Source of the DNA: Streptomyces sp. NBC_00285
GTDB taxonomy: Bacteria > Actinomycetota > Actinomycetes > Streptomycetales > Streptomycetaceae
Length of the DNA: 64,000 bases
Assembly: GCF_036174265.1 (NCBI RefSeq)
Contig: NZ_CP108055.1
Span: 9,300,001-9,364,000, forward strand
Direction: 5' to 3'
Each line of letters opens with the position of its first letter. The first letter of the stretch is position 1. Positions 1 through 64,000 of this stretch are shown here, one piece after another. The notes under the pieces are model-generated. The model was not told the origin of the DNA and did no database searches. It was given only the letters and a program-made list of their open reading frames with translations. The translations under genes and the position numbers were made by a program.

Positions 1-1
1 C

Positions 2-922
2 CCGCGCACCGCGGTCTGCGGCGGCCTCGCGCTCGCCGCGGTCTTCGCCGAGGCCGGGCTGCCCGAGGGCCTGCTGCACGTCCTGCCCGGCGGCCCGGAC
101 GTCGGCCAGGCCCTGGTCGCCGACCCGCGCGTGCCGGTCATCTCCTTCACGGGATCGACCGCCGCGGGCCGCGCGGTGGGAGAGGCCGCCGGCCGCCATC
201 TCAAGCGCGCCCACCTGGAACTCGGCGGCAACTCCGCCCTGATCGTCCTGGAGGACGCCGACCTCGAAGCCGTGATCTCCACGGCCGCCTGGGGGTCGTT
301 CTTCCACCAGGGCCAGATCTGCATGACCACGGGCCGCCACCTCGTCCACGCCTCGCTGTACGAGGAGTACGTCGAGCGGCTGGCCGCCAAGGCCGACTCG
401 CTCGCCGTCGGCGACCCGAACCTGGAGCAGGTCCACCTCGGCCCGATCATCGACGACAACCAGCTCGCCAAGATTCGCGGCCTGGTCGAGGCCAGCACCG
501 CACAAGGCGCCAAACTGGCCGCCGGCGGCACCCACGACAAGCTCTTCTACCGCCCCACGGTCCTGGCGGGCATCGACGACAGCACACCCGCCTACGCGGA
601 GGAGGTCTTCGGCCCCGTCGCGCCGGTCCGGTCCTTCAGCACGGTCGACGAGGCCGTCGCCCTGGCCGCGGCCGGGCCGTACGGTCTCTCGCTCGGCATC
701 GTCACCGGCGACGCGGCCCGCGGTCTCGACCTCGCGCAGCGCATCCCGACCGGCATCGTGCACATCAACGACCAGACGGTGAACGACGAGGCCGTAGCGC
801 CCTTCGGCGGCATCGCCGCCTCCGGCACCGGCGCCCGCTTCGGCGGCGAGGCCAACCTGGAGGCCTTCACCGACGTGCGCTGGACGACGGTCCGCGCTGA
901 CGTGGCGACGTACCCCTTCTAG
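2..922 (+). CDS. Aldehyde dehydrogenase, 5' end cut by the window edge
   Basis: This is the C-terminal two thirds of an NAD(P)-dependent aldehyde dehydrogenase, which oxidises an aldehyde to the carboxylic acid. The reading frame is open from base 2. It shows the Rossmann motif FTGSTAAGR, the general-base motif LELGGN, and the catalytic Cys in GQICMTTG (codon at 320-322). The EVFGPV and PFGG motifs follow in the expected order. The ending resembles the benzaldehyde/vanillin dehydrogenase branch, but the substrate cannot be read from sequence. The start lies upstream of the window. It converges on the thioredoxin gene. Confidence 0.93.
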   Translation, partial: PRTAVCGGLALAAVFAEAGLPEGLLHVLPGGPDVGQALVADPRVPVISFTGSTAAGRAVGEAAGRHLKRAHLELGGNSALIVLEDADLEAVISTAAWGSFFHQGQICMTTGRHLVHASLYEEYVERLAAKADSLAVGDPNLEQVHLGPIIDDNQLAKIRGLVEASTAQGAKLAAGGTHDKLFYRPTVLAGIDDSTPAYAEEVFGPVAPVRSFSTVDEAVALAAAGPYGLSLGIVTGDAARGLDLAQRIPTGIVHINDQTVNDEAVAPFGGIAASGTGARFGGEANLEAFTDVRWTTVRADVATYPF

Positions 923-932
923 TAAGTACGCG

Positions 933-955
933 AGCCCGTCGGAGTGCGGCGGGCT
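933..955. terminator. Weak stem-loop between convergent genes
   Basis: A 6-bp inverted repeat, AGCCCG (933-938) and CGGGCT (950-955), sits between the aldehyde dehydrogenase stop and the thioredoxin stop and touches the latter. It is short and has no U-tract, so a terminator role is only plausible. Confidence 0.3.
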
Positions 956-1340
956 ACTCGCCGTTCTGCTCTGCCTGGGCCTGCTGCTCGGCCACCGACT
1001 TGCGGACCTCGGCCATGTCCAGCTTGCGCGCCTGCCCGATGACGTCCGTCAGGGCGGACTCGGGCAGCGCGCCCGGCTGGGCGAACACGGCCACCTGGTC
1101 GCGGACGATCATCAGCGTCGGGATCGACTGGATGCCGAAGGCCGCGGCCAGCTCCGGCTGCGCCTCGGTGTCCACCTTGCCGAACACCAGGTCGGGGTTG
1201 TCTCCGGCGGCCTTCTCGTAGACCGGTGCGAACTGGCGGCATGGCCCGCACCAGGCCGCCCAGAAGTCGATCAGGACGAATTCGTTCTCCGTGACCGTCT
1301 GGTCGAAGTTCTCCTTGGTGAGCTCCACGGTGCTGCTCAT
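954..1340 (-). CDS. trxA: Thioredoxin
   Basis: A 128-residue cytoplasmic thioredoxin that reduces protein disulfides, normally recharged by thioredoxin reductase. The active site WCGPC is at residues 30-34, the cis-proline motif SIPTLM follows, and the length is close to the usual size with a short charged Gln/Glu-rich tail. The ATG at 1340 is chosen because the protein then starts just before the first beta strand; the frame stays open far upstream on this strand, but that extension is a shadow of the oxidoreductase gene. It is likely a single-gene unit, one of several thioredoxins expected in an actinomycete. Confidence 0.93.
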   Translation of the reverse strand: MSSTVELTKENFDQTVTENEFVLIDFWAAWCGPCRQFAPVYEKAAGDNPDLVFGKVDTEAQPELAAAFGIQSIPTLMIVRDQVAVFAQPGALPESALTDVIGQARKLDMAEVRKSVAEQQAQAEQNGE

Positions 1341-1484
1341 GACGTGATCCCTCTTCCTGGTCTCGGAGCGAAGCCGTCGGCACAACACGGCCGCCGGGCC
1401 GGGTATTCCACAGCTGTCACCACTCGGTGTGCGGCGCGCGTACCCGTGGTGGCCCGCGCGCACACCACCCACCAGACTGGTCCC

Positions 1485-2924
1485 ATGACGGAAACGGAAA
1501 ACATCGCCCACACCACCTACGACGTAGTGGTGCTCGGCGCCGGACCCGTGGGGGAGAACGTGGCCGACCGGACCCGCGCGGCCGGCCTCTCCACCGCGGT
1601 CGTGGAGAGCGAACTGGTCGGCGGAGAGTGCTCCTACTGGGCCTGTATGCCCAGCAAGGCCCTGCTGCGGCCGGTGATCGCACAGGCGGACGCGCGCCGC
1701 CTGCCGGGTCTGAGCGCCTCGGTGCAAGCCCCCCTCGACGCGGCAGCGGTCCTCGCGCGCCGGGACTACTTCACCTCGAACTGGAAGGACGACGGCCAGG
1801 TCGGCTGGCTGGACAGCATCGGCGCGGATCTCCACCGCGGCCACGGCCGCCTCACCGGCGAGCGCACGGTGACGGTCACCGGCCCCGACGGCGTGCGCAA
1901 GGTACTGACCGCCCGGCACGCCGTGGCCGTCTGCACCGGCACCCGGGCCGTCCTGCCCGACCTGCCGGGCCTGGACGAGATCAAGCCGTGGACCAGCCGC
2001 GAGGCCACCAGCGCCCAGTCGGCGCCCGGACGCCTCGTCGTGGTCGGCGGGGGAGTGGTCGCCACCGAGATGGCCACGGCCTGGCAGGCCCTCGGCTCCC
2101 GGGTCACGCTCCTGGTGCGCGGCAAGGGCCTGCTCAACCGCATGGAGCCGTTCGCGGGCGAACTCATCGCAGAGGCGCTCACCGAGGCGGGCATCGACGT
2201 CCGCACCGGCACCTCGGTCGGGTCGGTCACCCGCGAGAACGGCACCGTCGTGGTCGTCACCGGCACCGGCGACCGCATCGAGGCCGACGAAATCCTCTTC
2301 GCCACCGGCCGCGCACCGCGCACCGACGACATCGGCCTGGACACGATCGGCCGGGATCCCGGCGCCTGGCTGGAGGTCGACGACAGCCTCCGCGTCACCG
2401 GCAGCGACTGGCTCTACGCGGTCGGCGACGTCAACCACCGCGCGCTCCTCACCCACCAGGGCAAGTACCAGGCCCGTATCGCGGGCGCCGCCATCGCCAC
2501 CCGCGCCTCGGGCGCCTCGGTCCAGACGGACCCCTGGGGCGCCCACGCCGCGACCGCCGACCACGACGCCGTACCCCAGGTCGTCTTCACCGACCCCGAG
2601 GCGGCCTCCGTGGGCCTCTCCCTGGCCGAGGCCGAACAGGCGGGCCACCGCGTGCGCGCCGTCGACTACGACCTGGCGAACGTCTCCGGCGCGAGCCTGT
2701 ACGGCGAGGGCTACCGCGGCCGGGCCCGCATGGTCGTCGACCTGGAACGCGAGATCCTGCTCGGCGTCACCTTCGTCGGCCCCGGCGTCGGCGAACTGAT
2801 CCACTCCGCGACGATCGCGGTCGCGGCCCAGGTCCCGATCAGCAGGCTGTGGCACGCGGTCCCGTCCTACCCGACCATCAGCGAGGTGTGGCTGCGCCTG
2901 CTGGAGGCCTACCGGGACAACTAG
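1485..2924 (+). CDS. FAD-dependent pyridine nucleotide-disulfide oxidoreductase (Lpd/mercuric reductase type)
   Basis: A 479-residue flavoprotein of the dihydrolipoamide dehydrogenase/glutathione reductase family. An N-terminal FAD motif (VLGAGPVGE) precedes a redox-active disulfide, C49-SYWA-C54. A second Rossmann motif (VVGGGVVATE) binds NAD(P)H, and a C-terminal dimerisation domain carries the catalytic His-Glu pair in HAVPSYPTISE. The YW inside the CxxxxC loop differs from true lipoamide dehydrogenases (usually LNVG), so the disulfide substrate is unknown. No 2-oxoacid dehydrogenase genes are nearby. The ATG at 1485 puts the FAD motif at about residue 13, as is usual. Confidence 0.88.
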   Translation: MTETENIAHTTYDVVVLGAGPVGENVADRTRAAGLSTAVVESELVGGECSYWACMPSKALLRPVIAQADARRLPGLSASVQAPLDAAAVLARRDYFTSNWKDDGQVGWLDSIGADLHRGHGRLTGERTVTVTGPDGVRKVLTARHAVAVCTGTRAVLPDLPGLDEIKPWTSREATSAQSAPGRLVVVGGGVVATEMATAWQALGSRVTLLVRGKGLLNRMEPFAGELIAEALTEAGIDVRTGTSVGSVTRENGTVVVVTGTGDRIEADEILFATGRAPRTDDIGLDTIGRDPGAWLEVDDSLRVTGSDWLYAVGDVNHRALLTHQGKYQARIAGAAIATRASGASVQTDPWGAHAATADHDAVPQVVFTDPEAASVGLSLAEAEQAGHRVRAVDYDLANVSGASLYGEGYRGRARMVVDLEREILLGVTFVGPGVGELIHSATIAVAAQVPISRLWHAVPSYPTISEVWLRLLEAYRDN

Positions 2925-2963
2925 GACGTGCTTCGAATGTGGTGTCGTCCGACGTGGGGCGGG

Positions 2964-2994
2964 CCCGACTACGCGGCGCGCGTGCGCAGTCGGG
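2964..2994. terminator. Stem-loop between convergent genes
   Basis: The arms CCCGACT (2964-2970) and AGTCGGG (2988-2994) form a 7-bp perfect stem, extended inside by GC pairs after one mismatch. It lies between the stops of two converging genes, where a bidirectional terminator is expected. Confidence 0.5.
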
Positions 2995-3010
2995 ACGTTC
3001 GCGGCACGCT

Positions 3011-3658
3011 CTATCGGGGCAGGTCGAAGCCCAGGGACGCGGCCGCCTGCTCCGGCGTCGGCTGCGTCCAGCGCTCGGCCATCGCCTCGTTCGAGGACAG
3101 TGAGCGCAGCTCCGCGCGGTCGAGGTAGAGCATGCCGTCCAGGTGGTCCGTCTCGTGCTGGACGATGCGGGCGGGCCAGCCGGTGAACACCTCGTCCAGC
3201 GGGCGCCCGTTCTCGTCCTCACCGGTCAGCCGCACCTCGGCGGGCCGCGCCACCACCGCCTGCCAGCCCGGCACGCTCAGACAGCCCTCGAAGAATCCGA
3301 CCCGCTCGGTGCCGACCGGTTCGTACGACGGATTGACGAGCACCCGGAAGGGCTGAGGGACGCGTCCGCGCGCCAGGCGCACCTCCTCCGGTACCGGCGC
3401 GGGATCCTCGATCACCGCGATCCGCAAGGGCACCCCGACCTGAGGGGCGGCGAGCCCGACGCCGGGCGCCGCGTGCATCGTGACGCGCAGGGCCTCGACG
3501 AAGCGGGGAAAGAGGGTGTCGTCCAGCTGACCGTCGTACGGCTGGATGCCTTGTCGCAGCACCGGATCGCCGGCCGCGACGATCGGTAGCGGGCCGTCCG
3601 TGGTGAGGAGTTCCTCGACCAGTTCGGCAAGGGGCCTGCGGTGACTCGGAGTTGCCAT
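3011..3658 (-). CDS. def: Peptide deformylase
   Basis: A 215-residue metalloenzyme that removes the N-formyl group from new proteins. All three family motifs are present: GVGLAAPQV (residues 66-74), EGCLSVPG with metal ligand Cys126, and HETDH with ligands His168 and His172 and catalytic Glu169. The ATG at 3658 gives a normal N-terminus; the same frame runs on upstream through the divergent gene's leader, which is unlikely to be coding. Streptomyces genomes usually have several def copies, and this one stands alone rather than beside fmt, so it may be an accessory copy. Confidence 0.93.
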   Translation of the reverse strand: MATPSHRRPLAELVEELLTTDGPLPIVAAGDPVLRQGIQPYDGQLDDTLFPRFVEALRVTMHAAPGVGLAAPQVGVPLRIAVIEDPAPVPEEVRLARGRVPQPFRVLVNPSYEPVGTERVGFFEGCLSVPGWQAVVARPAEVRLTGEDENGRPLDEVFTGWPARIVQHETDHLDGMLYLDRAELRSLSSNEAMAERWTQPTPEQAAASLGFDLPR

Positions 3659-3777
3659 CGCGCCAGGATGCCACGACACATCTGTGTGACGCAGGTCACT
3701 GCACCTCCCGGGAACTCGGCGCCGGCTTCCTCCGACTACTGGACCGCTACCGTCCCCAGCCCCCGGAGAAGTCGCCG

Positions 3778-5208
3778 ATGTCCATCGTTCCCCCGACGTC
3801 CCCCCCTTCCGGCTCCGCTCCCACCGGGGAACCCCCGACGGACGAGACCCCGCAACCGGCCGCTCCGGTACCTGCCCGCGGCAGTTGGGCCCCGCTGCGC
3901 CCGCTCGTGCTGCGTCTGCACTTCTACGCCGGCGTGTTCGTCGCACCCTTCCTGCTCATCGCCGCCGTCACCGGCTTCCTGTACGCCGGCTCCTTCCAGG
4001 CCGAGAAGATCGCCTACCGTGACGAGATGACCGTCTCCGCCGTCGGCGACAGCAAGCTGCCCATCTCCGAGCAGGTCACCGCCGCACGCAAGGCCCACCC
4101 CGAAGGCACCGTCTCTGCCGTGCGGCCCTCTCCCGAGGACGACGCGACGACCCGGGTGATGCTGTCGGGCGTCAAGGGAGTCGACCCGACCCACACCCTC
4201 GCGGTGTTCGTCGACCCGTACACCGGGAAGGTCCAGGGCGCGCTGGAGCAGTACGGTTCCAGCGGAGCGCTTCCGCTGCGGACCTGGATCAGCGAACTGC
4301 ACCGCAATCTGCACCTCGGCGAAACCGGCCGCCTCTACAGCGAGTTCGCCGCGAGCTGGCTGTGGGTGATCGCCGGCGGCGGCATCGTGCTGTGGTTCAC
4401 CCGCCGCCGTGCCCTGCGCAAGGTCCGCGGCACCAGCGGGCGGCGCCGCACCCTCGGGCTGCACGGCAACATCGGCGTGTGGGCCGCGGCCGGTTTCTTC
4501 TTCCTGTCGGCGACCGGACTGACCTGGTCGACGTACGCCGGCGCGAACATCGACGAACTGCGCACCTCGCTGGGGCAGTCCACCCCGTCGGTCTCCTCGG
4601 CGGCGGGCGGCGACCACTCGGGACACGGCGCGTCCACCTCGGCCGGGGACGCCGAGCACGGCGTCGGACTCGACAAGGTGCTGGCCGCCGCCCGCACGGA
4701 GGGACTCGGCGACCCCGTCGAGATCGTTCCGCCCGCCGACGAGTCGTCCGCCTATGTCGTACGGCAGGTGCAGCGCAGCTGGCCCGAGAAGCAGGACGCG
4801 GTCGCGGTCGACCCGACCAGCGGCGAGGTCACCGACGTGCTGCGGTTCGCCGACCACCCGTTCCTCGCCAAGCTCACCCGGTGGGGCATCGACCTGCACA
4901 CCGGCCTCCTGTTCGGCCTGGCCAACCAGATCGCCCTGATGCTCCTCGCGCTGTCGCTGGCCTTGCTGATCGTGTGGGGCTACCGCATGTGGTGGCAGCG
5001 CGGCCGGGGCTCCTCCTTCGGCCGGCCCATCCCGCGCGGCGCCTGGCAGCAGGTACCGCCACAGATCCTGGTTCCGGGCGTGGTCGTCGTCGCCCTCGTC
5101 GGCTACTTCGTACCGCTGCTCGGCATACCGCTGGCCGGCTTCATCGTCGCCGACGTGATCCTCGGTGAGATCGCGCACCGGCGGGGGAAGGGCCCGGCGG
5201 CGGTCTGA
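3778..5208 (+). CDS. PepSY domain transmembrane protein
   Basis: A 476-residue inner-membrane protein. After a proline-rich cytoplasmic N-terminus, a first membrane helix lies near residues 45-65 (RLHFYAGVFVAPF start, typical of PepSY_TM proteins). An extracytoplasmic PepSY region follows, then helices near residues 195-210 and 235-255, a second His-rich outer loop (DHSGHG), and three C-terminal helices. Relatives (PiuB-like) are linked to iron or reductive metal uptake, but no siderophore gene is adjacent, so the role is open. The ATG at 3778 has GGAGAAG just upstream. Confidence 0.87.
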   Translation: MSIVPPTSPPSGSAPTGEPPTDETPQPAAPVPARGSWAPLRPLVLRLHFYAGVFVAPFLLIAAVTGFLYAGSFQAEKIAYRDEMTVSAVGDSKLPISEQVTAARKAHPEGTVSAVRPSPEDDATTRVMLSGVKGVDPTHTLAVFVDPYTGKVQGALEQYGSSGALPLRTWISELHRNLHLGETGRLYSEFAASWLWVIAGGGIVLWFTRRRALRKVRGTSGRRRTLGLHGNIGVWAAAGFFFLSATGLTWSTYAGANIDELRTSLGQSTPSVSSAAGGDHSGHGASTSAGDAEHGVGLDKVLAAARTEGLGDPVEIVPPADESSAYVVRQVQRSWPEKQDAVAVDPTSGEVTDVLRFADHPFLAKLTRWGIDLHTGLLFGLANQIALMLLALSLALLIVWGYRMWWQRGRGSSFGRPIPRGAWQQVPPQILVPGVVVVALVGYFVPLLGIPLAGFIVADVILGEIAHRRGKGPAAV

Positions 5209-5217
5209 GGCGCGGAC

Positions 5218-5247
5218 GGGCCCGGTTTCCGAGCGGAAACCGGGCCC
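5218..5247. terminator. Strong bidirectional terminator hairpin
   Basis: A perfect 13-bp inverted repeat, GGGCCCGGTTTCC (5218-5230) and GGAAACCGGGCCC (5235-5247), with a 4-base loop, sits between the PepSY gene and the convergent TPR gene. Confidence 0.85.
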
Positions 5248-5262
5248 ATGTGTGCGTGGGGG

Positions 5263-5604
5263 TCACTCGAAGTCGCCCGCCAGTGCCGACGCCAGGCGCA
5301 GGTGCGGCTCGGCCTCTTCGTGCCGGCCCTGGCGCTCCAGCGTGCGCCCGAGCATCAGCCGGGCGTACTGCTCGACCGGGTCGCGCTCGACGATCACCCA
5401 CAACTCGCGCTCGGCGCGACGCAGTTGGGCCGAGTGGTAGTAGGCGCGCGCCAGCAGCAGCCGGGGTCCGGTCTGCTCCGGCACCTCCTCGACCAACCCG
5501 CCCAGGACCCGGGCTGCCGTGGAGTACTCCTTGGCGTCGAAGAACATCTGCGCGCGCTCCCAGCGCTCCGCCGGTGTTCCGTGGTCGTAGTACGTCGTCT
5601 CCAC
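5263..5604 (-). CDS. Tetratricopeptide repeat protein
   Basis: A small, soluble, alpha-helical protein of about 113 residues with two to three TPR-like helix pairs (for example GRTLERQGRHEEAEPHLRLA). TPRs mediate protein contacts; no partner is evident. The GTG at 5604 is preferred because GGGAGG lies just upstream. A longer form from an ATG at 5652 would add 16 residues but has no visible ribosome site. It is separated from the next gene pair by about 55 bases. Confidence 0.8.
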   Translation of the reverse strand: METTYYDHGTPAERWERAQMFFDAKEYSTAARVLGGLVEEVPEQTGPRLLLARAYYHSAQLRRAERELWVIVERDPVEQYARLMLGRTLERQGRHEEAEPHLRLASALAGDFE

Positions 5605-5659
5605 TGGTGGCCTCCCTCGGTCACGACGCCACAACGGGCCCAGGTGGTTCAATATTCCA

Positions 5660-6106
5660 CTACTTGGCCAGGCCGGCGAGCTCCTTGTCGGCGCGCTCGG
5701 TGATGAGGCTCAGCACACGACCGGCGACGGCGAGGTCCTCCGTGGGGATACCGGCGTAGACCCGGGCGGAGATGGGGGCGGTCTCGGCGGACGTCCGGGC
5801 GTACAGCTCGCGACCGGCGTCCGTGATCCGTACCAGGGACGGCCCTTCGGGGGCCAGCAGGTGTGCGGCGATCAGCCCGTCGAGGACGGAGTGCGCCTCC
5901 GTAGCGTCGATCTTGAGGGCTCCGACGACGGCCCCGGCGACACCGTCCCGCTCGACCGGCCCCTCGGCGACGGCGACCAGGCGGAGTGTGACGGACTGCT
6001 GAAAGGTGGCGCCGTGCCGGGCCAGCACGTTCTCGAGCAGGGCGCGCCCCGCGTAGTGGGCCAGGGCGATGACGCGAGGATCCAGCAGGGGAGTGGCGGT
6101 GGTCAT
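5660..6106 (-). CDS. MarR-like winged-helix protein, partner of the adjacent MarR regulator
   Basis: A 148-residue protein with a helix-rich N-terminus and a short winged-helix-like centre (DATEAHSVLDGLIAAHLLAPEG, then an ITDAGRELYAR wing resembling the MarR TEEGRE strand). It probably reads as a degenerate MarR protein. It overlaps the upstream MarR gene by 4 bases (ATGA), so the two are translationally coupled and may form a heteromer. The DNA-binding helix is less convincing than in its neighbour. No other function is suggested by the sequence. Confidence 0.75.
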   Translation of the reverse strand: MTTATPLLDPRVIALAHYAGRALLENVLARHGATFQQSVTLRLVAVAEGPVERDGVAGAVVGALKIDATEAHSVLDGLIAAHLLAPEGPSLVRITDAGRELYARTSAETAPISARVYAGIPTEDLAVAGRVLSLITERADKELAGLAK

Positions 6107-6585
6107 GACTGCTCCTTGAGGTTCTCGTTCGTCGGGTCGAGCGGTACGTCGAGCAGGGTCGTCAGCTCGCGCGTGAACTCCTGTGTGCGTGCGCCGCCCA
6201 GGCCCCCGAGCGGCGCCAGCAGTTGCTCCAGGAGGCCATGGATGACCTCGATGGCCTGCCGGGTCCGCTCACGGCCCTCCTCGGTGAGCGCCAGCTGCAT
6301 CGCGCGCGGGTCGCGCGGGTCCCGGGTGCGCTCCACGAGGCCGGAGCTCTCCAGGGCGCGCGCCAGTTTGGAGACGTAGAGCGGTTCGAGGCCCGTCCGG
6401 TCGGCGAGGCGTCGCTGGCTGGGGCGTTCGCCGGCGCGCTGCATGCCGTACAGCGAGGCCACCAGCGAGTACTGGGCGTGGGTCAGGCCGAGCGGTGCCA
6501 CCGCGCGGTCGACCGCGACCCGCCACTTCATCGACAGTCGCCAGACCAGGAAACCGGGCGTCGCGCCCTCGGGTGCTGTACTCAT
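6103..6585 (-). CDS. MarR family transcriptional regulator
   Basis: A 160-residue MarR protein: a dimerisation helix, then a winged helix with recognition segment SQRRLADRTGLEPLYVSKLARALE and the wing DPRDPRAMQLALTEEG. MarR proteins usually repress their own operon and nearby genes and are released by small aromatic or phenolic ligands. A strong palindrome lies directly upstream (6593-6625). The divergent pirin gene starts about 190 bases away and could share control. The ATG at 6585 begins the only good frame. Confidence 0.9.
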   Translation of the reverse strand: MSTAPEGATPGFLVWRLSMKWRVAVDRAVAPLGLTHAQYSLVASLYGMQRAGERPSQRRLADRTGLEPLYVSKLARALESSGLVERTRDPRDPRAMQLALTEEGRERTRQAIEVIHGLLEQLLAPLGGLGGARTQEFTRELTTLLDVPLDPTNENLKEQS

Positions 6586-6592
6586 GACGGAT

Positions 6593-6625
6593 ACAGTACA
6601 TAGCTACTATGTCTATGGCTACTGT
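6593..6625. promoter_or_regulatory. MarR-type operator, nested inverted repeats
   Basis: Two inverted repeats lie just upstream of the MarR start codon: an outer pair, ACAGTA (6593-6598) and TACTGT (6620-6625), and an inner pair, ACATAG (6598-6603) and CTATGT (6607-6612). The AT-rich character in GC-rich DNA and the position 8-40 bases upstream of the start fit an autoregulatory operator. The match of protein to site is inferred. Confidence 0.7.
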
Positions 6626-6776
6626 TTTCCCGGACCGGCTGCGCACTGTCAGCGGACGCCGTGCGGATCGTTGGCGGAAGGCCTGCGCAAGGCCTGCGGG
6701 GCGTCCGCGGAGCATCCGCCTTAAGGGCCCGGGGACGGCCTGACGGGAGTCGCCGCACGGGTCTAGGTTGGGCGGT

Positions 6777-7742
6777 ATGAGCAATCTTGATCGTCAGGCG
6801 GTTCCCGCTCTGTGCGGCGGCCGCGGCTTCGTGGTGGCGGAACCCGTGCGTGAACTTCTCAGCCCTCGCCGCGTCAAGCTCGGCGAATCCAGCGAGGTGC
6901 GCCGACTGCTGCCCAACCTGGGCCGCCGCATGGTCGGCGCCTGGTGTTTCGTCGATCACTACGGTCCCGACGACATCGCCGACGAGCCGGGCATGCAAGT
7001 GCCCCCGCACCCGCACATGGGGCTGCAGACGGTGAGCTGGCTGCACCAGGGCGAGGTGCTGCACCGCGACTCCACCGGCGGCCTCCAGACGATCCGCCCC
7101 CGCGAGCTGGGCCTGATGACCTCCGGCCGTGCCATCAGCCACTCCGAGGAGAGCCCGCAGTCCCACGCCCGATACCTGCACGGCGCGCAGCTCTGGGTCG
7201 CCCTGCCCGACACCGACCGGCACACCGAACCGCACTTCGAGCACCACGCCGAACTGCCGCAGATCACGGCCCCGGGCCTGACGGCCACGCTCATCCTCGG
7301 CGACCTGGACGGCGCGCGGTCGCCGGGAACGGCGTACACCCCCATCGTCGGCGCCGACCTGACCCTCGCCCGCGGCGCGGACCTGCGCCTCCCGCTGGAA
7401 CCGGACTTCGAGTACGCCGTCCTGTCCATGTCCGGCGAGGCCCACGTGGACGGGGTGCCGGTCCTGCCCGGCTCGATGCTCTACCTCGGCTGCGGCCGCG
7501 CCGAACTCCCGCTGCGCGCCGAGTCGGACGCGAGCCTGATGCTCCTGGGCGGCGAGCCGTTCGAGGAGGAGCTCGTCATGTTCTGGAACTGGATCGGGCG
7601 CTCCCAGGCGGAGATCGAACAGGCCCGTGCGGACTGGATGACGGGTTCCCGCTTCGGCGAGGTGAAGGGGTACGACGGTGCCCCGCTGCCCGCGCCGGAG
7701 CTGCCGCCCCTGCCGTTGAAGCCCCGGGGGAGGGTGCGCTGA
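6777..7742 (+). CDS. Pirin family protein
   Basis: A 321-residue bicupin. The N-terminal cupin carries the pirin metal-ligand motif PPHPHMGLQTVSWLHQGE and the later SHSEESP segment; the C-terminal domain is the usual pirin_C. Bacterial pirins act as quercetinases or as regulators of metabolic enzymes; neither can be chosen here. The ATG at 6777 is preferred over one three codons upstream because it fits the alignment. It diverges from the MarR pair and is followed by a motif-bearing intergenic region. Confidence 0.88.
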   Translation: MSNLDRQAVPALCGGRGFVVAEPVRELLSPRRVKLGESSEVRRLLPNLGRRMVGAWCFVDHYGPDDIADEPGMQVPPHPHMGLQTVSWLHQGEVLHRDSTGGLQTIRPRELGLMTSGRAISHSEESPQSHARYLHGAQLWVALPDTDRHTEPHFEHHAELPQITAPGLTATLILGDLDGARSPGTAYTPIVGADLTLARGADLRLPLEPDFEYAVLSMSGEAHVDGVPVLPGSMLYLGCGRAELPLRAESDASLMLLGGEPFEEELVMFWNWIGRSQAEIEQARADWMTGSRFGEVKGYDGAPLPAPELPPLPLKPRGRVR

Positions 7743-7810
7743 CCCGCGATCCGGGCGCGGCTCGGGAGCGGGACGTAAATCGCCACCGTCGTGAACACGA
7801 CTCACTCTCC

Positions 7811-7848
7811 ATCTATCAGCTAACATAGAATAATTAGATAGATGAATA
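7811..7848. promoter_or_regulatory. AT-rich operator island upstream of an acyl-CoA dehydrogenase gene
   Basis: An AT-rich island contains the inverted repeat ATCTATC (7811-7817) and GATAGAT (7837-7843). The reverse strand over 7831-7848 reads TATTCATCTATCTAATTA and matches the motif repeated through the cluster. It ends about 25 bases before the start codon, as an operator overlapping the promoter would. Confidence 0.6.
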
Positions 7849-7872
7849 GCCTAGTGGTGGCGAGGAGCGGTC

Positions 7873-9024
7873 GTGGACTTCGGGCTGAGTGACGAGCAGG
7901 ACCTGTTGCGCGCGACGGCACGGCAGTTCGTGGCCGACGTGTGTCCGGCGGAGAAGGCCAAACAGTGGGACGAGGACGGGGTCGTACCGCCCGAGCTGTT
8001 CCGGGGCATGGCCCAGCTGGGCTGGTTCTCCCTCCCGTTCGGTGAGGACGAGGGCGGTGACGGCGGCGGACCGCTCGAACTCATCCTGATCGCCGAGGAA
8101 CTGGGGCGGGCCAGTTTCGACGTCGCCATGTGCTACATCGGCGTGCTCATCCCCGGGATCACGGTGTTCCGGTGGGGCACCGAGGCACAGCGCGACTTCA
8201 TCCGCCGCGAGGTGATGACCGGGCGCCACCGGCTCGCCGTCGGCCTCAGCGAGCCGGACAGCGGGTCCGACGCCGCCGCGCTGCGCACCACCGCCGAGGA
8301 CCACGGGGACCACTTCCTCGTGCGCGGTCAGAAGGCGTGGTGCACGGGCGGCGGTCTGCCCGACACGACCATCGCCACATATGTGCGCACCGGGCCCCGC
8401 GAGCCCAAGCACGGAGGCATCAGTCTGCTGCTCGTCGACCCGACGACGGAGGGCGTCGAGGTGCGCCGGACGCCGACGCTGGCCCGGCACATCCTCGGCA
8501 CCAACGAGGTCTTCTTCAACAACGCCCTGGTCCCCAAGGAGAACCTGGTCGGCCCACGCGACGAGGGCTGGAAGGTCATGCTCTCCAACATCGAACTGGA
8601 GAAGGTCATCATCAGCGGCGGGTACCTCGGGGCCGCCCAGTCCACCCTGGACGAGATGCTGGAGTACGCCCGCACCCGGCACGCCTTCGGCCGCCCCATC
8701 GGCAACTTCCAGGCGCTCGCCCACGCCATGGCCGACCTCCAGACCGAGATCGACTCCGCCCGGCTGCTCGCCTACCGTGCCGCCTGGCTGCTCGCCCAGG
8801 GCAAGCCGTGCACGCGGGAGGGGTCGATGGCCAAGCTGAAGGGCTCGGAGACCTATGTGGCGGCCGCCCGGCTCGGGATGCAGGTCCTCGCGGGACACGG
8901 CTTCTCCACGGAGAGCGTGATGAGCTTCCGGTACCGGGAGTCGATCGTGGCGACCATCTCCGGGGGCACCAGCCAGATCCAGCGCAACGGCATCGCCCGC
9001 AGCATGGGGCTGCGCTCCTACTGA
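7873..9024 (+). CDS. Acyl-CoA dehydrogenase
   Basis: A 383-residue FAD enzyme that introduces a 2,3-double bond into an acyl-CoA. N-terminal helical domain, FAD-contacting motif LSEPDSGSD, beta domain ending ILGTNEVFF, and C-terminal domain with RHAFGRPIGNFQ and SGGTSQIQRN. The usual Glu before GT is Gly here. A Glu in the SNIELEK helix sits where long-chain and isovaleryl enzymes keep their base, so it is likely active. GTG start 7873 with GAGGAG upstream. A single-gene unit whose stop overlaps the convergent thioesterase gene by 7 bases. Confidence 0.92.
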   Translation: MDFGLSDEQDLLRATARQFVADVCPAEKAKQWDEDGVVPPELFRGMAQLGWFSLPFGEDEGGDGGGPLELILIAEELGRASFDVAMCYIGVLIPGITVFRWGTEAQRDFIRREVMTGRHRLAVGLSEPDSGSDAAALRTTAEDHGDHFLVRGQKAWCTGGGLPDTTIATYVRTGPREPKHGGISLLLVDPTTEGVEVRRTPTLARHILGTNEVFFNNALVPKENLVGPRDEGWKVMLSNIELEKVIISGGYLGAAQSTLDEMLEYARTRHAFGRPIGNFQALAHAMADLQTEIDSARLLAYRAAWLLAQGKPCTREGSMAKLKGSETYVAAARLGMQVLAGHGFSTESVMSFRYRESIVATISGGTSQIQRNGIARSMGLRSY

Positions 9025-9542
9025 CCCTCCGCGTCGGCGCGTTGACCGGCGAGCCACTCCTCGTGCCGGGCGAAGTGGCCCCGGTCGCGGGTCACCCAGA
9101 TCCCCGACGCGCGGGCCAGCACGGCGCGCGTCGGCAGCAGCACCATCTCGCCCGCGATGTACCAGCGGGACCCCTCGCGCCGCTCGACCCGGGCCCGGAC
9201 CTCCAGCGGATGTTCCACCGGCACCGGCTTGACGAAGCTCACGGTCAGTTCGGCCGTCACGCTCAACACCCGGTGCAGCAGCGGAAGATGGCCGAGGCAG
9301 TCGTCCAGCACGGCCGCCGTCCAGCCGCCGTGCGCCACCTCGGGCCCACCCTCCTGGTCCCGCGGGCAGGTCAGTTCGAAGCACGCGGTGCCGTCGTCGT
9401 CGAGCCGCTCGTGCCGCACGCCGAGCCGGCAGGAACCGGCGACTCGGCACGCGCCGCACAGCGCCACCCCGCCCGCTGTGCGGGGCGGCTCCTGGAAGTC
9501 CGCCCCGGCCCATGGCCCGGACCCGGGCACCGTGCTCGACAT
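9018..9542 (-). CDS. PaaI-like hot-dog thioesterase with N-terminal cysteine cluster
   Basis: A 174-residue hot-dog protein; the helix segment EVAHGGWTAAVLDD is the PaaI-type active region, so it probably hydrolyses acyl-CoA thioesters. Unusually, a Cys cluster (CGACRVAGSC, near residues 29-38) precedes the fold and may bind metal. It is the last gene of a four-gene unit with the luciferase-like, GNAT-synthetase and amidohydrolase genes. The ATG at 9542 is chosen for its AGGAG; an ATG at 9566 would overlap the preceding stop. Confidence 0.83.
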   Translation of the reverse strand: MSSTVPGSGPWAGADFQEPPRTAGGVALCGACRVAGSCRLGVRHERLDDDGTACFELTCPRDQEGGPEVAHGGWTAAVLDDCLGHLPLLHRVLSVTAELTVSFVKPVPVEHPLEVRARVERREGSRWYIAGEMVLLPTRAVLARASGIWVTRDRGHFARHEEWLAGQRADAEGQ

Positions 9543-9558
9543 GCTGGAACTCCTCGTG

Positions 9559-10533
9559 TCAGACATCGGCAAGCAGCGGACGCAGCTTCCCGGCGATGAG
9601 CTGGACCTGGCGGGCGACCATCTCCTCGGGCATCCCGGCCAGCGACGCCCACAGGAACACACCCTCCACCGGCAGACCCGCCACGTACTCCTTGATGGCC
9701 TCGGCCGTGTCCTGCGGTGTGCCGTACAGGAACTGGCCGACGCCGGTGGCGTTCAGGCCCGTCCCCCGCCACTTGTCGGGATCGATGGGGCGGGGGAGGG
9801 GCTGATCGGTGCCCTCGACCATATAGCGGCGGTAGCTGTCCCACTGGTACGCCAGATGCTTGCGCACCTCCGGCCAGTCGCCGTCGGGGTCCTCGGTGAC
9901 GAACGTGGTGAACGAGCCCTGCATCCGGGCCGTCGACACGTCGTGCCCGCTCTCGGCGAGCCCGTCCCGGTACGGCGTCAGCAGCGCCGGGTTGAGCGAG
10001 AGCAGCCCGGTGCCGAGCCGGCCGGCCCGCCGGGCGCCCTGCGGGCCCTGGTAGCCGAGCCAGATCGGCAGCGGGTCCTGGACCGGGCCGGGGGTGACCA
10101 GGGACTCGGCCCACAGGCCGCGGATCTCCCGTACCCGCTGATCGGTCGTGGTGTAGCGCTTGGCGAGGTCGGCGCCGAAGAGCCGGTACTCGGGCACGCG
10201 ATAGCCGGTGCCGAGGCCGAGGTCGAGTCGGCCGTCGCTGATGATGTCCACGATCGCGGCCTGTTCGGCGAGTTCGGGGGCCGCGTGGAGCGGGGCCGGG
10301 ACGACCGCCGTGCCCAGGCGCACCCGGCGGGTGCGGGCGGCTGCCGCGGCCGCCAGGGTGAGCGGCTGGGGAAGGTACCCGTCCTCGAAACCGTGGTGTT
10401 CGGAGAACCAGACCGAGTCCAGGCCCAGCCGGTCCGCCTCCTCGCACATCTCCAGGGTGAATCCGTACAGGCGCGACCAACTCTGCCGCCATGGCGGCGG
10501 GTTGCGCATGTCGAAATAGATGCCCACCTTCAT
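9559..10533 (-). CDS. LLM-class (luciferase-like) flavin/F420-dependent oxidoreductase
   Basis: A 324-residue TIM-barrel oxidoreductase of the bacterial luciferase-like group. It begins MKVGIYFDMRN and has the family segments GLDSVWFSEHH, RTRRVRLGTAVV, and DIISDGRLDLGLGTGY. Such enzymes are FMN monooxygenases or F420-dependent reductases/dehydrogenases; the cofactor is not resolved by sequence. It overlaps the upstream GNAT-synthetase stop by 4 bases (coupled translation). A role in oxidising or reducing a pathway acyl-CoA or ketone is inferred from position only. Confidence 0.88.
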   Translation of the reverse strand: MKVGIYFDMRNPPPWRQSWSRLYGFTLEMCEEADRLGLDSVWFSEHHGFEDGYLPQPLTLAAAAAARTRRVRLGTAVVPAPLHAAPELAEQAAIVDIISDGRLDLGLGTGYRVPEYRLFGADLAKRYTTTDQRVREIRGLWAESLVTPGPVQDPLPIWLGYQGPQGARRAGRLGTGLLSLNPALLTPYRDGLAESGHDVSTARMQGSFTTFVTEDPDGDWPEVRKHLAYQWDSYRRYMVEGTDQPLPRPIDPDKWRGTGLNATGVGQFLYGTPQDTAEAIKEYVAGLPVEGVFLWASLAGMPEEMVARQVQLIAGKLRPLLADV

Positions 10534-12959
10534 GAGACTCCTCCTCCTGTTCCATCCGCCGTGAGCCGGATCGTCGCGTGTGCGACGGCCACGCCGGCCC
10601 CGGCGACTGCCATGTCGTTCCCGGCCGGCAGCAGTCGTACCGGCCGCAGTTCCAGTGCCTCGATCTCGGGAAGGTCCTCGACCATCGCCGAGAGCCGCAG
10701 GACGGTCTCCTCCAGAGCCGCGAACTCCACACCCCGGCTCTCCAGCAGCGGCGTCGCCCGCAGCGAGCGGACCATCTCCCGCGCGTCGCGGTCGGTGAGC
10801 GGGGTGACCCGGTACGCGACGTCCGCCATGAGGTCGGCGTAGTCCCCGGTCAGGCCGAAGGCGACCACCGGCCCGAACACCGGGTCGGCGCTGACGGAGA
10901 GGAACGCGTCCGGGCCGGGGCCCGGCTCCGTGTCCCGTACGGCGATTCCGTACGCGGCGAGCAACTCGGCGGCGATCCGGGCGGAAACCGGGCCGGGAGA
11001 GCGTCCGGCCAGCAGTGAGCGGGCGCGCTCGGCGTCGATTCCCGGGAGGTCGGGCACGACACCCGCAGGGGTGCTGCGCCAGGCCTGGTAGGCCGCGGCC
11101 TGTCCGAGCGAGCCTGCCGCCGCCTCCGGGAACGTGTACGTCGGCACCACCAGGTCGCCCCGGTGCAGGAGGTCGGCGACGCCCGCGCCGCCCAGGAAGC
11201 TGGCCACCACCGGCTTCTCGGGCCGGGCCGCGGCCGCGTCGAGGATCGCCGACGCCACCTCGTCGGCCTTGTCCGCCAGCGGCGGCATGAACAGGACGAT
11301 GGCCGCGTCGATGCCGTCGTCGGCCAGGACCGCGTCCAGTGCCTGCCGGTAGTGGGCGGCGGTGGCCGTCGGGGTCAGGTCGATCGGGTTGGAGACCTCC
11401 GCCCGGGGTGCGAGCGCCGAACCCAGTGCCCGGCGGGTGTGCTCGCCGAGTGCGGGTACGCGCAGTCCGCTCGCCGCGCAGGCCCCGACCGTCAGGGCCG
11501 CGGGACCCCCCGCGTTGGTGATCACGGCGACCCGGTCGCCGGGCGGGGGAGGCTGGTGGGCCAGCAGCAGAGCCACGTCGAACAGTTCCTGCAGGCTGCG
11601 GGTACGGATCACCCCTGACTGGGCGAACAGCGAACTCACCGCCGAGTCGGCGGGGCCCGGGTGGACCGCGACGATCGGCTTGCGCGGCGCGATCCGGCGG
11701 GCGACGCGGGCGAACCGGCGTGGATTGCCGAAGGTCTCGACGTGCAGCAGGATCACGGAGGTTCCCGGGTCCTCCTCCCACCACTGCAGGAGGTCGTTGG
11801 TGGACACGTCCACGGCGTGCCCCACGGACACGAAGCCGGAGAAGCCGAGCCGCAGCCGCCGGGCGTAGTCGACCACGGCGAGGCCGAGCGGCCCGGACTG
11901 ACTGGACATGGCGACCCGGCCGGGCGTCGGCAGGGCGGGCGAGAAGGTCGCCGCCAGCCGCGCCTGGGGGGTCGTGTTGACGACGCCCATGCAGTTCGGG
12001 CCCACCAGCCGCATGCCGGAGGCGCGCGCGAAGCGGGCCAGCTCCAGCTCGGTCGCCCGGCCGTCGGCCCCGGTCTCCCCGAAGCCGGTGGAGACCACGA
12101 CCACCGCCTTGACCCCGGCCTCGGCACACTCGCGCACGGCCTCGGGCACGGACTCGGCCCGCACCGCCACGAGCGCCAGGTCCGGCGGCTCGGGAAGGTC
12201 CCGGACGTTTCCATACGCCCGCAGTCCCGCGATCCGGCCGGCCCGCGGGTTGACCGGGAAGATGCTGCCGCCGAAGCCGCCCCGCAGCAGGTTGGCCACG
12301 ATCTCGTGCCCGATCGTCAGCGGGCCGCGGTTGGCGCCGATCACGGCGACCGACCGGGGTTCGAGCAGGGGCCGCAGGGAGCGCCGTACCGCCGTGTGCT
12401 CGCGGCGCTCGGCCCGCGCGACGGCCAGGGTCTGCGGATCGACGGCGATCTCGAAGTGGATGATCTGGCCCGGCGGACCGCTCTCGACGCGGTAGCCGGA
12501 ACCGAGGAACACGTTGATCATCCGGGTGTTGTCGGCGAGGACGTCGGCCTCCAGCACCCGGATGCCCCGGGCGCGCGCGGCGGCGGCGATGTGCTCGAGC
12601 AGCAGCCGGCCGAACCCCTCGCTCTGGTGGTCGTCCCGGATGGTGAACGTGACCTCGGCGTGCTCCGGTTCGTCGGGGTCGCGGACGTAGCGGACCACGC
12701 CCGCGATCTCCTCGCCGGCCAGGGCGACGAGCGCCAGCTCGTTGAGGTAGTCCACGTGTGCGCCGCGTCGGATGACGTCGTCGCGCAGCCGGACCACCGG
12801 GCCGAGGGAGCGGTAGGCCAGGGTGGCTCGCGACAGGCTGCCCACGAAGGCGACCAGGCGGTCGGCGTCCTCGGGCCGGATGGGCCTGAGGAAGGTCGAC
12901 CGCCCGGTCCTGACGAGCCCGGGCCGCTCCAGGTCCTCGGGGTAGGGAGGAGTGGTCAC
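10530..12959 (-). CDS. GNAT-acyl-CoA synthetase (NDP-forming) fusion with shortened ATP-grasp domain
   Basis: An 809-residue fusion. Residues about 17-165 are a GNAT acetyltransferase (acetyl-CoA loop QSEGFGRLL). From about 195 come a CoA-binding Rossmann domain (PRSVAVIGANRG) and flavodoxin-like ligase domains (SSQSGPLG, SVGHAVDVSTNDLL). Related proteins (Pat type) acetylate and silence acyl-CoA synthetases. Odd feature: between AAYGIAV (near residue 669) and DPVFGPVV (near 692) only about 23 residues remain where relatives have roughly 100 more, including the ATP-binding and HK segments. Synthetase activity is therefore doubtful, while the acetyltransferase looks intact. GTG start 12959. 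Confidence 0.87.
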   Translation of the reverse strand: MTTPPYPEDLERPGLVRTGRSTFLRPIRPEDADRLVAFVGSLSRATLAYRSLGPVVRLRDDVIRRGAHVDYLNELALVALAGEEIAGVVRYVRDPDEPEHAEVTFTIRDDHQSEGFGRLLLEHIAAAARARGIRVLEADVLADNTRMINVFLGSGYRVESGPPGQIIHFEIAVDPQTLAVARAERREHTAVRRSLRPLLEPRSVAVIGANRGPLTIGHEIVANLLRGGFGGSIFPVNPRAGRIAGLRAYGNVRDLPEPPDLALVAVRAESVPEAVRECAEAGVKAVVVVSTGFGETGADGRATELELARFARASGMRLVGPNCMGVVNTTPQARLAATFSPALPTPGRVAMSSQSGPLGLAVVDYARRLRLGFSGFVSVGHAVDVSTNDLLQWWEEDPGTSVILLHVETFGNPRRFARVARRIAPRKPIVAVHPGPADSAVSSLFAQSGVIRTRSLQELFDVALLLAHQPPPPGDRVAVITNAGGPAALTVGACAASGLRVPALGEHTRRALGSALAPRAEVSNPIDLTPTATAAHYRQALDAVLADDGIDAAIVLFMPPLADKADEVASAILDAAAARPEKPVVASFLGGAGVADLLHRGDLVVPTYTFPEAAAGSLGQAAAYQAWRSTPAGVVPDLPGIDAERARSLLAGRSPGPVSARIAAELLAAYGIAVRDTEPGPGPDAFLSVSADPVFGPVVAFGLTGDYADLMADVAYRVTPLTDRDAREMVRSLRATPLLESRGVEFAALEETVLRLSAMVEDLPEIEALELRPVRLLPAGNDMAVAGAGVAVAHATIRLTADGTGGGVS

Positions 12960-12975
12960 GGTGTTCCGCCGCCGC

Positions 12976-14055
12976 TCAGACGGCCGCCTCCTGGGGAGTC
13001 TGTTCGGGCAGCTCGAACAGTTCGTTGAAGGTGCCGCGCGTGACGCGCTCGCGGATGTCCTCGGGCACGCCGTCGAACAGGTCGTGCAGCGTGGACTGGG
13101 TGTGGCCGTACGTGCCTTCCAGGTGGGGGTAGTCGTCGCCCCACATCACATTGCGGTAGCCGGTCGACTCGACGATCTCCACCGAGCTCTTGTCGTGCTG
13201 GAAGGACGCGTACACCTGCTGGCGGATGATCTCGCTGGGCAGCCGGCTCAGCTTGGGCCGGACGAACATGCCGTGCTGGCGGTACGCCTCGTCCATCCGG
13301 TCGCCGATGGCCGGCACCCAGCCCGCGCCGCCCTCCGCGATCAGGATCTTCAGGTCCGGGTGGCGGTCCAGGGCACCGCCCGCGACCATGTGGGAGACCA
13401 CACGCATGCCCGGGTAGGTCGTCTCCATGTAGTTGACGACCGCGCCGCCGGGTCCGCGGAAGACGACGTTCTCGCCGCCGGTGCCGATGTGGAAGGCGAG
13501 CACCACGCCCGCCCGCTCGGCGGCGGTCCACAGCGGCTCCCAGCGGTCGAGGGCGTACTCCTCGCCCGCCCGGGTCGAACACGGCAGGAAGACCGCCTGG
13601 AAGCCCATCTCGGCGGCCCGCTCCACCTCGGCGACCGCGTCGTCGATGTCGGCGGTCGAGACGCAGGCGGTGGTGATGACCCGCTTGTTCTTGCTGAGGA
13701 TCTCGTCGTACGCCCAGTCGTTCCACGCCCGGACGGTCTCGCGGGCGAGCTCCCGGTCGGTGATCGACACGAGCCAGAACCCCATGGAGGGGAAGGCCAG
13801 CTGGCTCCACACACCCTCCTGGTCGAGGTCCTTGAGCCGGACCTTCAGATCCCAGGCACCCGGCGGGCGCATGGCGTCCATGAAGTCGCCGAGCTGGCGG
13901 TCGATGCGCTCGCCGTCGATGTAGAGCATCTCGTACTTCTCGCCGCGCTCACTGCGCGGAGCCCGGGCGCCGAGCCGGGCCGGCAGCCTCTCGGTCCACA
14001 CGTCGGCGGGCTCCATCACGTGGGAGTCCCCCGAGTTGACCCAGATCTTCGACAT
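12976..14055 (-). CDS. Amidohydrolase family protein (COG2159, ACMSD-like TIM barrel)
   Basis: A 359-residue metal-dependent TIM barrel. It starts SKIWVNSGDSHVMEP, where family members have DxH or DSH metal ligands. It continues with AFHIGTGG, a conserved VSHMVAGGALDRHPDLK segment and the C-terminal MWGDDYPH. The family includes decarboxylases and C-C or C-N hydrolases such as ACMSD; members are frequent in steroid and alicyclic acid clusters. First gene of the leftward unit; ATG 14055 has GAAGGAG upstream. A second paralogue is at 54452-55633. Confidence 0.88.
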   Translation of the reverse strand: MSKIWVNSGDSHVMEPADVWTERLPARLGARAPRSERGEKYEMLYIDGERIDRQLGDFMDAMRPPGAWDLKVRLKDLDQEGVWSQLAFPSMGFWLVSITDRELARETVRAWNDWAYDEILSKNKRVITTACVSTADIDDAVAEVERAAEMGFQAVFLPCSTRAGEEYALDRWEPLWTAAERAGVVLAFHIGTGGENVVFRGPGGAVVNYMETTYPGMRVVSHMVAGGALDRHPDLKILIAEGGAGWVPAIGDRMDEAYRQHGMFVRPKLSRLPSEIIRQQVYASFQHDKSSVEIVESTGYRNVMWGDDYPHLEGTYGHTQSTLHDLFDGVPEDIRERVTRGTFNELFELPEQTPQEAAV

Positions 14056-14076
14056 GACGCTCCTTCGGGTCAATGG

Positions 14077-14212
14077 ATGTAATCAGTAAGCGATTTTAGT
14101 TGTATGAGCGGCCGAAGGGAAGGCCGTACGGGCGGAAGATCGGCCCGGGAGGGTCGGCGGCAGGGGCGGACTTGCCTTAATCCGTAGAATTGGTTGACTG
14201 ATTGCGCTGATA
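14077..14212. promoter_or_regulatory. Divergent promoter region with two AT-rich stretches
   Basis: Between the amidohydrolase and the PaaK-like gene lie AT-rich stretches at 14077-14106 (including AATC/GATT arms and TAGTTGTA at 14097-14104, also found at 36786-36793) and at 14172-14212. The spacing suggests one per divergent gene. The match to the cluster motif is partial. Confidence 0.4.
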
Positions 14213-14249
14213 GCTGGAAGATCTGGGCACTGAGCCGCGAGGAGGCGCC

Positions 14250-15572
14250 ATGGTCGGTGACAGGGACACCGCTGACAGGTACTTCGAGCCCGACGTGGAG
14301 ACCATGCCCCGCGAGCAACTGCGGGCGGGGCAGGAGAAACAGGTCCTGGAGCTCGTCGAGTACGCCTACGCCAACTCGGCCTTCTACCGTGAACTGTGGG
14401 ACGAGCACGGGGTCCGTCCGCGAGACATCCGCTCGCTGGAGGACTTCCGGGAGCGCGTGCCGTTCATGACCAAGGACCTGGTGCGCGCCTACCGGGCCCG
14501 CACCGGTGACCCCTTCGGCGGTCTGCTCTGCGTCCCGGTCGAGGAGCTGACCTCGGTCTCCTCCAGTTCGGGCACCACGGGCGACCCGGAGTTCTTCGCC
14601 GAGATCTGGCAGGACGCACCGCCGCTGGTGACCGCGCAGGTACGGGACCTGTGGGAGCTGGGCCTCAGGCCCGGCGACCGGGTCCTGAGCCCGCCCGGCA
14701 CCTTCCGCAACCTGATGGACCCCGGCTACCAGGCGCTGGGCGCCGTGGTGATCGAGGTCGACACCTGGATGGGGAAGATGCACGAGGTCGTCGAGGCGCT
14801 GCGCACCTACCGGCCGGCCTATCTGCAGATGATGTATCCGCAGATGGTGGAGCTGGAGCACCTGGCGGAGAAGACGGACCTCAAGGAGGCCTTCTCCTCC
14901 CTCAAGGGTGCCTCCTGCGCCGGGCAGCCCCTCAGCCGGAAGATGCGCGAGCGGATCCGCGACGACTGGGGCATCGACGTCTACGAGTACACCAGCGCCG
15001 CCGACACCGGCACCGCCTGGGAGTGCCGGGAGCACGACGGCTTCCACCTGTGGGAGGACACCGTCTTCGCGGAGTGCGTGGAGGTGAGCGACGACGGCTG
15101 GCGTGACGTCGCCGAGGGCGATCTCGGCGAACTGGTCGCCACCGACCTGGACAACCGGGCCGCACCGCTGATCCGCTACCGCAGCGAGGACCTGGTGCGC
15201 CTGTCCGGCCGGACCTGCGGCTGCGGCCGTACCCACGCCCGTATGTGGGTGGCGGGACGACGCGGCGACGACACGCTGGTCCAGGGGCGTTCCGTGGTCC
15301 TGCGCGACATCTGGCAGGCCGTGGAGGAGCAGCCCGAGACGGTGGCCGGGGTGTTCCAGATCGTCCGGGACCGCCGCGAGGTCGACGAACTGCGGCTGCG
15401 CGTCGGCTACGACCCCGCACTCACCGGTGACGTCGGCGCACTCGCCGGCCGGCTGGGCGAGGCCGTGCGCACCCGCACCGGAGTCGATCCGGTGCTCGAC
15501 CTGCGCACCGAGGAGGACCTGTTGAAGACCATGACCAGCGTCGCCAAGTTCCCCCGGGTGGTGAAGAGCTGA
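14250..15572 (+). CDS. Phenylacetate-CoA ligase-like AMP-forming CoA ligase
   Basis: A 440-residue ligase of the PaaK branch that would activate a carboxylic acid with ATP and CoA. P-loop SVSSSSGTTGDPEF, then EYTSAADTG, the adenylate motif RYRSEDLV, and a zinc-like CGCGRTHARM near the C-terminal domain hinge. The length is normal for PaaK. GAGGAGGC precedes ATG 14250. First gene of a seven-gene rightward unit; the next gene starts within its stop codon. The substrate is probably an aromatic or cyclic acid, by family only. Confidence 0.88.
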   Translation: MVGDRDTADRYFEPDVETMPREQLRAGQEKQVLELVEYAYANSAFYRELWDEHGVRPRDIRSLEDFRERVPFMTKDLVRAYRARTGDPFGGLLCVPVEELTSVSSSSGTTGDPEFFAEIWQDAPPLVTAQVRDLWELGLRPGDRVLSPPGTFRNLMDPGYQALGAVVIEVDTWMGKMHEVVEALRTYRPAYLQMMYPQMVELEHLAEKTDLKEAFSSLKGASCAGQPLSRKMRERIRDDWGIDVYEYTSAADTGTAWECREHDGFHLWEDTVFAECVEVSDDGWRDVAEGDLGELVATDLDNRAAPLIRYRSEDLVRLSGRTCGCGRTHARMWVAGRRGDDTLVQGRSVVLRDIWQAVEEQPETVAGVFQIVRDRREVDELRLRVGYDPALTGDVGALAGRLGEAVRTRTGVDPVLDLRTEEDLLKTMTSVAKFPRVVKS

Positions 15573-16291
15573 TGGCCCGCGCCGACACCCTGGCCCGGGC
15601 CAGGACACTCGACCGCCCCGAACTCGCCTACCTCGTGCGCTTCCCCACCGCCACCGGCACCCGGGACACCGAACTGACGTGGGCCGAACTCACCCGGGAC
15701 ACCGACTGGTTCGCCGCACGCCTGCGCGAGCACGGCCTCACCGCCGGGCAGCGGGCGCTGCTGACCATGTCCGGCTTCGAGGGCTTCTGGGGACGCGCGG
15801 CGATCGGCGCCCTGCGCGAGCTGAAGGTGACGTACGGCATCGCCGAGGCGATGGGCTGGGACCACCGCCGCACCTCGGTCTTCCACCGCGAACTGCGCCC
15901 GCACGCCGTGATCGGCCTGTCCGCCGAGACCCTGGAGGGGCTCGCCGGCACCACCGACGTCGGCGAGATGCTCCGGCCGATGTCCGTCGTCCTGGCCCGC
16001 CCCGCCGCCGTACCGGGTCTGCGCGCCGTGGGCGTGCCCGCCTGTGTGCTCTCGCCTTTGGGACCGGCTCTCGCCGTGGAGTGCCCCGAGCGCAGCGGCG
16101 CGCACGTCAACGCCGCCGAATGGCGGGTCGCGGAGCGCGACGGGCAGCTGTCCGTCGCGGCGGGGGAGGGGCGTGCCTCGCCGCTCCCCGAGACACCCCT
16201 CGGTGTCGCCGGGCGCGTCGTCACCGGGCGGTGCGGCTGCGGCAGCGACGACCCGAGGGTCCTGTTCGGCGAGGCCGACCAGCTTTCATGA
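15572..16291 (+). CDS. Shrunken PaaK-like ligase-related protein
   Basis: A 239-residue protein whose start overlaps the stop of the full ligase (TGATG). Segments such as LREHGLTAGQRALLTMSGFEGFWGR and a C-terminal RCGCGSDDPRVLF resemble the neighbouring ligase (DLWELGLRPGDRVLSPP..., CGCGRTHARM). The P-loop and the adenylate motif are absent, so it is unlikely to make adenylates alone. It may be a structural or regulatory partner of the ligase, or a decayed duplicate, but the frame is intact and coupled. Relationship inferred by eye. Confidence 0.7.
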   Translation: MARADTLARARTLDRPELAYLVRFPTATGTRDTELTWAELTRDTDWFAARLREHGLTAGQRALLTMSGFEGFWGRAAIGALRELKVTYGIAEAMGWDHRRTSVFHRELRPHAVIGLSAETLEGLAGTTDVGEMLRPMSVVLARPAAVPGLRAVGVPACVLSPLGPALAVECPERSGAHVNAAEWRVAERDGQLSVAAGEGRASPLPETPLGVAGRVVTGRCGCGSDDPRVLFGEADQLS

Positions 16292-16305
16292 GCGAGGAGT
16301 CGAGG

Positions 16306-17217
16306 ATGTCCGAAGGAGTGGTCGACGGCCGTGTCGTGGTCGTCACCGGTGCAGGCAACGGCATCGGCAGGGCGCACGCCCTGGCGTTCGCCGCGCACGG
16401 GGCCAAGGTCGTGGTCAACGACCTGGGCGGCGCCCGTGACGGCGGGGGCGGCTCGACCGGGCCCGCCCAGGCCGTGGTGGACGAGATCGTCGCGGCCGGC
16501 GGCGAGGCCGTGGCCAACACGGACGACATTTCCACCTGGGACGGCGCGGGCCGGCTCGTCCGGCAGGCCGTGGACACCTACGGCGGCCTCGACGTGCTGG
16601 TCAACAACGCCGGCATCCTGCGCGACCGGATGATCGTGTCGATGACCGAGCAGGACTGGGACAGCGTGCTCGGCGTCCACCTCAAGGGCAGCTTCGCCAC
16701 CCTGCACCACGCGGCCGCGTACTGGCGCGAGTGCGCCAAAGCCGGCCACGCCCGCGACGCCCGGGTGATCAACACGACCTCCCCGTCCGGCATCTTCGGC
16801 AACCCGGGACAGTCCAACTACGGTTCCGCCAAGGCCGGCATCGCGAGCCTCACCGTCATCGCGGCGGCCGAACTCGCCCGCTACGGCGTGACGGTGAACG
16901 CGATCGCGCCCACCGCGCTCACCCGGCTGACCGAGGACATCGAGATGATGCGGCGGGCCGCGGAGAGCCAGGACCTCACCCCGGAGGCCATCTCCCCCCT
17001 CGTGGTGTGGCTGGGTTCGGCGGCGTCCCGCGAGGTCACCGGCCGGGTCTTCGGCGTGGTCGGGAACCGGATCACCGTGCTGGAGGGCTGGGTCAACGGC
17101 CCCGGCGCGAGTGCCGAGACCCGGTGGACTCCGGAGGAGCTGACCTCCGTCGTCCCCAACCTGGTGGCCAAGGCGGCCCCGAACGCCGACGCCCTCGGCA
17201 ACCGGAACGGGGCCTGA
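16306..17217 (+). CDS. Short-chain dehydrogenase, (3R)-hydroxyacyl-CoA dehydrogenase type
   Basis: A 303-residue SDR of the type found in peroxisomal multifunctional enzyme 2. NAD motif TGAGNGIG, the insertion NDLGGARDGGGGST, NNAG, and the catalytic SNYGSAK. It would oxidise a 3-hydroxyacyl-CoA to the 3-ketoacyl-CoA. The long C-terminal extension is shared with the SDR at 23013-23924, also 303 residues. ATG 16306 is chosen because GAGGAG is 6 bases upstream; an in-frame ATG at 16288 overlaps the previous stop. Confidence 0.9.
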   Translation: MSEGVVDGRVVVVTGAGNGIGRAHALAFAAHGAKVVVNDLGGARDGGGGSTGPAQAVVDEIVAAGGEAVANTDDISTWDGAGRLVRQAVDTYGGLDVLVNNAGILRDRMIVSMTEQDWDSVLGVHLKGSFATLHHAAAYWRECAKAGHARDARVINTTSPSGIFGNPGQSNYGSAKAGIASLTVIAAAELARYGVTVNAIAPTALTRLTEDIEMMRRAAESQDLTPEAISPLVVWLGSAASREVTGRVFGVVGNRITVLEGWVNGPGASAETRWTPEELTSVVPNLVAKAAPNADALGNRNGA

Positions 17218-17218
17218 G

Positions 17219-17695
17219 ATGACGACGACAGACGCGACAAGGGCCCAACAGCCGGTCGCCGACGGCCTGTTCACCTGGCCGCCCACCGCGGACCGGCCCA
17301 CCCGGCTCATCGGCTCCGAGTGCGCGGACTGCGGCCTGGTGAGCTTCCCGGCCGCCCCCGACTGCGTCCGGTGCGCGAGCGCCGAGTCCAGGCAACGGCT
17401 GCTCGCGGACCGCGGGACGCTGTGGACGTACACGACCCAGGACTTCCGCCCGCCGTCCCCGCCCTACGACGGCCCCGAGACCTTCGAGCCCTACGCGGTC
17501 GGCTACATCGAACTCCCCGGCGAGCTGCTCGTCGAGGCCCGCCTCACCGAGCCCGACCCGCGCAGGCTGCGCATCGGCCAGGCCATGCGGCTGACGCTCG
17601 TGCCCTACACCGTGCGGGACGACGGCACCGAAGTCGTCACGTTCGCGTTCACCCCGGACGACGAGACCGTCGGTTCTCAGGAGGCGACAACATGA
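17219..17695 (+). CDS. DUF35 Zn-ribbon/OB-fold protein, thiolase partner
   Basis: A 158-residue protein with an N-terminal rubredoxin-like zinc ribbon (CADC and CVRC pairs) and a C-terminal OB fold (DUF35). Such proteins bind thiolase-fold enzymes and are required by steroid side-chain retro-aldolases. It is followed, with a 4-base ATGA overlap, by a thiolase-fold gene, so the two very likely form a complex. Confidence 0.9.
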   Translation: MTTTDATRAQQPVADGLFTWPPTADRPTRLIGSECADCGLVSFPAAPDCVRCASAESRQRLLADRGTLWTYTTQDFRPPSPPYDGPETFEPYAVGYIELPGELLVEARLTEPDPRRLRIGQAMRLTLVPYTVRDDGTEVVTFAFTPDDETVGSQEATT

Positions 17696-18840
17696 CCGAG
17701 GCCGTCATCATCGGCGTGGGACTCCACCCCTTCGGGCGGTTCCCCGGGAAGCCGGCACTGGACATGGGCGCGGACGCGGTACGGCTCGCACTCGCCGACG
17801 CGGGCGTGAAGTGGCCGCAGATCCAGGGCGGTTACATCGGCAGCTACGAGGTCGCCAACCCGGACGCGATCGTGGGCCGGCTCGGCCTGACGGGCATCCC
17901 GCTGCGCGGGGTCTTCAACGGCTGCGCCACGGCCGGTACGGCGATCGCGCTCGCCGCCCGCGCCATCGAGACCGGCGAACACGACCTCACCATCGCGATC
18001 GGCCTGGACAAGCACCCGCGCGGAGCCTTCGCCGCCGACCCGTCCGTGGCGGGCATCCCGTCCTGGTATGGGCAGACCGGGCTGTTCCTCACCACCCACT
18101 TCTTCGGCATGAAGATCAACCGCTATATGCACGAACACGGCATCTCCCACGAGACGCTGGCCCGCGTGGCCTCGAAGAACTTCGGCAACGCGGCCATGAA
18201 CGAGAAGGCCTGGCGCCGAACTCCCCTGACCCCGGAGGAGGTTCTGGCCTCGCCGGTCCTCAACTACCCCTTGCGGCAGTACATGTACTGCGGCCCGGAC
18301 GAGGGCGCCGCCGCGATCGTGCTGTGCCGCGCCGACCAGGCCCACAAGTACACCCCCACGCCGGTACGCGTCCGCTCCACCGCCCTGCGCAGCCGCAAGC
18401 TCGGCGCCTTCGAGGTGCAGAGCCCCTCGTTCCCCGTCGGGGAGGTCGTCGAGAGCCCGACCGTGGACGCCTCCAGGGCCGCCTACGAGCTGGCCGGCAT
18501 CGGGCCCGAGGACGTCGACGTCGCTCAGCTCCAAGACACCGACGCCGGATCCGAGATCATCCACATGGCCGAGAACGGCCTCTGCAAGGACGGCGAACAG
18601 GAACGTCTCATCGCCGAGGGTGCCACCGAGATCGGCGGCCGGCTCCCGGTCAACACCGACGGTGGACTGCTCGGCAACGGCGAACCGATCGGCGCCTCCG
18701 GGCTGCGCCAGATCCACGAGATCGTCCTGCAACTGCGCGGGACGGCCGGGGCCCGGCAGATCCCCGGCACGCCCCGCGTCGGCTACACCCACCTGTACGG
18801 CGCGCCCGGCGCGTCGGCGGTGACGATCCTCTCCACCTGA
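17692..18840 (+). CDS. Thiolase-fold protein (SCP-x/lipid-transfer type) lacking the C-terminal catalytic His
   Basis: A 382-residue thiolase of the SCP-x group. The N-terminal nucleophile Cys78 is kept in NGCATAG. The usual HDCF motif is changed to Gln281-Asp-Thr, and the GHP(x)GASG motif reads NGEPIGASG, Glu331 replacing His. A standard Claisen thiolase mechanism is therefore doubtful; a retro-aldol or other C-C cleavage with the DUF35 partner is possible. AGGAGG precedes ATG 17692. Followed by two acyl-CoA dehydrogenase genes. Confidence 0.87.
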   Translation: MTEAVIIGVGLHPFGRFPGKPALDMGADAVRLALADAGVKWPQIQGGYIGSYEVANPDAIVGRLGLTGIPLRGVFNGCATAGTAIALAARAIETGEHDLTIAIGLDKHPRGAFAADPSVAGIPSWYGQTGLFLTTHFFGMKINRYMHEHGISHETLARVASKNFGNAAMNEKAWRRTPLTPEEVLASPVLNYPLRQYMYCGPDEGAAAIVLCRADQAHKYTPTPVRVRSTALRSRKLGAFEVQSPSFPVGEVVESPTVDASRAAYELAGIGPEDVDVAQLQDTDAGSEIIHMAENGLCKDGEQERLIAEGATEIGGRLPVNTDGGLLGNGEPIGASGLRQIHEIVLQLRGTAGARQIPGTPRVGYTHLYGAPGASAVTILST

Positions 18841-18859
18841 AAGCACAGGGGACCCCGCG

Positions 18860-20104
18860 ATGGACCAGGAAATGCAGGACTTCGCCGCCGAAGCGCGCCG
18901 CTTCCTCGACGCACACGCGACGAAGGCCCCCGACCGTGCCGCCGTCACCTGGGGCGTGGGCGACGACTCGATGGCCTACTTCAGCAGCCTCCCGCCCGAG
19001 GAGGAGGCCGAGGAGGTACGCCGTGCGCGTGCATGGCAGCGGACCCGCCACGAGAACGGCTTCGGCTGGATCACCGGCCCGCCCGAGTACGGCGGCCGGG
19101 GCCTGACCCCCGTCCACGACCTGCTCTACGACGCCGTCGAGTCCGAGTACGCCGTCCCCGACACCGGAGTGCTCGGCGTGGTCGGCCTCGGCATGATCGG
19201 ACCGACGATCCTCGCCCACGCCCAGCCCCACATCAAGGAATGCTGGCTGCCCGCGATGTACCGCGGGGATGCCATCGCCTGCCAGCTGTTCAGCGAGCCC
19301 GGCGCCGGATCCGACCTGGCGAGCGTGGCGACCAGGGCCGTCCGCGAGGGCGCGGAGTGGGTGCTCGACGGGCAGAAGGTGTGGACGTCGGTCGCCCAGC
19401 ACAGCGAGATCGGCATCGCGCTGACCCGCACCGACCCCGACGCGCCCAAGCACCGCGGGATCACCGCCTTCCTGGTCCCCATGGACGCCCCCGGCGTCGA
19501 GGTCCGGCCACTGCGGCAGATGACCGGCGGCGCCGACTTCAACGAGGTCTTCCTCACCGACGTCCGCATCCCCGACGACCACCGCCTCGGCGAGGTCGAC
19601 GGCGGCTGGACGGTCGCCCTGACCACCCTGATGAACGAGCGCAACACCGTCGGCAGCGAGGGAGCGGGACCGGTGGCAGCCGCCCTGTCCCCGGAACACC
19701 TCTCGGCGCTCATGCGGGCCACCTGGACCTGGGACGACCGGGCCCTGCGCGGCCGGCTCGCCGAACTCCTGGTGGACGCCATGGCCACCGGCTACCTCAA
19801 CGACCGCGCCCAGCGCACCCTGCGGGCCGGAATCGCACCGGGCCCCGAGAGGTCCGTGTCCAAGCTGATGTACGGCCAGAACCTCACTCGGGCCGCGCAC
19901 TTCGTGTCCGACTGCCTCGGCCCGCGGATCATCGCCGACACCGGGCAGTGGGGCACCTACGCCTGGTCCGAACTCCTCCTGGCCACACCGGCGTTGCGCA
20001 TCCTCGGCGGCACCGAGGAGATCATGAAGAACATCCTCGCGGAACGCGTCCTGGGCCTGCCCAAGGAACCGGTGACCACCGCGGCCAAGGAGGTGCGGTC
20101 GTGA
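18860..20104 (+). CDS. Acyl-CoA dehydrogenase, large-type subunit
   Basis: A 414-residue acyl-CoA dehydrogenase with the FAD motif FSEPGAGSDLASV and QKVWTSVAQHS, ending GGTEEIMKNILAERVLGLPKEP. The residue before GT is Gly, not Glu. Together with the next gene this resembles the paired FadE subunits of mycobacterial cholesterol side-chain degradation, which form alpha2beta2 enzymes for branched CoA esters. The next gene starts inside its stop codon (GTGA), supporting a 1:1 complex. Confidence 0.9.
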   Translation: MDQEMQDFAAEARRFLDAHATKAPDRAAVTWGVGDDSMAYFSSLPPEEEAEEVRRARAWQRTRHENGFGWITGPPEYGGRGLTPVHDLLYDAVESEYAVPDTGVLGVVGLGMIGPTILAHAQPHIKECWLPAMYRGDAIACQLFSEPGAGSDLASVATRAVREGAEWVLDGQKVWTSVAQHSEIGIALTRTDPDAPKHRGITAFLVPMDAPGVEVRPLRQMTGGADFNEVFLTDVRIPDDHRLGEVDGGWTVALTTLMNERNTVGSEGAGPVAAALSPEHLSALMRATWTWDDRALRGRLAELLVDAMATGYLNDRAQRTLRAGIAPGPERSVSKLMYGQNLTRAAHFVSDCLGPRIIADTGQWGTYAWSELLLATPALRILGGTEEIMKNILAERVLGLPKEPVTTAAKEVRS

Positions 20105-21216
20105 CCGCCGAAGTCAGCGAGCTGCGGGAACTGCGCGCGTCCGTGCGGGAGTTCCTGGAGGCCAAGTCGCCCGAGGAGGCCGTGCGCAAGCTCATGGAGA
20201 GCGAGCCGCGCTTCGACCTCGACGTGTGGGCGCAGGCCGCCGACCAACTGAGGCTGCCGGGTCTGGCGATCCCGGAGGAGTACGGAGGCGACGGCTTCGG
20301 CCCGGTCGAACTCGGCGTCGTCATGGAGGAGATGGGCCGCGCCCTGCTGTGCTCGCCCTTCTTCGCGACGGTCGTGCTCGCGGCCCAGGCCCTGCTGGCC
20401 TCCGGGGACAGCGACGCATGCGCCCGCCATCTGCCCGGCATCGCGTCCGGGCGCACCACGGCCACCCTCGCCGTCGCCGAGGACAGCGGCTCCTGGGACC
20501 CCGCCCTGATCTCCGCGCGCGCCGTGCCGGACGGGGACGGCGGCTGGAGGCTGAACGGCCGCAAGTGCTTCGTCATCGACGGAACGACGGCCGACCTGAT
20601 TCTCGTCGTCGCGCGAACCGTCGCCGGTCCTTCGTTCTTCGCGGTGGACCGGACGGCCCCGGGCGTGACGGCCGTGGCGATGGAGACCCTGGACGCCACC
20701 AGGGCGATGGCCCGGCTGACGTTCGACTCGGTGGCCGCGACGCCCGTGGGCGCGGAGGGGTCGGGCGGCCGCATCATGGCCAGGGTCCTGGACATGGCCT
20801 CGGTCGGGCTGGCCGCCGAACAGGCGGGCGGGGCCCGCAGGTGCCTGGAGATGAGCGCCGAGTACGCCCGCACCCGGCACCAGTTCGGCCGGCCCATCGG
20901 CTCCTTCCAGGCCGTCAAGCACAAGTGCGCCGACATGCTCGTCCAGGTGGAACTCGCGGAGGCGTCCGCCAGGGAGGCGGCACGGCTGGCCGACGAGGGG
21001 GCCGCTGACTTCCCGGTCGCCGCGGCCGTGGCCCACGCGTGCTGCTCACGGGCGTACATGTTCGCGGCGATGGAGAACATCCAGGTCCATGGCGGCATCG
21101 GCTTCACCTGGGAACACCCGGCCCACCTGTACTTCCGGCGCGCCAAGTCCTCGCAGCTACTGTTCGGGGGACCGGCCGTCTATCACGAGCGGCTGCTGGA
21201 CCGGCTCGGCATCTGA
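20101..21216 (+). CDS. Acyl-CoA dehydrogenase, small-type subunit
   Basis: A 371-residue acyl-CoA dehydrogenase of the short partner type. It lacks a normal SEPGAGSD loop (AEDSGSWDP instead) but has RHQFGRPIGSFQAVKHKCADM and the C-terminal IQVHGGIGFTWEHPAHLYF shared with the proteins at 38663 and 44583. It probably supplies one half of the active site in a heterotetramer with the preceding gene. GTG 20101 overlaps the previous stop; AGGAGG upstream. Last gene before a strong terminator. Confidence 0.9.
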   Translation: MTAEVSELRELRASVREFLEAKSPEEAVRKLMESEPRFDLDVWAQAADQLRLPGLAIPEEYGGDGFGPVELGVVMEEMGRALLCSPFFATVVLAAQALLASGDSDACARHLPGIASGRTTATLAVAEDSGSWDPALISARAVPDGDGGWRLNGRKCFVIDGTTADLILVVARTVAGPSFFAVDRTAPGVTAVAMETLDATRAMARLTFDSVAATPVGAEGSGGRIMARVLDMASVGLAAEQAGGARRCLEMSAEYARTRHQFGRPIGSFQAVKHKCADMLVQVELAEASAREAARLADEGAADFPVAAAVAHACCSRAYMFAAMENIQVHGGIGFTWEHPAHLYFRRAKSSQLLFGGPAVYHERLLDRLGI

Positions 21217-21236
21217 CGGTCGGCCGCGACGACGAG

Positions 21237-21262
21237 AAGGCCCCGGGTTCGCCCGGGGCCTT
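21237..21262. terminator. Strong bidirectional terminator hairpin
   Basis: A perfect 11-bp stem, AAGGCCCCGGG (21237-21247) and CCCGGGGCCTT (21252-21262), with a stable TTCG loop. It ends the rightward seven-gene unit and the convergent leftward six-gene unit. Confidence 0.88.
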
Positions 21263-21285
21263 CCTCCGTGCGGTGTGCGTGTCCG

Positions 21286-22443
21286 TCAGCCGCGTGCCGC
21301 CTCGCCCAGCAGTGCCTTCGCGATGATGACCTGCTGGACCTGGCTGGTGCCCTCGTAGATGCGGAACAGCCGGGCGTCGCGGTAGAAGCGTTCGACGGCG
21401 ACCCCACGCATGTAGCCCGCCCCGCCGTGGACCTGCACCGCGCGGTCCGCGACCCGCCAGACCATCTCGCTGGCGAAGTACTTCGTACAGGACGGGCCGA
21501 TCTTGGTGTCGGTCCCGGCGTCGAAGGCGCGTGCGGCCTCCAGGACCGTGGCGCGGCCGGCGTAGTAGTCGGTCTGCGAGTCGGCGATGAGGCCCTGCAC
21601 GAGCTGGAAGGAGCCGATGAGCTTCCCGGACTGCTTGCGGGTGCTCGCGTACGCCACCGACTCGTCGACCAGGCGCTCGGCCATGCCGACCATCAGCGCG
21701 GAGATGTGGACACGTCCGTGCGCGATGCAGCCCATCGCCGTGGAGAACCCCCGGTTGAGCCCGGCCTCGCCGCCGACCAGTGCGGTGGCCGGTACGCGTA
21801 CGTCGTCGAAGTACACGTCCGCCGTCCAGGCGCCGAACTGGCCCATCTTGTGGTCCTTGGGGGCCACGGTCAGGCCAGGGGTGCCCGCCGGGACCAGGAA
21901 GGTGGAGATGCCCCGGGTGCGGGGGGCGTCGGGGTCGGTGCGGGCGAAGACCATGAAGACATCGGCGAGCGGAGCGTTGGTGATGTACCGCTTGGCACCG
22001 TTGATCACCCACGTGTCGCCGTCGAGCCGGGCACGTGTGGTGAGGGTCGACGGGTCGGACCCGGCGTCGGGCTCGGTGAGCGCGAAGGACGCCAGGACGT
22101 CGCCCGAGGCGATCCTCGGCAGCCACTGCGCCTTCTGCTCCTCGGTGCCGCCGACCATCAGGACATGCCCGGCGATGCCGTTGTTCGTCCCGAACATGGA
22201 ACGCAACGACGGGGTGGTGTACCCCAGCTCGAACATCAACTGGGCCTCTTCGTACATCGACAGACCCAGACCGCCGTACTCCTCCGGCAGCGCGAAGCCG
22301 AACAGGCCCATCTTCTTCGCCGCCTCGCGGATGTCCGCGGGCATCTCGTCCTTCTCGTCGATCTCCGCTTCGAGCGGCACGACGCGTTCCCGGACGAAAC
22401 GCCGGACCTCGGACAGCACCGCGCTGAAGTCAGCCGCGTCCAT
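21286..22443 (-). CDS. Acyl-CoA dehydrogenase, short-chain type with catalytic Glu
   Basis: A 385-residue dehydrogenase with the complete motif set: LTEPDAGSDPSTL, YITNAPLADV, RKQSGKLIGSFQ, and the C-terminal IYEGTSQVQQ carrying the classical catalytic Glu. This is the only one of the nine in the window with the standard EGTSQ ending, so it most likely acts alone as a homotetramer on a straight or short acyl-CoA. Last gene of the leftward unit starting at 26674. Confidence 0.93.
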   Translation of the reverse strand: MDAADFSAVLSEVRRFVRERVVPLEAEIDEKDEMPADIREAAKKMGLFGFALPEEYGGLGLSMYEEAQLMFELGYTTPSLRSMFGTNNGIAGHVLMVGGTEEQKAQWLPRIASGDVLASFALTEPDAGSDPSTLTTRARLDGDTWVINGAKRYITNAPLADVFMVFARTDPDAPRTRGISTFLVPAGTPGLTVAPKDHKMGQFGAWTADVYFDDVRVPATALVGGEAGLNRGFSTAMGCIAHGRVHISALMVGMAERLVDESVAYASTRKQSGKLIGSFQLVQGLIADSQTDYYAGRATVLEAARAFDAGTDTKIGPSCTKYFASEMVWRVADRAVQVHGGAGYMRGVAVERFYRDARLFRIYEGTSQVQQVIIAKALLGEAARG

Positions 22444-22461
22444 GTCGACTCCCTGTCGCCT

Positions 22462-23016
22462 TCATTGACCTGTCTCAGTTTCTGTCCCTGCCTCGCCCGA
22501 CTGCTTCGGCGAGGGCCGGTAGCACACGGCCAGCAGTGCCGCCGCGCTCGCCGTGCCGAGTCCCGCGGCCAGCAACGCGGGCCGCACGCCCGTGTGTTGG
22601 CGTCGCAGCAGTCCGTCGAGCGAGTAGCGGCCGTGGCCCAGTGCGGCCAGGGCGACGGCCGCTCCGCCCACGACACCGGCGTACTCCCAGCCGCCCTTGA
22701 AGACGAAGAACCCCTTGCCCCGGTGGTCGGTCCGGGCGGCCACGGCCATGAGACCGACGGCCGCCGCTGCCGGGAGAGGGCCCGCCGCCCCCAGGGCGAT
22801 CCCCGCGCCGGCCGCCATCTCGGTCCCGGCCGCCATACGGGCGTGCACCTCGGCGGGCCTCAGGCCGAGAGCCTCGAACCAGCCCGTGGTCCCTTTGAGT
22901 CCGCCCGGCCCGGCGACCTTGTTCCAGCCGTGGGCGAAGAGCATCGGGCCGAGCGTCGCCCGCAGGACCAGGGCGGCGGCGTCGTGCCCCCGCCCCTCAT
23001 GTCCGCGCCCCGTCAC
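22462..23016 (-). CDS. DoxX-like membrane protein
   Basis: A 184-residue protein with four predicted membrane helices (residues about 14-30, 60-95, 115-133, 148-168) and the DoxX-type N-terminal RATLGPMLFAHGWNKV. DoxX proteins are linked to respiratory or redox functions at the membrane; here it may serve electron transfer or substrate entry, but this is only positional. GTG start 23016 overlaps the upstream SDR stop by 4 bases. Confidence 0.82.
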   Translation of the reverse strand: MTGRGHEGRGHDAAALVLRATLGPMLFAHGWNKVAGPGGLKGTTGWFEALGLRPAEVHARMAAGTEMAAGAGIALGAAGPLPAAAAVGLMAVAARTDHRGKGFFVFKGGWEYAGVVGGAAVALAALGHGRYSLDGLLRRQHTGVRPALLAAGLGTASAAALLAVCYRPSPKQSGEAGTETETGQ

Positions 23017-23924
23017 TGGCCCGCTCCGGTGGCCCGGCCCGCGGGAGCCGCTCCGTACAACTGCGGTACCGCGTCGACGAGTTCGTCGTAGGTGAGTGCC
23101 TTACCGGACTCGCTGGGGTGGACCGCGGCGACCGTCCAGCCCTGGAGCCGGTTCAGCCGGTTGCCCTCGATGCGCAGGACCTGACCGGTGAGCCAGGCCG
23201 CGCTGTCGGAGGCCAGGTAGACGACGACACCGGAGGCGTTGGCGGGATCGCGCGGGTCGAAGTCCCCGGTGGCCCGGAGGGACTCGCCGACGGACAGTCC
23301 GTCCGTCATCCGGGTGGCCGCGATCGGTGAGACGGCGTTCGCGGTGACGCCGTACTTGCGCATCTCCAGCGCGGTGAGGACGGTGAGCCCGGCGATCCCG
23401 GCTTTCGCGGCACCGTAGTTGGACTGGCCCTGGTTGCCGAACAGCCCTGTCCCGGACGTGGTGTTGATGACGCGGCCGCTGACCCGCTCACCCCGCTTCG
23501 ACGCCTCCCGCCAGTACGCGCACGCGTGCCGGGTGAGCGCGAAGGTGCCCTTGAGATGCACCGCGATCACGGCGTCGAACTCGGCCTCGGTCATCGAGAA
23601 CAGCATGCGGTCGCGCACGATGCCGGCGTTGTTGACGATGACGTCCAGCCTGCCGAACTCGGCGACCGTGTCCGCGACCATGGTCTCGGTCGCCGTCCAG
23701 TCCGTCACGGACGCATGGTTGGCGACCGCCCGGCCGCCGAGCTTGGTGATCTCCGCGACCACGTCGTCGGCGGGGGAGTCCCCGGTCCGCTCGCCGTGCA
23801 CGCCCGCACCGAGGTCGTTCACGACCACGGTCGCGCCGGCCTCGGCCAGGGCCAGGCAGTGTGCCCGGCCGAGCCCCCTGCCGCCGCCGGTCACGATGGC
23901 GACCTTGTCGTCGAGGATGCCCAC
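23013..23924 (-). CDS. Short-chain dehydrogenase, (3R)-hydroxyacyl-CoA dehydrogenase type
   Basis: A 303-residue SDR paralogous to that at 16306: GGGRGLGRAH nucleotide motif, NDLGAGVHGERTGDSPAD insertion, NNAGIVRDRM, and the catalytic SNYGAAK. It probably oxidises a 3-hydroxyacyl-CoA intermediate. GTG start 23924 has GGAGG 6 bases upstream. It lies between a CoA-transferase gene and the coupled DoxX gene. Confidence 0.9.
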   Translation of the reverse strand: MGILDDKVAIVTGGGRGLGRAHCLALAEAGATVVVNDLGAGVHGERTGDSPADDVVAEITKLGGRAVANHASVTDWTATETMVADTVAEFGRLDVIVNNAGIVRDRMLFSMTEAEFDAVIAVHLKGTFALTRHACAYWREASKRGERVSGRVINTTSGTGLFGNQGQSNYGAAKAGIAGLTVLTALEMRKYGVTANAVSPIAATRMTDGLSVGESLRATGDFDPRDPANASGVVVYLASDSAAWLTGQVLRIEGNRLNRLQGWTVAAVHPSESGKALTYDELVDAVPQLYGAAPAGRATGAGQ

Positions 23925-23950
23925 GCCGTACCTCCAAGCAGATGTGTCGG

Positions 23951-25105
23951 TCAGTTGAGTTCGCGGAGCACGTCGTCGGTGTGTTCGCCGAGCGTCGGCG
24001 CGCCGGAGCGTGGCTTGTCGTCCACGCCCCAGAAGCTCACCGGCGTGGCCACCGTCCGCAGCGGCGGCCCCTCGCCCATACCGGGCTGCTCGACGAACGC
24101 CCCGACGGCGATCGCCTGTGGATCGGCGGACACCTCCGCCAGGGTCTGCACGGGCGCCCACCACACGCCCTCGGCATCGAACCGGACCGCCCACTCGGCC
24201 AGCGGCAGCCGTCCGAACTCCTCGTCGAACACGGCGATCAGCTCGCGTACGTGGCCACGCCGGGCCCTGCCGGTCGCGAACCGCTCGTCCGTCGCCAGTT
24301 CCGGGCGGCCCAGCGCCTTGATCACACCCGGCCAGTGCCGGTTGCCCTCCAGACCGACCAGCCAGAACCAGCGGTCGTCGGCGGCCCGGTAGGAGTTGTA
24401 GAGGGGGGACTCGTGCTCGCTGCGGTGCCGGGTACGGCCGCGCTTGCCGAAGAAGTTCTGCAGGGCGAGGTCGTTGCCGTTGGCGTAGGTGCCGGACCGC
24501 AGCAGCGACACGTCCACCACGCCGCCCTCGCCCGTGCGTTCGCGGCGCAGCAACGCGGCCAGTACGCCCGCCACCAGGTTGGAGGCGGCGGTGCGGTCAC
24601 CGAGTCCCGGGCGGATTCCGGGTGGTGGCTCACCGGCCGGGTTGAGCATGCCGGCGATGCCGGGCCGGGCCCAGAAGGCCGAGACGTCGTACCCGGCCCG
24701 GTCGCGTTCCTCCCCTGTCCAGCCGTAGCCCGTCAACGTGCCGACGACCAGGCGGGGATGGCGGACGCGCAGGTCGTCGGGGGCCAGCCCCAGCCGCTCC
24801 AGCGCGCCGGGGCGGAGGTTGGTGACGAAGACGTCGGCGCGTTCCAGCAGCCGTTCCAGTACGTCCTTGCCGTCCGGCGAGCGCAGGTCGAGGACGATTC
24901 CGCGCTTGCCGCGGTTGTCCGTCTCGAACGGCGGCTCGCTGTCCACCTCCTGGCCGACGTGCTTGAGCGTGTACCGGTTCGGGTCGCCGGCCGGCGCCTC
25001 CACCTTGATCACGTCCGCACCCCAGTCGGCCAGCATGGTGGCCGCGGCGGGAGCCGCCACCCACATGCCCAGCTCCACGACGGAAACGCCTTCCAAAGGC
25101 CGCAC
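23951..25105 (-). CDS. CaiB/BaiF (class III) CoA-transferase
   Basis: A 384-residue class III CoA-transferase. N-terminal RPLEGVSVVELGMWVAAP, the catalytic Asp region KVEAPAGDPNR, FVTNLRPGALERLGL, and the family segment TGYGWTGEERDRAGYD. It moves CoA between acyl groups without ATP, an alternative to ligation for activating the substrate. GTG 25105 is preferred (GGAGG 6 bases upstream) over an ATG five codons earlier. A distant paralogue is at 48251-49447. Confidence 0.9.
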   Translation of the reverse strand: MRPLEGVSVVELGMWVAAPAAATMLADWGADVIKVEAPAGDPNRYTLKHVGQEVDSEPPFETDNRGKRGIVLDLRSPDGKDVLERLLERADVFVTNLRPGALERLGLAPDDLRVRHPRLVVGTLTGYGWTGEERDRAGYDVSAFWARPGIAGMLNPAGEPPPGIRPGLGDRTAASNLVAGVLAALLRRERTGEGGVVDVSLLRSGTYANGNDLALQNFFGKRGRTRHRSEHESPLYNSYRAADDRWFWLVGLEGNRHWPGVIKALGRPELATDERFATGRARRGHVRELIAVFDEEFGRLPLAEWAVRFDAEGVWWAPVQTLAEVSADPQAIAVGAFVEQPGMGEGPPLRTVATPVSFWGVDDKPRSGAPTLGEHTDDVLRELN

Positions 25106-25137
25106 GGCCCACCTCCACATCTGTCAGGGACGGTTCG

Positions 25138-25917
25138 CTACACGCCGCGGAACTCGCCGGGGCGGCGGTCCCGGAAGGCCTTGAGACCCTCGGCCCGGTC
25201 CTCGGTGGAGAACAGCACCGTGACGGTCTCCCGCTCGTAGGCGATAGCCGTCGTGAGGTCCATGCCGAGTCCGTGGTCGATCAGCCGCTTGCCCGCCGCG
25301 AGCGCGAGCGGTGCCCCGGCGGCCAGGCCTGCGGCCAGCTTCTCGGCGGCGGCGAGCGCCCCGCCGGGCTCGGCCAGTTCGTTGACCAGGCCGAGCTGCC
25401 AGGCGCGTTCCGCGTCGATCGGCTCGCCGGTGAGGATCATCTGCTTGGCGATCGCCGGTGGCAGCAGGCGCGGGAGCCGCTGGGTACCGCCCGCGCCCGG
25501 CAGGACGCCCAGCTTCATCTCGGGCAGGCCGAGCCGCGTGCCGCGCTCCGCGACCCGCAGGTCACAGGCGAGCGCCAGCTCCAGACCGCCTCCGAAGGCG
25601 AACCCGTGGACGGCGGCGACCGAGGGCTTCGGGAAGTCCTCCAGGAGCGCGTACGCGTCCGTCAGGCGCCCCACGAACGCCCGGAACTGTCCGGGTGCCG
25701 TGCACGACTCGATCTCCCCGATGTCGGCGCCGGCCGAGAAGGCCCGGCCCGCCCCCGCCAGCACCACGGCACGTACGTCGTCGTTGTCGCGGATGTCGTT
25801 CAGGGCCTGCGTGAGCCGGTTCACGGTCTCGGTCCCGACGGCATTGAGCCGTTCGGGCCGGTCGAGGGTCAACACGGCTATCTGGTCGCGGAGTTCGACA
25901 CGCAACACGTCACTCAC
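25138..25917 (-). CDS. Enoyl-CoA hydratase with both catalytic glutamates
   Basis: A 259-residue crotonase. It keeps both catalytic Glu residues of classical hydratases, in GGGLELALACD and in LPEMKLGVLPGAGGTQRL, and the oxyanion-hole loop AFSAGADI. It should add water to a 2-enoyl-CoA. In its unit it directly follows a BadH-like dehydrogenase, as BadK accompanies BadH in cyclohexanecarboxylate degradation. GTG start 25917, one base after the preceding stop. Confidence 0.92.
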   Translation of the reverse strand: MSDVLRVELRDQIAVLTLDRPERLNAVGTETVNRLTQALNDIRDNDDVRAVVLAGAGRAFSAGADIGEIESCTAPGQFRAFVGRLTDAYALLEDFPKPSVAAVHGFAFGGGLELALACDLRVAERGTRLGLPEMKLGVLPGAGGTQRLPRLLPPAIAKQMILTGEPIDAERAWQLGLVNELAEPGGALAAAEKLAAGLAAGAPLALAAGKRLIDHGLGMDLTTAIAYERETVTVLFSTEDRAEGLKAFRDRRPGEFRGV

Positions 25918-25918
25918 C

Positions 25919-26674
25919 TCACACCATCGTCAGGCCGCCGCTGACCGAGAGCGTCTGCCCGGTCACGTAGGCGGCGCTGTCGGAGGCGAGGAAGGCCACC
26001 ATGTCGGCGATCTCGGTGGGCCGGGCGACGCGGCGCAGCGGGATGGCCCGCACGGTCGCGTCGTACATCTTCTGGCTGTACTCGGCGACCTGCCCGAGCA
26101 ACGCGGTGTCGGTCGGGCCGGGGCAGACGCTGTTCACGGTGATCCCGTACCGGGCGACCTCACGGGCGAGGGCCTTGCCGAAGGCGATGACGCCGCCCTT
26201 CGTCGCGGAGTACACGACCTCGCCGGACGAGCCGACCCGGCCCGCGTCCGAGGCGATGTGGACGATCCGGCCGCCGCCGCGCTCGATCATCGGGTCGAGC
26301 ACCGCCCGCGTCATCGTGATCGTCCCCCGCAGGTTGACGGCGATGATCCGGTCCCAGGTCTCCTCGTCGCTGTCGACGAACCGGCCGATGACGTCGACGG
26401 CCGCGTTGTTGACCAGCACGTCCACCGGACCGAGTTCGGCGCCCACCCGCTCGACGGTCGCGCGTACGGCCGCCCCGTCACGGATGTCCGCGCCGACCGC
26501 CAGCACCCGCGCCCCGTGCCGCTCGGCGAGTCCGGCCGCGACCTTCCCGGCGGCCTCCGCGTCCACGTCACAGACGGCGACCGAGGCTCCGGCGGCGGCC
26601 AGGGCGTCGGCGATCGCCTCGCCGATGCCCCGTCCCGCTCCGGTGACCAGTGCCACCTTGTCCCGTACGCTCAC
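25919..26674 (-). CDS. Short-chain dehydrogenase, BadH-like hydroxyacyl-CoA dehydrogenase
   Basis: A 251-residue SDR with TGAGRGIGEA, NNAA, and catalytic VVYSATK. From memory, the central block (RIVHIASDAGRVGSSGE, then TVNSVCPGPTDTALL) and the ending TGQTLSVSGGLTM closely match BadH, the 2-hydroxycyclohexanecarboxyl-CoA dehydrogenase of Rhodopseudomonas. The oxidation of a cyclic 2-hydroxyacyl-CoA is thus a specific guess. First gene of the leftward unit; its promoter region carries a TATAACTA motif. GTG start 26674. Confidence 0.88.
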   Translation of the reverse strand: MSVRDKVALVTGAGRGIGEAIADALAAAGASVAVCDVDAEAAGKVAAGLAERHGARVLAVGADIRDGAAVRATVERVGAELGPVDVLVNNAAVDVIGRFVDSDEETWDRIIAVNLRGTITMTRAVLDPMIERGGGRIVHIASDAGRVGSSGEVVYSATKGGVIAFGKALAREVARYGITVNSVCPGPTDTALLGQVAEYSQKMYDATVRAIPLRRVARPTEIADMVAFLASDSAAYVTGQTLSVSGGLTMV

Positions 26675-26712
26675 GCGTCCTCCCTCGCCCAGGTCCAGAA
26701 ACAGCGCTATCG

Positions 26713-26731
26713 TATAACTACTTCAGCTGAA
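26713..26731. promoter_or_regulatory. AT-rich operator island, divergent promoter
   Basis: TATAACTA at 26713-26720 is followed by the perfect palindrome TTCAGCTGAA (26722-26731). It lies between the divergent BadH-like and acyl-CoA dehydrogenase genes and shares TATAACTA with the 40659-40682 island. Confidence 0.5.
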
Positions 26732-26775
26732 TAAGCGAGATGCAGACCGTGTGGGATGCAGGAGTGGAGCCGAGG

Positions 26776-27918
26776 ATGCGCCGTACGATCTTCACCGAGG
26801 AGCACGACCTGTTCCGTGAGACCGCCCGTGCCTACTACCTGCGGGAATGCGTCCCGCACACCGAGGAGTGGGAGCGCGAGGGGCAGGTCAGCCGTGCCGC
26901 GTGGGCGGCCGCGGGCAAGGCCGGACTCATCGGCTGGCAGTTCCCCGAGGAGTACGGCGGTCAGGGGATCCGGGACTTCCGCTACAACGCGATCATGGCC
27001 GAGGAGATGGCGGCCACGGGCGCGGTGGGCATCGGCCTCGGTCTGCAGAACGACGTCATCCCGCCCTATCTGATGAACCTCACCACCCCGCAGCAGAAGG
27101 CCCGTTGGCTGCCGGGCGTGATCAGCGGCGAGACGATCTGCGCGCTCGCGCTGTCCGAGCCGTCCGCCGGATCCGATCTCAAGGGCATCCGCACCACCGC
27201 CCGCAGGGACGGTGACGAGTGGGTGATCGACGGCTCCAAGACCTTCATCACCAACGGCATCCTGGCCGACCTGGTCATCGTCGCCTGCAAGACCGACCCC
27301 GACGCCGGGCACAAGGGCATCAGTCTGATCGTCGTCGAACGCGGTGCCGAGGGCTTCGAGCGCGGCCGCAAGCTCGACAAGGTCGGCATGAAGGCCCAGG
27401 ACACCGCCGAACTCTTCTTCCGCGAGGTCCGGGTCCCCGCCGACAACCTCCTCGGCCAGGAGGGGCGCGGTTTCTACCACATGATGGGCAACCTCCCGAC
27501 CGAGCGGCTCGCCATCGCGGTCGCCGCGCTCGCCTCCGCCGAGCGGGCCTTCGAGTGCGCGCTGGAGTACGCCAAGGACCGCACCGCCTTCGGCCGCGCC
27601 ATCGGCGGGTTCCAGGCCAACAGGTTCGCCCTCGCCGACATCAAGGCCAAGCTGGGCGTCGCCCGGGTCTATCTGGACGGCTGCATCATGGCCCTGTTCG
27701 AGGGCGAGCTGACGCCCGAGGAGGCCGCCGCCGCCAAGTACTGGACCACGGAGACCGGCTGGGCGGTCATCGACCGCTGCATGCAGCTCTTCGGCGGCTA
27801 CGGCTACGTCAACGAGTACGAGATCGCCCGGATCTGGCGGGACAGCCGGGTGCAGCGGGTGTTCGGCGGCACCTCGGAGATCATGCAGGAGATCGTCGGA
27901 CGGTCGCTGGGTCTGTGA
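26776..27918 (+). CDS. Acyl-CoA dehydrogenase, long-chain type
   Basis: A 380-residue enzyme of the long-chain branch: MRRTIFTEEHDLFRETAR start, LSEPSAGSDLKGI, KTFITNGILADL, and the ending VFGGTSEIMQEIVGR. The Glu in NLPTERLAIA is where long-chain and isovaleryl dehydrogenases keep the catalytic base, so the missing Glu before GT does not imply loss of activity. ATG 26776 is chosen by family start and GGAG 6 bases upstream; a GTG at 26764 would add four residues. Single-gene unit. Confidence 0.92.
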   Translation: MRRTIFTEEHDLFRETARAYYLRECVPHTEEWEREGQVSRAAWAAAGKAGLIGWQFPEEYGGQGIRDFRYNAIMAEEMAATGAVGIGLGLQNDVIPPYLMNLTTPQQKARWLPGVISGETICALALSEPSAGSDLKGIRTTARRDGDEWVIDGSKTFITNGILADLVIVACKTDPDAGHKGISLIVVERGAEGFERGRKLDKVGMKAQDTAELFFREVRVPADNLLGQEGRGFYHMMGNLPTERLAIAVAALASAERAFECALEYAKDRTAFGRAIGGFQANRFALADIKAKLGVARVYLDGCIMALFEGELTPEEAAAAKYWTTETGWAVIDRCMQLFGGYGYVNEYEIARIWRDSRVQRVFGGTSEIMQEIVGRSLGL

Positions 27919-27952
27919 AGGACGACGATCCTTCGCCATTGATTGGTTCGGC

Positions 27953-27971
27953 TAAATAGGTTATCTATTTA
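27953..27971. promoter_or_regulatory. Palindromic operator TAAATAG-GTTAT-CTATTTA
   Basis: A perfect inverted repeat with 7-base arms (27953-27959 and 27965-27971) and a 5-base spacer, 41 bases before the aldehyde dehydrogenase start. Eighteen bases within it are identical to the site at 59404-59421, 31 kb away. Confidence 0.75.
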
Positions 27972-28011
27972 AGCTGTACGGATGTGAGGGTACCGGGCTC
28001 CAGGAGGCACC

Positions 28012-29502
28012 GTGGTCACGGTCGACGTGAAGCTGCACCAGGATCGGGCCGAGCGGGACCTGCCGCGCCCCCGGCTCGTCATCGGGGGCAAGGATCTCCA
28101 CGACCCGAGCGGCGGGCTGTACGAGCACGTCAACCCCGCGACCGGCCTCGTCCAGGCTTTGATCCCGCTCGCCGGGCCCACCGAGGTGGACCAGGCCGTG
28201 GCCGCCGCCCGCCAGGCCTTCGAGGTGTGGGGCACCATGCGGCCCGCCGAGCGCCGCCGCCTGCTCACCCGCTTCGCCGGACTGCTGCGCGACCACATCC
28301 CCGACTTCGCGGCGATCTGTCCCCTGGAGAACGGTGTCTGCATCGGCGGCTGGGCCGACAACGTCGGACCCCACGTCGCCGAGTGGACCGAGTACTACGC
28401 CGGCTGGGCGGACAAGATCGAGGGCATGGTCGGCGCGGCCTACAGCCCGCACGAGAACGTCGAGTACACACTCGCCGAGCCGTACGGCGTCATCGGCCAC
28501 ATCATCACCTGGAACTCGCCCGCCCTGTCCCTGGCGATGAAGGTCCCGCCCTCCCTCGCGGCAGGCAACACCGTGGTCATCAAACCGGCCGAGTCCACCC
28601 CGTTCTCCGCGCTGCTCTTCGCCGACCTGGCCCGGGAGGCGGGCATACCCGACGGGGTGATCAATGTCGTCACCGGGCTCGGGGACGCGGGCGAGGCGCT
28701 GGTCTCGCACCCCGGTGTCGACAAGATCTCCTTCACGGGCGGTCCGGCCACCGCGCGCCGCATCATGGCGAGTGCCGCCCAGAGCCTCAAGCCCGTCCTG
28801 TTCGAGCTGGGCGGCAAGTCCGCCAACCTCCTCTTCGCCGACACCGACCTCGACACCGTGGTGCCGTACTGCGCGGCCTTCGCCATGAGCAACACCGGCC
28901 AGGGCTGCGCACTGCCCACCCGGCTGCTGGTCGAGCGCCCGGTCTACGACGAGGTCGTCGCGCGCGTCGCCGCCGTGGTCGCCCACCTGCCCGTGGGCGA
29001 CCCCCTCGACCCGACGACCTATGTGGGGCCTCTGATCAGCGAAGCCGCCCGCGACCGGGTCCAGACCATGATCGACAAGGCCGTGCAGGACGGGGCGGGC
29101 CGCCTCGTGCACGGCGGTGAACGCATCGGCTCCGACGGCTGGTTCGTCACCCCGACCGTCTTCGCCGACGTCGACAACCGCAGCGACCTCGCCCAGCAGG
29201 AGATCTTCGGCCCGGTCCTCGCCCTCACCCCCTTCGATACGGAGGACGAGGCCGTCGCCCTCGCCAACGACACCGAGTACGGACTGTCCGCGTACATCCA
29301 GTCCCGCGACATCGGCCGCGTCAACCGTCTGGTGCCGCGACTGAAGGCCGGGACGGTCTACGTCAACCCCGGCCCCAACCCGATCACTTCGCCGGCCACG
29401 CCCTTCGGGGGCGTCGGCATCAGTGGCTTCGGACGGGAAGGCGGCCGGGCCGGACTGGAGGAGTTCATCCACGTCAAGGGCGTCGGCGTCGGCCGGGCCT
29501 GA
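28012..29502 (+). CDS. Aldehyde dehydrogenase
   Basis: A 496-residue complete NAD(P)-dependent aldehyde dehydrogenase. ITWNSPAL and SFTGGPATAR bind the cofactor, FELGGKSANLLF holds the general-base Glu, and GQGCALPTRL the nucleophilic Cys. The ending TPFGGVGISGFGREGG is typical. It likely turns a pathway aldehyde into the acid, which the adjacent ligase could then activate. GTG start 28012 with AGGAGG upstream; first gene of a four-gene unit. Confidence 0.93.
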   Translation: MVTVDVKLHQDRAERDLPRPRLVIGGKDLHDPSGGLYEHVNPATGLVQALIPLAGPTEVDQAVAAARQAFEVWGTMRPAERRRLLTRFAGLLRDHIPDFAAICPLENGVCIGGWADNVGPHVAEWTEYYAGWADKIEGMVGAAYSPHENVEYTLAEPYGVIGHIITWNSPALSLAMKVPPSLAAGNTVVIKPAESTPFSALLFADLAREAGIPDGVINVVTGLGDAGEALVSHPGVDKISFTGGPATARRIMASAAQSLKPVLFELGGKSANLLFADTDLDTVVPYCAAFAMSNTGQGCALPTRLLVERPVYDEVVARVAAVVAHLPVGDPLDPTTYVGPLISEAARDRVQTMIDKAVQDGAGRLVHGGERIGSDGWFVTPTVFADVDNRSDLAQQEIFGPVLALTPFDTEDEAVALANDTEYGLSAYIQSRDIGRVNRLVPRLKAGTVYVNPGPNPITSPATPFGGVGISGFGREGGRAGLEEFIHVKGVGVGRA

Positions 29503-29553
29503 CGGAGCCTCACATCTTCGAGCGTTCTTCAAGAAGCCTCTGGAGCCCACAGC

Positions 29554-31143
29554 ATGCACTCCGCCCGCCGCCTGACGTTCGGCGACCTCATCCGCGAGCA
29601 CCGCAGGTCCTACCCCGACGGTGTCGCCCTCGTCGACGGTGACATCCGGCTGACCTGGCCGCAGCTCGACGAACGCACCAACCGACTCGCCGACGCCCTC
29701 ACGGAAGCGGGCGTCGGCTCCGGCGACCGCATCCTGTGGCTGGGCCAGAACTCCTTCCGTATCTGGGAGCTGCTCGGCGCCGCCGCGAAGATCGGCGCCA
29801 TGGTCTGCCCCGGCTACTGGCGCTGGGCGGCCCCCGAAATGGCGTTCGCCGTCGAGGACTTCGACCCCCGGGTCGTGGTCTGGCAGGACGAGGAGATCGG
29901 CGACACCGTACGCAAGGCACGAGCCGAACTGGGCACCGACCACCGGGCGTTGTGGCTGCGGCACGACACGCAGAGCGCGACGGAAGACGGCTCCTACGAG
30001 TCGTTCCTCGCCGCCGGCTCCCCCGAGGGCCCGGCCGCCGGCAACGAGGTGGATCCTGACTCCGCGCTGCTGGTCATCTACACGGCGGCGATCTCCGGAC
30101 GGCAGTCCGGCTCGATGCTCTCGCACCGCAACCTCCTCGCCATGGGCGCGAGCGCCGCCTGGATGGGGGACATCGGCACCGAGACCGCCTTCCTCGGCGC
30201 CGGACCCATGTTCCACATCGGCAACTACCAGTTCTGGGGCGTCCCGGCCTTCGTCCACGGCGGCAAGAACGTCATCGTCCGTCGCGTCGTCGCCGAGGAA
30301 CTGCTCCCGCTGCTGGCGGCGGAACAGTGCACCCACGCGTATCTGATGCCGCCGACCATCGCCCAGCTCGTCGCACTGAACCGCGAGGCCGGACACGACC
30401 TCTCCCATCTGCGGGCGAGTGTCGCCGCACCGCTGTGGCAGGGCACCGTGCCCACCGACACCAGCCGCTTCACCCGCAACGGCGGCGGCGAGGGCCGCGG
30501 CTACGGGCAGACCGAGGTGACCGGCTTCGCCGTGACCGGTGCCTACGGCGGCTCGGGCACCGGCAACGCGGGACGCCCCGGCCCCTTCACCGCCGTACGC
30601 GTCCTGGACGGCACCGGTGAGGAGTGTGCGGTCGGGGTGGCCGGCGAGATCTGCGTCCGCGGCGACCTCGTGCACCTCGGCTACTGGAACCGGCCGCAGA
30701 TCAACGAGGAACGCTTCCGCTTCGGCTGGTGGCACACCACCGACCTCGGACGACGTGAGGCGGACGGCACGATCAGCTTCCTCGGGACGACCACCCGCAT
30801 GCTCAAGTCGGCGGCCGAGAACATCTTCCCCGCCGAGGTCGAGAACTGCATCGAGGCGCACCCCGGGGTCAGGGAGGCCGCCGTGATCGGTGTGCCCAAC
30901 GAGCGCTGGGCACAGGACGTCAAGGCGGTCGTCGTACTGACCCCGGGCGCCGAGCCGGTCACCGCGGCGGACGTCATCGAGCACTGCCGGGCGCGGATCG
31001 CCTCGTACAAGAAACCGAAGACGGTGGAGTTCGTCGAGGCGCTGCCGCGCACCAAGGACTACGCGAAGGACTACGAGGCGCTCGACGAGCGCTTCGGCGG
31101 GGGCGGCTACCCCGGCGGCGACACGCTCGGCGCCGGACGATGA
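29554..31143 (+). CDS. AMP-binding acyl-CoA synthetase-like protein with altered P-loop and C-terminus
   Basis: A 529-residue member of the FadD/acyl-CoA synthetase family: GPMFHIGNYQ, GYGQTEVTG, HTTDLGRREADG and LKSAAENIFPAEVE are recognisable. The P-loop (near residue 175) reads TAAISGRQSGSMLSH instead of TSGTTGxPKG, losing the Lys. The C-terminal catalytic Lys motif (usually NGK) is replaced by LPRTKDYAKDY. Some actinobacterial FadD proteins share the first change, so activity is uncertain rather than excluded. Its stop overlaps the next start (ATGA). Confidence 0.88.
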   Translation: MHSARRLTFGDLIREHRRSYPDGVALVDGDIRLTWPQLDERTNRLADALTEAGVGSGDRILWLGQNSFRIWELLGAAAKIGAMVCPGYWRWAAPEMAFAVEDFDPRVVVWQDEEIGDTVRKARAELGTDHRALWLRHDTQSATEDGSYESFLAAGSPEGPAAGNEVDPDSALLVIYTAAISGRQSGSMLSHRNLLAMGASAAWMGDIGTETAFLGAGPMFHIGNYQFWGVPAFVHGGKNVIVRRVVAEELLPLLAAEQCTHAYLMPPTIAQLVALNREAGHDLSHLRASVAAPLWQGTVPTDTSRFTRNGGGEGRGYGQTEVTGFAVTGAYGGSGTGNAGRPGPFTAVRVLDGTGEECAVGVAGEICVRGDLVHLGYWNRPQINEERFRFGWWHTTDLGRREADGTISFLGTTTRMLKSAAENIFPAEVENCIEAHPGVREAAVIGVPNERWAQDVKAVVVLTPGAEPVTAADVIEHCRARIASYKKPKTVEFVEALPRTKDYAKDYEALDERFGGGGYPGGDTLGAGR

Positions 31144-32300
31144 ACCCGGCGGACGGCCGTCTGCCGGTCATCGTGGGCGTGTACGCCACCGAGCAGGCCC
31201 TGTCCCTCCCGGACCGGGACGCCATGGACCTGGCTCTCGACGCCGTACGCGGGGCGCTCGACGACGCCGGACTGACCCCGGCCGACGTCGACGGCGCCCA
31301 GGTCGACTGGCCCGGCCCGGGCGGCGTGCCCGGCGAGGGCAGCTCCTGGGCGCGGATGCTGGGCCGGGACCTGCGCTGGACCAGCGACTCGATGCTCGAC
31401 AACGCGGGCTCGCGGGGCCTGCTGAAGGCGGCGGCAGCCGTCCGGGCCGGGTTCGCGGACACCGTGGTGGTCGGCGGCTGCAAGCTGGTCGCGCGCGGGG
31501 CGGGCCCGGTCGGGGCCGGGACGCCGCTGGAGTTCGCCGATGTGTGGGGCAGTTATGTCGTGGCCCAGTTCGCACTGGTGGCCGCACGGCACATGCACGA
31601 GTACGGAACGACCTCCCGCCAGCTCGCGGAGGTCGCCGCCACCATCCGCAACAACGGCAGCACCAACCCGGAGGCGATGATGTACGGCCGCGGCCCGTAC
31701 ACCGCCGACGACGTCCTCGCCTCCCGCATGGTGGCCACCCCCTTCCATCTGCTGGACTGCTGCATCGTCGGCGAGGGCGGCGCCGCACTCGTCGTGACCA
31801 CCGCCGAACGCGCCCGCGACCTGCCGCACCCGCCCGTCGCCGTGCTCGGCGGCGGCATGGAGTACCACCAGGCCGCCTACGCCAACCCGGCGCTGCACCG
31901 GGAGGTCGGACAGCTCGGCCGGGACGCCGCCACCCGCGCCTACGCGATGGCCGGGGTCGGCCCGCACGACGTGGACGTCTTCTCCCTCTACGACCCCAAC
32001 TCATTCGAGATCATCCGACAGTTGGAGATCCTCGGACTGTGCGGGGAGGGGGAGGGCGGCCCTCTCGCCGCGAGCGGAGCCATCGCCGTCGGCGGAAAGC
32101 ATCCCGTCAACCCGGACGGCGGCTGCCTTTCGTACGCCTGGAACGGGACACAGCAGATGACCCTCAAAGTCGTGGAAGCCGTACGGCAGTTGCGCGGCAC
32201 CGCGGTGCACCAGGTCGAGCGCGCGGAGCTGGCGGTGGTCGGGAACGCCGGCTCGGGAGCCCAGCACTACGAGATGAGCGTCCTCGGGAGGATGCGATGA
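31140..32300 (+). CDS. Thiolase-fold protein, Ltp2-like retro-aldolase candidate
   Basis: A 386-residue thiolase fold without the thiolase triad. The nucleophile region reads LDNAGSRG (near residue 90, no Cys), the HDCF motif is Tyr284-Asp-Pro, and GHPxGASG is replaced by SYAWNG (Tyr332, Trp334). Steroid side-chain aldolases of the Ltp2 type also lack the triad and, as I recall, use two tyrosines; Tyr284 and Tyr332 are candidates. The next gene is a DUF35 partner with a 4-base overlap, as in Ltp2-ChsH2. A retro-aldol cleavage of a beta-hydroxyacyl-CoA is inferred. Confidence 0.85.
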   Translation: MNPADGRLPVIVGVYATEQALSLPDRDAMDLALDAVRGALDDAGLTPADVDGAQVDWPGPGGVPGEGSSWARMLGRDLRWTSDSMLDNAGSRGLLKAAAAVRAGFADTVVVGGCKLVARGAGPVGAGTPLEFADVWGSYVVAQFALVAARHMHEYGTTSRQLAEVAATIRNNGSTNPEAMMYGRGPYTADDVLASRMVATPFHLLDCCIVGEGGAALVVTTAERARDLPHPPVAVLGGGMEYHQAAYANPALHREVGQLGRDAATRAYAMAGVGPHDVDVFSLYDPNSFEIIRQLEILGLCGEGEGGPLAASGAIAVGGKHPVNPDGGCLSYAWNGTQQMTLKVVEAVRQLRGTAVHQVERAELAVVGNAGSGAQHYEMSVLGRMR

Positions 32301-32692
32301 GCAGGCCCGTCCCCGTCCCCACCGACCTGTCCCGGCCGTTCTGGGACGCGGCCCGGCGCGGCGAGCTGGTCGTCCCGCAGTGCTCCGCCTGCGGTCTGCG
32401 CTTCTTCGTTCCCGAGCCCGCCTGCCCCGGATGCATGGCGCGGGACTGGCGGTACGCGCCCAGCGCGGGCCGGGGGACCGTCTACTCGGTGACCGTCGTG
32501 CACCGCGCGCCCGGCCCCGGCTTCGACACCCCGTTCGCGCTGGCCGTGATCGACCTCGACGACGGGGGCACCCTCCTGTCGCACGTCGATGCCGGAGACC
32601 CGGACGACGTGGTCATCGGGATGCGCGTACGCGTGGACTTCCGCGCCCTCACCGACGACATCGCGCTGCCGTACTTCGTACCGGAGAGGTGA
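32297..32692 (+). CDS. DUF35 Zn-ribbon/OB-fold protein, aldolase partner
   Basis: A 131-residue DUF35 protein: zinc ribbon with CSAC and CPGC pairs at residues about 29-46, followed by the OB fold (GTVYSVTVVHRAPGPGF). It likely binds the preceding thiolase-fold protein and is needed for its activity. It is the last gene of the unit; an AT-rich island and the conservon operon follow. Confidence 0.92.
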   Translation: MSRPVPVPTDLSRPFWDAARRGELVVPQCSACGLRFFVPEPACPGCMARDWRYAPSAGRGTVYSVTVVHRAPGPGFDTPFALAVIDLDDGGTLLSHVDAGDPDDVVIGMRVRVDFRALTDDIALPYFVPER

Positions 32693-32738
32693 ACGGCCCC
32701 TCGGGCCGCTCCACAACCTCACCATAATTTAAACACCG

Positions 32739-32755
32739 ATTACTCTAAGTGTATT
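32739..32755. promoter_or_regulatory. Operator-like motif upstream of the conservon
   Basis: ATTACTCTAAGTGTATT (32739-32755) differs by little from ATTATCTAACTGTATC at 44510-44525; TCTAAGTGTAT matches TCTAACTGTAT in 10 of 11 positions. It sits in an AT-rich stretch (32721-32768), about 90 bases before the kinase start. Confidence 0.5.
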
Positions 32756-32842
32756 GAGTTAGCGGTTTCCAGCGATAGCATCTCCCGCAGCGCGGGCCCC
32801 GATGGGGCGGCCCGCCCCTGTGAGCATCGCTGAGGTCCTGAA

Positions 32843-35374
32843 GTGGCAGTGCATGCGCGAGCGTCGAACAGAGCGGGCCGACGGGAACCCCGAGCCGGAC
32901 GGCAGCCGGCGCTGCGCACGGTCCTGCTCGTCCTGGCCCTGGTGCCCATCGTGACCCTGGTGGCGCTGTGGGCGGTCGACTCCGCGCAGCTCTACTCCGA
33001 CTGGAGGCGCCAGCAGGACCGCAACGACGTGTCCACGCAGGCCGCCCGGCCGGTACTGGGCGCCTTCTTCAGCCTGCAGGAGGAACGCCGGCTCAGCGAG
33101 GCGGCCCTGGCCGACCCCGCCGCGTACCAGAAGCAGTTGAGCGCACAGCGGACCCGCACCGACGCCGCCGTCAAGGCCGTGGAGGCGCTGCCCGACAGGG
33201 GTTGGAACGCGCCGGCCGACATCCGCGCCGACGTCGTCGACCTGGGCAGGGCCCTGCACAACCTGGCGGACTACCGCGCGGGCGTCGACGGGCGGACCGC
33301 CTCGCCGCAGCGGACGTTCGACAACTACACGGGTCTGATCTCCCGCCACCTGAAGGTGTTCAACACACTCAGCACCGTCGGCCTGCCCGGCATCGACCAC
33401 CTGGTGCGCCCGGTCATCGACGAGGAGTGGGGCGCGGAGATGATCTCGCGCGAGGACGCGCTGCTCACCCACGCCTCGGCGAGCGGCAAGCTCTCCGGTG
33501 ACGAGCGGGCGCAGCTCGCCGCCTTGATCGGCGCCCAGCAGTTCATCTACGACGACAAGGTCGTGCCGCTGCTGTCCGACGACGAGGCGCGGCAGTTCCG
33601 CACGCTCATGGCGGGCAGCGCGTGGAAGAAGAAGACCGCCGTCGAACAGGCCGCGCTTGCGGGCTCCGCCGGCGGCGACACGGAACGCTTCTCCAAGGGG
33701 CCCGCGCGGAACTGGCGCGACAGCGTCCAGCAGGTCACCACACAACTCCAGGTACGCAACGCCGCCTACGCGAAGACCCTGACGGCCGCCACCGACAAGC
33801 AGTTGCGGGCGATGGAGACCCGGCTGATCGTCACCAGCGCCACCAACGCCGTCGGCGTGCTCGTGGTCGCCCTGATCACCGTCCTGTTCACCCGCATGCT
33901 GCGCCGGAGGATCTCCGCACTGCGCACCGCGGCACTGGACCTGCAGACCCGGCTGCCGGACGTGGTGGCCCGCCTGCGCCGGGGCGAGGTCGTCGATCCG
34001 GACGCCGAACTCCCGGCGATCCAGCACGGCGGCGACGAACTCGGACAGCTGGGCCGGGCCCTCAACCTCGCCCGCCACACCGCCCTCGACACCACGGTGG
34101 CCCAGGTGGGCCAGCTCCACGGTTTCGAAAAACTCCTGCAGCGCATCGCCCGCCGCACCCAGCTGCTCATCGGCCTGCAGATGAAGAAGCTGAGCGAACT
34201 GGAGCGCAAGCACGAGGACCCCGAGATCCTGGAGGACCTCTTCGACCTCGACCACCTCACCGCGAGGCTGCGCCGCTATGAGGAGAACCTGGTCATCCTC
34301 GGTGGCGGTCAGCCCCAACGGCGCTGGCGCAAGCCGGTGTTGGTGCTGGATGTGCTGCGCTCCGCGCAGAGCGAGGTGCAGGACTACCGGCGGATCCAGA
34401 TCGAGGTGCAGGGCCGCGTCTGGCTGTCCGAGCGTGCCGTCGGCCTCGTCATCCACGTCCTGGCCGAGCTGATGGAGAACGCGGTCGGCTTCTCCCGGCC
34501 GCCGACTCCCGTGGAGGTGTACGCCGCCCAGGTGGGGCGCGGTCTCGCCGTGGAGATCGAGGACCGCGGCGTGGGCATGGACGCCGGGCAGTACGAGGCG
34601 GTCAACCGGCTGATGGCCGACCCGCCCCGCATGGACGTGATGTCGCGGGCCGACGACGTCAGGCTCGGGCTGTACGTCGTCGCCCGCCTCGCGCAGGGCC
34701 TGGGCATCCAGGTGGAGTTGCGGCCCTCGGCGTTCGGCGGGACGCGGGTGGTCGTCCTCATCCCGGACGAACTGGTCGTCATCGAGGACTCCGGACAGCC
34801 CGTCGAGGAGACCGTGGGTTCCTGGCCGCCCGCGCCCGACCTGGTGGCGTCGGCCGTCGAGGTGGCACCGGGCGCGGCTCACGGTCCGGCCCCGCACGCC
34901 CGGCGCCCTGCCACCGGTGGTGCACCGCCCGGTGCGGCCGCCCTGCGGGAGAGGCTGCAGAACGGCCCGCCGCGTCCCGTACCGCAGCAGTCCGGCCCGC
35001 CGGGCACGGGTGCGGACCAGGTCCGCGCACCGCGCCGGCCTCTGCCGTCCCAGCCTTTCGGCCCACCGCCGGTCCACCTGGCACCGGCCGCCCTCGGCGC
35101 ACCGTCCCGGCCCGCCGCCCCGGATGTCGTGCAACCGCTGCCCAAACGCGTGCGTCAGGCCAGCCTGGCCGACGAACTGCGCGACCCCGACGCGGCCGTA
35201 CGGGCCGCCTCGGACGAGCGGGAGGCCGGCCCCCGGCCCACGCCGGCCCGTTCCGGCGCCACCGTCGGTGCCTTCCAACGGCAGTCCCGGATGGCCCGGC
35301 GTACGACCCCCACGGCAGACCACGGCCCCGCCGGCGCCCTGCCGACCCGCAGAAGTTTCCCGACGGAAGACTGA
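32843..35374 (+). CDS. cvnA: Conservon sensor kinase-like ATPase (CvnA)
   Basis: An 843-residue membrane protein. Helix 1 (residues about 26-46), a long helical extracytoplasmic NIT-like sensor region, helix 2 (about 335-355), a HAMP-like linker, then a GHKL ATPase with N-box AELMENAVGFS (near 541) and G-box DRGVGM (near 574). The C-terminal 200 residues are Pro/Ala-rich and disordered. It heads a four-gene conservon, a membrane-attached GTPase switch found in many copies in Streptomyces. GTG start 32843; GAGG upstream. Confidence 0.9.
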   Translation: MAVHARASNRAGRREPRAGRQPALRTVLLVLALVPIVTLVALWAVDSAQLYSDWRRQQDRNDVSTQAARPVLGAFFSLQEERRLSEAALADPAAYQKQLSAQRTRTDAAVKAVEALPDRGWNAPADIRADVVDLGRALHNLADYRAGVDGRTASPQRTFDNYTGLISRHLKVFNTLSTVGLPGIDHLVRPVIDEEWGAEMISREDALLTHASASGKLSGDERAQLAALIGAQQFIYDDKVVPLLSDDEARQFRTLMAGSAWKKKTAVEQAALAGSAGGDTERFSKGPARNWRDSVQQVTTQLQVRNAAYAKTLTAATDKQLRAMETRLIVTSATNAVGVLVVALITVLFTRMLRRRISALRTAALDLQTRLPDVVARLRRGEVVDPDAELPAIQHGGDELGQLGRALNLARHTALDTTVAQVGQLHGFEKLLQRIARRTQLLIGLQMKKLSELERKHEDPEILEDLFDLDHLTARLRRYEENLVILGGGQPQRRWRKPVLVLDVLRSAQSEVQDYRRIQIEVQGRVWLSERAVGLVIHVLAELMENAVGFSRPPTPVEVYAAQVGRGLAVEIEDRGVGMDAGQYEAVNRLMADPPRMDVMSRADDVRLGLYVVARLAQGLGIQVELRPSAFGGTRVVVLIPDELVVIEDSGQPVEETVGSWPPAPDLVASAVEVAPGAAHGPAPHARRPATGGAPPGAAALRERLQNGPPRPVPQQSGPPGTGADQVRAPRRPLPSQPFGPPPVHLAPAALGAPSRPAAPDVVQPLPKRVRQASLADELRDPDAAVRAASDEREAGPRPTPARSGATVGAFQRQSRMARRTTPTADHGPAGALPTRRSFPTED

Positions 35375-35376
35375 CC

Positions 35377-35811
35377 ATGACGCTGCGAACGACCGCCACT
35401 CATCAGGATCTCGACTGGCTGCTGGACGGCCTGGTCGAACAGGTCCCCGGCACCCGGCACGCCATCGTGCTGTCCGACGACGGTCTGGTGGTGAGCCAGT
35501 CCGGCACCATCGCCCGGGGCGACGCCGAGCGTCTCGCCGCCGTGGCCACCGGCCAGCAGAGTCTGGCCCGCGGGGTGGGGACGCTCTTCGACGGGGGGCC
35601 GGTCCACCAGGTGATCGTCGAGCTGGCCGACCTGTGGCTGTTCATCTCCGCCGCCGGCCGTGGCACACACCTGGCGGTCGTGGCCTCCCAGGAGGTGGAC
35701 GCCGAACTGATGGCCGTGGCCATGCACACGCTCATGCAGCAGGTCGGCCGGCGTCTCGGCGCGGAGACACGCGTCGTGATGCCCGCCGTCGAGGGCGGTG
35801 TACGTGAGTGA
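35377..35811 (+). CDS. cvnB: Conservon roadblock/LC7 protein (CvnB)
   Basis: A 144-residue roadblock/LC7 (MglB-like) protein, starting DLDWLLDGLVEQVPGTRHAIVLSDDGL, the usual roadblock pattern. It is expected to act on the GTPase encoded two genes downstream, as MglB does on MglA. Two bases separate it from the kinase gene, and its stop overlaps the next start. Confidence 0.93.
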   Translation: MTLRTTATHQDLDWLLDGLVEQVPGTRHAIVLSDDGLVVSQSGTIARGDAERLAAVATGQQSLARGVGTLFDGGPVHQVIVELADLWLFISAAGRGTHLAVVASQEVDAELMAVAMHTLMQQVGRRLGAETRVVMPAVEGGVRE

Positions 35812-36197
35812 GCCACTGGACGGACCGCATGGAGCCGGACGACGCGGATGCCCAGTCGGTGCGGCCCTACACGATCACCCAGGGCCGCACCGCCCCGGGC
35901 CGCGACGACCTCACCTTGATCACCCTGGTCACGACCGTCGAGCCGGACGTTCCGGGCCGGTCCTCACGCGGTCTGCAACCCGAGCACCGCGCCATCCTGC
36001 GGCAGTGCCGTGCACCGGCGGCGGTCGCCGAGATCGCCGCAGGACTGGACCTGCCGATCTCGGTGGCGAAGATACTGATCGACGACCTGGTAGCCCTGGG
36101 CAGGGCGACCACCCGTCCGCCGCTCGCAGTCGCGGCAGGAAGCACCGTGGACATGAACCTACTTCGGGCGGTGAGGGATGGCCTTCGTAGACTCTGA
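35808..36197 (+). CDS. cvnC: Conservon DUF742 protein (CvnC)
   Basis: A 129-residue DUF742 protein: RPYTITQGRTAPG, then a small winged-helix-like part (EIAAGLDLPISVAKILIDDLVALG). It is conserved as the third member of conservons and may link the sensor to the GTPase. GTG 35808 overlaps the previous stop; ATG 35829 is an alternative. The last 20 bases overlap the GTPase gene. Confidence 0.92.
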   Translation: MSHWTDRMEPDDADAQSVRPYTITQGRTAPGRDDLTLITLVTTVEPDVPGRSSRGLQPEHRAILRQCRAPAAVAEIAAGLDLPISVAKILIDDLVALGRATTRPPLAVAAGSTVDMNLLRAVRDGLRRL

Positions 36198-36771
36198 CCT
36201 CACCCCACGCGCCGTCGGCGCGGCTCCCGCGGCCGTCAAGATCCTTGTGGCCGGTGGCTTCGGCGTCGGCAAGACGACCCTCGTCGGCGCGGTGAGCGAG
36301 GTGGCGCCCCTGCGCACCGAGGAGTACCTCACCGTCGCCAGTGTCGGCGTCGACGACGTCGAGGGCGTCGAACGCAAGTCCACCACCACCGTCGCCATGG
36401 ACTTCGGCCGCATCATGGTCAGCCCCCGCCTGGTGGTCTATCTCTTCGGCACGCCCGGGCAGGAGCGCTTCTGGTTCATGTGGAACGACCTCGTGCACGG
36501 CGCGCTGGGTGCGGTCGTCCTCGCCGACACCCGCAGACTGGAGAGCAGCTTCGCGTCCATCGACTTCTTCGAGAGCCGGCGCATTCCCTTCGTGGTGGGA
36601 GTCAACTGCTTCCACGGGCGCCGGGACCGGGACGAGGGCGAGGTGCGTGAGGCGCTCGATCTCGACCCCGACGTCCCGCTGATGATGGGTGACATGCGCG
36701 AACGGTCGGTCGGCCGCGACCTGTTGCTGTCCCTGGCCGACCATCTCATCCGAACTAACTCGATTACCTAG
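36178..36771 (+). CDS. cvnD: Conservon small GTPase (CvnD)
   Basis: A 197-residue GTP-binding protein: P-loop GGFGVGKTT (residues 26-34), switch region with KSTTTVAMDFGRI, G3-type GTPGQERFWFMW. The usual NKxD base-recognition motif reads NCFHG, as in this group. It is the output of the four-gene module. Its stop codon lies within a motif-bearing island that precedes the GntR gene. Confidence 0.93.
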   Translation: MAFVDSDLTPRAVGAAPAAVKILVAGGFGVGKTTLVGAVSEVAPLRTEEYLTVASVGVDDVEGVERKSTTTVAMDFGRIMVSPRLVVYLFGTPGQERFWFMWNDLVHGALGAVVLADTRRLESSFASIDFFESRRIPFVVGVNCFHGRRDRDEGEVREALDLDPDVPLMMGDMRERSVGRDLLLSLADHLIRTNSIT

Positions 36772-36793
36772 TTCAAATAGTTATCTAGTTGTA
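36762..36793. promoter_or_regulatory. Tandem operator-like motifs upstream of GntR gene
   Basis: GATTACCTAGTT (36762-36773) and TTATCTAGTTGTA (36781-36793) are two related copies, the first covering the GTPase stop. The second matches the cluster motif and begins after AAATAG, as at 27954. It lies about 63 bases before the GntR start, consistent with autoregulation. Confidence 0.6.
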
Positions 36794-36856
36794 CAGTGGG
36801 ATCACCCGGTTCGGGCCGCGCTGCGCGCCTGCCGGTCAAACGGAGGTGGTCCCGCG

Positions 36857-37639
36857 ATGAGTGAGACCGGAAGACGGGGCGGAGGCGGGATCAACGGCGT
36901 CCAGGTGCGGGTTCCCAAGATGGCCGAGCTGGTGGCGGCACGGCTGCGCCGGATGATCGTGCGCGGCGAACTCGCCGAGGGGGACGCGCTGCCGTCCGAG
37001 ACGGCCCTCATGGAGGAGTTCGCCGTCTCCCGGCCCACCCTGCGCGAGGCGTTCCGGGTGCTGGAGTCGGAGTCGCTGATCAATGTGCGCCGGGGCGCCC
37101 GTGGCGGGGCCCGGGTGCAGATCCCGGAGGGCACGGTGGCCGCCCGCTACGCGGGCGTGGTGCTGGAGTACCGGGGAACGACCCTCAAGGACGTGTACGA
37201 CGCCCGTACGGTCATCGAGGCGCCGTGCGCCGGGCTGCTGGCCGAGCGGCGCACGGACGAGGACCTGGAGCGGCTGCGGGCCGCGGTCGCCGAGGCGGAG
37301 CGGCTCATGGACGACCCCTCGGCGTTCATCCGCGCCCATATGGAGTTCCACGCCCTCGTCGTCGAGCTGGCCGGCAACGAGACGCTCGGCGTGCTCAACG
37401 GCATGGTCCGCCACATCATCGACCAGGCGAACTGGTCCCATGTCGACCTCGACGCCGGCAGCCCCGAGAACATCCGGGCCAACCGCCGGGGCTTCCGCGC
37501 CCACGGCGCACTCGTGGACCTGGTCGCCGCGCGCCGGACCGAGGACGCCGAGGAACTGTGGCGCGTCCACCTCCAGGAGGCCGAGGACTATCTGTTGCGG
37601 AGCAGGTCCATGACGACGGTCCTGGACCTGCTCGGCTGA
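36857..37639 (+). CDS. GntR family regulator, FadR/FCD subfamily (first of two)
   Basis: A 260-residue regulator: winged helix at residues about 20-85 (LRRMIVRGELAEGDALPSE, SRPTLREAFRVLE) and an FCD ligand domain with metal-ligand histidines in HMEFHALVVEL, FRAHGALVDL and WRVHLQ. FCD regulators bind carboxylic acids or acyl-CoA. It is about half identical by eye to the regulator at 55760. ATG 36857 with CGGAGG upstream. Only 4 bases separate its stop from the convergent LLM gene. Confidence 0.93.
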   Translation: MSETGRRGGGGINGVQVRVPKMAELVAARLRRMIVRGELAEGDALPSETALMEEFAVSRPTLREAFRVLESESLINVRRGARGGARVQIPEGTVAARYAGVVLEYRGTTLKDVYDARTVIEAPCAGLLAERRTDEDLERLRAAVAEAERLMDDPSAFIRAHMEFHALVVELAGNETLGVLNGMVRHIIDQANWSHVDLDAGSPENIRANRRGFRAHGALVDLVAARRTEDAEELWRVHLQEAEDYLLRSRSMTTVLDLLG

Positions 37640-37643
37640 CCGC

Positions 37644-38666
37644 TCAGCTCTCCCGCAGGTCCTGCACGATCGGCTCCCACACCTCGGCGTCGATCTCGTA
37701 CGCGGTGTAGAAGGAGACGCGGTCGACGAGTGCCCCGTACCGGCGCCGGATCTCGTCCGCCACCCGGTCCGGTTCCGCCACCACCGCGAAGGTGTGCAGG
37801 ACGTCGTCGTCGACGAGCCGGCCCATCGCCTCCCACTTGTCCTCGCGGGCCGACTTCGAGAGCGCGTTGAGCTCGTCGCCGAGTTCGCCCCAGCCGTGCA
37901 GTTCGAGGACGCCGCGATAGGCGGGCGTGCTGCCGTAGAAGGCGATCTGCCGGCGGGTGCCGTCCACCGCGCGGGCCATCTCCTCCTCGGTGCGGCCGGT
38001 CGCCGTCAGCAGCAGATGGGAGACGGAGAAGTCGCCGCGGGTACGGCCGCCGGCCGCGAGGCCGGCCTTGACGGTCGGCAGCGTGACCTCCCGCAGATAG
38101 CGCTCGGTGGTGAACCCGTGCGCGAGGAGCCCGTCCGCGACCTCGCCCGCCACTCGCGTCATCGCCTCCCCGACGGCCGCCACGAAGACCTTGGGCGCAC
38201 CGCCGGTGGCGGGTGGCGGGGAGAAGAAGGGGGCCATGAGGGTGTGCGTGTAGAAGTCGCCGCGGAAGTCGAGCTTCTCGCCCTCGTTCCAGGCCGCCCA
38301 GATGGCGTGCAACGCGCTCACGTACTCCCGCATACGGGCCGCGGGGCGGCTCCACGGCATCGAGAACCGCCGCTCGATGTGCGGCTTGATCTGGCTGCCG
38401 AGGCCGAGGGAGAGGCGCCCACCGGAATACGTCTGCAAGTCATGTGCGGTGTACGCGAGTTGCATGGGGGAGCGGGCGAAGGCGACCGCGATGGCGGTAC
38501 CGATCTCCAGACGGTCGGTGTGTTCGGCCGCGAGCAGGAGCGGCAGGAAGGGGTCGTGCTTGGACTCGGACGCCCACAGCCCGTCGTAACCGGCTTTCTC
38601 GTGGTGCCGCGCCTCCTCGACCACCTCGCCGGTGCTCCACACGTTGAGTTTGCCGTCGACCTTCAT
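37644..38666 (-). CDS. F420-dependent LLM-class oxidoreductase
   Basis: A 340-residue luciferase-like protein. It starts MKVDGKLNVWSTGEVVEEAR and has HDPFLPLLLAAEHTDRLEIG and SQIKPHIERRFSMPWSRP. By memory these match the TIGR03617 (MSMEG_2256) family of predicted F420-dependent enzymes. It would transfer hydride between F420 and a pathway alcohol, ketone or enoyl group. Overlaps the upstream acyl-CoA dehydrogenase stop by 4 bases. Confidence 0.88.
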   Translation of the reverse strand: MKVDGKLNVWSTGEVVEEARHHEKAGYDGLWASESKHDPFLPLLLAAEHTDRLEIGTAIAVAFARSPMQLAYTAHDLQTYSGGRLSLGLGSQIKPHIERRFSMPWSRPAARMREYVSALHAIWAAWNEGEKLDFRGDFYTHTLMAPFFSPPPATGGAPKVFVAAVGEAMTRVAGEVADGLLAHGFTTERYLREVTLPTVKAGLAAGGRTRGDFSVSHLLLTATGRTEEEMARAVDGTRRQIAFYGSTPAYRGVLELHGWGELGDELNALSKSAREDKWEAMGRLVDDDVLHTFAVVAEPDRVADEIRRRYGALVDRVSFYTAYEIDAEVWEPIVQDLRES

Positions 38667-39799
38667 GCCGCTCCTTCGACCGTGTCCAGCCCGATGCGCC
38701 GTGCGAGCAGTTCCCGGTGGTACGCCGGGTCGCCGAACAGCAGTTGTGAGGTCTTGGCCCGCTTGAGATACAGATGGGCCGGGTGCTCCCAGGTGAAGCC
38801 GATACCGCCGTGGACCTGGATGTTCTCCGCCGTCGCCTGCAGACAGGCGTCGGAGCAGAAGGCCTTGGCCAGGCTCGCCACGGCGGGCAGGTCCGGGGTC
38901 TGGTCCTCGGCGGCGAGCAGGGCGTAGTGGGCGGCTGCACGCGCCGACTCCACCTCCAGGAGCACGTCGGCCAGCAGGTGCTTGACGGCCTGGAAGGAGC
39001 CGATCGCCCGCCCGAACTGGTGGCGCACCTTGGCGTACTCCACCGCCATGTCGAGCGCGCGGGAGGCCACGCCGACCTGTTCGGCGGCCAGCGCCACCGC
39101 GGCCCGGTCCAGGACCTCCGCGACCAGCTCCCAGCCGTCGCCGTGGGTCCGCAGACGGGTCGCGGGTACGCCGTTGTAGTCGAGGCGTGCCTGCCGACGC
39201 GTGGGATCCATGGTGGGCAGCGGCGCCCGGGTCAGACCGGGCGCGTCGCCGTCCACGAGGAAGACGCCGATGCCGTCCTCGGTACGGCCCACGGTGAGGA
39301 CGACATCGGCGGCGGCGCCGTCGAGGACGAACGTCTTGTGTCCGGTGAGCACCCAACTCCCCTCGGACTCGCGGGCGGTGAGCCGCACTCCCGTCGCGTC
39401 CCAGCAGGCGGAGTCCTCGGTCAGGGCGAGCGTCCCCACGAGCTCGCCGGAGGCCAGCCCCGGCAGCAGGCGCTTACGGGCCTCCTCGTCGGCGCACCGC
39501 AGCAGCGTGGTCGTCGCGAGCACGGCCGAGGACAGGAAGGGCGCGCACAGCAGCGCACGGCCCATCTCCTCCATGACCACGCCCACTTCGACCGGCCCGC
39601 ACCCGGCCCCGCCGTACTCCTCGGGTACGGCCAGCCCCTGAAGCCCCAGCTCCGATCCCATCCGGCGCCACAGCGCCCGGTCGAAGCCCTCCGGGGTCTC
39701 CATCAGGCGCCGCACCTCCGTCTCGGGTGAGGTGTCCGCGAGGAACGCCCGTACCGTGCGCCCGAGTTCCTCCTGCTCCTCGCTGAACGCGAAGTCCAT
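38663..39799 (-). CDS. Acyl-CoA dehydrogenase, small-type
   Basis: A 378-residue dehydrogenase of the small partner type: MDFAFSEEQEELGRTVRAFL, LTEDSACWD in place of SEPxAGSD, RHQFGRAIGSFQAVKHLLADV, and IQVHGGIGFTWEHPAHLYL. Unlike 20101 and 44583 it has no large-type gene next to it; the orphan large-type protein at 58112 is a possible partner. Middle gene of a three-gene leftward unit. Confidence 0.92.
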   Translation of the reverse strand: MDFAFSEEQEELGRTVRAFLADTSPETEVRRLMETPEGFDRALWRRMGSELGLQGLAVPEEYGGAGCGPVEVGVVMEEMGRALLCAPFLSSAVLATTTLLRCADEEARKRLLPGLASGELVGTLALTEDSACWDATGVRLTARESEGSWVLTGHKTFVLDGAAADVVLTVGRTEDGIGVFLVDGDAPGLTRAPLPTMDPTRRQARLDYNGVPATRLRTHGDGWELVAEVLDRAAVALAAEQVGVASRALDMAVEYAKVRHQFGRAIGSFQAVKHLLADVLLEVESARAAAHYALLAAEDQTPDLPAVASLAKAFCSDACLQATAENIQVHGGIGFTWEHPAHLYLKRAKTSQLLFGDPAYHRELLARRIGLDTVEGAA

Positions 39800-39857
39800 C
39801 CGGGTACTCCTCTCAGGCTCGACTCGCCTGCTCGGCGCTCTGGTTCGGCGCTCGGGT

Positions 39858-40637
39858 TCAGCGTCGGCCGCGCGAGGCGATGATCCGCTCGACCGCGGCG
39901 ATGTGGTCAGGTGCGTGCATGGTGTCCCGCTCGGCGAGCAGGGCCGGTTCCATCACGGTGTCGAGGGCCTGCTCCAGGTGCCGGTTGACCGCGCGCTTGG
40001 TCTCGCGCAGCGCCTGCGCGGGCAGGGCGGCCAGGCGTACGGCCAGGTCCATGGCCTCGTCCATGAGCTTGTCCCTGGGCACGGCCCGGTTGGCGATACC
40101 CAGCCGGACGGCGTCCTCGGCGCTCACTCGGTCGCCCAGGAACAGCAGTTCCTTCGCCCGGGTCAGTCCCACGAGCAGCGGCAGGACGTAGGCACCGCCG
40201 TCGCCTGCGACGAGGCCGACCTGGACGTGCGGGTCGGCGACGTAGGTGTCGTCGGCGATCAGTACGAGGTCGCTCAGCAGGGCGAGGCTGCAACCGAGGC
40301 CGACGGCCGGGCCGTTGACCGCCGCGATCACCGGGAGGGGGCAGCGAACCAGGCCGGTGACGATCCGCCGGGCCTCGTCGACGTTCTGCTCCCGGAAGGC
40401 GCTCTCGCGCTGGACCCGGGTCATGATGTCGAAGTTGCCGCCGGCGCTGAACGCCCGGCCGCGCCCGGTGAGCACGATCACCCGCGCCTCGGGGTCGGCT
40501 GCGAGCTCCTCCCACACTGACGCGAGGGCGGTGTGCAGTTCCTCGCTCATCGCGTTCAGCTGCTCGGGCCGGTTCAACTCGACCAGCCGGACCGGCCCGA
40601 CGGCCGTCACCACCAGATCCGTCATCTCCACCGCCAT
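39858..40637 (-). CDS. Enoyl-CoA hydratase/isomerase family protein with non-standard active site
   Basis: A 259-residue crotonase fold. The oxyanion loop AFSAGGNFD is kept, but the first catalytic Glu is Ser (GLGCSLALLSD) and the second region reads PHVQVGLVAGDGGAYVLP, with Asp in the AGDG turn. The protein at 43653 shares this AGD pattern. An isomerase, hydrolase or ring-opening crotonase reaction is more likely than simple hydration. First gene of its unit; the intergenic island with the divergent crotonase gene carries the cluster motif. Confidence 0.88.
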   Translation of the reverse strand: MAVEMTDLVVTAVGPVRLVELNRPEQLNAMSEELHTALASVWEELAADPEARVIVLTGRGRAFSAGGNFDIMTRVQRESAFREQNVDEARRIVTGLVRCPLPVIAAVNGPAVGLGCSLALLSDLVLIADDTYVADPHVQVGLVAGDGGAYVLPLLVGLTRAKELLFLGDRVSAEDAVRLGIANRAVPRDKLMDEAMDLAVRLAALPAQALRETKRAVNRHLEQALDTVMEPALLAERDTMHAPDHIAAVERIIASRGRR

Positions 40638-40658
40638 CGTCCAGGATCAGTTATGAGA

Positions 40659-40682
40659 GTTGAATGCTATAACTAATTAAGC
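40659..40682. promoter_or_regulatory. AT-rich operator island, divergent promoter
   Basis: AGTT (40659-40662) and AACT (40671-40674) form a small inverted repeat inside an AT-rich stretch with TATAACTAATTAAG. The reverse strand TAGTTATAG resembles TAGCTATAA at 56696-56704. Lies between two divergent crotonase genes. Confidence 0.5.
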
Positions 40683-40720
40683 TTTCTGGGAACTGGCCCG
40701 CGGAGTGACGGAGGACGCGC

Positions 40721-41587
40721 ATGGCGGAGCAGGAGTACGAGACCGTGCGGGCCGAGGTGGCGGACCGGATCCTCACCGTCACCCTGAACCGGCCCGAGCG
40801 GCTCAACGCCTTCAACCCGCAGATGATGCAGGACCTGCTCGACGTCCTGGACGCGGCCGACGCGGACGACGGGATACGGGTGACCGTGGTGACGGGCGCC
40901 GGACGCGGCTTCTGCGCGGGCGCGGACGTCAGCTCGGGCGGCTCCTCCTTCGACCACCGCAAGGCGGGCGCCTGGCACCGGGACACCGGTGGCCGGGTCG
41001 CGCTGCGGATCTTCTCCAGCACCAAACCGGTCATCGCGGCGATCAACGGCCCGGCTGCCGGTGTCGGGGCCAGCATGACCCTGCCCATGGACATCCGCCT
41101 GGCGTCGACCTCGGCGAAGTTCGGCTTCGTCTTCGCGCGCCGCGGCATCGTGCCGGAGTCGGCGGCGAGCTGGTTCCTGCCGCGGGCGGTCGGAATGCAG
41201 CGGGCCATGGAGTGGGTGGCCACGGGCCGCGTCTTCGGTCCCGAGGAGGCGCTGGCCGCCGGGCTGGTCCGCTCCGTCCACCCTCCCGAGGAGCTGCTGC
41301 CGGCGGCGTACGCACTCGCCCGGGAGATCGCCGAGAACACCTCCGCGATCTCGGTGGCCCTGTCCCGCCAGATGATGTGGCGGATGCTCGGCGAACCCCA
41401 CCCCATGGCGGCGCACCGGCTCGACTCGCGGATCATGAGCCAGATCGGCGGCGGCCCGGACCCCGTCGAGGGGGTCGAGTCCTTCCTCGCCAAGCGGCCG
41501 CCGGAGTTTCCCGCCCTGGTCAGCAAGGACATGCCGGCCCTCTACCCCTGGTGGCAGGAGGAGGACTTCCGTCCACTGGGGGAGTAG
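40721..41587 (+). CDS. Enoyl-CoA hydratase/isomerase family protein
   Basis: A 288-residue crotonase with oxyanion motif FCAGADVSSGG, GVGASMTLPMDIRLA, and RRGIVPESAASWFLP. The first classical Glu is replaced (GASMTL) while a Glu is kept in the PES turn, as in several isomerases and ring-processing crotonases. Reaction uncertain. Single-gene unit, divergent from the 39858 gene and sharing its control region. Confidence 0.9.
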   Translation: MAEQEYETVRAEVADRILTVTLNRPERLNAFNPQMMQDLLDVLDAADADDGIRVTVVTGAGRGFCAGADVSSGGSSFDHRKAGAWHRDTGGRVALRIFSSTKPVIAAINGPAAGVGASMTLPMDIRLASTSAKFGFVFARRGIVPESAASWFLPRAVGMQRAMEWVATGRVFGPEEALAAGLVRSVHPPEELLPAAYALAREIAENTSAISVALSRQMMWRMLGEPHPMAAHRLDSRIMSQIGGGPDPVEGVESFLAKRPPEFPALVSKDMPALYPWWQEEDFRPLGE

Positions 41588-41658
41588 ACACCTGCACCCA
41601 CGAGGGCCCGGCCTTCAGAGGTCAGGACCTCGCGGTCTGACGAGATCTGGCTGAAACA

Positions 41659-41714
41659 TTGTCGTAGTTTGCTCGAAGTGTTAGCGTCCCGACGGCGGGC
41701 ATTCAGTTGAATGC
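41659..41714 (+). promoter_or_regulatory. Promoter and palindromic operator of the glycosidase-like gene
   Basis: TTGTCG (41659-41664), a 17-base spacer and TAGCGT (41682-41687) fit the main Streptomyces sigma factor pattern. Directly downstream, over the expected start point, is the perfect palindrome GCATTCA-GT-TGAATGC (41699-41714). The arrangement suggests repression; this palindrome differs from the motif at the other islands. Confidence 0.5.
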
Positions 41715-41746
41715 GCTGAACCATTTGACCGCCTGGACGGTAAACC

Positions 41747-43147
41747 ATGAGCGATGGTTTCCTGCACGAATCCCTTCGCGGTGTCGACTGGGGGGTCGCC
41801 ACCGCGGACACCATCGCGGCCCCGCTGCCGCCCCCGCCCGAGCGTGGCGGACACTTCCGGCAGTGGACCGACGACATCCGCCAGCTGCTCGGCGTCACCG
41901 CGGACACCCACCGCATGGTCGCCGGATGGCCACGGCTCCAGCCCGACGGCCCCGGCAGCTGGGACCTGGCCGCGCTGGACCGCTGCGACCGCGCACTGGA
42001 CGCCCTGCTCGCCCAGGGGACACGGCCCGCGCTCACCCTGTTCGACCGCACGCTGCCGCCCTGGCTGGACGCCGCCGGCGGCTGGCTCACCCGCGACACC
42101 GCCGAACACTTCGCCGGGTACGCGGCCGAACTGGGCCGTCGCTTCGGTGACCGGGTGGAGCGCTGGATCACCTCCACCGACCTGGCCGGCCCCACTCTTG
42201 CGGACCATGTGGCCGGAATGTACTCACCGGGCCGGGGCGCGGGCCGCGCCGGACTGCCCGCCGTCCACCACATTCTGCTCGCCAACGGACTCGCCACCCG
42301 GGCCCTTCGGTCGGCGGGCGTCAGGGGGCGGATCGGCACGACGATCACCCTCGTCGGCGGCTACGCGGCCACCGACGACCCCTACGACCGGCTCGCGCTG
42401 GAACGCCTGGAGAGCTGGACCAACCGGCTGTTCCTCGACCCCCTGCTGCTCGGCGCACACATGGTGACGGAGGACGACGTCGCGCCCGTACCGGAAACCG
42501 GCTGCGTACGCCCCGGCGACCTGGAGGTCATCGCGACCCCCCAGGACCTGCTGGGACTGTCCTGGCATACCCCGTTCCGGGTCACCGCGCCGGAGAACCT
42601 GCCCCGCGTGCTGCCGACCACCAAGTGCCGCAGCGCCCTCAACGAGGTCAACCGCCTGCTCGTGGGTCTCGGCTTCGCCATCGTCCCCTTCGACGACGTC
42701 GAGACGACCGCCTACGGCTGGCCCATCATCCCCGAGGGCCTCGCCGACGCCGTCGCGGGCCTGTACGAGCTGTACGGCGACGAGCTGCCCCCGCTGTCCG
42801 TCGTCGACAACGGCATGGGCGACCTGGACCTCGTCGACGACACCGGCCACAGCGACGACACCCGGCGCCGCGCCCTGCTCCGCGCCCGTCTGTCCTGGCT
42901 GGCGGGCATCGTCGCCGCCGGGGTGGAGGTGTGCGGCTACGAGTACTGGTCGGTCCTCGACAACCTGGAAGCGAAGTTCCGCTACACCCGCCTGTACGCG
43001 ATGGCGGTCCCGGACCACGAGGTCGCGCCGGGCCCCCCGATGCCGTCGGACTGGGTGCACGGGGGAGCGTTTGCCGCGGCGCCCGGCACCTGTCCGAAGG
43101 GCGGGCTGTCCCTCGTACCCGGGAGTCAGGGCGTCGGCGCCTCGTAG
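41747..43147 (+). CDS. Glycoside hydrolase family 1-like protein with both catalytic Glu changed to Asp
   Basis: A 466-residue GH1 fold: GVATAD start, AGWPRLQPDGPGSWD, FGDRVERW, HHILLANGLA, the GWPIIPEGL segment and GYEYWSVLDNLE are clear GH1 landmarks. The acid/base motif (usually TxNEP) reads ITSTDL, Asp145 in place of Glu. The nucleophile motif (usually TENG) reads VVDNG, Asp354 in place of Glu. A normal beta-glucosidase activity is unlikely. Why it sits among acyl-CoA genes is unknown; it might bind or process a conjugate of the substrate. Its 3' end overlaps the convergent MaoC gene by 22 bases. Confidence 0.85.
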   Translation: MSDGFLHESLRGVDWGVATADTIAAPLPPPPERGGHFRQWTDDIRQLLGVTADTHRMVAGWPRLQPDGPGSWDLAALDRCDRALDALLAQGTRPALTLFDRTLPPWLDAAGGWLTRDTAEHFAGYAAELGRRFGDRVERWITSTDLAGPTLADHVAGMYSPGRGAGRAGLPAVHHILLANGLATRALRSAGVRGRIGTTITLVGGYAATDDPYDRLALERLESWTNRLFLDPLLLGAHMVTEDDVAPVPETGCVRPGDLEVIATPQDLLGLSWHTPFRVTAPENLPRVLPTTKCRSALNEVNRLLVGLGFAIVPFDDVETTAYGWPIIPEGLADAVAGLYELYGDELPPLSVVDNGMGDLDLVDDTGHSDDTRRRALLRARLSWLAGIVAAGVEVCGYEYWSVLDNLEAKFRYTRLYAMAVPDHEVAPGPPMPSDWVHGGAFAAAPGTCPKGGLSLVPGSQGVGAS

Positions 43148-43626
43148 TCGCGGCCACGGATGAGCCGTACCGGGCAGTAGACCAGGACGTCCTCGTCCCG
43201 CTGGTTGCGTACGGTGATCCGGCTGGTCACCACGCCCCGGCCGGGCTTGCTGGAGGGGCGGCAGCCCGTCGTCTCCACGATCGCGTGCAGCGTGTCCCCG
43301 ACATACACCGGCCCCCGCACGGTCAGCTCCATGTGCAGAAAGGCGAGACCCGTGCCGTGCAGCACGTTCGTCTGCAGCACGAGACCCTCGGCGAGGCAGT
43401 ACGTCAGGCCGCCCGGGACCAGCCGGCCGGTGTACCCGCCCTCCGCCGCGTGCGTGGCGTCCCAGAAGAGGGGCTCGGTGAAGCCGCCCCAGGTGACGAA
43501 GTTGACCAGGTCGGTCTCGGTGACGGTCCGGCGGGCGGTCCGGAAGACCTGCCCGACCGGCATCTCCTCGTACGTCAACCCCTTGACCAGCGGCGGGACT
43601 TCGGTGGTGATCTGTTCCGGCGTCAT
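43126..43626 (-). CDS. MaoC-like hot-dog protein with altered hydratase motif
   Basis: A 166-residue hot-dog protein with the MaoC N-terminal pattern (YEEMPVGQVFRTARRTVTETD) and PGGLTYCLAEGL. The hydratase-2 motif, normally GDxNPLHxD, reads GGFTEPLFWD, so the catalytic Asp and His are missing and simple hydratase activity is doubtful. It may be a binding or thioesterase-like protein. ATG 43626. Follows the crotonase at 43653 in a two-gene unit. Confidence 0.83.
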   Translation of the reverse strand: MTPEQITTEVPPLVKGLTYEEMPVGQVFRTARRTVTETDLVNFVTWGGFTEPLFWDATHAAEGGYTGRLVPGGLTYCLAEGLVLQTNVLHGTGLAFLHMELTVRGPVYVGDTLHAIVETTGCRPSSKPGRGVVTSRITVRNQRDEDVLVYCPVRLIRGRDYEAPTP

Positions 43627-43652
43627 GATCGGTCGGTTCCTCTCGTGGGTGG

Positions 43653-44474
43653 TCAGAGTTCGAGCGGGTGCTTGCCGCCCACGCCCTCGAAGTCCGGGGT
43701 GCGCTTGTCGCGGTGGGCGGCCAGTCCCTCGACGACCTCGTGTCCGCCGAACCCGAAGAACTCCAGCCCGAGGGAGGCCTCGAAGATCGGCTGCGCGGTG
43801 CGGTACCAGTGGTTCAGGGACCGCTTGGTCCAGCTGATCGCGCTGGTGGGGCCGGCGGCCAGGACGGTCGCCACGCGCAGTGCCTCCGTGTGCACGTCCG
43901 CGTCGTCCACGCACTTGGACACCAGGCCGATCCGTTCGGCCTCCTCACCGGTGAGCGCCTCGCAGGTCAGCAGGTAGTACTTGGCCTTCGCCATGCCGCA
44001 CAGCAGCGGCCAGCAGATGGCCGCGTGGTCACCGGCCGCGACCCCGAGACGCGTGTGCCCGTCGACGATCTTCGCCGTGCGGGCGGCGACGGAGATGTCC
44101 GCGAGCATGCCGATGACCAGTCCCGCGCCGACCGCGGGGCCGTGGATCGCGGAGACCACGGGCTTGGAGCAGTTGATCACCCCGTAGACCATGTCCCGTG
44201 CCTCGCGCATCACCCGGGCACGCACCGCGTAGTCCCCGGTCATGGCATCGATGGAGTCGAAGGTCCCGCCCGCCGAGAATGCCCGGCCCGCGCCCTGGAA
44301 CAGCACGACCCGGGTCTCCTCGTCCCGGTCGATCACCGGCCAGATGTCGGCCAGCTCTCCGTGCATCCTGGGATCGACCGCGTTGAGGTTCGGTGAGTCG
44401 AGCACGACGCGCAGTACGCCGGGGGAGGGCCGCTCGAAGGTCAGGCTCGTGAACGGGGCGTAGATATCGGTCAC
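43653..44474 (-). CDS. Enoyl-CoA hydratase/isomerase family protein, AGD type
   Basis: A 273-residue crotonase. Oxyanion loop [10 protein letters not shown]; the first Glu position is Val/Ile ([12 protein letters not shown]) and the second region is [19 protein letters not shown], with an Asp in AGDH. It shares this pattern with 39858-40637, so the two may catalyse related unusual steps. GTG start 44474, just after the divergent operator at 44501-44525. Confidence 0.88.
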
Positions 44475-44500
44475 GTCGCGCTCCTGGTGGAATCAGTGCG

Positions 44501-44525
44501 GATACTATAATTATCTAACTGTATC
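44501..44525. promoter_or_regulatory. Operator, divergent promoter (18-base site identical to 55674-55691)
   Basis: The outer arms GATAC (44501-44505) and GTATC (44521-44525) flank CTATAATTATCTAACTGT (44505-44522), which recurs without a change at 55674-55691. It is the strongest AT-rich spot between the divergent crotonase and acyl-CoA dehydrogenase genes, 27 and 58 bases from their starts. Confidence 0.75.
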
Positions 44526-44582
44526 GAGCGGAGCGCGGCAAGCGGTCGGCAGCCGCGTCGCACCGAGGACGGGAAGGTCGCG

Positions 44583-45704
44583 ATGGACCTCACCTTCACC
44601 CAGGAACAGGACGAACTGCGCAAAGTCGTACGGTCGTTCCTGGCCAAGTACTCCGACGAGGCGGCCGTACGCCGTCTCGCCGCCGACCCGAAGGGCCACG
44701 ACGACCTTCTCTGGCACCGGATGGCAGGCGAGCTGGGCCTCCAGGGCCTCGCCGTACCGGAGGAGTACGGCGGCTCCGGCTTCGGCTACGTCGACATCGG
44801 CATCGTCTTCGAGGAGGCGGGCCGCGCGCTGCTGTGCGGGCCGTACTTCGCCACCGTCGCCCTGGCCGCCGAAGCCCTGCTGCGCTGCGACGACGAGCAG
44901 GCCCGCCGCGACCTCCTGCCGGGCATCGCATCCGGCGGGACGGTGGCCACACTGGCGCTCACCGAGGACACCGGCCGCTGGGACGAGCCCGGCATCCGCC
45001 TCACCGCACACGACACGGCGTCCGGCTGGCAACTGACCGGCACGAAGACCTACGTGCCCGACGGCCATCTCGCCGACCTGCTCCTCGTCGCCGCCCGCAC
45101 GCCCGCCGGAGTCAGCCTCTTCGCGGTCGACGCCGCCGACGCACCAGGTCTGGCGCGCACCCCCCTGCCCACCCTCGACCAGACCCGCAAACAGGCCCGC
45201 CTGGAGTTCGCGGACACCCCCGCCCGGCTGCTGGGCACCGAGGGCACGGCGTGGCCCGCGCTGCGACGCACCCTCGCCACCGCCTCCGTCCTGCTCGCCG
45301 CCGAGCAGGTCGGGGGAGCGGCCGCGGCCCTGGACGCCGCCGTGGACTACGCCGGGATCCGGGTGCAGTACGGCCGGCCCATCGGCTCGTTCCAGGGGAT
45401 CAAGCACAAGTGCGCCGACATGCTGACGGACATCGAGTCGGCCCGCTCGGCCGCGTACGGCGGACTGTGGGCGCTGGACGCCGGGGACGAGACGGAGATC
45501 GCCGTCGCGGCCGCACTGGCGCACGTCTTCTGCTCGGAGGCCTTCACCAGGGTCGCCGGCGACAACATCCAGGTCCACGGCGGCATCGGCTTCACCTGGG
45601 AGCACCCCGCGCACCTCTACTTCAAGCGGGCCAAGAGCTCCGAGGCGCTGCTCGGCCCGCCGTCGTACCACCGGGAACTGCTGGCCGCCCGGCTCGGCAT
45701 CTGA
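44583..45704 (+). CDS. Acyl-CoA dehydrogenase, small-type subunit
   Basis: A 373-residue small-type dehydrogenase: MDLTFTQEQDELRKVVRSFL, LTEDTGRWD, VQYGRPIGSFQGIKHKCADM, and IQVHGGIGFTWEHPAHLYF. It pairs with the large-type gene 19 bases downstream, in the reverse order of the 18860/20101 pair, and probably forms a heterotetramer for a branched or cyclic acyl-CoA. First gene of a four-gene unit under the 44501-44525 operator. Confidence 0.92.
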   Translation: MDLTFTQEQDELRKVVRSFLAKYSDEAAVRRLAADPKGHDDLLWHRMAGELGLQGLAVPEEYGGSGFGYVDIGIVFEEAGRALLCGPYFATVALAAEALLRCDDEQARRDLLPGIASGGTVATLALTEDTGRWDEPGIRLTAHDTASGWQLTGTKTYVPDGHLADLLLVAARTPAGVSLFAVDAADAPGLARTPLPTLDQTRKQARLEFADTPARLLGTEGTAWPALRRTLATASVLLAAEQVGGAAAALDAAVDYAGIRVQYGRPIGSFQGIKHKCADMLTDIESARSAAYGGLWALDAGDETEIAVAAALAHVFCSEAFTRVAGDNIQVHGGIGFTWEHPAHLYFKRAKSSEALLGPPSYHRELLAARLGI

Positions 45705-45723
45705 ACCTCAGGAGGACGTTGGC

Positions 45724-46902
45724 ATGGAGCTGGACTTCGGACCCGCCGTACGTGACTTCCGCGACGAGCTGCGGGACTGGCTCGCGGACCACCTCGTGGG
45801 CGAGTTCGCCGGGCACCGGGGCGTGGGCGGTCCCACCGACGGCGCCGCCTGGGAGGTCCGCCTCGCCTGGGACCGCGAGCTGTCCGCGGGGAACTGGCTG
45901 GGCGTCGGCTGGCCCGGGGAGTACGGCGGACGCGGTCTCGGGCTGCTCGAGGAGATCGTCTTCGAGTACGAGTACGCCCGCGTGAACGCCCCCTACCGGG
46001 CCACGGTCAACGCCCTCGACCTGCTCGGCCCCATGCTCCTCAAGGTGGGCGCCGAGGAGCAGAAGAAGCGCTTCCTGCCGCCGATCCTCGCCGTCGAGGA
46101 ACTGTGGGGTCAGGGCTTCAGCGAACCCGGCGCCGGCTCCGACCTGGCCTCGGTACGCACCCGGGCCGAGCGCGAGGGCGAGCAGTGGGTGGTCAGCGGA
46201 CAGAAGGTGTGGACGTCCTTCGGTATCCACGCCGACTGGCTCTACGTCCTCGCCCGCACCGATCCGGACTCGGTCCGGCACAAGGGTCTGACCATGCTGC
46301 TCCTGCCCACGGACCAGCCGGGCGTCGAGATCCGCCCCATCCGCAATCTCGCCGGCCAGGACGAGTTCGCCGAGGTGTTCCTCTCGGATGCCAGGACCGG
46401 CGCGGACATGGTCGTCGGCGAGGTGGGCCAGGGCTGGCGCACCGCGATGGCCACGCTCGGCATCGAACGCGGCACGACCCTCCTGCCCCAGCAGCTCACC
46501 TTCGAGCGCGAGGCGGAGGCACTGATCGACCGGGCCCGGGAACGCGGCGCGCTCGACGATCCGATGCTGCGCCGTCAGATCATCGACGCCTGGATCTCCG
46601 TACGCATCATGCGCACCACCAACCTCCGCACCATCGCCGAACTCACCGCGGGCCGCACCCCGGGCGCCCAGGCCACCACGGCCAAGCTGTACGCCTCCAC
46701 CCGGCACCAGCAACTCGGCCACCTCGCCCAGGAGTTGGCAGGTCCCGCCGGGCAGATCGTCGGCGAGGACTACGGCCTCGACACCCGGCAGCGCTCCTTC
46801 CTGCTCTCCCTCGCGGAGACGATCTACGGCGGATCCAGCGAGATCCAGCGCAACATCATCGGCGAGCAGGTGCTCGGTCTGCCGAAGGAACCCCGGCCGT
46901 GA
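45724..46902 (+). CDS. Acyl-CoA dehydrogenase, large-type subunit
   Basis: A 392-residue large-type dehydrogenase with FSEPGAGSDLASVRTRAE, QKVWTSFGIHADW, GQDEFAEVFLSD and YGGSSEIQRNIIGEQVLGLPKEP. The Glu before the GS turn is absent (Gly). It is the FAD-loop partner of the small-type protein encoded just upstream. AGGAGG 5' of ATG 45724. Overlaps the next gene by 4 bases. Confidence 0.92.
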   Translation: MELDFGPAVRDFRDELRDWLADHLVGEFAGHRGVGGPTDGAAWEVRLAWDRELSAGNWLGVGWPGEYGGRGLGLLEEIVFEYEYARVNAPYRATVNALDLLGPMLLKVGAEEQKKRFLPPILAVEELWGQGFSEPGAGSDLASVRTRAEREGEQWVVSGQKVWTSFGIHADWLYVLARTDPDSVRHKGLTMLLLPTDQPGVEIRPIRNLAGQDEFAEVFLSDARTGADMVVGEVGQGWRTAMATLGIERGTTLLPQQLTFEREAEALIDRARERGALDDPMLRRQIIDAWISVRIMRTTNLRTIAELTAGRTPGAQATTAKLYASTRHQQLGHLAQELAGPAGQIVGEDYGLDTRQRSFLLSLAETIYGGSSEIQRNIIGEQVLGLPKEPRP

Positions 46903-47411
46903 CATCGATGGAGGAGCGCGTCGAGCGCATCGAGTCCCATCTCGCCGTCCAGCAACTGCCCATCCGCTACGCACTGGCCGTGGACGCCCGCGATCTCGAC
47001 GCCTGGGTGCACTGCTTCCCGGCCGACGTGGACATGGGGCGCCACGGCCGCGGCCGGGACGCGCTGCGCGCGTACATCGAACCCCTCGTGCGGGGCTTCA
47101 ACCGCTCGGTCCACCAGATCTGCGGCCACCGCATCGAGTTCACCGGCCGTGACACCGCCACCGGTTCCGTCTACTGCCGTGCCGAACACGAGGTGGGGGA
47201 GCGGTGGATCGTGATGGCGATCCGCTACCTCGACGACTACGCGCGCGTGGACGGCGAGTGGTACTTCACCCGGCGCCGCGAGCAGCACTGGTATGCGGCG
47301 GACGTGACCGAGCGCCCCCAACAGGTGGGATTCGAGGGCTGGGAGGGCGCCGGAGCACCGGCGCTGCCCGCCGCCTTCCCCTCCTGGGGCGCCTTCTGGA
47401 AGGAGACGTGA
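46899..47411 (+). CDS. SnoaL-like (NTF2-fold) protein
   Basis: A 170-residue NTF2-fold protein: a helical N-terminus (ERVERIESHLAVQQLPIRYALAVDARD), a cone-shaped sheet with RYLDDYARVDGEWYFTRRR, and a C-terminal tail. Family members are isomerases, dehydratases or lyases acting on cyclic ketones or polyketides; a ketosteroid-isomerase-like role is possible. GTG 46899 overlaps the previous stop (GTGA) and has GAAGGA upstream; ATG 46908 is an alternative. Confidence 0.82.
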   Translation: MTSMEERVERIESHLAVQQLPIRYALAVDARDLDAWVHCFPADVDMGRHGRGRDALRAYIEPLVRGFNRSVHQICGHRIEFTGRDTATGSVYCRAEHEVGERWIVMAIRYLDDYARVDGEWYFTRRREQHWYAADVTERPQQVGFEGWEGAGAPALPAAFPSWGAFWKET

Positions 47412-48166
47412 TGCCGCGGTTGTCGGGAAGAACAGCCCTGGTCACCGGTGGAGGCCAGGGCGTGGGCCGCGGAATCGCGCTCGCCCTGGCGGCCGAGGGG
47501 GCGGCGGTGGTGATCACGGGCCGTACCGAAGGCACGCTCAAGGACACCGCCGAGGAGATCACCGCGCGCGGCGGCCGGGCCCACACCGTGGTGGGGGACG
47601 TCGGCGAACGGGCCGACGTCGACCGCATGGTGGCCGAGACGGTCCGGGAGTTCGGCGGCCTCGACGTGCTCGTCAACAACGCGCAGGCGTCCGTCCAGCG
47701 CCGGCTGGAGCAGACGTCCTACGACGATGTCGAACTCGCCTACCGCACTGGCCCGTTGGCGACCTTCCACGCGATGCAGTCGGCCCTGCCCCATCTGCGG
47801 GCCCGCCGCGGCAGCGTCGTCAACCTCGGGTCCTCCGCCGCGGTGCAGGGCGAGGTGGGCTTCGCCTCGTACGCGATGGCCAAGGAGGCGATACGGGGAC
47901 TGACCCGGGTCGCCGCCCGGGAGTGGGGCGTGTACGGGATCCGCGTGAACGCCGTCTGCCCGGCCGCGCTGAGCCCGGCTGCGCAGGCGTACTTCACCGA
48001 CCACCCGGAGAAGGCCGAACAGGTGCTGGCCGGCATCCCGCTCGGACGCATGGGCGACCCGGAGACGGACATCGGGCGGGCGGTGGCCGCACTGGTCAGC
48101 GACGACATGGCGTACCTGACGGGAGCGACGCTGATGCTGGAGGGCGGGCGCACGCTGCTCGGCTGA
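47411..48166 (+). CDS. Short-chain dehydrogenase
   Basis: A 251-residue SDR with TGGGQGVGRG, NNAQ in place of NNAG, GSSAAVQGEV and catalytic YAMAK. Probably an NAD(P)-dependent 3-hydroxyacyl-CoA or alcohol dehydrogenase. The start overlaps the previous stop (TGATG) with AGGAG upstream. Last gene of the four-gene unit; a hairpin-bearing repeat follows directly. Confidence 0.9.
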   Translation: MPRLSGRTALVTGGGQGVGRGIALALAAEGAAVVITGRTEGTLKDTAEEITARGGRAHTVVGDVGERADVDRMVAETVREFGGLDVLVNNAQASVQRRLEQTSYDDVELAYRTGPLATFHAMQSALPHLRARRGSVVNLGSSAAVQGEVGFASYAMAKEAIRGLTRVAAREWGVYGIRVNAVCPAALSPAAQAYFTDHPEKAEQVLAGIPLGRMGDPETDIGRAVAALVSDDMAYLTGATLMLEGGRTLLG

Positions 48167-48168
48167 AG

Positions 48169-48240
48169 CGGGGGCTCCGCCCCCGGACCCCCACTCCTCA
48201 AACGCCGGAGGGGCTGGAATCAGCCCGTCCGGCGGGGGCG
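48169..48240. repeat. Streptomyces-type 3'-flanking repeat with hairpin
   Basis: CGGGGGC-TCC-GCCCCCG (48169-48185) forms a tight hairpin, followed by TCCTCAAACGCCGGAGGGGC (from 48195) and a GCCCGTCCGGCGGG-type tail. I recall this CTCAAACGCCGGA-containing element as very frequent after Streptomyces genes. It may act as a terminator for the two converging genes. Confidence 0.6.
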
Positions 48241-48250
48241 AGGGAAACCC

Positions 48251-49447
48251 TCACACCACCCCCCGCCCCCGCAGCTCCGACAGCCGGTCCTCCGTCACCC
48301 CCGCCAGCGCGCCGAGGACTTCAGCCGTGTGCTGCCCCAGCCGCGGCGGCGGCGCGTACCCCTCGACCGGCGTCGCCGCGAACCGGATCGGATTGGCGAG
48401 CAGCGGCAGCCGTCCCGACACAGGGTCCTCGACCTCGACCAGCATCTCCCGGTGCCGGATCTGCGGATCGGCGAAGACCTCGGGCAGCTCGTTGAACGGG
48501 CCCGCCGGGACGTCGTGCCGGTCGAGCACGGCCAGCCATTCGTTCCGGGTCCGGGTCCGCAGGATCGCCGCCAGCACCGGCAGGATCTCCTCACGGTGGC
48601 TGATCCGGGCGGAGGTCGTGGCGAACCGGGGGTCCTGGAGCAGATCGGTGCGGTCGGCCGCGGCGCAGAACGCCGCGAACTGCTTGTCGTTGCCCGCGAC
48701 CAGGAAGAGCGGCTTGTCCGCGCACTGGAACGCCTGGGAGGGGATCCCGCCGTACCCGCCATTGCCGCGCCGCTGCGGAACCTCCCCGGAGACCAGGTAG
48801 TTCATCGCGAAGTGCGACAGCGAGGCCAGTCCGCAGTCCAGCAGCGACAGGTCGATGAACTGGCCCTCGCCGGTGACGTCACGGTGGCGCAGCGCCGCCA
48901 GCACGGCTGTCGAGGCGTACAGGCCGGTGAGGATGTCGACCATGCTGATGCCGACCTTCATCGGCTCCTCGGGGTGCCCGGAGACGCTCATCATCCCGGA
49001 CATGGCCTGGAAGATGCCGTCGTAGCCGGGACGTTCGGCGTAGGGCCCGCTCTGTCCGAAGCCCGTCACCGAGAGGTAGACCAGCCCGGGGTTGAGCGCG
49101 CGCAGGCTCTCGTGGTCGAGGCCGTACTTCGCCAGCGTTCCGGTGCGGAAGTTCTCGACCAGTACGTCCGAGCGGGTGGCGAGGGCGCGGATCAACTCCT
49201 GTCCCTCGGCGGTGGAGTGGTTCACCGTGACCGACCGCTTGTTGCGGTTGCAGGAGAGGTAGAAGGCGGCGGTGTCCGTGCCGGCGGCGAACGGCGGGCC
49301 GTAGGACCGAGAGTCGTCACCTGCTCCGGGCCGTTCGACTTTGATCACCTCGGCTCCCAGGTCGGCCAGCATCTGGGTGGCGAGCGGCGCCGCGAGGATG
49401 CGGGACAGGTCGAGGACGCGGATCCCGGCCAGGGCGGTCGACGGCAT
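48251..49447 (-). CDS. CaiB/BaiF (class III) CoA-transferase
   Basis: A 398-residue class III CoA-transferase: LAGIRVLDLSRILAAPLATQM, KVERPGAGDDSRS with the catalytic Asp region, VENFRTGTLAKYGLD and SVTGFGQSGPYAERPGYD. It would move CoA from a donor acyl-CoA to an acid substrate. ATG 49447 is chosen by family start; the frame is open further upstream into the AT-rich island. Single-gene unit, divergent from the thioesterase unit. Confidence 0.92.
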   Translation of the reverse strand: MPSTALAGIRVLDLSRILAAPLATQMLADLGAEVIKVERPGAGDDSRSYGPPFAAGTDTAAFYLSCNRNKRSVTVNHSTAEGQELIRALATRSDVLVENFRTGTLAKYGLDHESLRALNPGLVYLSVTGFGQSGPYAERPGYDGIFQAMSGMMSVSGHPEEPMKVGISMVDILTGLYASTAVLAALRHRDVTGEGQFIDLSLLDCGLASLSHFAMNYLVSGEVPQRRGNGGYGGIPSQAFQCADKPLFLVAGNDKQFAAFCAAADRTDLLQDPRFATTSARISHREEILPVLAAILRTRTRNEWLAVLDRHDVPAGPFNELPEVFADPQIRHREMLVEVEDPVSGRLPLLANPIRFAATPVEGYAPPPRLGQHTAEVLGALAGVTEDRLSELRGRGVV

Positions 49448-49483
49448 CGGGGTCTCCCTCTGTTCACGGACGGAGAATGAGTT

Positions 49484-49558
49484 ATATAAATAATACATCT
49501 AGTGCTGGGATCACACCCGCCTGATTGCTTCAACTATCATATTCATGTAACTATATGG
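49484..49558. promoter_or_regulatory. Double AT-rich operator island, divergent promoter
   Basis: A first AT-rich patch (49480-49503, with ATACATCTAGTG) and a second, TATTCATGTAACTATATGG (49540-49558), lie between the CoA-transferase and thioesterase genes, one near each start. The second aligns with GATTCATCTAGCTATA at 56687-56702. Confidence 0.6.
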
Positions 49559-49592
49559 ATCGGCCGTCAGGCCGAGACCGGAGGCCGTGCTG

Positions 49593-50114
49593 ATGACCGT
49601 CGCGGCGAGGACCCTCACCGACCAGGAACAGCGCGAACGCCGCGAATGGTTCCGGGCCCGCTGGGAGCGCGGGGTCGCCTTCAACCGGTACTGCCGTCTG
49701 CGTGTGACGCGCTGGGACCCGGACGGCGTCGAGATCGTGCTCCCCTACACCGAGACGCTCTCCGCGCACGAAGGGCTCTTCCACGGCGGAGTCGTCTCGG
49801 CCCTCATCGACACCGCAGGCGCCGGCGCCGTGATCGCCGGACACGACTTCGCGAAGGGCAGCCGGCTCAGCACCGTGTCGATGTCGGTGCAGTACCTCGC
49901 CCCCGCCCGGGGCCGGGAGGCCGTCGCCTACGCGCGCTGTGTCCGGCGCGGCCGCAGAGTGCACTTCGCCGACGTCGACGTGATGGCGGACGGACGCATC
50001 TGCGCGCGCGGACAGGTGGTGGTGACCATCTCCGGGGAGCGGCAGGGCGTCGGCGATCCGATAGCCCCCGCCGACCCCATCGAACCGCTGACGGAGGATG
50101 ACCGCGATGACTGA
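49593..50114 (+). CDS. PaaI-like hot-dog thioesterase
   Basis: A 173-residue hot-dog protein with the PaaI segment HEGLFHGGVVSALIDTAGAGAV and LSTVSMSVQYLAPARG. It likely cleaves acyl-CoA to relieve CoA shortage or release an intermediate. ATG 49593 is 8 bases after GGAGG; a GTG at 49587 is too close to it. First gene of a six-gene unit in which every junction overlaps or nearly so. Confidence 0.88.
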   Translation: MTVAARTLTDQEQRERREWFRARWERGVAFNRYCRLRVTRWDPDGVEIVLPYTETLSAHEGLFHGGVVSALIDTAGAGAVIAGHDFAKGSRLSTVSMSVQYLAPARGREAVAYARCVRRGRRVHFADVDVMADGRICARGQVVVTISGERQGVGDPIAPADPIEPLTEDDRDD

Positions 50115-50958
50115 CGAGCCCGCCCAGGACGACGACCTGGTGCTGTACGAGGTCGACGAGGACGGCGTCGCCACCGTCACCCTCAACCGCCCCGAACGCA
50201 AGAACGCCTGGAGCATCCCCATGGAGCGCCGCTTCTTCGCGCTCCTGGACGAGGCCGCGAACGACCCCGCCGTCCGCGTCGTGATCATCACGGGTGCGGG
50301 CAGGGCCTTCTGTCCCGGCATGGACGTCCAGCGCCTGGCGCAGAACTCCCAGCCGGGCCAGTCCCTCGACCTCCAGGCCCGTGTCCCCATGTACAGCAGG
50401 CGCCTGCTGCCCAAGCCGATGATCGCCGCCGTCAACGGCGCCTGCGCGGGCATCGGCCTGATCCAGGCGCTCATCTGCGACGTCCGCTTCGCCGCCCGGG
50501 GCGCCCGCTTCACCACCGCCTTCACTCGGCGCGGCCTGGCCGGCGAGTACAACCTGCCGTTCGTCCTGCCCCGTGTCATCGGCCTGGAGAACGCCCTGGA
50601 CCTGCTGCTGTCCGGGCGGGTCTTCGACGCCGACGAGGCCAAGGACCTCGGCCTCGTCAGCCGCGTCGTCGAACCGGAGGACCTGCTCGACGCCGCCCGC
50701 GCCTACGCCCGGGACATCGCCCGCAACTGCTCCCCGCGCGCCATGGCCGTCGTACGCCATCAGGTGTACGGCGACCTCGATCGCACCTTCACCGACGCCC
50801 TCGCCCGTTCCTACTCGGCCATGGAGTTCTTCGCGGGCTCGCCCGACTTCCGGGAGGGCGTGGCGAGCTTCACGGAGAAGCGGGAGCCGAAGTTCGAGGG
50901 ACTGCCGCCGGACTTCGACCCGGACGAGGCCACCCGCGACGCGTTCCTGCCGTACTGA
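50107..50958 (+). CDS. Enoyl-CoA hydratase/isomerase family protein
   Basis: A 283-residue crotonase: TLNRPERKNAWSIPMERRFF, FCPGMDVQRLA oxyanion loop, CAGIGLIQALICDVRFA, RRGLAGEYNLPFVLPR. The first classical Glu is replaced by Gln; a Glu remains in AGEY. It is closely similar to the crotonase at 56732, suggesting related substrates. ATG 50107 is chosen because GGAGG lies 9 bases upstream; it overlaps the thioesterase stop. Confidence 0.9.
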   Translation: MTDEPAQDDDLVLYEVDEDGVATVTLNRPERKNAWSIPMERRFFALLDEAANDPAVRVVIITGAGRAFCPGMDVQRLAQNSQPGQSLDLQARVPMYSRRLLPKPMIAAVNGACAGIGLIQALICDVRFAARGARFTTAFTRRGLAGEYNLPFVLPRVIGLENALDLLLSGRVFDADEAKDLGLVSRVVEPEDLLDAARAYARDIARNCSPRAMAVVRHQVYGDLDRTFTDALARSYSAMEFFAGSPDFREGVASFTEKREPKFEGLPPDFDPDEATRDAFLPY

Positions 50959-50980
50959 CCGCGCACCGACCGAGGAGCTC

Positions 50981-51439
50981 ATGACGATGACAGCGCAACC
51001 GTTCCCCGTCGAGGCCGGGCACATCATGATGTTCGCCCGCGCCATCGGCGACGAGAACCCGGACCACCAGGGCGCGAGCGCGCTCGCCCCGCCCACCTTC
51101 ACCATGGCGAGCGCCCACTACGACCCCGACTACCACCTGCGGCCGAAGCCGGACGAGGAGTGGTTCGGGTCCGGCCGTGGCCCCGGGGTGATGACCGAGG
51201 GCGGCGGCGGACTGCACGCCGAGCAGCACTTCGAGTACCACCGCCCGGTACGCGCAGGCGAGACGCTCCATGCGCACACCGTCCTCGGGCGCAGCTGGGA
51301 GAAGCAGGGCCGCACCGGCCGTCTCCTGTTCAGCGAGCGCATCACCGAGTACCGGGACGCCGACGGCAGCCCGGTCGTCAGCGCCGTCACCGTGGCCGTC
51401 GTGCCCGAGGGCCCCGCAACCCCGAAGGACGCCCGATGA
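50981..51439 (+). CDS. MaoC-like dehydratase, N-terminal-half type subunit
   Basis: A 152-residue hot-dog protein resembling the FAS1-like dehydratase half (VEAGHIMMFARAIGDENPDH, LAPPTFTMASAHYDPD) found as the non-catalytic partner in two-subunit hydratases such as HadA/HadC or ChsH2. It lacks the DxNPLH motif, which is present in the next gene. The 4-base overlap supports a heterodimer. GAGGAG precedes ATG 50981. Confidence 0.87.
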   Translation: MTMTAQPFPVEAGHIMMFARAIGDENPDHQGASALAPPTFTMASAHYDPDYHLRPKPDEEWFGSGRGPGVMTEGGGGLHAEQHFEYHRPVRAGETLHAHTVLGRSWEKQGRTGRLLFSERITEYRDADGSPVVSAVTVAVVPEGPATPKDAR

Positions 51440-51858
51440 GCCTGAGCGCGGACGACATCAAGGTCGGCGAGACCCGCGAGAGCATCCTGGTCGACGACCT
51501 GAAGCGGACCCGGATCGTGCAGTACGCCGGTGCCTCCGGAGACTTCAACCCGCTGCACACGGACGAGAAGTTCGCCGTCGAGGCCGCGGGATACCCCGGG
51601 GTGTTCGCCCACGGCATGCTCACGATGGGCATGACCGGCCGGGTCCTGACCGACTGGGTCGGAACCGAGTCGCTGCTGCGCTACGGAGTGCGCTTCAAGG
51701 CCCAGGTCCGGCCCGGCGACACCCTCACGGCCACGGCCACCGTCGACTCGGTCGAGGACACACCGACGGGCCCGGTCGCCCACTTCCTGGTGCGCACGGT
51801 CAACCAGGACGGCGTCGAGGTGGTCACCGGTACCGCGGCGGCCCGCCTGGAGCAGTGA
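51436..51858 (+). CDS. MaoC-like dehydratase, catalytic subunit
   Basis: A 140-residue MaoC protein with the full hydratase-2 motif ASGDFNPLHTDEKFA and GVFAHGMLTMGM. It should hydrate a 2-enoyl-CoA to the (3R)-hydroxyacyl-CoA together with the preceding subunit, matching the (3R)-type SDRs at 16306 and 23013. Overlaps the ligase start by 4 bases (GTGA). Confidence 0.92.
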   Translation: MSLSADDIKVGETRESILVDDLKRTRIVQYAGASGDFNPLHTDEKFAVEAAGYPGVFAHGMLTMGMTGRVLTDWVGTESLLRYGVRFKAQVRPGDTLTATATVDSVEDTPTGPVAHFLVRTVNQDGVEVVTGTAAARLEQ

Positions 51859-53327
51859 CGCCGGTGGGCGGCGCAGGGGAGGCCGAAGAGGCGGCCGGCT
51901 GGACCGCCATGGTGAGCCGCGCCTACGACCACGCCCGGCCCGCCGCCCGGTTCGGCGACCTGACCTGGACCGGCCGCGAACTGCTCGACCGGGCCGGCGG
52001 CGCCGCCCACTGGCTGGACTCGCTCGGCCTCGAACCCGGCGCGCCCGTCCCGGCGTTGGTCGCCACCTCCGCCGACGCCCTCGCGCTGGTGATCGGTGGC
52101 GCGGGGTCCGGCCATCCGCTCGCGCCGCTCGGTGTCCGGATGACCGCGCACGAGATCGCCACCGTGGTGAAGGCGACGGACTGTCAGACCCTGCTGGCAC
52201 AGAGCGAGTTCGCCGAACTCGGCAGGCAGGTCGCCGCCCTCTCGGGACGGCGACTGCACATCGTCCCGGAACTGCGCCCGGTCCCGCGGGAGTTGACGGC
52301 CGCACCGGGCGACCTCGCCGCCGTCCTGCACACCTCCGGCACGACCGGCCTGCCCAAACCCGTCCCCATGACCCAAGGGCGCCTGGCCGCACGCGCCCGC
52401 GTCAACGGCAAGCTGTGCGCGCTCGACCCCGACAGTTTCTACGGCGGCAGCGCGCCCTTCCACCACATCGCGGGCCTCGGCAACATCGCCGTCGCCCTCG
52501 CCGCCGGCGCTCTGATCACCGGGCTGCCCCGCTTCACCGTCGAGGGCTGGGCCCTGCTGCGGGAGCTCGGCACCACCCACACCAGCATGGTCCCGGCGAT
52601 GCTGGAGACCCTGCTGGCCGCGGGCGAGGCACGCCACGAGACCCTGCGGACCCTCCAGTACGGGGGAGCGCCCGTCCGCCCCGGCACCCTGCGGCGGACG
52701 TACGAGGCGATGCCCGGCGTCCGCATGCTCAACATGTTCGGGCAGACCGAGGGCTCACCGATCAGCGTGCTCACCCCCGAGGGCCACCGTGAAGCGGTCG
52801 CGGGGCGCACCGAACTGCTGCGCTCGGTGGGGAGGCCCGCCCCCGGCGTCGAGGTCAGGGTGGCCGGCGCCGGGCCCGACGGCGTCGGCGAGATCCACGC
52901 CCGCGCCGACCACTTCTTCCGGATCGACACCGAGGGCTGGCTGCACAGCGGCGACCTCGGCCGGATCGCGGAGGACGGCTACCTCTACCTCCTCGGCAGG
53001 CGCACCGACATGATCATCCGCGGCGGCGAGAACGTCCATCCGCTGGAGGTCGAGACCGTCCTGACCGCGCATCCCGGCGTGGCGGACGCCGCGGTGACGG
53101 GCGTGCCCGACGAGCGGCTCGGCCAGACCGTCGTCGCCTTCGTCGTGCCGGCCGATCCCGGCGCCCCTCCGGACCCGGCGGCGCTCAGCAGCCATACCCG
53201 CGCCCGGCTGTCCGGGTTCAAGGTTCCCGTCCGCTGGTGGTTCGTGGACGACCTGCCGCGCAACGCCAACGGCAAGGTCGTCCGCCGCCTGCTGCGGGAA
53301 CCGCACGAAGGAGGAACCAGTGCCTGA
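51855..53327 (+). CDS. AMP-forming acyl-CoA synthetase (complete motifs)
   Basis: A 490-residue ligase with the full set: P-loop LHTSGTTGLPKPVPM, NMFGQTEGSP, HSGDLGRIAEDG, hinge LGRRTDMIIRGGENVHPLEVE, and the catalytic Lys in NANGKVVRR. It is the best candidate in the window for ATP-driven substrate activation. GTG 51855 overlaps the previous stop. Its own stop overlaps the beta-lactamase-fold gene by 8 bases. Confidence 0.9.
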   Translation: MTPVGGAGEAEEAAGWTAMVSRAYDHARPAARFGDLTWTGRELLDRAGGAAHWLDSLGLEPGAPVPALVATSADALALVIGGAGSGHPLAPLGVRMTAHEIATVVKATDCQTLLAQSEFAELGRQVAALSGRRLHIVPELRPVPRELTAAPGDLAAVLHTSGTTGLPKPVPMTQGRLAARARVNGKLCALDPDSFYGGSAPFHHIAGLGNIAVALAAGALITGLPRFTVEGWALLRELGTTHTSMVPAMLETLLAAGEARHETLRTLQYGGAPVRPGTLRRTYEAMPGVRMLNMFGQTEGSPISVLTPEGHREAVAGRTELLRSVGRPAPGVEVRVAGAGPDGVGEIHARADHFFRIDTEGWLHSGDLGRIAEDGYLYLLGRRTDMIIRGGENVHPLEVETVLTAHPGVADAAVTGVPDERLGQTVVAFVVPADPGAPPDPAALSSHTRARLSGFKVPVRWWFVDDLPRNANGKVVRRLLREPHEGGTSA

Positions 53328-54417
53328 CCATGTCGACCCGCTCCGCCTCGACACCCTTCTGGGCAGGATCCGCCGGGAGGTCGAGCACGGCCCCCTGCCG
53401 TCCGCGCAGGTCGCCGTCGCCCACCAAGGACGGCTGGTGGCCGTCGAGACCTACGGCGACGCCGGCCCCGGCACCCGGTACGTCCTGCAGTCCGTCGGAC
53501 GGTCCATCGTCGCGGGCGTGGTGTGGAAGCTGATCGGCGACGGGCTCCTGGACGTGGGCGAGCAAGTCGCCGCGATCATCCCGGAGTTCGCGCCCAACGG
53601 GAAGGAGGCGGTGACGGTCGAGCAGGTCCTCACGCACACCGCGGGCTTCCCCTTCGCGCCCCTCGGACACCCGAAGATGCTCGACCGCGAGCAGCGGCTC
53701 GCCGCCTTCGGGCGCTGGCGTCTGGACTCCCCGCCGGGCAGCCGCTTCCAGTTCCACCTCACCTCGGCGGCCTGGTTGATCGCCGAGATCGTCGAGCGGC
53801 GCACGGGCCTGGCCTTCGCCGACTTTCTGCGCGAGCAGGTCGTGGAGCCACTGGGCCTGTCGTCGATCGAGCTGGGGGTCCCGGTGGACCGGCAGCCGGG
53901 CAGCGTCGCCCCGATGCTCGCCACCGACCGCACCGGCGACGACCAGGAACCCGACCCCTGGGGGCCCTGGTACCTGTCCGACCCGAAGGTCCTGGCGGCC
54001 GGAGAGCCGAGCCATGCCCTGGTCGCCACCGCCGCCGACGTCGCGCTCTACTTCCAGGCGCTGGTCCACTCCGGACTGTGGAAGCCGGAGGCGGTGGCCG
54101 AGGGCACCCGGATCAGGCTGACCGATCACCCGTACGGGGAGCAGATCTACGGGGGCGGCGGCAGTCGCCGTACCAGCATGGGACTGTTCGTGACGGTGGC
54201 GGGCCCCGACGCGGGGAGCAACCTTCCGTCGACGGGCTCGCAGGCGCTCTTCGGCAGCGCGGGGGCGGCCTACCAACTGGGCTTCATGGACCCGGAGTCG
54301 GGCCTGTCCTTCGCCTGTCTGAGCAACGGCTATCCGCTCGCCGGCTACGACAACTCGCCCCGCGGCACCGCACTGCTCACCGACATCGCGAACCTGGCGG
54401 CGGGCCTGGTCGGTTAG
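53320..54417 (+). CDS. Beta-lactamase-fold (class C/EstB) protein with altered active site
   Basis: A 365-residue member of the serine beta-lactamase/esterase family; the fold is shown by VTVEQVLTHTAGFPF and the ending SAGAAYQLGFMDPESGLSFACLSNG. The SxxK motif reads Ser58-Val-Gly-Arg61, and the YxN motif reads His146-Leu-Thr148, so two key catalytic residues are changed. It has no signal peptide and is probably cytoplasmic. An esterase or lactonase acting on a pathway ester, or a non-catalytic role, are both possible. GTG 53320; AAGGAGG upstream. Confidence 0.85.
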   Translation: MPDHVDPLRLDTLLGRIRREVEHGPLPSAQVAVAHQGRLVAVETYGDAGPGTRYVLQSVGRSIVAGVVWKLIGDGLLDVGEQVAAIIPEFAPNGKEAVTVEQVLTHTAGFPFAPLGHPKMLDREQRLAAFGRWRLDSPPGSRFQFHLTSAAWLIAEIVERRTGLAFADFLREQVVEPLGLSSIELGVPVDRQPGSVAPMLATDRTGDDQEPDPWGPWYLSDPKVLAAGEPSHALVATAADVALYFQALVHSGLWKPEAVAEGTRIRLTDHPYGEQIYGGGGSRRTSMGLFVTVAGPDAGSNLPSTGSQALFGSAGAAYQLGFMDPESGLSFACLSNGYPLAGYDNSPRGTALLTDIANLAAGLVG

Positions 54418-54423
54418 ACCGGG

Positions 54424-54439
54424 CCCGCCGCCAGGCGGG
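54424..54439. terminator. Short hairpin between convergent genes
   Basis: CCCGCC (54424-54429) and GGCGGG (54434-54439) with a GCCA loop lie seven bases after the stop of the beta-lactamase-fold gene and before the convergent amidohydrolase stop. Confidence 0.45.
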
Positions 54440-54451
54440 GTCGTACGACGC

Positions 54452-55633
54452 TCAGCGGCTGATCAGCTGCTGAGCGTTGTTGTACATGATGTCGTCCTGC
54501 GCGGACTCGTCGAGCTCCGCGATGAGCTTGCGGAAGTCGGCCGGCTGCGCCAGGCCCTCCGCGTGCGGGAAGTCGGAGCCCATGACGATGGACTCGTGGT
54601 AGCCGAGGCGCTTGACCACACCCACGATGTCGTCCTCGGGGTAGGGCACCACTCGGACGTGCTTGCGGAAGATCTGGCTCGGCCGCTCGTCCAACTGCCC
54701 GCCGATCCAGGGGCCGTTGCGGCCCATGCCCCGGCTCTTGTCCATGTGGCGCACGAAGTGCGGAACCCACTCGGAGCCGAACTCCGAGACCAGGACGTTG
54801 ATGTCGGGGAAGCGCCCGAAGAGGTTGTCGAAGATCAGCGCTGACAGCGTCTCCTCGACGGGGCGCTGGCCGTAGGTGTTCTGCCACTGCCAGGCCGACA
54901 TCCGGAAGTGGATGGGGTGCGGGTCGAAACCCCACGAGGGTGCCACCTGCGAGTTGTAGTAGAACTCGCTGATGTGGTAGCAGACGCTGGCCTTGGCCTC
55001 GTTGACCAGCTTCCAGAACGGGTCGAAGTACGGGTCGCCCGGCGAGCGGCCGTACATCGGTCCGGTGGGCAGCAGGATGAAGCGGGCGCCCTGGTTCAGG
55101 ACGTACTCCAGCTCCTTGACCGCGCTGGGCAGATCGCGCAGCGACAGCAGGGCCGGGGCGTAGATGCGGCCCTGGTGGTTGAAGCCCCAGACCTCGTTCA
55201 TGTAGCGGTTGAACGAGTGGTAGTTGGCGTAGAGCGGCTCCACGCCCTTCACGTACTCCTCCGCGACCAGGGCCCAGCCGCCCGGGTAGATGATCGACTG
55301 GTCGAGGCCCTGCTCGTCCATGACCCGCAGCCGGGCGTCGCGGTTCTGGTACGACTCGTGCATCGGCTCGAACTGGTAGGTCTCCTCCGGGTTGCCCGAG
55401 GCCATCGCCTTGAGCATCTCCTTCAGCGACCCAGGGCGGTAGACCTGCCCGAACTCCGGCTCCAGACAGACCACGATCCGGTCGCCGGCGAGGATCACCT
55501 CCCGCCCGTCCGGCAGTGTCACCGGTGCGACCGCGGCGCCGAGGAACTCCTTGGGGAGATAGCGGGTGAAAGAGTCCCGCTCCTCGTACATGTGCTGGTC
55601 GCAGTCGAAGATGGGCTTGCGCTGTTCGGCCAT
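54452..55633 (-). CDS. Amidohydrolase family protein (COG2159)
   Basis: A 393-residue TIM-barrel amidohydrolase: KPIFDCDQHMYEERDSFTRY with the metal-ligand region DQH, CYHISEFYYNS, and MGSDFPHAEGL near the C-terminus. Distantly related to 12976-14055; together they could act as decarboxylases or C-C hydrolases. A single-gene unit whose leader contains the 18-base site shared with the 44501-44525 operator. Confidence 0.88.
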   Translation of the reverse strand: MAEQRKPIFDCDQHMYEERDSFTRYLPKEFLGAAVAPVTLPDGREVILAGDRIVVCLEPEFGQVYRPGSLKEMLKAMASGNPEETYQFEPMHESYQNRDARLRVMDEQGLDQSIIYPGGWALVAEEYVKGVEPLYANYHSFNRYMNEVWGFNHQGRIYAPALLSLRDLPSAVKELEYVLNQGARFILLPTGPMYGRSPGDPYFDPFWKLVNEAKASVCYHISEFYYNSQVAPSWGFDPHPIHFRMSAWQWQNTYGQRPVEETLSALIFDNLFGRFPDINVLVSEFGSEWVPHFVRHMDKSRGMGRNGPWIGGQLDERPSQIFRKHVRVVPYPEDDIVGVVKRLGYHESIVMGSDFPHAEGLAQPADFRKLIAELDESAQDDIMYNNAQQLISR

Positions 55634-55673
55634 GGCCGTCGCCTCCGGACCCCGTCGCTAATCGGTACGACTC

Positions 55674-55691
55674 CTATAATTATCTAACTGT
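55674..55691. promoter_or_regulatory. Operator upstream of amidohydrolase gene
   Basis: CTATAATTATCTAACTGT, identical over 18 bases to 44505-44522. It lies about 41 bases upstream of the leftward amidohydrolase start. Confidence 0.75.
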
Positions 55692-55759
55692 TTCTCTGAG
55701 GCAAGGGGGTAGCCGAAAGCGGGGTGGGGCGGGCGCGGGGGAGCGGGGCCGGGGCGGGG

Positions 55760-56563
55760 TCAGTCGAGGAGTTCGAGCACCGTCTTGGGTCCGGCGGAGT
55801 TCACCACGTCGTCGGCGCTGGAGATGTGCCGCTGCCAGAGCTTCTCGGCCTCGTCCGCCTTGCCGGACTCGATCAGGCCGACCATCCGCACGTGCGCCCG
55901 GTGCCCCTTGAGCGCCTGTGTCCTCTGGGCCTCGGCGTCCACGGCGGCCGCTGTGTACGAGGCGTTGGCCCGGTCGATGATGTTGCGGACCATGCTGCAC
56001 AGCAGGATCAGGGTCTGGTTGCCGGTGAGCTCGACCAGCAGGGCGTGGAAGGTGTCCTGTGCTTCGACCAGGGCGAGCGGGTCGTCCAGGACCGCCTTCT
56101 CGGCCGCCACCGCGTCCCGCAGCCGCTTGATGTCGTCCGCGGTGTGCTTGGTGGCGAGCTGCCGGGCGCAGGGTGGCTCGATGAGGGCGGCCGCGCGATA
56201 GAGGTCGCCCAGGGTGGCCCCGCGGTACTCGAGGATCAGGCCGGCGAAGCGGGCGGCGACGTCGGCGTCGGGCGCGCTCACCCGGGCGCCGCCGTGGGCG
56301 CCGCGGCGGACCGTGATCAGTGATTCCGACTCCAGTACGCGGAACGCCTCGCGCAGTGTCGGCCGGGAGATGCCGAACTGCTCCATCAGGCCCGACTCCG
56401 GCGGCAGCGCGTCGTCCGGCATGAGTTCGCCCCGCACGATCTGGCGGCGCAGGTGTGCGGCGACCAGTTCGGCGGTCTTCGGTACTCGCACCTGGCGTCC
56501 GACGCGAGTGCGGGCGGGGACGGGCACGGTCGCCGTTTCGCGTGCGCGGGCTGCCTCGGCCAC
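55760..56563 (-). CDS. GntR family regulator, FadR/FCD subfamily (second of two)
   Basis: A 267-residue regulator with a winged helix (LRRQIVRGELMPDDALPPE, SRPTLREAFRVLE) and an FCD domain (DTFHALLVEL, GHRAHVRMVGL, WQRHIS). The recognition helix SRPTLREAFRVLESESL is identical to that of the regulator at 36857, so both may bind the same sites. GTG 56563 has GAGGAG 6 bases upstream; an ATG at 56584 has none. The motif copy at 56577-56592 is directly upstream, suggesting autoregulation. Confidence 0.93.
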   Translation of the reverse strand: MAEAARARETATVPVPARTRVGRQVRVPKTAELVAAHLRRQIVRGELMPDDALPPESGLMEQFGISRPTLREAFRVLESESLITVRRGAHGGARVSAPDADVAARFAGLILEYRGATLGDLYRAAALIEPPCARQLATKHTADDIKRLRDAVAAEKAVLDDPLALVEAQDTFHALLVELTGNQTLILLCSMVRNIIDRANASYTAAAVDAEAQRTQALKGHRAHVRMVGLIESGKADEAEKLWQRHISSADDVVNSAGPKTVLELLD

Positions 56564-56576
56564 GGTGGGCTCCTCA

Positions 56577-56702
56577 TATAGCAAAATGAATCGTCTTAGT
56601 GCATCGAGGGTACCAGGTCAAGCGTTGGTTGATCTTCCCTCGGAAGCGGCGGATCTGGTGCCCCGAGCGGTCTTTGGTATATAGATGATTCATCTAGCTA
56701 TA
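56577..56702. promoter_or_regulatory. Paired operators between GntR gene and divergent crotonase gene
   Basis: GATTCATTTTGCTATA on the reverse strand (56592-56577) and GATTCATCTAGCTATA on the forward strand (56687-56702) match in 14 of 16 bases and each points toward one divergent gene. The second contains the palindrome TAGATGA-T-TCATCTA (56682-56696). Confidence 0.7.
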
Positions 56703-56731
56703 ACCCGAACAGGCCCGTGGGAGTGACCTCG

Positions 56732-57550
56732 ATGACCGAGACTTCGACCCCGGTGATCCTCACCGAACTCACCGACGACGGGGTCATGATCCTCACCCTG
56801 AACCGGCCGGAGCGGCACAACGCCTGGACGCTGGAGATGGAGCTCCTCTACAACGAGCTGTTCGACCGGGCGGAGGCGGACCCGCGGGTCCGGGCCGTGC
56901 TGCTCACCGGCGCCGGGCGCAGTTTCTGCCCCGGCATGGACATGAGCGTGCTGGACGGGGCGTCGTCCGGCGCCCGCCCGTGGCCCACCGACCGGCTGCC
57001 CCCGCGCACCCGACCGATGACGTTCCCCAAGCCGGTCGTGGCGGCCGTGAACGGCGCCTGCGCGGGCATCGGGTTCAACCAGGCCCTGATGTGCGACGTC
57101 CGGTTCGCCGTGCCGCACGCCAAGTTCGCCGCCGCCTTCAGCGCGCGCGGCCTGGTCGCCGAGGACGGTGTGTCCTGGCTCCTGCCGCGGCTGGTCGGCC
57201 ACGGCAACGCCGCCGACCTGCTGCTGTCCTCGCGCCGCTTCACCGGGACGGAGGCCCACGCGATGGGGCTGGTCAACCGTCTCGTCGAGCCGGACCAGCT
57301 CCTTGCGGAGGCCCTCGCCTACGCGACCGAACTGGCCCGCTCGGCCAGCCCGTACGCGATGTCCCTCATCAAACGGCAGCTCGTCGACGATCAGGCGCGG
57401 TCCTTCACGGAGAGCCGCGACAACGCGGCCGCGCTGCTGGCCGTGGCCAAGCGGGCCCCGGACTACCGGGAGGGCGTGCTCAGCTTCATCGAGCGCCGGC
57501 AGCCGGAGTTCGCGGGGCTGGGGGAGACGGTGCCGGAGGTGACGTCATGA
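56732..57550 (+). CDS. Enoyl-CoA hydratase/isomerase family protein
   Basis: A 272-residue crotonase closely related to the one at 50107: TLNRPERHNAWTLEMELLY, FCPGMDMSVLDG, CAGIGFNQALMCDVRFA, ARGLVAEDGVSWLLPR. The first classical Glu is Gln; Glu-Asp remains in the VAEDG turn. ATG 56732 (GGGAG upstream) is preferred to a GTG at 56717. Followed with a 4-base overlap by a DUF2889 gene. Confidence 0.9.
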   Translation: MTETSTPVILTELTDDGVMILTLNRPERHNAWTLEMELLYNELFDRAEADPRVRAVLLTGAGRSFCPGMDMSVLDGASSGARPWPTDRLPPRTRPMTFPKPVVAAVNGACAGIGFNQALMCDVRFAVPHAKFAAAFSARGLVAEDGVSWLLPRLVGHGNAADLLLSSRRFTGTEAHAMGLVNRLVEPDQLLAEALAYATELARSASPYAMSLIKRQLVDDQARSFTESRDNAAALLAVAKRAPDYREGVLSFIERRQPEFAGLGETVPEVTS

Positions 57551-58125
57551 CGCGCTCCGCCCTTCCTCTGCACCGTCGTACGATCACCGTCACCGCGTAC
57601 GAGGAGGACGGCGCCGAGATCCGGGTCGAGGCGGAGCTGTGCGACGAACGCCCGTGGGAGCAGCCGCCGGGCGGAGTCGTCCACCGGATGGTCCTGGCGG
57701 TGCGGGTACGCCTCGCCGACATGGTCGTCGTGGCCGCCGACGCGCAGATGCGTGACTTCCCGCACGCCGAGTGCCCGCTGATCGCCCCGGCCTTCGAGGG
57801 TCTGGTGGGGCTGGGTGTCGCCGCCGGGTACAACCGGGCCGTCCAGGAGCGCTTCCGGGGTGTCTCGGGCTGCTCCCACCTCTACGAACTGAGCCGCGCG
57901 CTCGGCCCGGCGGTGGTGCAGGCGGCCATGTCCGTCAACGCGCGCCGGCGGGCGGCGGGTGATGCGGCCGAGGACCCGCGTGCCTCGGCCGCGGTGATGA
58001 ACAGCTGCCACATCTGGGCACCGGACGGTGTGGGCCTGCGCAAACTCGACGCGGGCTGGCGCCCCGGAACCGGTCCGCGTCCGGTCCCGGAGCTCGGCAC
58101 CTTCGAGCGCCCTACGGGGCCGTGA
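57547..58125 (+). CDS. DUF2889 family protein
   Basis: A 192-residue protein with the DUF2889 landmarks: LPLHRRTITVTAYEEDG start, MRDFPHAECPLIAP, CSHLYELSRALGPAVVQAA, and NSCHIWAPDG. Conserved His and Cys residues suggest a small enzyme, but the function is unknown to me. Members often sit in aromatic or acyl-CoA clusters. Coupled to the crotonase gene upstream. Its 3' end overlaps the convergent acyl-CoA dehydrogenase gene by 14 bases. Confidence 0.83.
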   Translation: MTRSALPLHRRTITVTAYEEDGAEIRVEAELCDERPWEQPPGGVVHRMVLAVRVRLADMVVVAADAQMRDFPHAECPLIAPAFEGLVGLGVAAGYNRAVQERFRGVSGCSHLYELSRALGPAVVQAAMSVNARRRAAGDAAEDPRASAAVMNSCHIWAPDGVGLRKLDAGWRPGTGPRPVPELGTFERPTGP

Positions 58126-59338
58126 TCCGCGGCTCGCGCGGCAGCCCCAGAACCTTCTCCGCGAGGATGTTCCGCTGCACCTGCGAGGTGCCCGCGTAGA
58201 TCGTGCCCGACAGGGCGATCAGATACGTCGTCGACCAGGACGCCGAGGAGTTCGCGGCGCCGGGGTCGTCGGTGCGGTAGGTGCGCAAGGGCGGCCGGCC
58301 GACCGGCACCTGGCCGTGCAGGCCCATGATGTCCATCGCCAGATCGGTGACCTCGGTGTGGTACTCGCTCCAGTACAGCTTGGCGATCGACGTCTCGGGG
58401 CCGGGCTCGGCGCCCTTGAGCCAGCCGGTGAGGATCCGGTAGCCGAGACAGCGCATGATCTCGACCTTGGACCAGCACCAGGCGATCCGCTGCCGTACGA
58501 CGGGGTCCTGGTCCTTCCCGTGGAGCCGGGCCAGTTCCACGAGCCGTTCCACCTCGGCCCGGAACAGGATCGGGTTGGTGGCCGCCTCCTCGCCGCGCTC
58601 GACGCCCAGCAGGCTCTGGGCCACCGTCCAGCCGTTGTCGACGCCGCCGACGACGAGATCGGCGCGGGTGCGGGCGCCGGTGAGGAACACCTCGTTGAAG
58701 TGCAGCTGTCCGCTCATCATGCGGAACGGCCGTACCTCGACGCCGGGCTGGTCGAGCGGGACCAGGAGGAAGGAGATGCCCCGGTGCTTGGACGCCTCCC
58801 GGTCCGTGCGGGCCAGGACGAAGATCCAGTCGCTGTGATGGGCGCCGGAGGTCCACACCTTCTGGCCGTCGATCACCCACTCCTCGCCGTCCCGCACCGC
58901 GCGGGTCTTCAGGGAGGCCAGATCGGAACCGGCGTCCGGCTCCGAGTACCCCTGGCACCAGGTGTCCTCGCCGCTGAGGATGCGGGGCAGGAAGTGGCTC
59001 TTCTGCTCCTCCGTGCCCCAGCGCAGCAGCGTGTTCGCCAACATCTTCACGCCGAAGGTGTCCTGCGGCAGCCCGAACGGAACGCCGGCCAGGGCGAGTT
59101 CCTCCATCAGGACGACCTGGTGGAGCTTGGACAGGCCGCGGCCGCCGTACTGCTTCGGCCAGGTGAGGGAGAGATAGCCGTGCTCGACGAGTCGGCCGCG
59201 CCAGTCGCGGGCGAAGGCCCAGGCCGAGTCCTCGTCCAGGGCGCCGATGCCCTTCCAGTCCGCCGGCAGCGCCTCGGCCAGGAACGCCTTGACCTCGGCA
59301 CGGAACGTCCCGGTCTCCGGGGGATAGCTGATGTCCAC
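58112..59338 (-). CDS. Acyl-CoA dehydrogenase, large-type
   Basis: A 408-residue large-type dehydrogenase: YSEPDAGSDLASLKTRAV, QKVWTSGAHHSDW, LHFNEVFLTGA, and YAGTSQVQRNILAEKVLGLPREP. The Glu before GT is Ala. It has no small-type neighbour; the orphan at 38663 could be its partner, or it may act alone. GTG start 59338 with GAGGAG upstream. Single-gene unit divergent from the SDR-thiolase unit. Confidence 0.92.
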   Translation of the reverse strand: MDISYPPETGTFRAEVKAFLAEALPADWKGIGALDEDSAWAFARDWRGRLVEHGYLSLTWPKQYGGRGLSKLHQVVLMEELALAGVPFGLPQDTFGVKMLANTLLRWGTEEQKSHFLPRILSGEDTWCQGYSEPDAGSDLASLKTRAVRDGEEWVIDGQKVWTSGAHHSDWIFVLARTDREASKHRGISFLLVPLDQPGVEVRPFRMMSGQLHFNEVFLTGARTRADLVVGGVDNGWTVAQSLLGVERGEEAATNPILFRAEVERLVELARLHGKDQDPVVRQRIAWCWSKVEIMRCLGYRILTGWLKGAEPGPETSIAKLYWSEYHTEVTDLAMDIMGLHGQVPVGRPPLRTYRTDDPGAANSSASWSTTYLIALSGTIYAGTSQVQRNILAEKVLGLPREPRITAP

Positions 59339-59402
59339 CTGTGTTCGCTCCTCGTCCGACGCCCCGCCCGCACAGCTGGTCGCTGTATTGATTGTTTCAG
59401 CA

Positions 59403-59421
59403 TAATAGGTTATCTATTTAA
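59403..59421. promoter_or_regulatory. Palindromic operator, divergent promoter
   Basis: AATAG-GTTAT-CTATT (59404-59418) inside AATAGGTTATCTATTTAA (59404-59421), 18 bases identical to the 27953-27971 site. It lies 33 bases before the SDR start and 65 bases from the divergent dehydrogenase start. Confidence 0.75.
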
Positions 59422-59453
59422 CAGGAATAGCGTCGAGCCAGGGGCGGGCGGAC

Positions 59454-60200
59454 ATGGGACTGCTGGACGGCCGGAACGCGGTGATCACCGGCGGCGCACA
59501 GGGCATCGGCTTCGAGATCGCCGGCATCCTCGGCGACGCGGGTGCACGCATCGTCCTCGGTGACATCAACGAGGGCGCCGCCGCCGAGGCCTGCGAACGC
59601 CTCGCCAAGAACGGCGTGGCCGCCACCTCGCTGCGCTGCGACGTCACCGACGAGGGCGAGGTCGCCGCCCTGGTGGCCCACTGCGCCGACACCTTCGGTC
59701 CGGTCGACGTCATGGTCAACAACGCCGGGATCACCCGGGACGCGACCCTGCGCAAGATGCCCCTCGCCGACTTCCGTGCCGTGGTCGACGTCCATCTGAC
59801 CGGCGCCTGGAACGGCACCCGGTACGCCGCCGAGGCGATGCGGGCGCACGGACAGGGCGGCAGCATCGTCAACATCTCCTCCATCGCCGGCAAGGTCGGC
59901 AACTTCGGCCAGACCAACTACAGCGCCGCCAAGGCCGGACTCGTCGGCCTGACCAAGGCCTCCGCCAAGGAACTCGCCAAGGCGGGCGTCCGCGTCAACG
60001 CCGTACAGCCCGGTCTGATCCGTACCGCCATGACCGAGGCGATGCCTCCGGCCGCCTGGGACGCGAAGCTCGCCGAGATCCCCATGGGCCGCGCGGGCGA
60101 ACCCGCCGAGGTCGCCCAGGTCGTCCTCTTCCTCGCCTCCGACATGGCGAGCTACATCACCGGAGCGGTGATCGAGGTGACCGGCGGCCGGTACATGTGA
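59454..60200 (+). CDS. Short-chain dehydrogenase (FabG-like)
   Basis: A 248-residue [47 protein letters not shown] with the catalytic Ser, Tyr and Lys, and [13 protein letters not shown]. It probably oxidises a 3-hydroxyacyl-CoA for the thiolase encoded next. First gene of the last unit, under the 59403-59421 operator. Confidence 0.92.
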
Positions 60201-60270
60201 GCCCCGCCAGGAGCCGGTGCACGCGAGCCGGCCGACAAGAGAAACGGCCCCCTCATGAAAGGCCCAGCCG

Positions 60271-61515
60271 ATGCCCGCCCTCCTGCGTGACGCGGTGATC
60301 TGCGAACCCGTGCGTACCCCCGTCGGCGGCTACGGCGGAGTCTTCCGCGACGTGACGGCGGCCGAACTCGCCGCCACGGTCGTCCGTGCCGTCCTGGAAC
60401 GCACCGGGATACCGCCCGCCGCCGTCGACGACGTCCTGCTCGGCCAGTGCTACCCCAACGGGGAGGCACCCGCCATCGGCCGCGTCGCCGCCCTGGACGC
60501 CGGCCTCCCGGTCGAGGTGCCAGGGCTCCAGATCGACCGCCGCTGCGGCTCCGGCCTCCAGGCGGTCATCACAGCGGCGATGCAGGTGCAGACCGGCGCG
60601 AGCGACCTCGTCCTCGCCGGCGGCGTCGAGTCCATGAGCCAGGCCGAGTTCTACACCACCGACGTCCGCTGGGGCGTACGCGGCGCCGGCACCACCCTGC
60701 ACGACCGGCTGGCCCGCGGCCGCGTCACCTCCGGAGGCGTCAACCACCCCGTGTCCGGGGGCATGCTGGAGACCGCCGAGAACCTGCGACGCGAGTACGC
60801 CATCCCCCGCGAGGAACAGGACCGACTCGCCCTGCGCTCGCACGAGAAGGCCGTCGCCGCCCAGTCGGCGGGTCGCTTTGTGGACGAGCTCGTGCCCGTC
60901 ACCGTTCGGACCCGGAAAGGCGAGACGGTCGTCGACACCGACGAACACCCGCGCCCCGACTCCTCGTTGGAGAAGCTCGCGAGGCTGCGGCCGGTGCTCG
61001 GCCGCCAGGACCCGGAGGCCACCGTCACGGCCGGCAACGCCAGCGGGCAGAACGACGGAGCCTCGCTCTGCGTGGTCACCCACCCGGAACGCGCCGCCGA
61101 ACTCGGACTGCGCCCGCTGGCACGCCTGGTCTCCTGGGCCGTCGTGGGCGTGCCGCCTCAGACGATGGGTATCGGGCCCGTACCCGCGACCGCCCGCGCC
61201 CTGGAGCGAGCCGGGCTGAAGCTCTCCGACATCGACCTGATCGAACTCAACGAGGCCTTCGCCGCCCAGGTCCTGGCCTGCACCCGTGAATGGGCCCTGA
61301 CCGACGCCGACTTCGAGCGGTTCAACGTCAACGGCTCCGGCATCTCGCTGGGCCACCCCGTCGGTGCCACCGGCGGCCGCATCCTCGCCACCCTGCTGCG
61401 CGAACTCGACCGCCGCCAGGCCCGTTACGGCCTGGAGACCATGTGCCTGGGCGGCGGACAGGGACTGGCAGCCATCTTCGAACGCACCGGCAACGACGCT
61501 CCTGGAGGACGCTGA
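60271..61515 (+). CDS. Acetyl-CoA C-acyltransferase (thiolase)
   Basis: A 414-residue thiolase with every catalytic motif: nucleophile Cys92 in RRCGSGLQA, NEAFAAQ, His362 in GHPVGATG, and Cys392 in CLGGGQG. It should cleave 3-ketoacyl-CoA into acetyl-CoA (or propionyl-CoA) and a shorter acyl-CoA. It is the only fully classical degradative thiolase in the window. Its stop overlaps the next start (TGATG). Confidence 0.94.
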   Translation: MPALLRDAVICEPVRTPVGGYGGVFRDVTAAELAATVVRAVLERTGIPPAAVDDVLLGQCYPNGEAPAIGRVAALDAGLPVEVPGLQIDRRCGSGLQAVITAAMQVQTGASDLVLAGGVESMSQAEFYTTDVRWGVRGAGTTLHDRLARGRVTSGGVNHPVSGGMLETAENLRREYAIPREEQDRLALRSHEKAVAAQSAGRFVDELVPVTVRTRKGETVVDTDEHPRPDSSLEKLARLRPVLGRQDPEATVTAGNASGQNDGASLCVVTHPERAAELGLRPLARLVSWAVVGVPPQTMGIGPVPATARALERAGLKLSDIDLIELNEAFAAQVLACTREWALTDADFERFNVNGSGISLGHPVGATGGRILATLLRELDRRQARYGLETMCLGGGQGLAAIFERTGNDAPGGR

Positions 61516-62957
61516 TGCCCGGACTGATCGCGTACGGCGCCCACGTGCCGTACCACCGCCTCGCCCGCGCCGATGTCGCGGCGACACTCGGAACCCCGGC
61601 GGCCAAGGGAACGAGGGCGGTCGCGGGCTACGACGAGGACACCACGTCCATGGCCGTCGAAGCCGCCCGCACCGCCCTCGCCCGAGACTGCCTGCGCGCC
61701 CGCGTCGGCCAGCTCTTCCTGGCCACCGCCGCACCCGCCTACCTCGACAAGACCAACGCGACCGCCGTCCACGCCGCGCTCCGCCTCGACGAGCACGTGC
61801 TCGCCGTCGACATGGCGGGCTCCGTACGCTCCGGACTCGGCGCGCTGGTCACCGCCGCCCGCTCCGCCGTGCCGACCCTGGCCGTCCTGTCGGACCTGCG
61901 CACCGGGCTGCCCGGCGGCAACGACGAGGCCGCGGGCGGGGACGGCGCGGCGGCGTTCGTCTTCGGCGGCCACCGCAACGGCGCCCCCGTCCTCGCCGAA
62001 CTGCTCGCCCACGACACGGTCAGCGACGAGATCATGGACCGTTGGCGGCTGCCCGGCGCGCCCGCCTCCCGGGTCTGGGAGGAACGCTTCGCCGAGGAGA
62101 TCTACGTTTCCCTCGCGGACAAAGCGCTCACCGCGGCCCTCGACCAGGCCGGCCTGGAGCGCGGCGCCATCGACCACCTCGTCGTCTCCGGTCTGCACGC
62201 GCGCGCGTGCGCAGCCGTCCGGCGCGGGTCGGGCACCCGGCCCGAAGCGGTGACCCCGGACCTCTCCGAGGTGATCGGCAACGCCGGTACCGCCCAGCCG
62301 GGCCTGCTCCTCGCCGACGTCCTCGACCGTGCCGCACCCGGCGAGACCATCGCGCTCGTGGTGCTCGGCGACGGCGCCGGAGTCCTCCTGCTGCGCACCA
62401 CCGACGCGCTCCCGGCCCACCGCGCCGCCCGCCCGGTCGCCGCCCAGATCGCCGCGGGCAGCGCCCCGATGCCGTACGCCACGTACCTCACCTGGCGCGG
62501 CCTGCTCGACCGGGAGCCACCACGGCGTCCGGACCCCGAGCCGCCCTACGCGCCGCCCGCGCACCGCCGTACGGCCTGGAAGTACGGCTTCGTCGCCTCG
62601 CGCTGCGAGAAGTGCGGCACCCGGCATCTGCCGCCGGACCGGGTGTGCGCCTCCTGCCGGAGCATCGACGCCATGACCGACGAGCCGATGGAGCAGGTGC
62701 GCGGCACGGTCGCCACGTTCACCGTGGACCGGCTGGCCCACACCCCCAGCCCGCCGATGCTCGTCGTGGTCGTCGACTACGACGGCGGCGGCCGCTTCCG
62801 CTGCCAGCTCACCGACGCGACCGAGGCGGACGCCGTCATCGGCGCCCGGGTCGAGATGACGTTCCGGCGCACGGTCACCGCCGCCGGCGTCCACAACTAC
62901 TTCTGGAAGGCCCGGCCGGTGCGCACCGGCGGCGAGACCGAGGAGACACACGGATGA
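61515..62957 (+). CDS. HMG-CoA synthase-like/DUF35 fusion protein
   Basis: A 480-residue fusion. The first about 350 residues are an HMG-CoA-synthase/KAS III-like thiolase fold (IAYGAHVPYHRL, VIGNAGTAQPGLLLADVLD). The nucleophile position reads DMAGSVRSG, Ser103 instead of Cys. From about residue 360 a DUF35 domain follows with zinc pairs CEKC and CASC and an OB fold. It likely works as the partner of the thiolase encoded next (4-base overlap), as in other DUF35 systems. Confidence 0.87.
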   Translation: MPGLIAYGAHVPYHRLARADVAATLGTPAAKGTRAVAGYDEDTTSMAVEAARTALARDCLRARVGQLFLATAAPAYLDKTNATAVHAALRLDEHVLAVDMAGSVRSGLGALVTAARSAVPTLAVLSDLRTGLPGGNDEAAGGDGAAAFVFGGHRNGAPVLAELLAHDTVSDEIMDRWRLPGAPASRVWEERFAEEIYVSLADKALTAALDQAGLERGAIDHLVVSGLHARACAAVRRGSGTRPEAVTPDLSEVIGNAGTAQPGLLLADVLDRAAPGETIALVVLGDGAGVLLLRTTDALPAHRAARPVAAQIAAGSAPMPYATYLTWRGLLDREPPRRPDPEPPYAPPAHRRTAWKYGFVASRCEKCGTRHLPPDRVCASCRSIDAMTDEPMEQVRGTVATFTVDRLAHTPSPPMLVVVVDYDGGGRFRCQLTDATEADAVIGARVEMTFRRTVTAAGVHNYFWKARPVRTGGETEETHG

Positions 62958-64000
62958 GCTCGCACGGAATCCGGGACCGGGTCGCGATCGTCGGCATGGG
63001 CTGCACGCCCTTCGGCGAACACTGGACCCGCTCGGCCGAGGACCTTCTGATCGACGCCGTGGGCGAAGCGGTCACCTCGGCCGGCATCACCCTCGACGAC
63101 ATCGACGCGTACTGGTTCGGCACCCAGGCCTCCGGGGTGTCAGGACTGACCCTGAGCCGGGCGCTCCACCTGCCGCACAAGCCAGTCACCCGCGTCGAGA
63201 ACATGTGCGCGACCGGCTCCGAGGCCCTGCGCAACGCCTGCTACGCCGTCGCGTCCGGCGCGTACGACGTGGCGATGGCCGTCGGCGTGGAGAAGCTCAA
63301 GGACTCCGGCATGTCCGGGCTGTCCGGCACCGCCATCCCGGGGGCCGGCGACGACAGCCGCGGCGAGATCACCGCTCCCGCCAACTTCTCCCTCCTCGCG
63401 CCCGCCTACGCAGCCAAGTACGGCCTCGCGGAGGAGGAGATGAAGGACGTCATCACCCGGATCGCCTGGAAGAACCACGTCAACGGGGCCCGCAACCCCC
63501 GCGCCCAGTTCCGCAAGGAGGTGCCGCTGCAGCGCATCAGGTCGGCCCCGATCATCGCGGGCATGCTCGGCGTGTTCGACTGCTCGGGCGTCTCCGACGG
63601 CTCGGCCGCCGCGATCGTCGTACGCGCCGAGGACGCCTACAAGTACACCGACAAGCCGATCTTCGTGAAGGCGCTGTCCCTCGTCGCCGGACCGGCGGAC
63701 GGGCTCCTCGACCCGCAGTACGACTTCACCACCTTCCCCGAGGTCGTCGCCTCCGCCCGGGAGGCCTACCGGCAGGCCGGCATCACCGACCCGCGCACCG
63801 AACTCGCCCTGGCCGAGGTGCACGACTGCTTCACGCCCACGGAGCTGGTGCTGATGGAGGACCTCGGGTTCTCCGGACGCGGCGAGGCATGGAAGGACGT
63901 CACCGGCGGTTCGTTCGACCTGGACGGCTCACTGCCGGTCAATCCGGACGGCGGGCTGAAGGCCTTCGGGCACCCCATCGGCGCCTCCGGCCTGCGCATG
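62954..64000 (+). CDS. Thiolase (SCP-x/acetyl-CoA acetyltransferase type), 3' end cut by the window edge
   Basis: The first 349 codons of a thiolase with all expected catalytic motifs so far: Cys in NMCATGSEAL, His in VHDCFTPTEL, and GHPIGASG just before the edge. Unlike the thiolase-fold proteins at 17692 and 31140 it keeps the full triad, so it should perform normal thiolysis or condensation together with the HMG-CoA-synthase-like/DUF35 protein. The stop lies outside the window. Confidence 0.92.
   Translation, partial: MSSHGIRDRVAIVGMGCTPFGEHWTRSAEDLLIDAVGEAVTSAGITLDDIDAYWFGTQASGVSGLTLSRALHLPHKPVTRVENMCATGSEALRNACYAVASGAYDVAMAVGVEKLKDSGMSGLSGTAIPGAGDDSRGEITAPANFSLLAPAYAAKYGLAEEEMKDVITRIAWKNHVNGARNPRAQFRKEVPLQRIRSAPIIAGMLGVFDCSGVSDGSAAAIVVRAEDAYKYTDKPIFVKALSLVAGPADGLLDPQYDFTTFPEVVASAREAYRQAGITDPRTELALAEVHDCFTPTELVLMEDLGFSGRGEAWKDVTGGSFDLDGSLPVNPDGGLKAFGHPIGASGLRM

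Follow-up and report, generated by a model that had tools for sequence, protein, structure and literature searches.

A gene set for acyl-CoA breakdown spans roughly 60 kb in Streptomyces sp. NBC_00285 and continues beyond the window (the whole stretch of 64,000 nucleotides that was analyzed) to a branched-chain-type ABC importer. Only a small number of Streptomyces species have the catabolic cluster, which is also present in other families of actinomycetes and raises the question of whether its promoters are controlled in common and, if so, by which protein. Among the solved relatives of the cluster proteins are the acyl-CoA dehydrogenases 6wy8 and 4x28, the lipid-transfer thiolase 6ok1 and, as a weak match, DitZ; presumably, these indicate acids derived from steroid side chains or resembling terpenoids. 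The principal genes are:

7873..64000: acyl-CoA catabolic genes of the proposed regulon (ACAD, ECH, SDR, CoA-transferase, thiolase and ChsH2-like, MaoC, ligases)
36857..37639, + strand: GntR1, FCD-GntR regulator (Pfam GntR and FCD), proposed operator reader
55760..56563, - strand: GntR2, FCD-GntR regulator (Pfam GntR and FCD), proposed second reader

A putative palindromic operator in the cluster promoters

De novo discovery in the intergenic regions of the window yielded a 16-bp palindrome as the putative operator, AATTAGTTAACTAATT, which reads AATTAGT-TA-ACTAATT when written out by halves. Palindrome widths of 16 and 18 (GT-N2-AC) performed better than 15, 17 and 19, both in the window set and in a set of distant loci. 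For the consensus given in the original prediction, ATTCATCTAnCTATA, all four places found in 10.3 Mb with up to two mismatches lie in the window (reversed control: 1 forward, 2 reverse); however, it covers only one half of the palindrome and was therefore dropped in favor of AATTAGTTAACTAATT as the better model. A covariance model built from the site sequences alone was too weak to be of use (no genome-wide matches; seven matches within the window, with E values of up to 1).

When scanned with the palindromic position weight matrix (PWM), the window contained 15 distinct sites scoring 13 bits or more, as compared to a single one in 540 kb of the same genome. The putative operators are:

7832..7847: putative operator before the ACAD gene 7873-9024 (+); 23.2 bits; 1/1 relative covered
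14081..14096: putative operator, divergent promoter amidohydrolase (-)/PaaK-like ligase (+); 17.1 bits; similar 21.4-bit site before the G011 gene
14188..14203: putative operator, same divergent promoter; 20.7 bits; identical 16-mer in G011
26708..26723: putative operator, divergent promoter SDR (-)/ACAD (+); 15.4 bits; relatives 23/23 and 20/20; beaten by 1/122 background regions in leave-one-out
27955..27970: putative operator before the unit headed by aldehyde dehydrogenase 28012-29502 (+); 22.0 bits; relatives 27/27; block nearly invariant in 26 aligned rows
32753..32768: putative operator 181 bp upstream of the conservon-like operon 32942-36771 (+); 17.6 bits; relatives 7/7
36775..36790: putative operator upstream of GntR1; 22.9 bits; there in only 13/32 relatives
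40663..40678: putative operator, divergent promoter ECH (-)/ECH (+); 22.2 bits; relatives 28/28 and 27/27
41710..41725: weak putative operator before the GH1-family gene 41747-43147 (+); 11.9 bits; at least 13 bits in 25/28 relatives; beaten by 2/122 background regions in leave-one-out
44509..44524: putative operator, divergent promoter ECH (-)/ACAD (+); 23.2 bits; relatives 25/25 and 26/26
49476..49491: putative operator inside the called CoA-transferase gene, at its 5' end, and at the same time upstream of the 4HBT unit; 24.1 bits; intergenic in G011; 4HBT relatives 5/6
49541..49556: putative operator, divergent promoter CoA-transferase (-)/4HBT unit (+); 19.8 bits; CoA-transferase relatives 5/5
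55678..55693: putative operator before amidohydrolase 54452-55633 (-); 24.6 bits; relatives 4/4
56576..56591: putative operator before GntR2; 17.5 bits; relatives 5/5
56688..56703: putative operator before ECH 56732-57550 (+); 15.9 bits; corresponding sites in G011, G084, G144, G138 and G156 score 15.9 to 18.2 bits
59404..59419: putative operator, divergent promoter ACAD (-)/SDR (+); 22.0 bits; relatives 4/4 on both sides

The start of the CoA-transferase gene probably lies further in than called. A further site of 26.0 bits (G000:C1:9367803-9367818) is located just past the window in the divergent promoter of the ABC importer. Thirteen elements had been located by eye in the original prediction, and 11 of these fall on a PWM site of at least 13 bits (sites starting at 7832, 26708, 27955, 36775, 40663, 44509, 49541, 55678, 56576, 56688 and 59404). 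The position given as 32739 scores only 11.4 bits and has the better site 32753-32768 next to it, and for 14097, which is flanked by 14081-14096 and 14188-14203, no site of at least 8 bits was listed. The sites at 14188, 49476 and 41710, the last one weak but conserved, had been overlooked. The estimate of some 19 units was close: each of the 20 units tested carries a site no more than 300 bp from its start, divergent units having sites in common, and only the site of the GH1 unit is below 13 bits.

The motif is neither chance nor local AT-richness

Palindromic expectation maximization (EM) at 18 bp reached a log-likelihood (LL) of 114.4 on the window set, whereas 15 shuffles within 20-nt blocks gave a mean of 65.7 (sd 2.9, maximum 69.8). 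The numbers of random starts for the real set and the shuffles were 80 and 25 in this comparison, 80 and 20 for the distant loci and 50 and 20 for the AT-rich comparison below, which gives a slight advantage to the real set. Sites of at least 13 bits occur in 12 of 19 promoter regions of the window and in 1 of 257 elsewhere, a comparison that is partly circular since the PWM was trained on the window. In leave-one-out training, which also omitted near-identical partner regions, 11 of the 19 regions beat all 122 background regions, one was beaten by a single background region and one by two, whereas six, all of them gaps between codirectional genes, were no better than background. Training on half of the set succeeded in both directions.

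The motif is also nearly confined to the cluster. A degenerate pattern searched without mismatches in 10.31 Mb occurs in 12 places, nine in the window, one at 3.8 kb past it and two elsewhere (reversed control: 4), and a second pattern likewise in 12 places, nine in the window and three elsewhere in 10.3 Mb (control: 6). Together with the cross-validation and the conservation at orthologous promoters described below, this strongly supports the predicted regulon across the cluster.

The promoter regions of the window are richer in AT islands than others, 13 of 19 reaching 0.63, the 95th percentile of the 122 background regions, and local AT-richness, e.g., the target of an AT-binding nucleoid protein, might be all that they have in common. 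This is scarcely credible, as shuffling within 20-nt blocks preserves the AT islands but destroys the motif, and when 216 regions outside the cluster were ranked by AT content, the top 19 gave a different consensus (LL 76.9) with z 3.2 as compared to z 12.2 in the window set; six sets drawn at random from the top 60 gave z 0.9 to 2.5. Alternatively, the AT-rich sites could represent the -10 region for a particular sigma factor: in 16 of 20 units, 20-74 bp separate the best site from the start codon downstream of it, and the sites 27955 and 59404 overlap a would-be -10 region 17 nt after TTGATT. However, a -10 region is a directional element at fixed distance, whereas this motif is palindromic, its halves amounting to 9.2 and 8.5 bits in seven sites oriented to transcription, and the best sites spread from -20 to -181, as measured to start codons rather than to mapped transcription starts. 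In addition, the motif is nearly confined to one cluster, where Pfam identifies no sigma gene, and accompanies a GntR gene, rendering a sigma factor element very improbable.

Conservation in relatives and company with GntR genes

Sites are kept at the orthologous promoters of the 20 units, e.g., in 28/28 and 27/27 relatives, while control genes without a site had one in 0/20, 0/5, 0/5, 0/1, 0/0 and 2/29 relatives. Five distant actinomycete loci from four genomes, analyzed without any window data, yielded AAt.AGtTAaCT.aTT de novo (LL 116.6; eight shuffles 61.1 ± 4.3, maximum 66.3). Gene order is scrambled at these loci, yet the sites adjoin relatives of window genes. When L056, L058 and L016+L017 were each taken alone, the motif was not recovered de novo, and L061 (Ilumatobacteraceae, 45-48%) has two marginal sites only.

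Within Streptomyces, the motif keeps company with the GntR genes. Eight of 150 genomes have a GntR at cut-off, with pattern counts of 12, 14, 9, 21, 4, 11, 16 and 14, whereas the 142 genomes without one average 3.03. G107 has a GntR2 orthologue (85%) with a site on either side of its gene and no GntR1 at cut-off, and one of only four pattern matches in this genome lies at its GntR gene. In G014, three pattern sites are found no further than 0.5 kb from the gene of a GntR homologue (47%). As a possible counter-example, G161 (15 pattern matches, no GntR at cut-off) was dismissed, since 13 of these matches are copies of a single 16-mer and represent a dispersed repeat.

The site upstream of GntR1 itself is less constant, as 19 of 32 relatives have none within 300 bp. 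Among three further Streptomyces loci, L111 has such a site while L110 and L112 do not. At more distant homologue loci, no site reaching 13 bits precedes the gene in 21 of the 25 cases for which upstream DNA was available, the exceptions being L118, L120, L124 and L138 (shuffle p ≤ 0.03).

In Streptosporangiaceae and Nocardiopsis relatives the regulator is doubled with a partner of another clade, the two genes being adjacent with an operator each.

GntR1 and GntR2 as candidate readers

Both proteins score above the Pfam cut-offs for PF00392 and PF07729 and thus have the domain layout of the FadR/FCD subfamily. They are 54% identical overall, 79% in the DNA-binding head and 47% in the FCD part. 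As predicted from the sequence, both carry the same recognition helix, SRPTLREAF; this is weak evidence for a shared operator, however, since it is common to all 25 aligned relatives. The assignment of the predicted operator to GntR1 and GntR2 is supported indirectly, as Pfam identifies no other DNA-binding regulators among the genes called between 7.8 and 62 kb, the motif has a form found in the FadR subfamily, and it lies beside a GntR gene in G107 and G014.

The palindrome could instead be read by a regulator encoded elsewhere, with the GntR genes as mere targets, and the 19 of 32 relatives without an own GntR1 site, together with the majority of more distant homologues that lack a site of their own, would fit this. 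The lack of other DNA-binding regulators in the Pfam results for 7.8-62 kb and the company in G107 and G014 argue against it, as does the GT-N2-AC form, which suits several FadR-subfamily groups according to PMC4494728, and we regard an outside regulator as improbable. It is somewhat less far-fetched, though still unlikely, that only one of the two proteins binds the operator and the other has a different target. The divergence of the FCD parts and the retention of GntR2 and sites without GntR1 in G107 are in line with a single reader; on the other side stand the similar heads with their identical recognition helix, the sites upstream of both GntR genes in the window, and L056 and L058, which have sites and a GntR1-like protein with no second such protein in the 20 kb covered.

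We consider it highly probable that the cluster forms a local catabolic regulon with the 16-bp palindrome as operator and GntR1 and GntR2 as candidate readers, most likely acting as repressors. According to this model, the operator in the promoters of about 20 transcription units and in that of the importer would be read as a common set through the near-identical heads, and GntR dimers would most likely hold the genes for catabolism and uptake, as well as the regulator genes, under repression, to be relieved when an acid or acyl-CoA of the pathway occupies the FCD domain. The substrate may be an alicyclic, branched or side-chain acid. More tentatively, and with slightly more doubt than confidence, the sister regulators may form a two-input gate, in which interchangeable heads with different sensors act on the roughly 20 operators as competing homodimers or as heterodimers answering two pathway compounds. 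With the putative operator, an uncharacterized catabolic cluster would become a defined regulon whose further members can be located by pattern search, the motif being precise enough for this purpose. It would also be well suited to studying why one operator set is shared by two paralogous sensors.

Relation to known FadR-type regulators

The original prediction knew of no published description of the motif, and none was found among open-licence PMC papers either; among the matches listed for motif strings, PMC6986058 and PMC11596240 concern other mycobacterial regulators and the rest other subjects. The GntR1/GntR2 family may be one of the FadR-type groups of PMC4494728, which gives TKGT-N3-ACMA for FadR/FCD sites and a 2-nt gap for GntR, HpxS, HypR, MdcY, PrpR and UxuR. 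As in this subfamily, the operator, which we infer to be owned by GntR1/GntR2, is an AT-rich palindrome with central GT and AC and a gap of 2 nt (2-3 nt in the subfamily), the regulators combine a GntR head with an FCD sensor domain, and sites lie near their own and neighboring genes. In contrast, the TKGT/ACMA boxes, a common though not universal consensus, are absent: the K position is mostly A (66%; G 20%) rather than G/T, resulting in TAGT, and two regulators lie inside one regulon. Arg at one head position favors G in TKGT (PMC4494728); at this position, 28 in our own alignment, Arg is absent from all 25 aligned relatives, fitting the predominant A in the operator. The operator would thus be a variant matching a missing specificity residue. 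Gly at head position 59, which is described as favoring G at the same base, is retained and counts against the GntR assignment.

GntR1 remains below the curated NCBIfam cut-offs for NanR (126.3 of 260 bits), PdhR (76.5 of 330) and LldR (65 of 311) and is thus not classed as an orthologue of any of them. The box of E. coli PdhR, a distant relative, AATTGGTnnnACCAATT (PMC7660256), shares the outer AATT and the half-site form AATTrGT, but has a gap of 3 nt instead of 2 and GG instead of AG. E. coli NanR is the best NCBIfam match of GntR1 and, among solved structures, the one nearest in sequence (6on4, E 2.8e-20), but binds direct repeats (PMC4494728, PMC8012715) rather than a palindrome, and has Arg where GntR1 has Thr in the alignment with 6on4. 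HypR of Streptomyces coelicolor is likewise a FadR-subfamily Streptomyces regulator, described as a repressor of several target promoters including that of its own gene; however, its motif CTNTGC(A/C)ATGTCAC is unrelated and it serves the hydroxyproline pathway (PMC6608401).

A palindromic operator is shared by promoters of the acyl-CoA cluster

The window spans G000:C1:9300001-9364000 of the source genome (G000, 10.31 Mb in two contigs). Genes were predicted by a codon model that had the window as its training set, and intergenic regions were derived from these uncurated calls. A custom motif search, allowing at most one site per region and scanning both strands, was applied to the 19 non-convergent intergenic regions between 7.7 and 59.5 kb. 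The top 16-bp palindrome, AATTAGTTAACTAATT, reached a log-likelihood (LL) of 110.1 compared to 61.1 ± 4.0 for shuffles within 20-nt blocks, which preserve the AT islands (z 12.2). An 18-bp palindrome reached 114.4, where 15 such shuffles averaged 65.7 (sd 2.9) and peaked at 69.8; real sets received more random starts than shuffles, a small bias. The AT-rich element that the original prediction had placed at about a dozen promoters was thus borne out, and in sharper form. An unconstrained 16-mer scored 124.7 with doubled parameters, and a BIC-type penalty (61.6 vs 30.8) favored the palindrome. As widths 16 and 18 outscored 15, 17 and 19, both in the window and at distant loci, GT and AC must be separated by 2 nt; width 14 did not outscore 15 in the window. 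AT-richness alone was rejected as an explanation: the 19 AT-richest of 216 background regions yielded a different consensus at LL 76.9 vs 66.3 ± 3.3 (z 3.2), and six random draws out of the 60 AT-richest gave z values of 0.9 to 2.5.

The window held 16 PWM matches of at least 13 bits, counted as 15 distinct sites because two of them share 12 bases. No such match occurred in 240 kb of background and a single one in 540 kb. Sites were present in 12 of 19 promoter regions of the window vs 1 of 257 in the background (Fisher p 2e-15); the comparison is partly circular, since window sequence had served to train the PWM. An equal frequency in random intergenic regions, which the original prediction had named as refuting it, was not observed against this background. 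In a leave-one-out analysis, every region was removed along with its near-identical partner and scored against 122 background regions. Eleven of the 19 outscored all of these, 26675-26775 was outscored by one and 41588-41746 by two, and the remaining six, all between codirectional genes, were indistinguishable from background. Training on half of the cluster recovered sites in the other half. Two near-identical promoter pairs precede different genes (27939-27971/59388-59420 and 44505-44524/55674-55693), as though promoter segments had been copied within the cluster.

Distribution of the operator in the source genome

The genome-wide distribution was assessed by whole-genome pattern searches and a background of 27 stretches (540 kb). 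Two degenerate patterns were used, both derived from window sites and each recovering 9 of the 15. AWWNVKNTANMBNWWT without mismatch occurred at 12 places in 10.31 Mb (nine in the window, 9367803-9367818 and two elsewhere), its reversed control at four. AWWNAGNTANCTNWWT with one mismatch also occurred at 12 places, nine in the window and three elsewhere, and its control at six; two of the three outside places are the same sequence near opposite contig ends. The site past the window and its neighbors are as follows:

G000:C1:9367803-9367818, operator site, 26.0 bits
On one side (-), fused branched-chain-type ABC permease-ATPase
On the other side (+), substrate-binding protein

Behind this gene pair lie an ABC ATPase and a LuxC-type acyl-CoA reductase. 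A similar site (27.5 bits), flanked by similar-sized genes, was found in G011, a relative's genome, and no further site of at least 10 bits occurred in the 40 kb before or after the window. A second small group of PWM matches (13.9, 16.2, 12.9 and 10.2 bits) was observed at G000:C1:8543926-8547384, three of them inside 90 bp and with ATCCG-like parts; another regulator may use these as its operator. The 16-mer ATTACTATACCGGTAT (G000:C1:8561166-8561181) occurred once per genome in at least a dozen Streptomyces genomes among the matches listed, apparently a conserved element with no link to the regulon.

Conservation at orthologous promoters

For 20 window units, genes with 70% identity or higher were collected from up to 32 relatives, leaving out L032 and L048 as duplicates of the G011 and G138 contigs, and the 300 bp upstream of each was scanned for a site reaching 13 bits.

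Relatives retaining the site
SDR(-): 23/23
Acyl-CoA dehydrogenase (ACAD): 20/20
ALDH: 27/27
Enoyl-CoA hydratase (ECH)(-): 28/28
ECH: 27/27
GH1: 25/28
Second ECH(-): 25/25
Second ACAD: 26/26
NIT kinase: 7/7

Units farther from GntR1 had one to six relatives available and kept their sites except in one case (4HBT, 5/6). Six control genes picked as site-free had sites in 0/0, 0/1, 0/20, 2/29, 0/5 and 0/5 relatives. The operator at 27955 formed an almost invariant block across 26 aligned rows. Two FCD-type GntR regulators and a conservon-like operon belong to the cluster:

36857-37639 (+), GntR1
55760-56563 (-), GntR2
32942-36771, conservon-like operon: NIT histidine-kinase-like protein, Roadblock, ATP/GTP-binding protein; operator upstream

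For GntR1 itself, 13 of 32 relatives had an upstream site. Its promoter alignment was unusable because the island is absent in most rows. In many relatives, coding sequence occupies the expected promoter position, so that GntR1 is probably co-transcribed with the conservon. In Actinomadura (L058), relatives of the conservon kinase (31%) and of its GTPase (60%) are likewise found close to GntR1 and to operator sites. The ORF 35798-36190 within the operon had no Pfam match.

Co-occurrence of regulator and operator across genomes

Named relatives of GntR1 were mostly from Streptomyces. Of 150 Streptomyces genomes, eight encode a homologue passing the E 1e-55 cut-off, with pattern counts of 12, 14, 9, 21, 4, 11, 16 and 14; the mean in the 142 others was 3.03 (Mann-Whitney p 5e-6, the genomes being non-independent). 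The sole high outlier lacking the protein, a 6.0-Mb Streptomyces genome (G161), was rejected as a counter-example, its count reflecting an unrelated dispersed repeat with the 16-mer ATTCCGTTAGCGTTAT at 13 places. In the genome with the lowest count (G107), a GntR2 orthologue (85%) was detected but GntR1 was absent at the cut-off; sites are centered 29 bp before the orthologue's called start and 51 bp past its end. In G014, three pattern sites lie within 0.5 kb of a 47% GntR homologue.

A class-wide search identified homologues at 1e-45 in 49 of 394 genomes, with 29 new loci: three Streptomyces GntR1 loci, one with an upstream site, and 26 more distant. One of the latter had no upstream DNA, and four of the other 25 (L118, L120, L124, L138) carried a site reaching 13 bits upstream. 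The protein-motif pairing is therefore firm for proteins close to GntR1 and GntR2, and patchy farther out.

Seven sites were counted in a Streptosporangiaceae MAG (L055), five in Actinomadura, six in a Nocardiopsis MAG (L059) and eight in an unusual Streptomyces (L056); the G011 flanking stretches L014, L015 and L108 had none. Gene order at the distant loci is scrambled, yet sites adjoin relatives of the window's ECH, ACAD, SDR and GntR genes. De novo searches at such loci covered non-convergent regions shorter than 700 nt. The pool of L055, L056, L058, L016 and L017, free of window data, returned AAt.AGtTAaCT.aTT (LL 116.6 vs 61.1 ± 4.3 for eight shuffles, maximum 66.3). Single-locus searches recovered the motif at L055 (68.4, shuffle maximum 57.1) and L059 (54.2, shuffle maximum 48.9) and failed at L056, L058 and L016+L017. 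In the Nocardiopsis MAG, the GntR1 homologue (L059:3292-4013) is broken or misassembled, as it matches in two reading frames.

Paired regulators and their fit to the operator

PMC4494728 gives the FadR-subfamily site as TKGT/ACMA, 3 nt apart and 2 nt in several groups, with a strong preference for G at the K position where head (DNA-binding domain) position 28 is Arg; Gly at position 59 is likewise said there to prefer G. Unlike NanR, which has Arg at position 28, none of the 25 aligned sequences does: all have Thr, Ser, Ala or Asn (position set by our own alignment). The operator's K position is A in 66% (PWM). Since Gly 59 is retained, the residue-operator fit is only partial. Overall, the regulon is strongly supported, and is a new one under a known kind of regulator.

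GntR1 and GntR2 are 79% identical in the head and 47% in the FCD sensor part. In the tree, GntR2 formed a separate clade (7 rows, support 100/99), and a third clade (100/99) held the second regulators found in L055 and L059, where two regulator genes are adjacent with a site before each; deeper branching order had support of 33/3, with two long rows. There are thus two cases of regulator doubling, whose partners fall into separate clades.

Proposed control and pathway

FCD regulators are mostly repressors released by ligand. In 16 of 20 units the center of the best site falls 20-74 bp ahead of the start codon, and TTGATT lies upstream of the sites at 27955 and 59404, where the operator would overlap the predicted -10. 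Because of this family habit, the site positions and the overlap, the regulators most likely repress genes for uptake, activation, beta-oxidation and the regulators themselves, and a pathway acid or acyl-CoA would relieve repression. HypR is described in PMC6608401 as a ligand-released FCD repressor. The gene content (nine ACADs, six ECHs, thiolases, ChsH2-like proteins, MaoC, CoA-transferases) fits degradation of an alicyclic or side-chain acid as candidate substrate. A specialist would not expect the proposed reading of one operator set by two sensors, nor the inferred membership of a conservon promoter in the regulon.

The AT-rich island 6587-6616 carries another palindrome, CATAGCTACTATG. 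It lies 56 nt upstream of a gene of the MarR family (6103-6531, -) and may be an autoregulatory operator of its own. In addition, a single protein (61515-62957) combines an HMG-CoA-synthase-like domain, a ChsH2-type zinc ribbon and an OB fold, and at 10530-12959 a GNAT acetyltransferase domain is fused to an ADP-forming acyl-CoA ligase-like protein.
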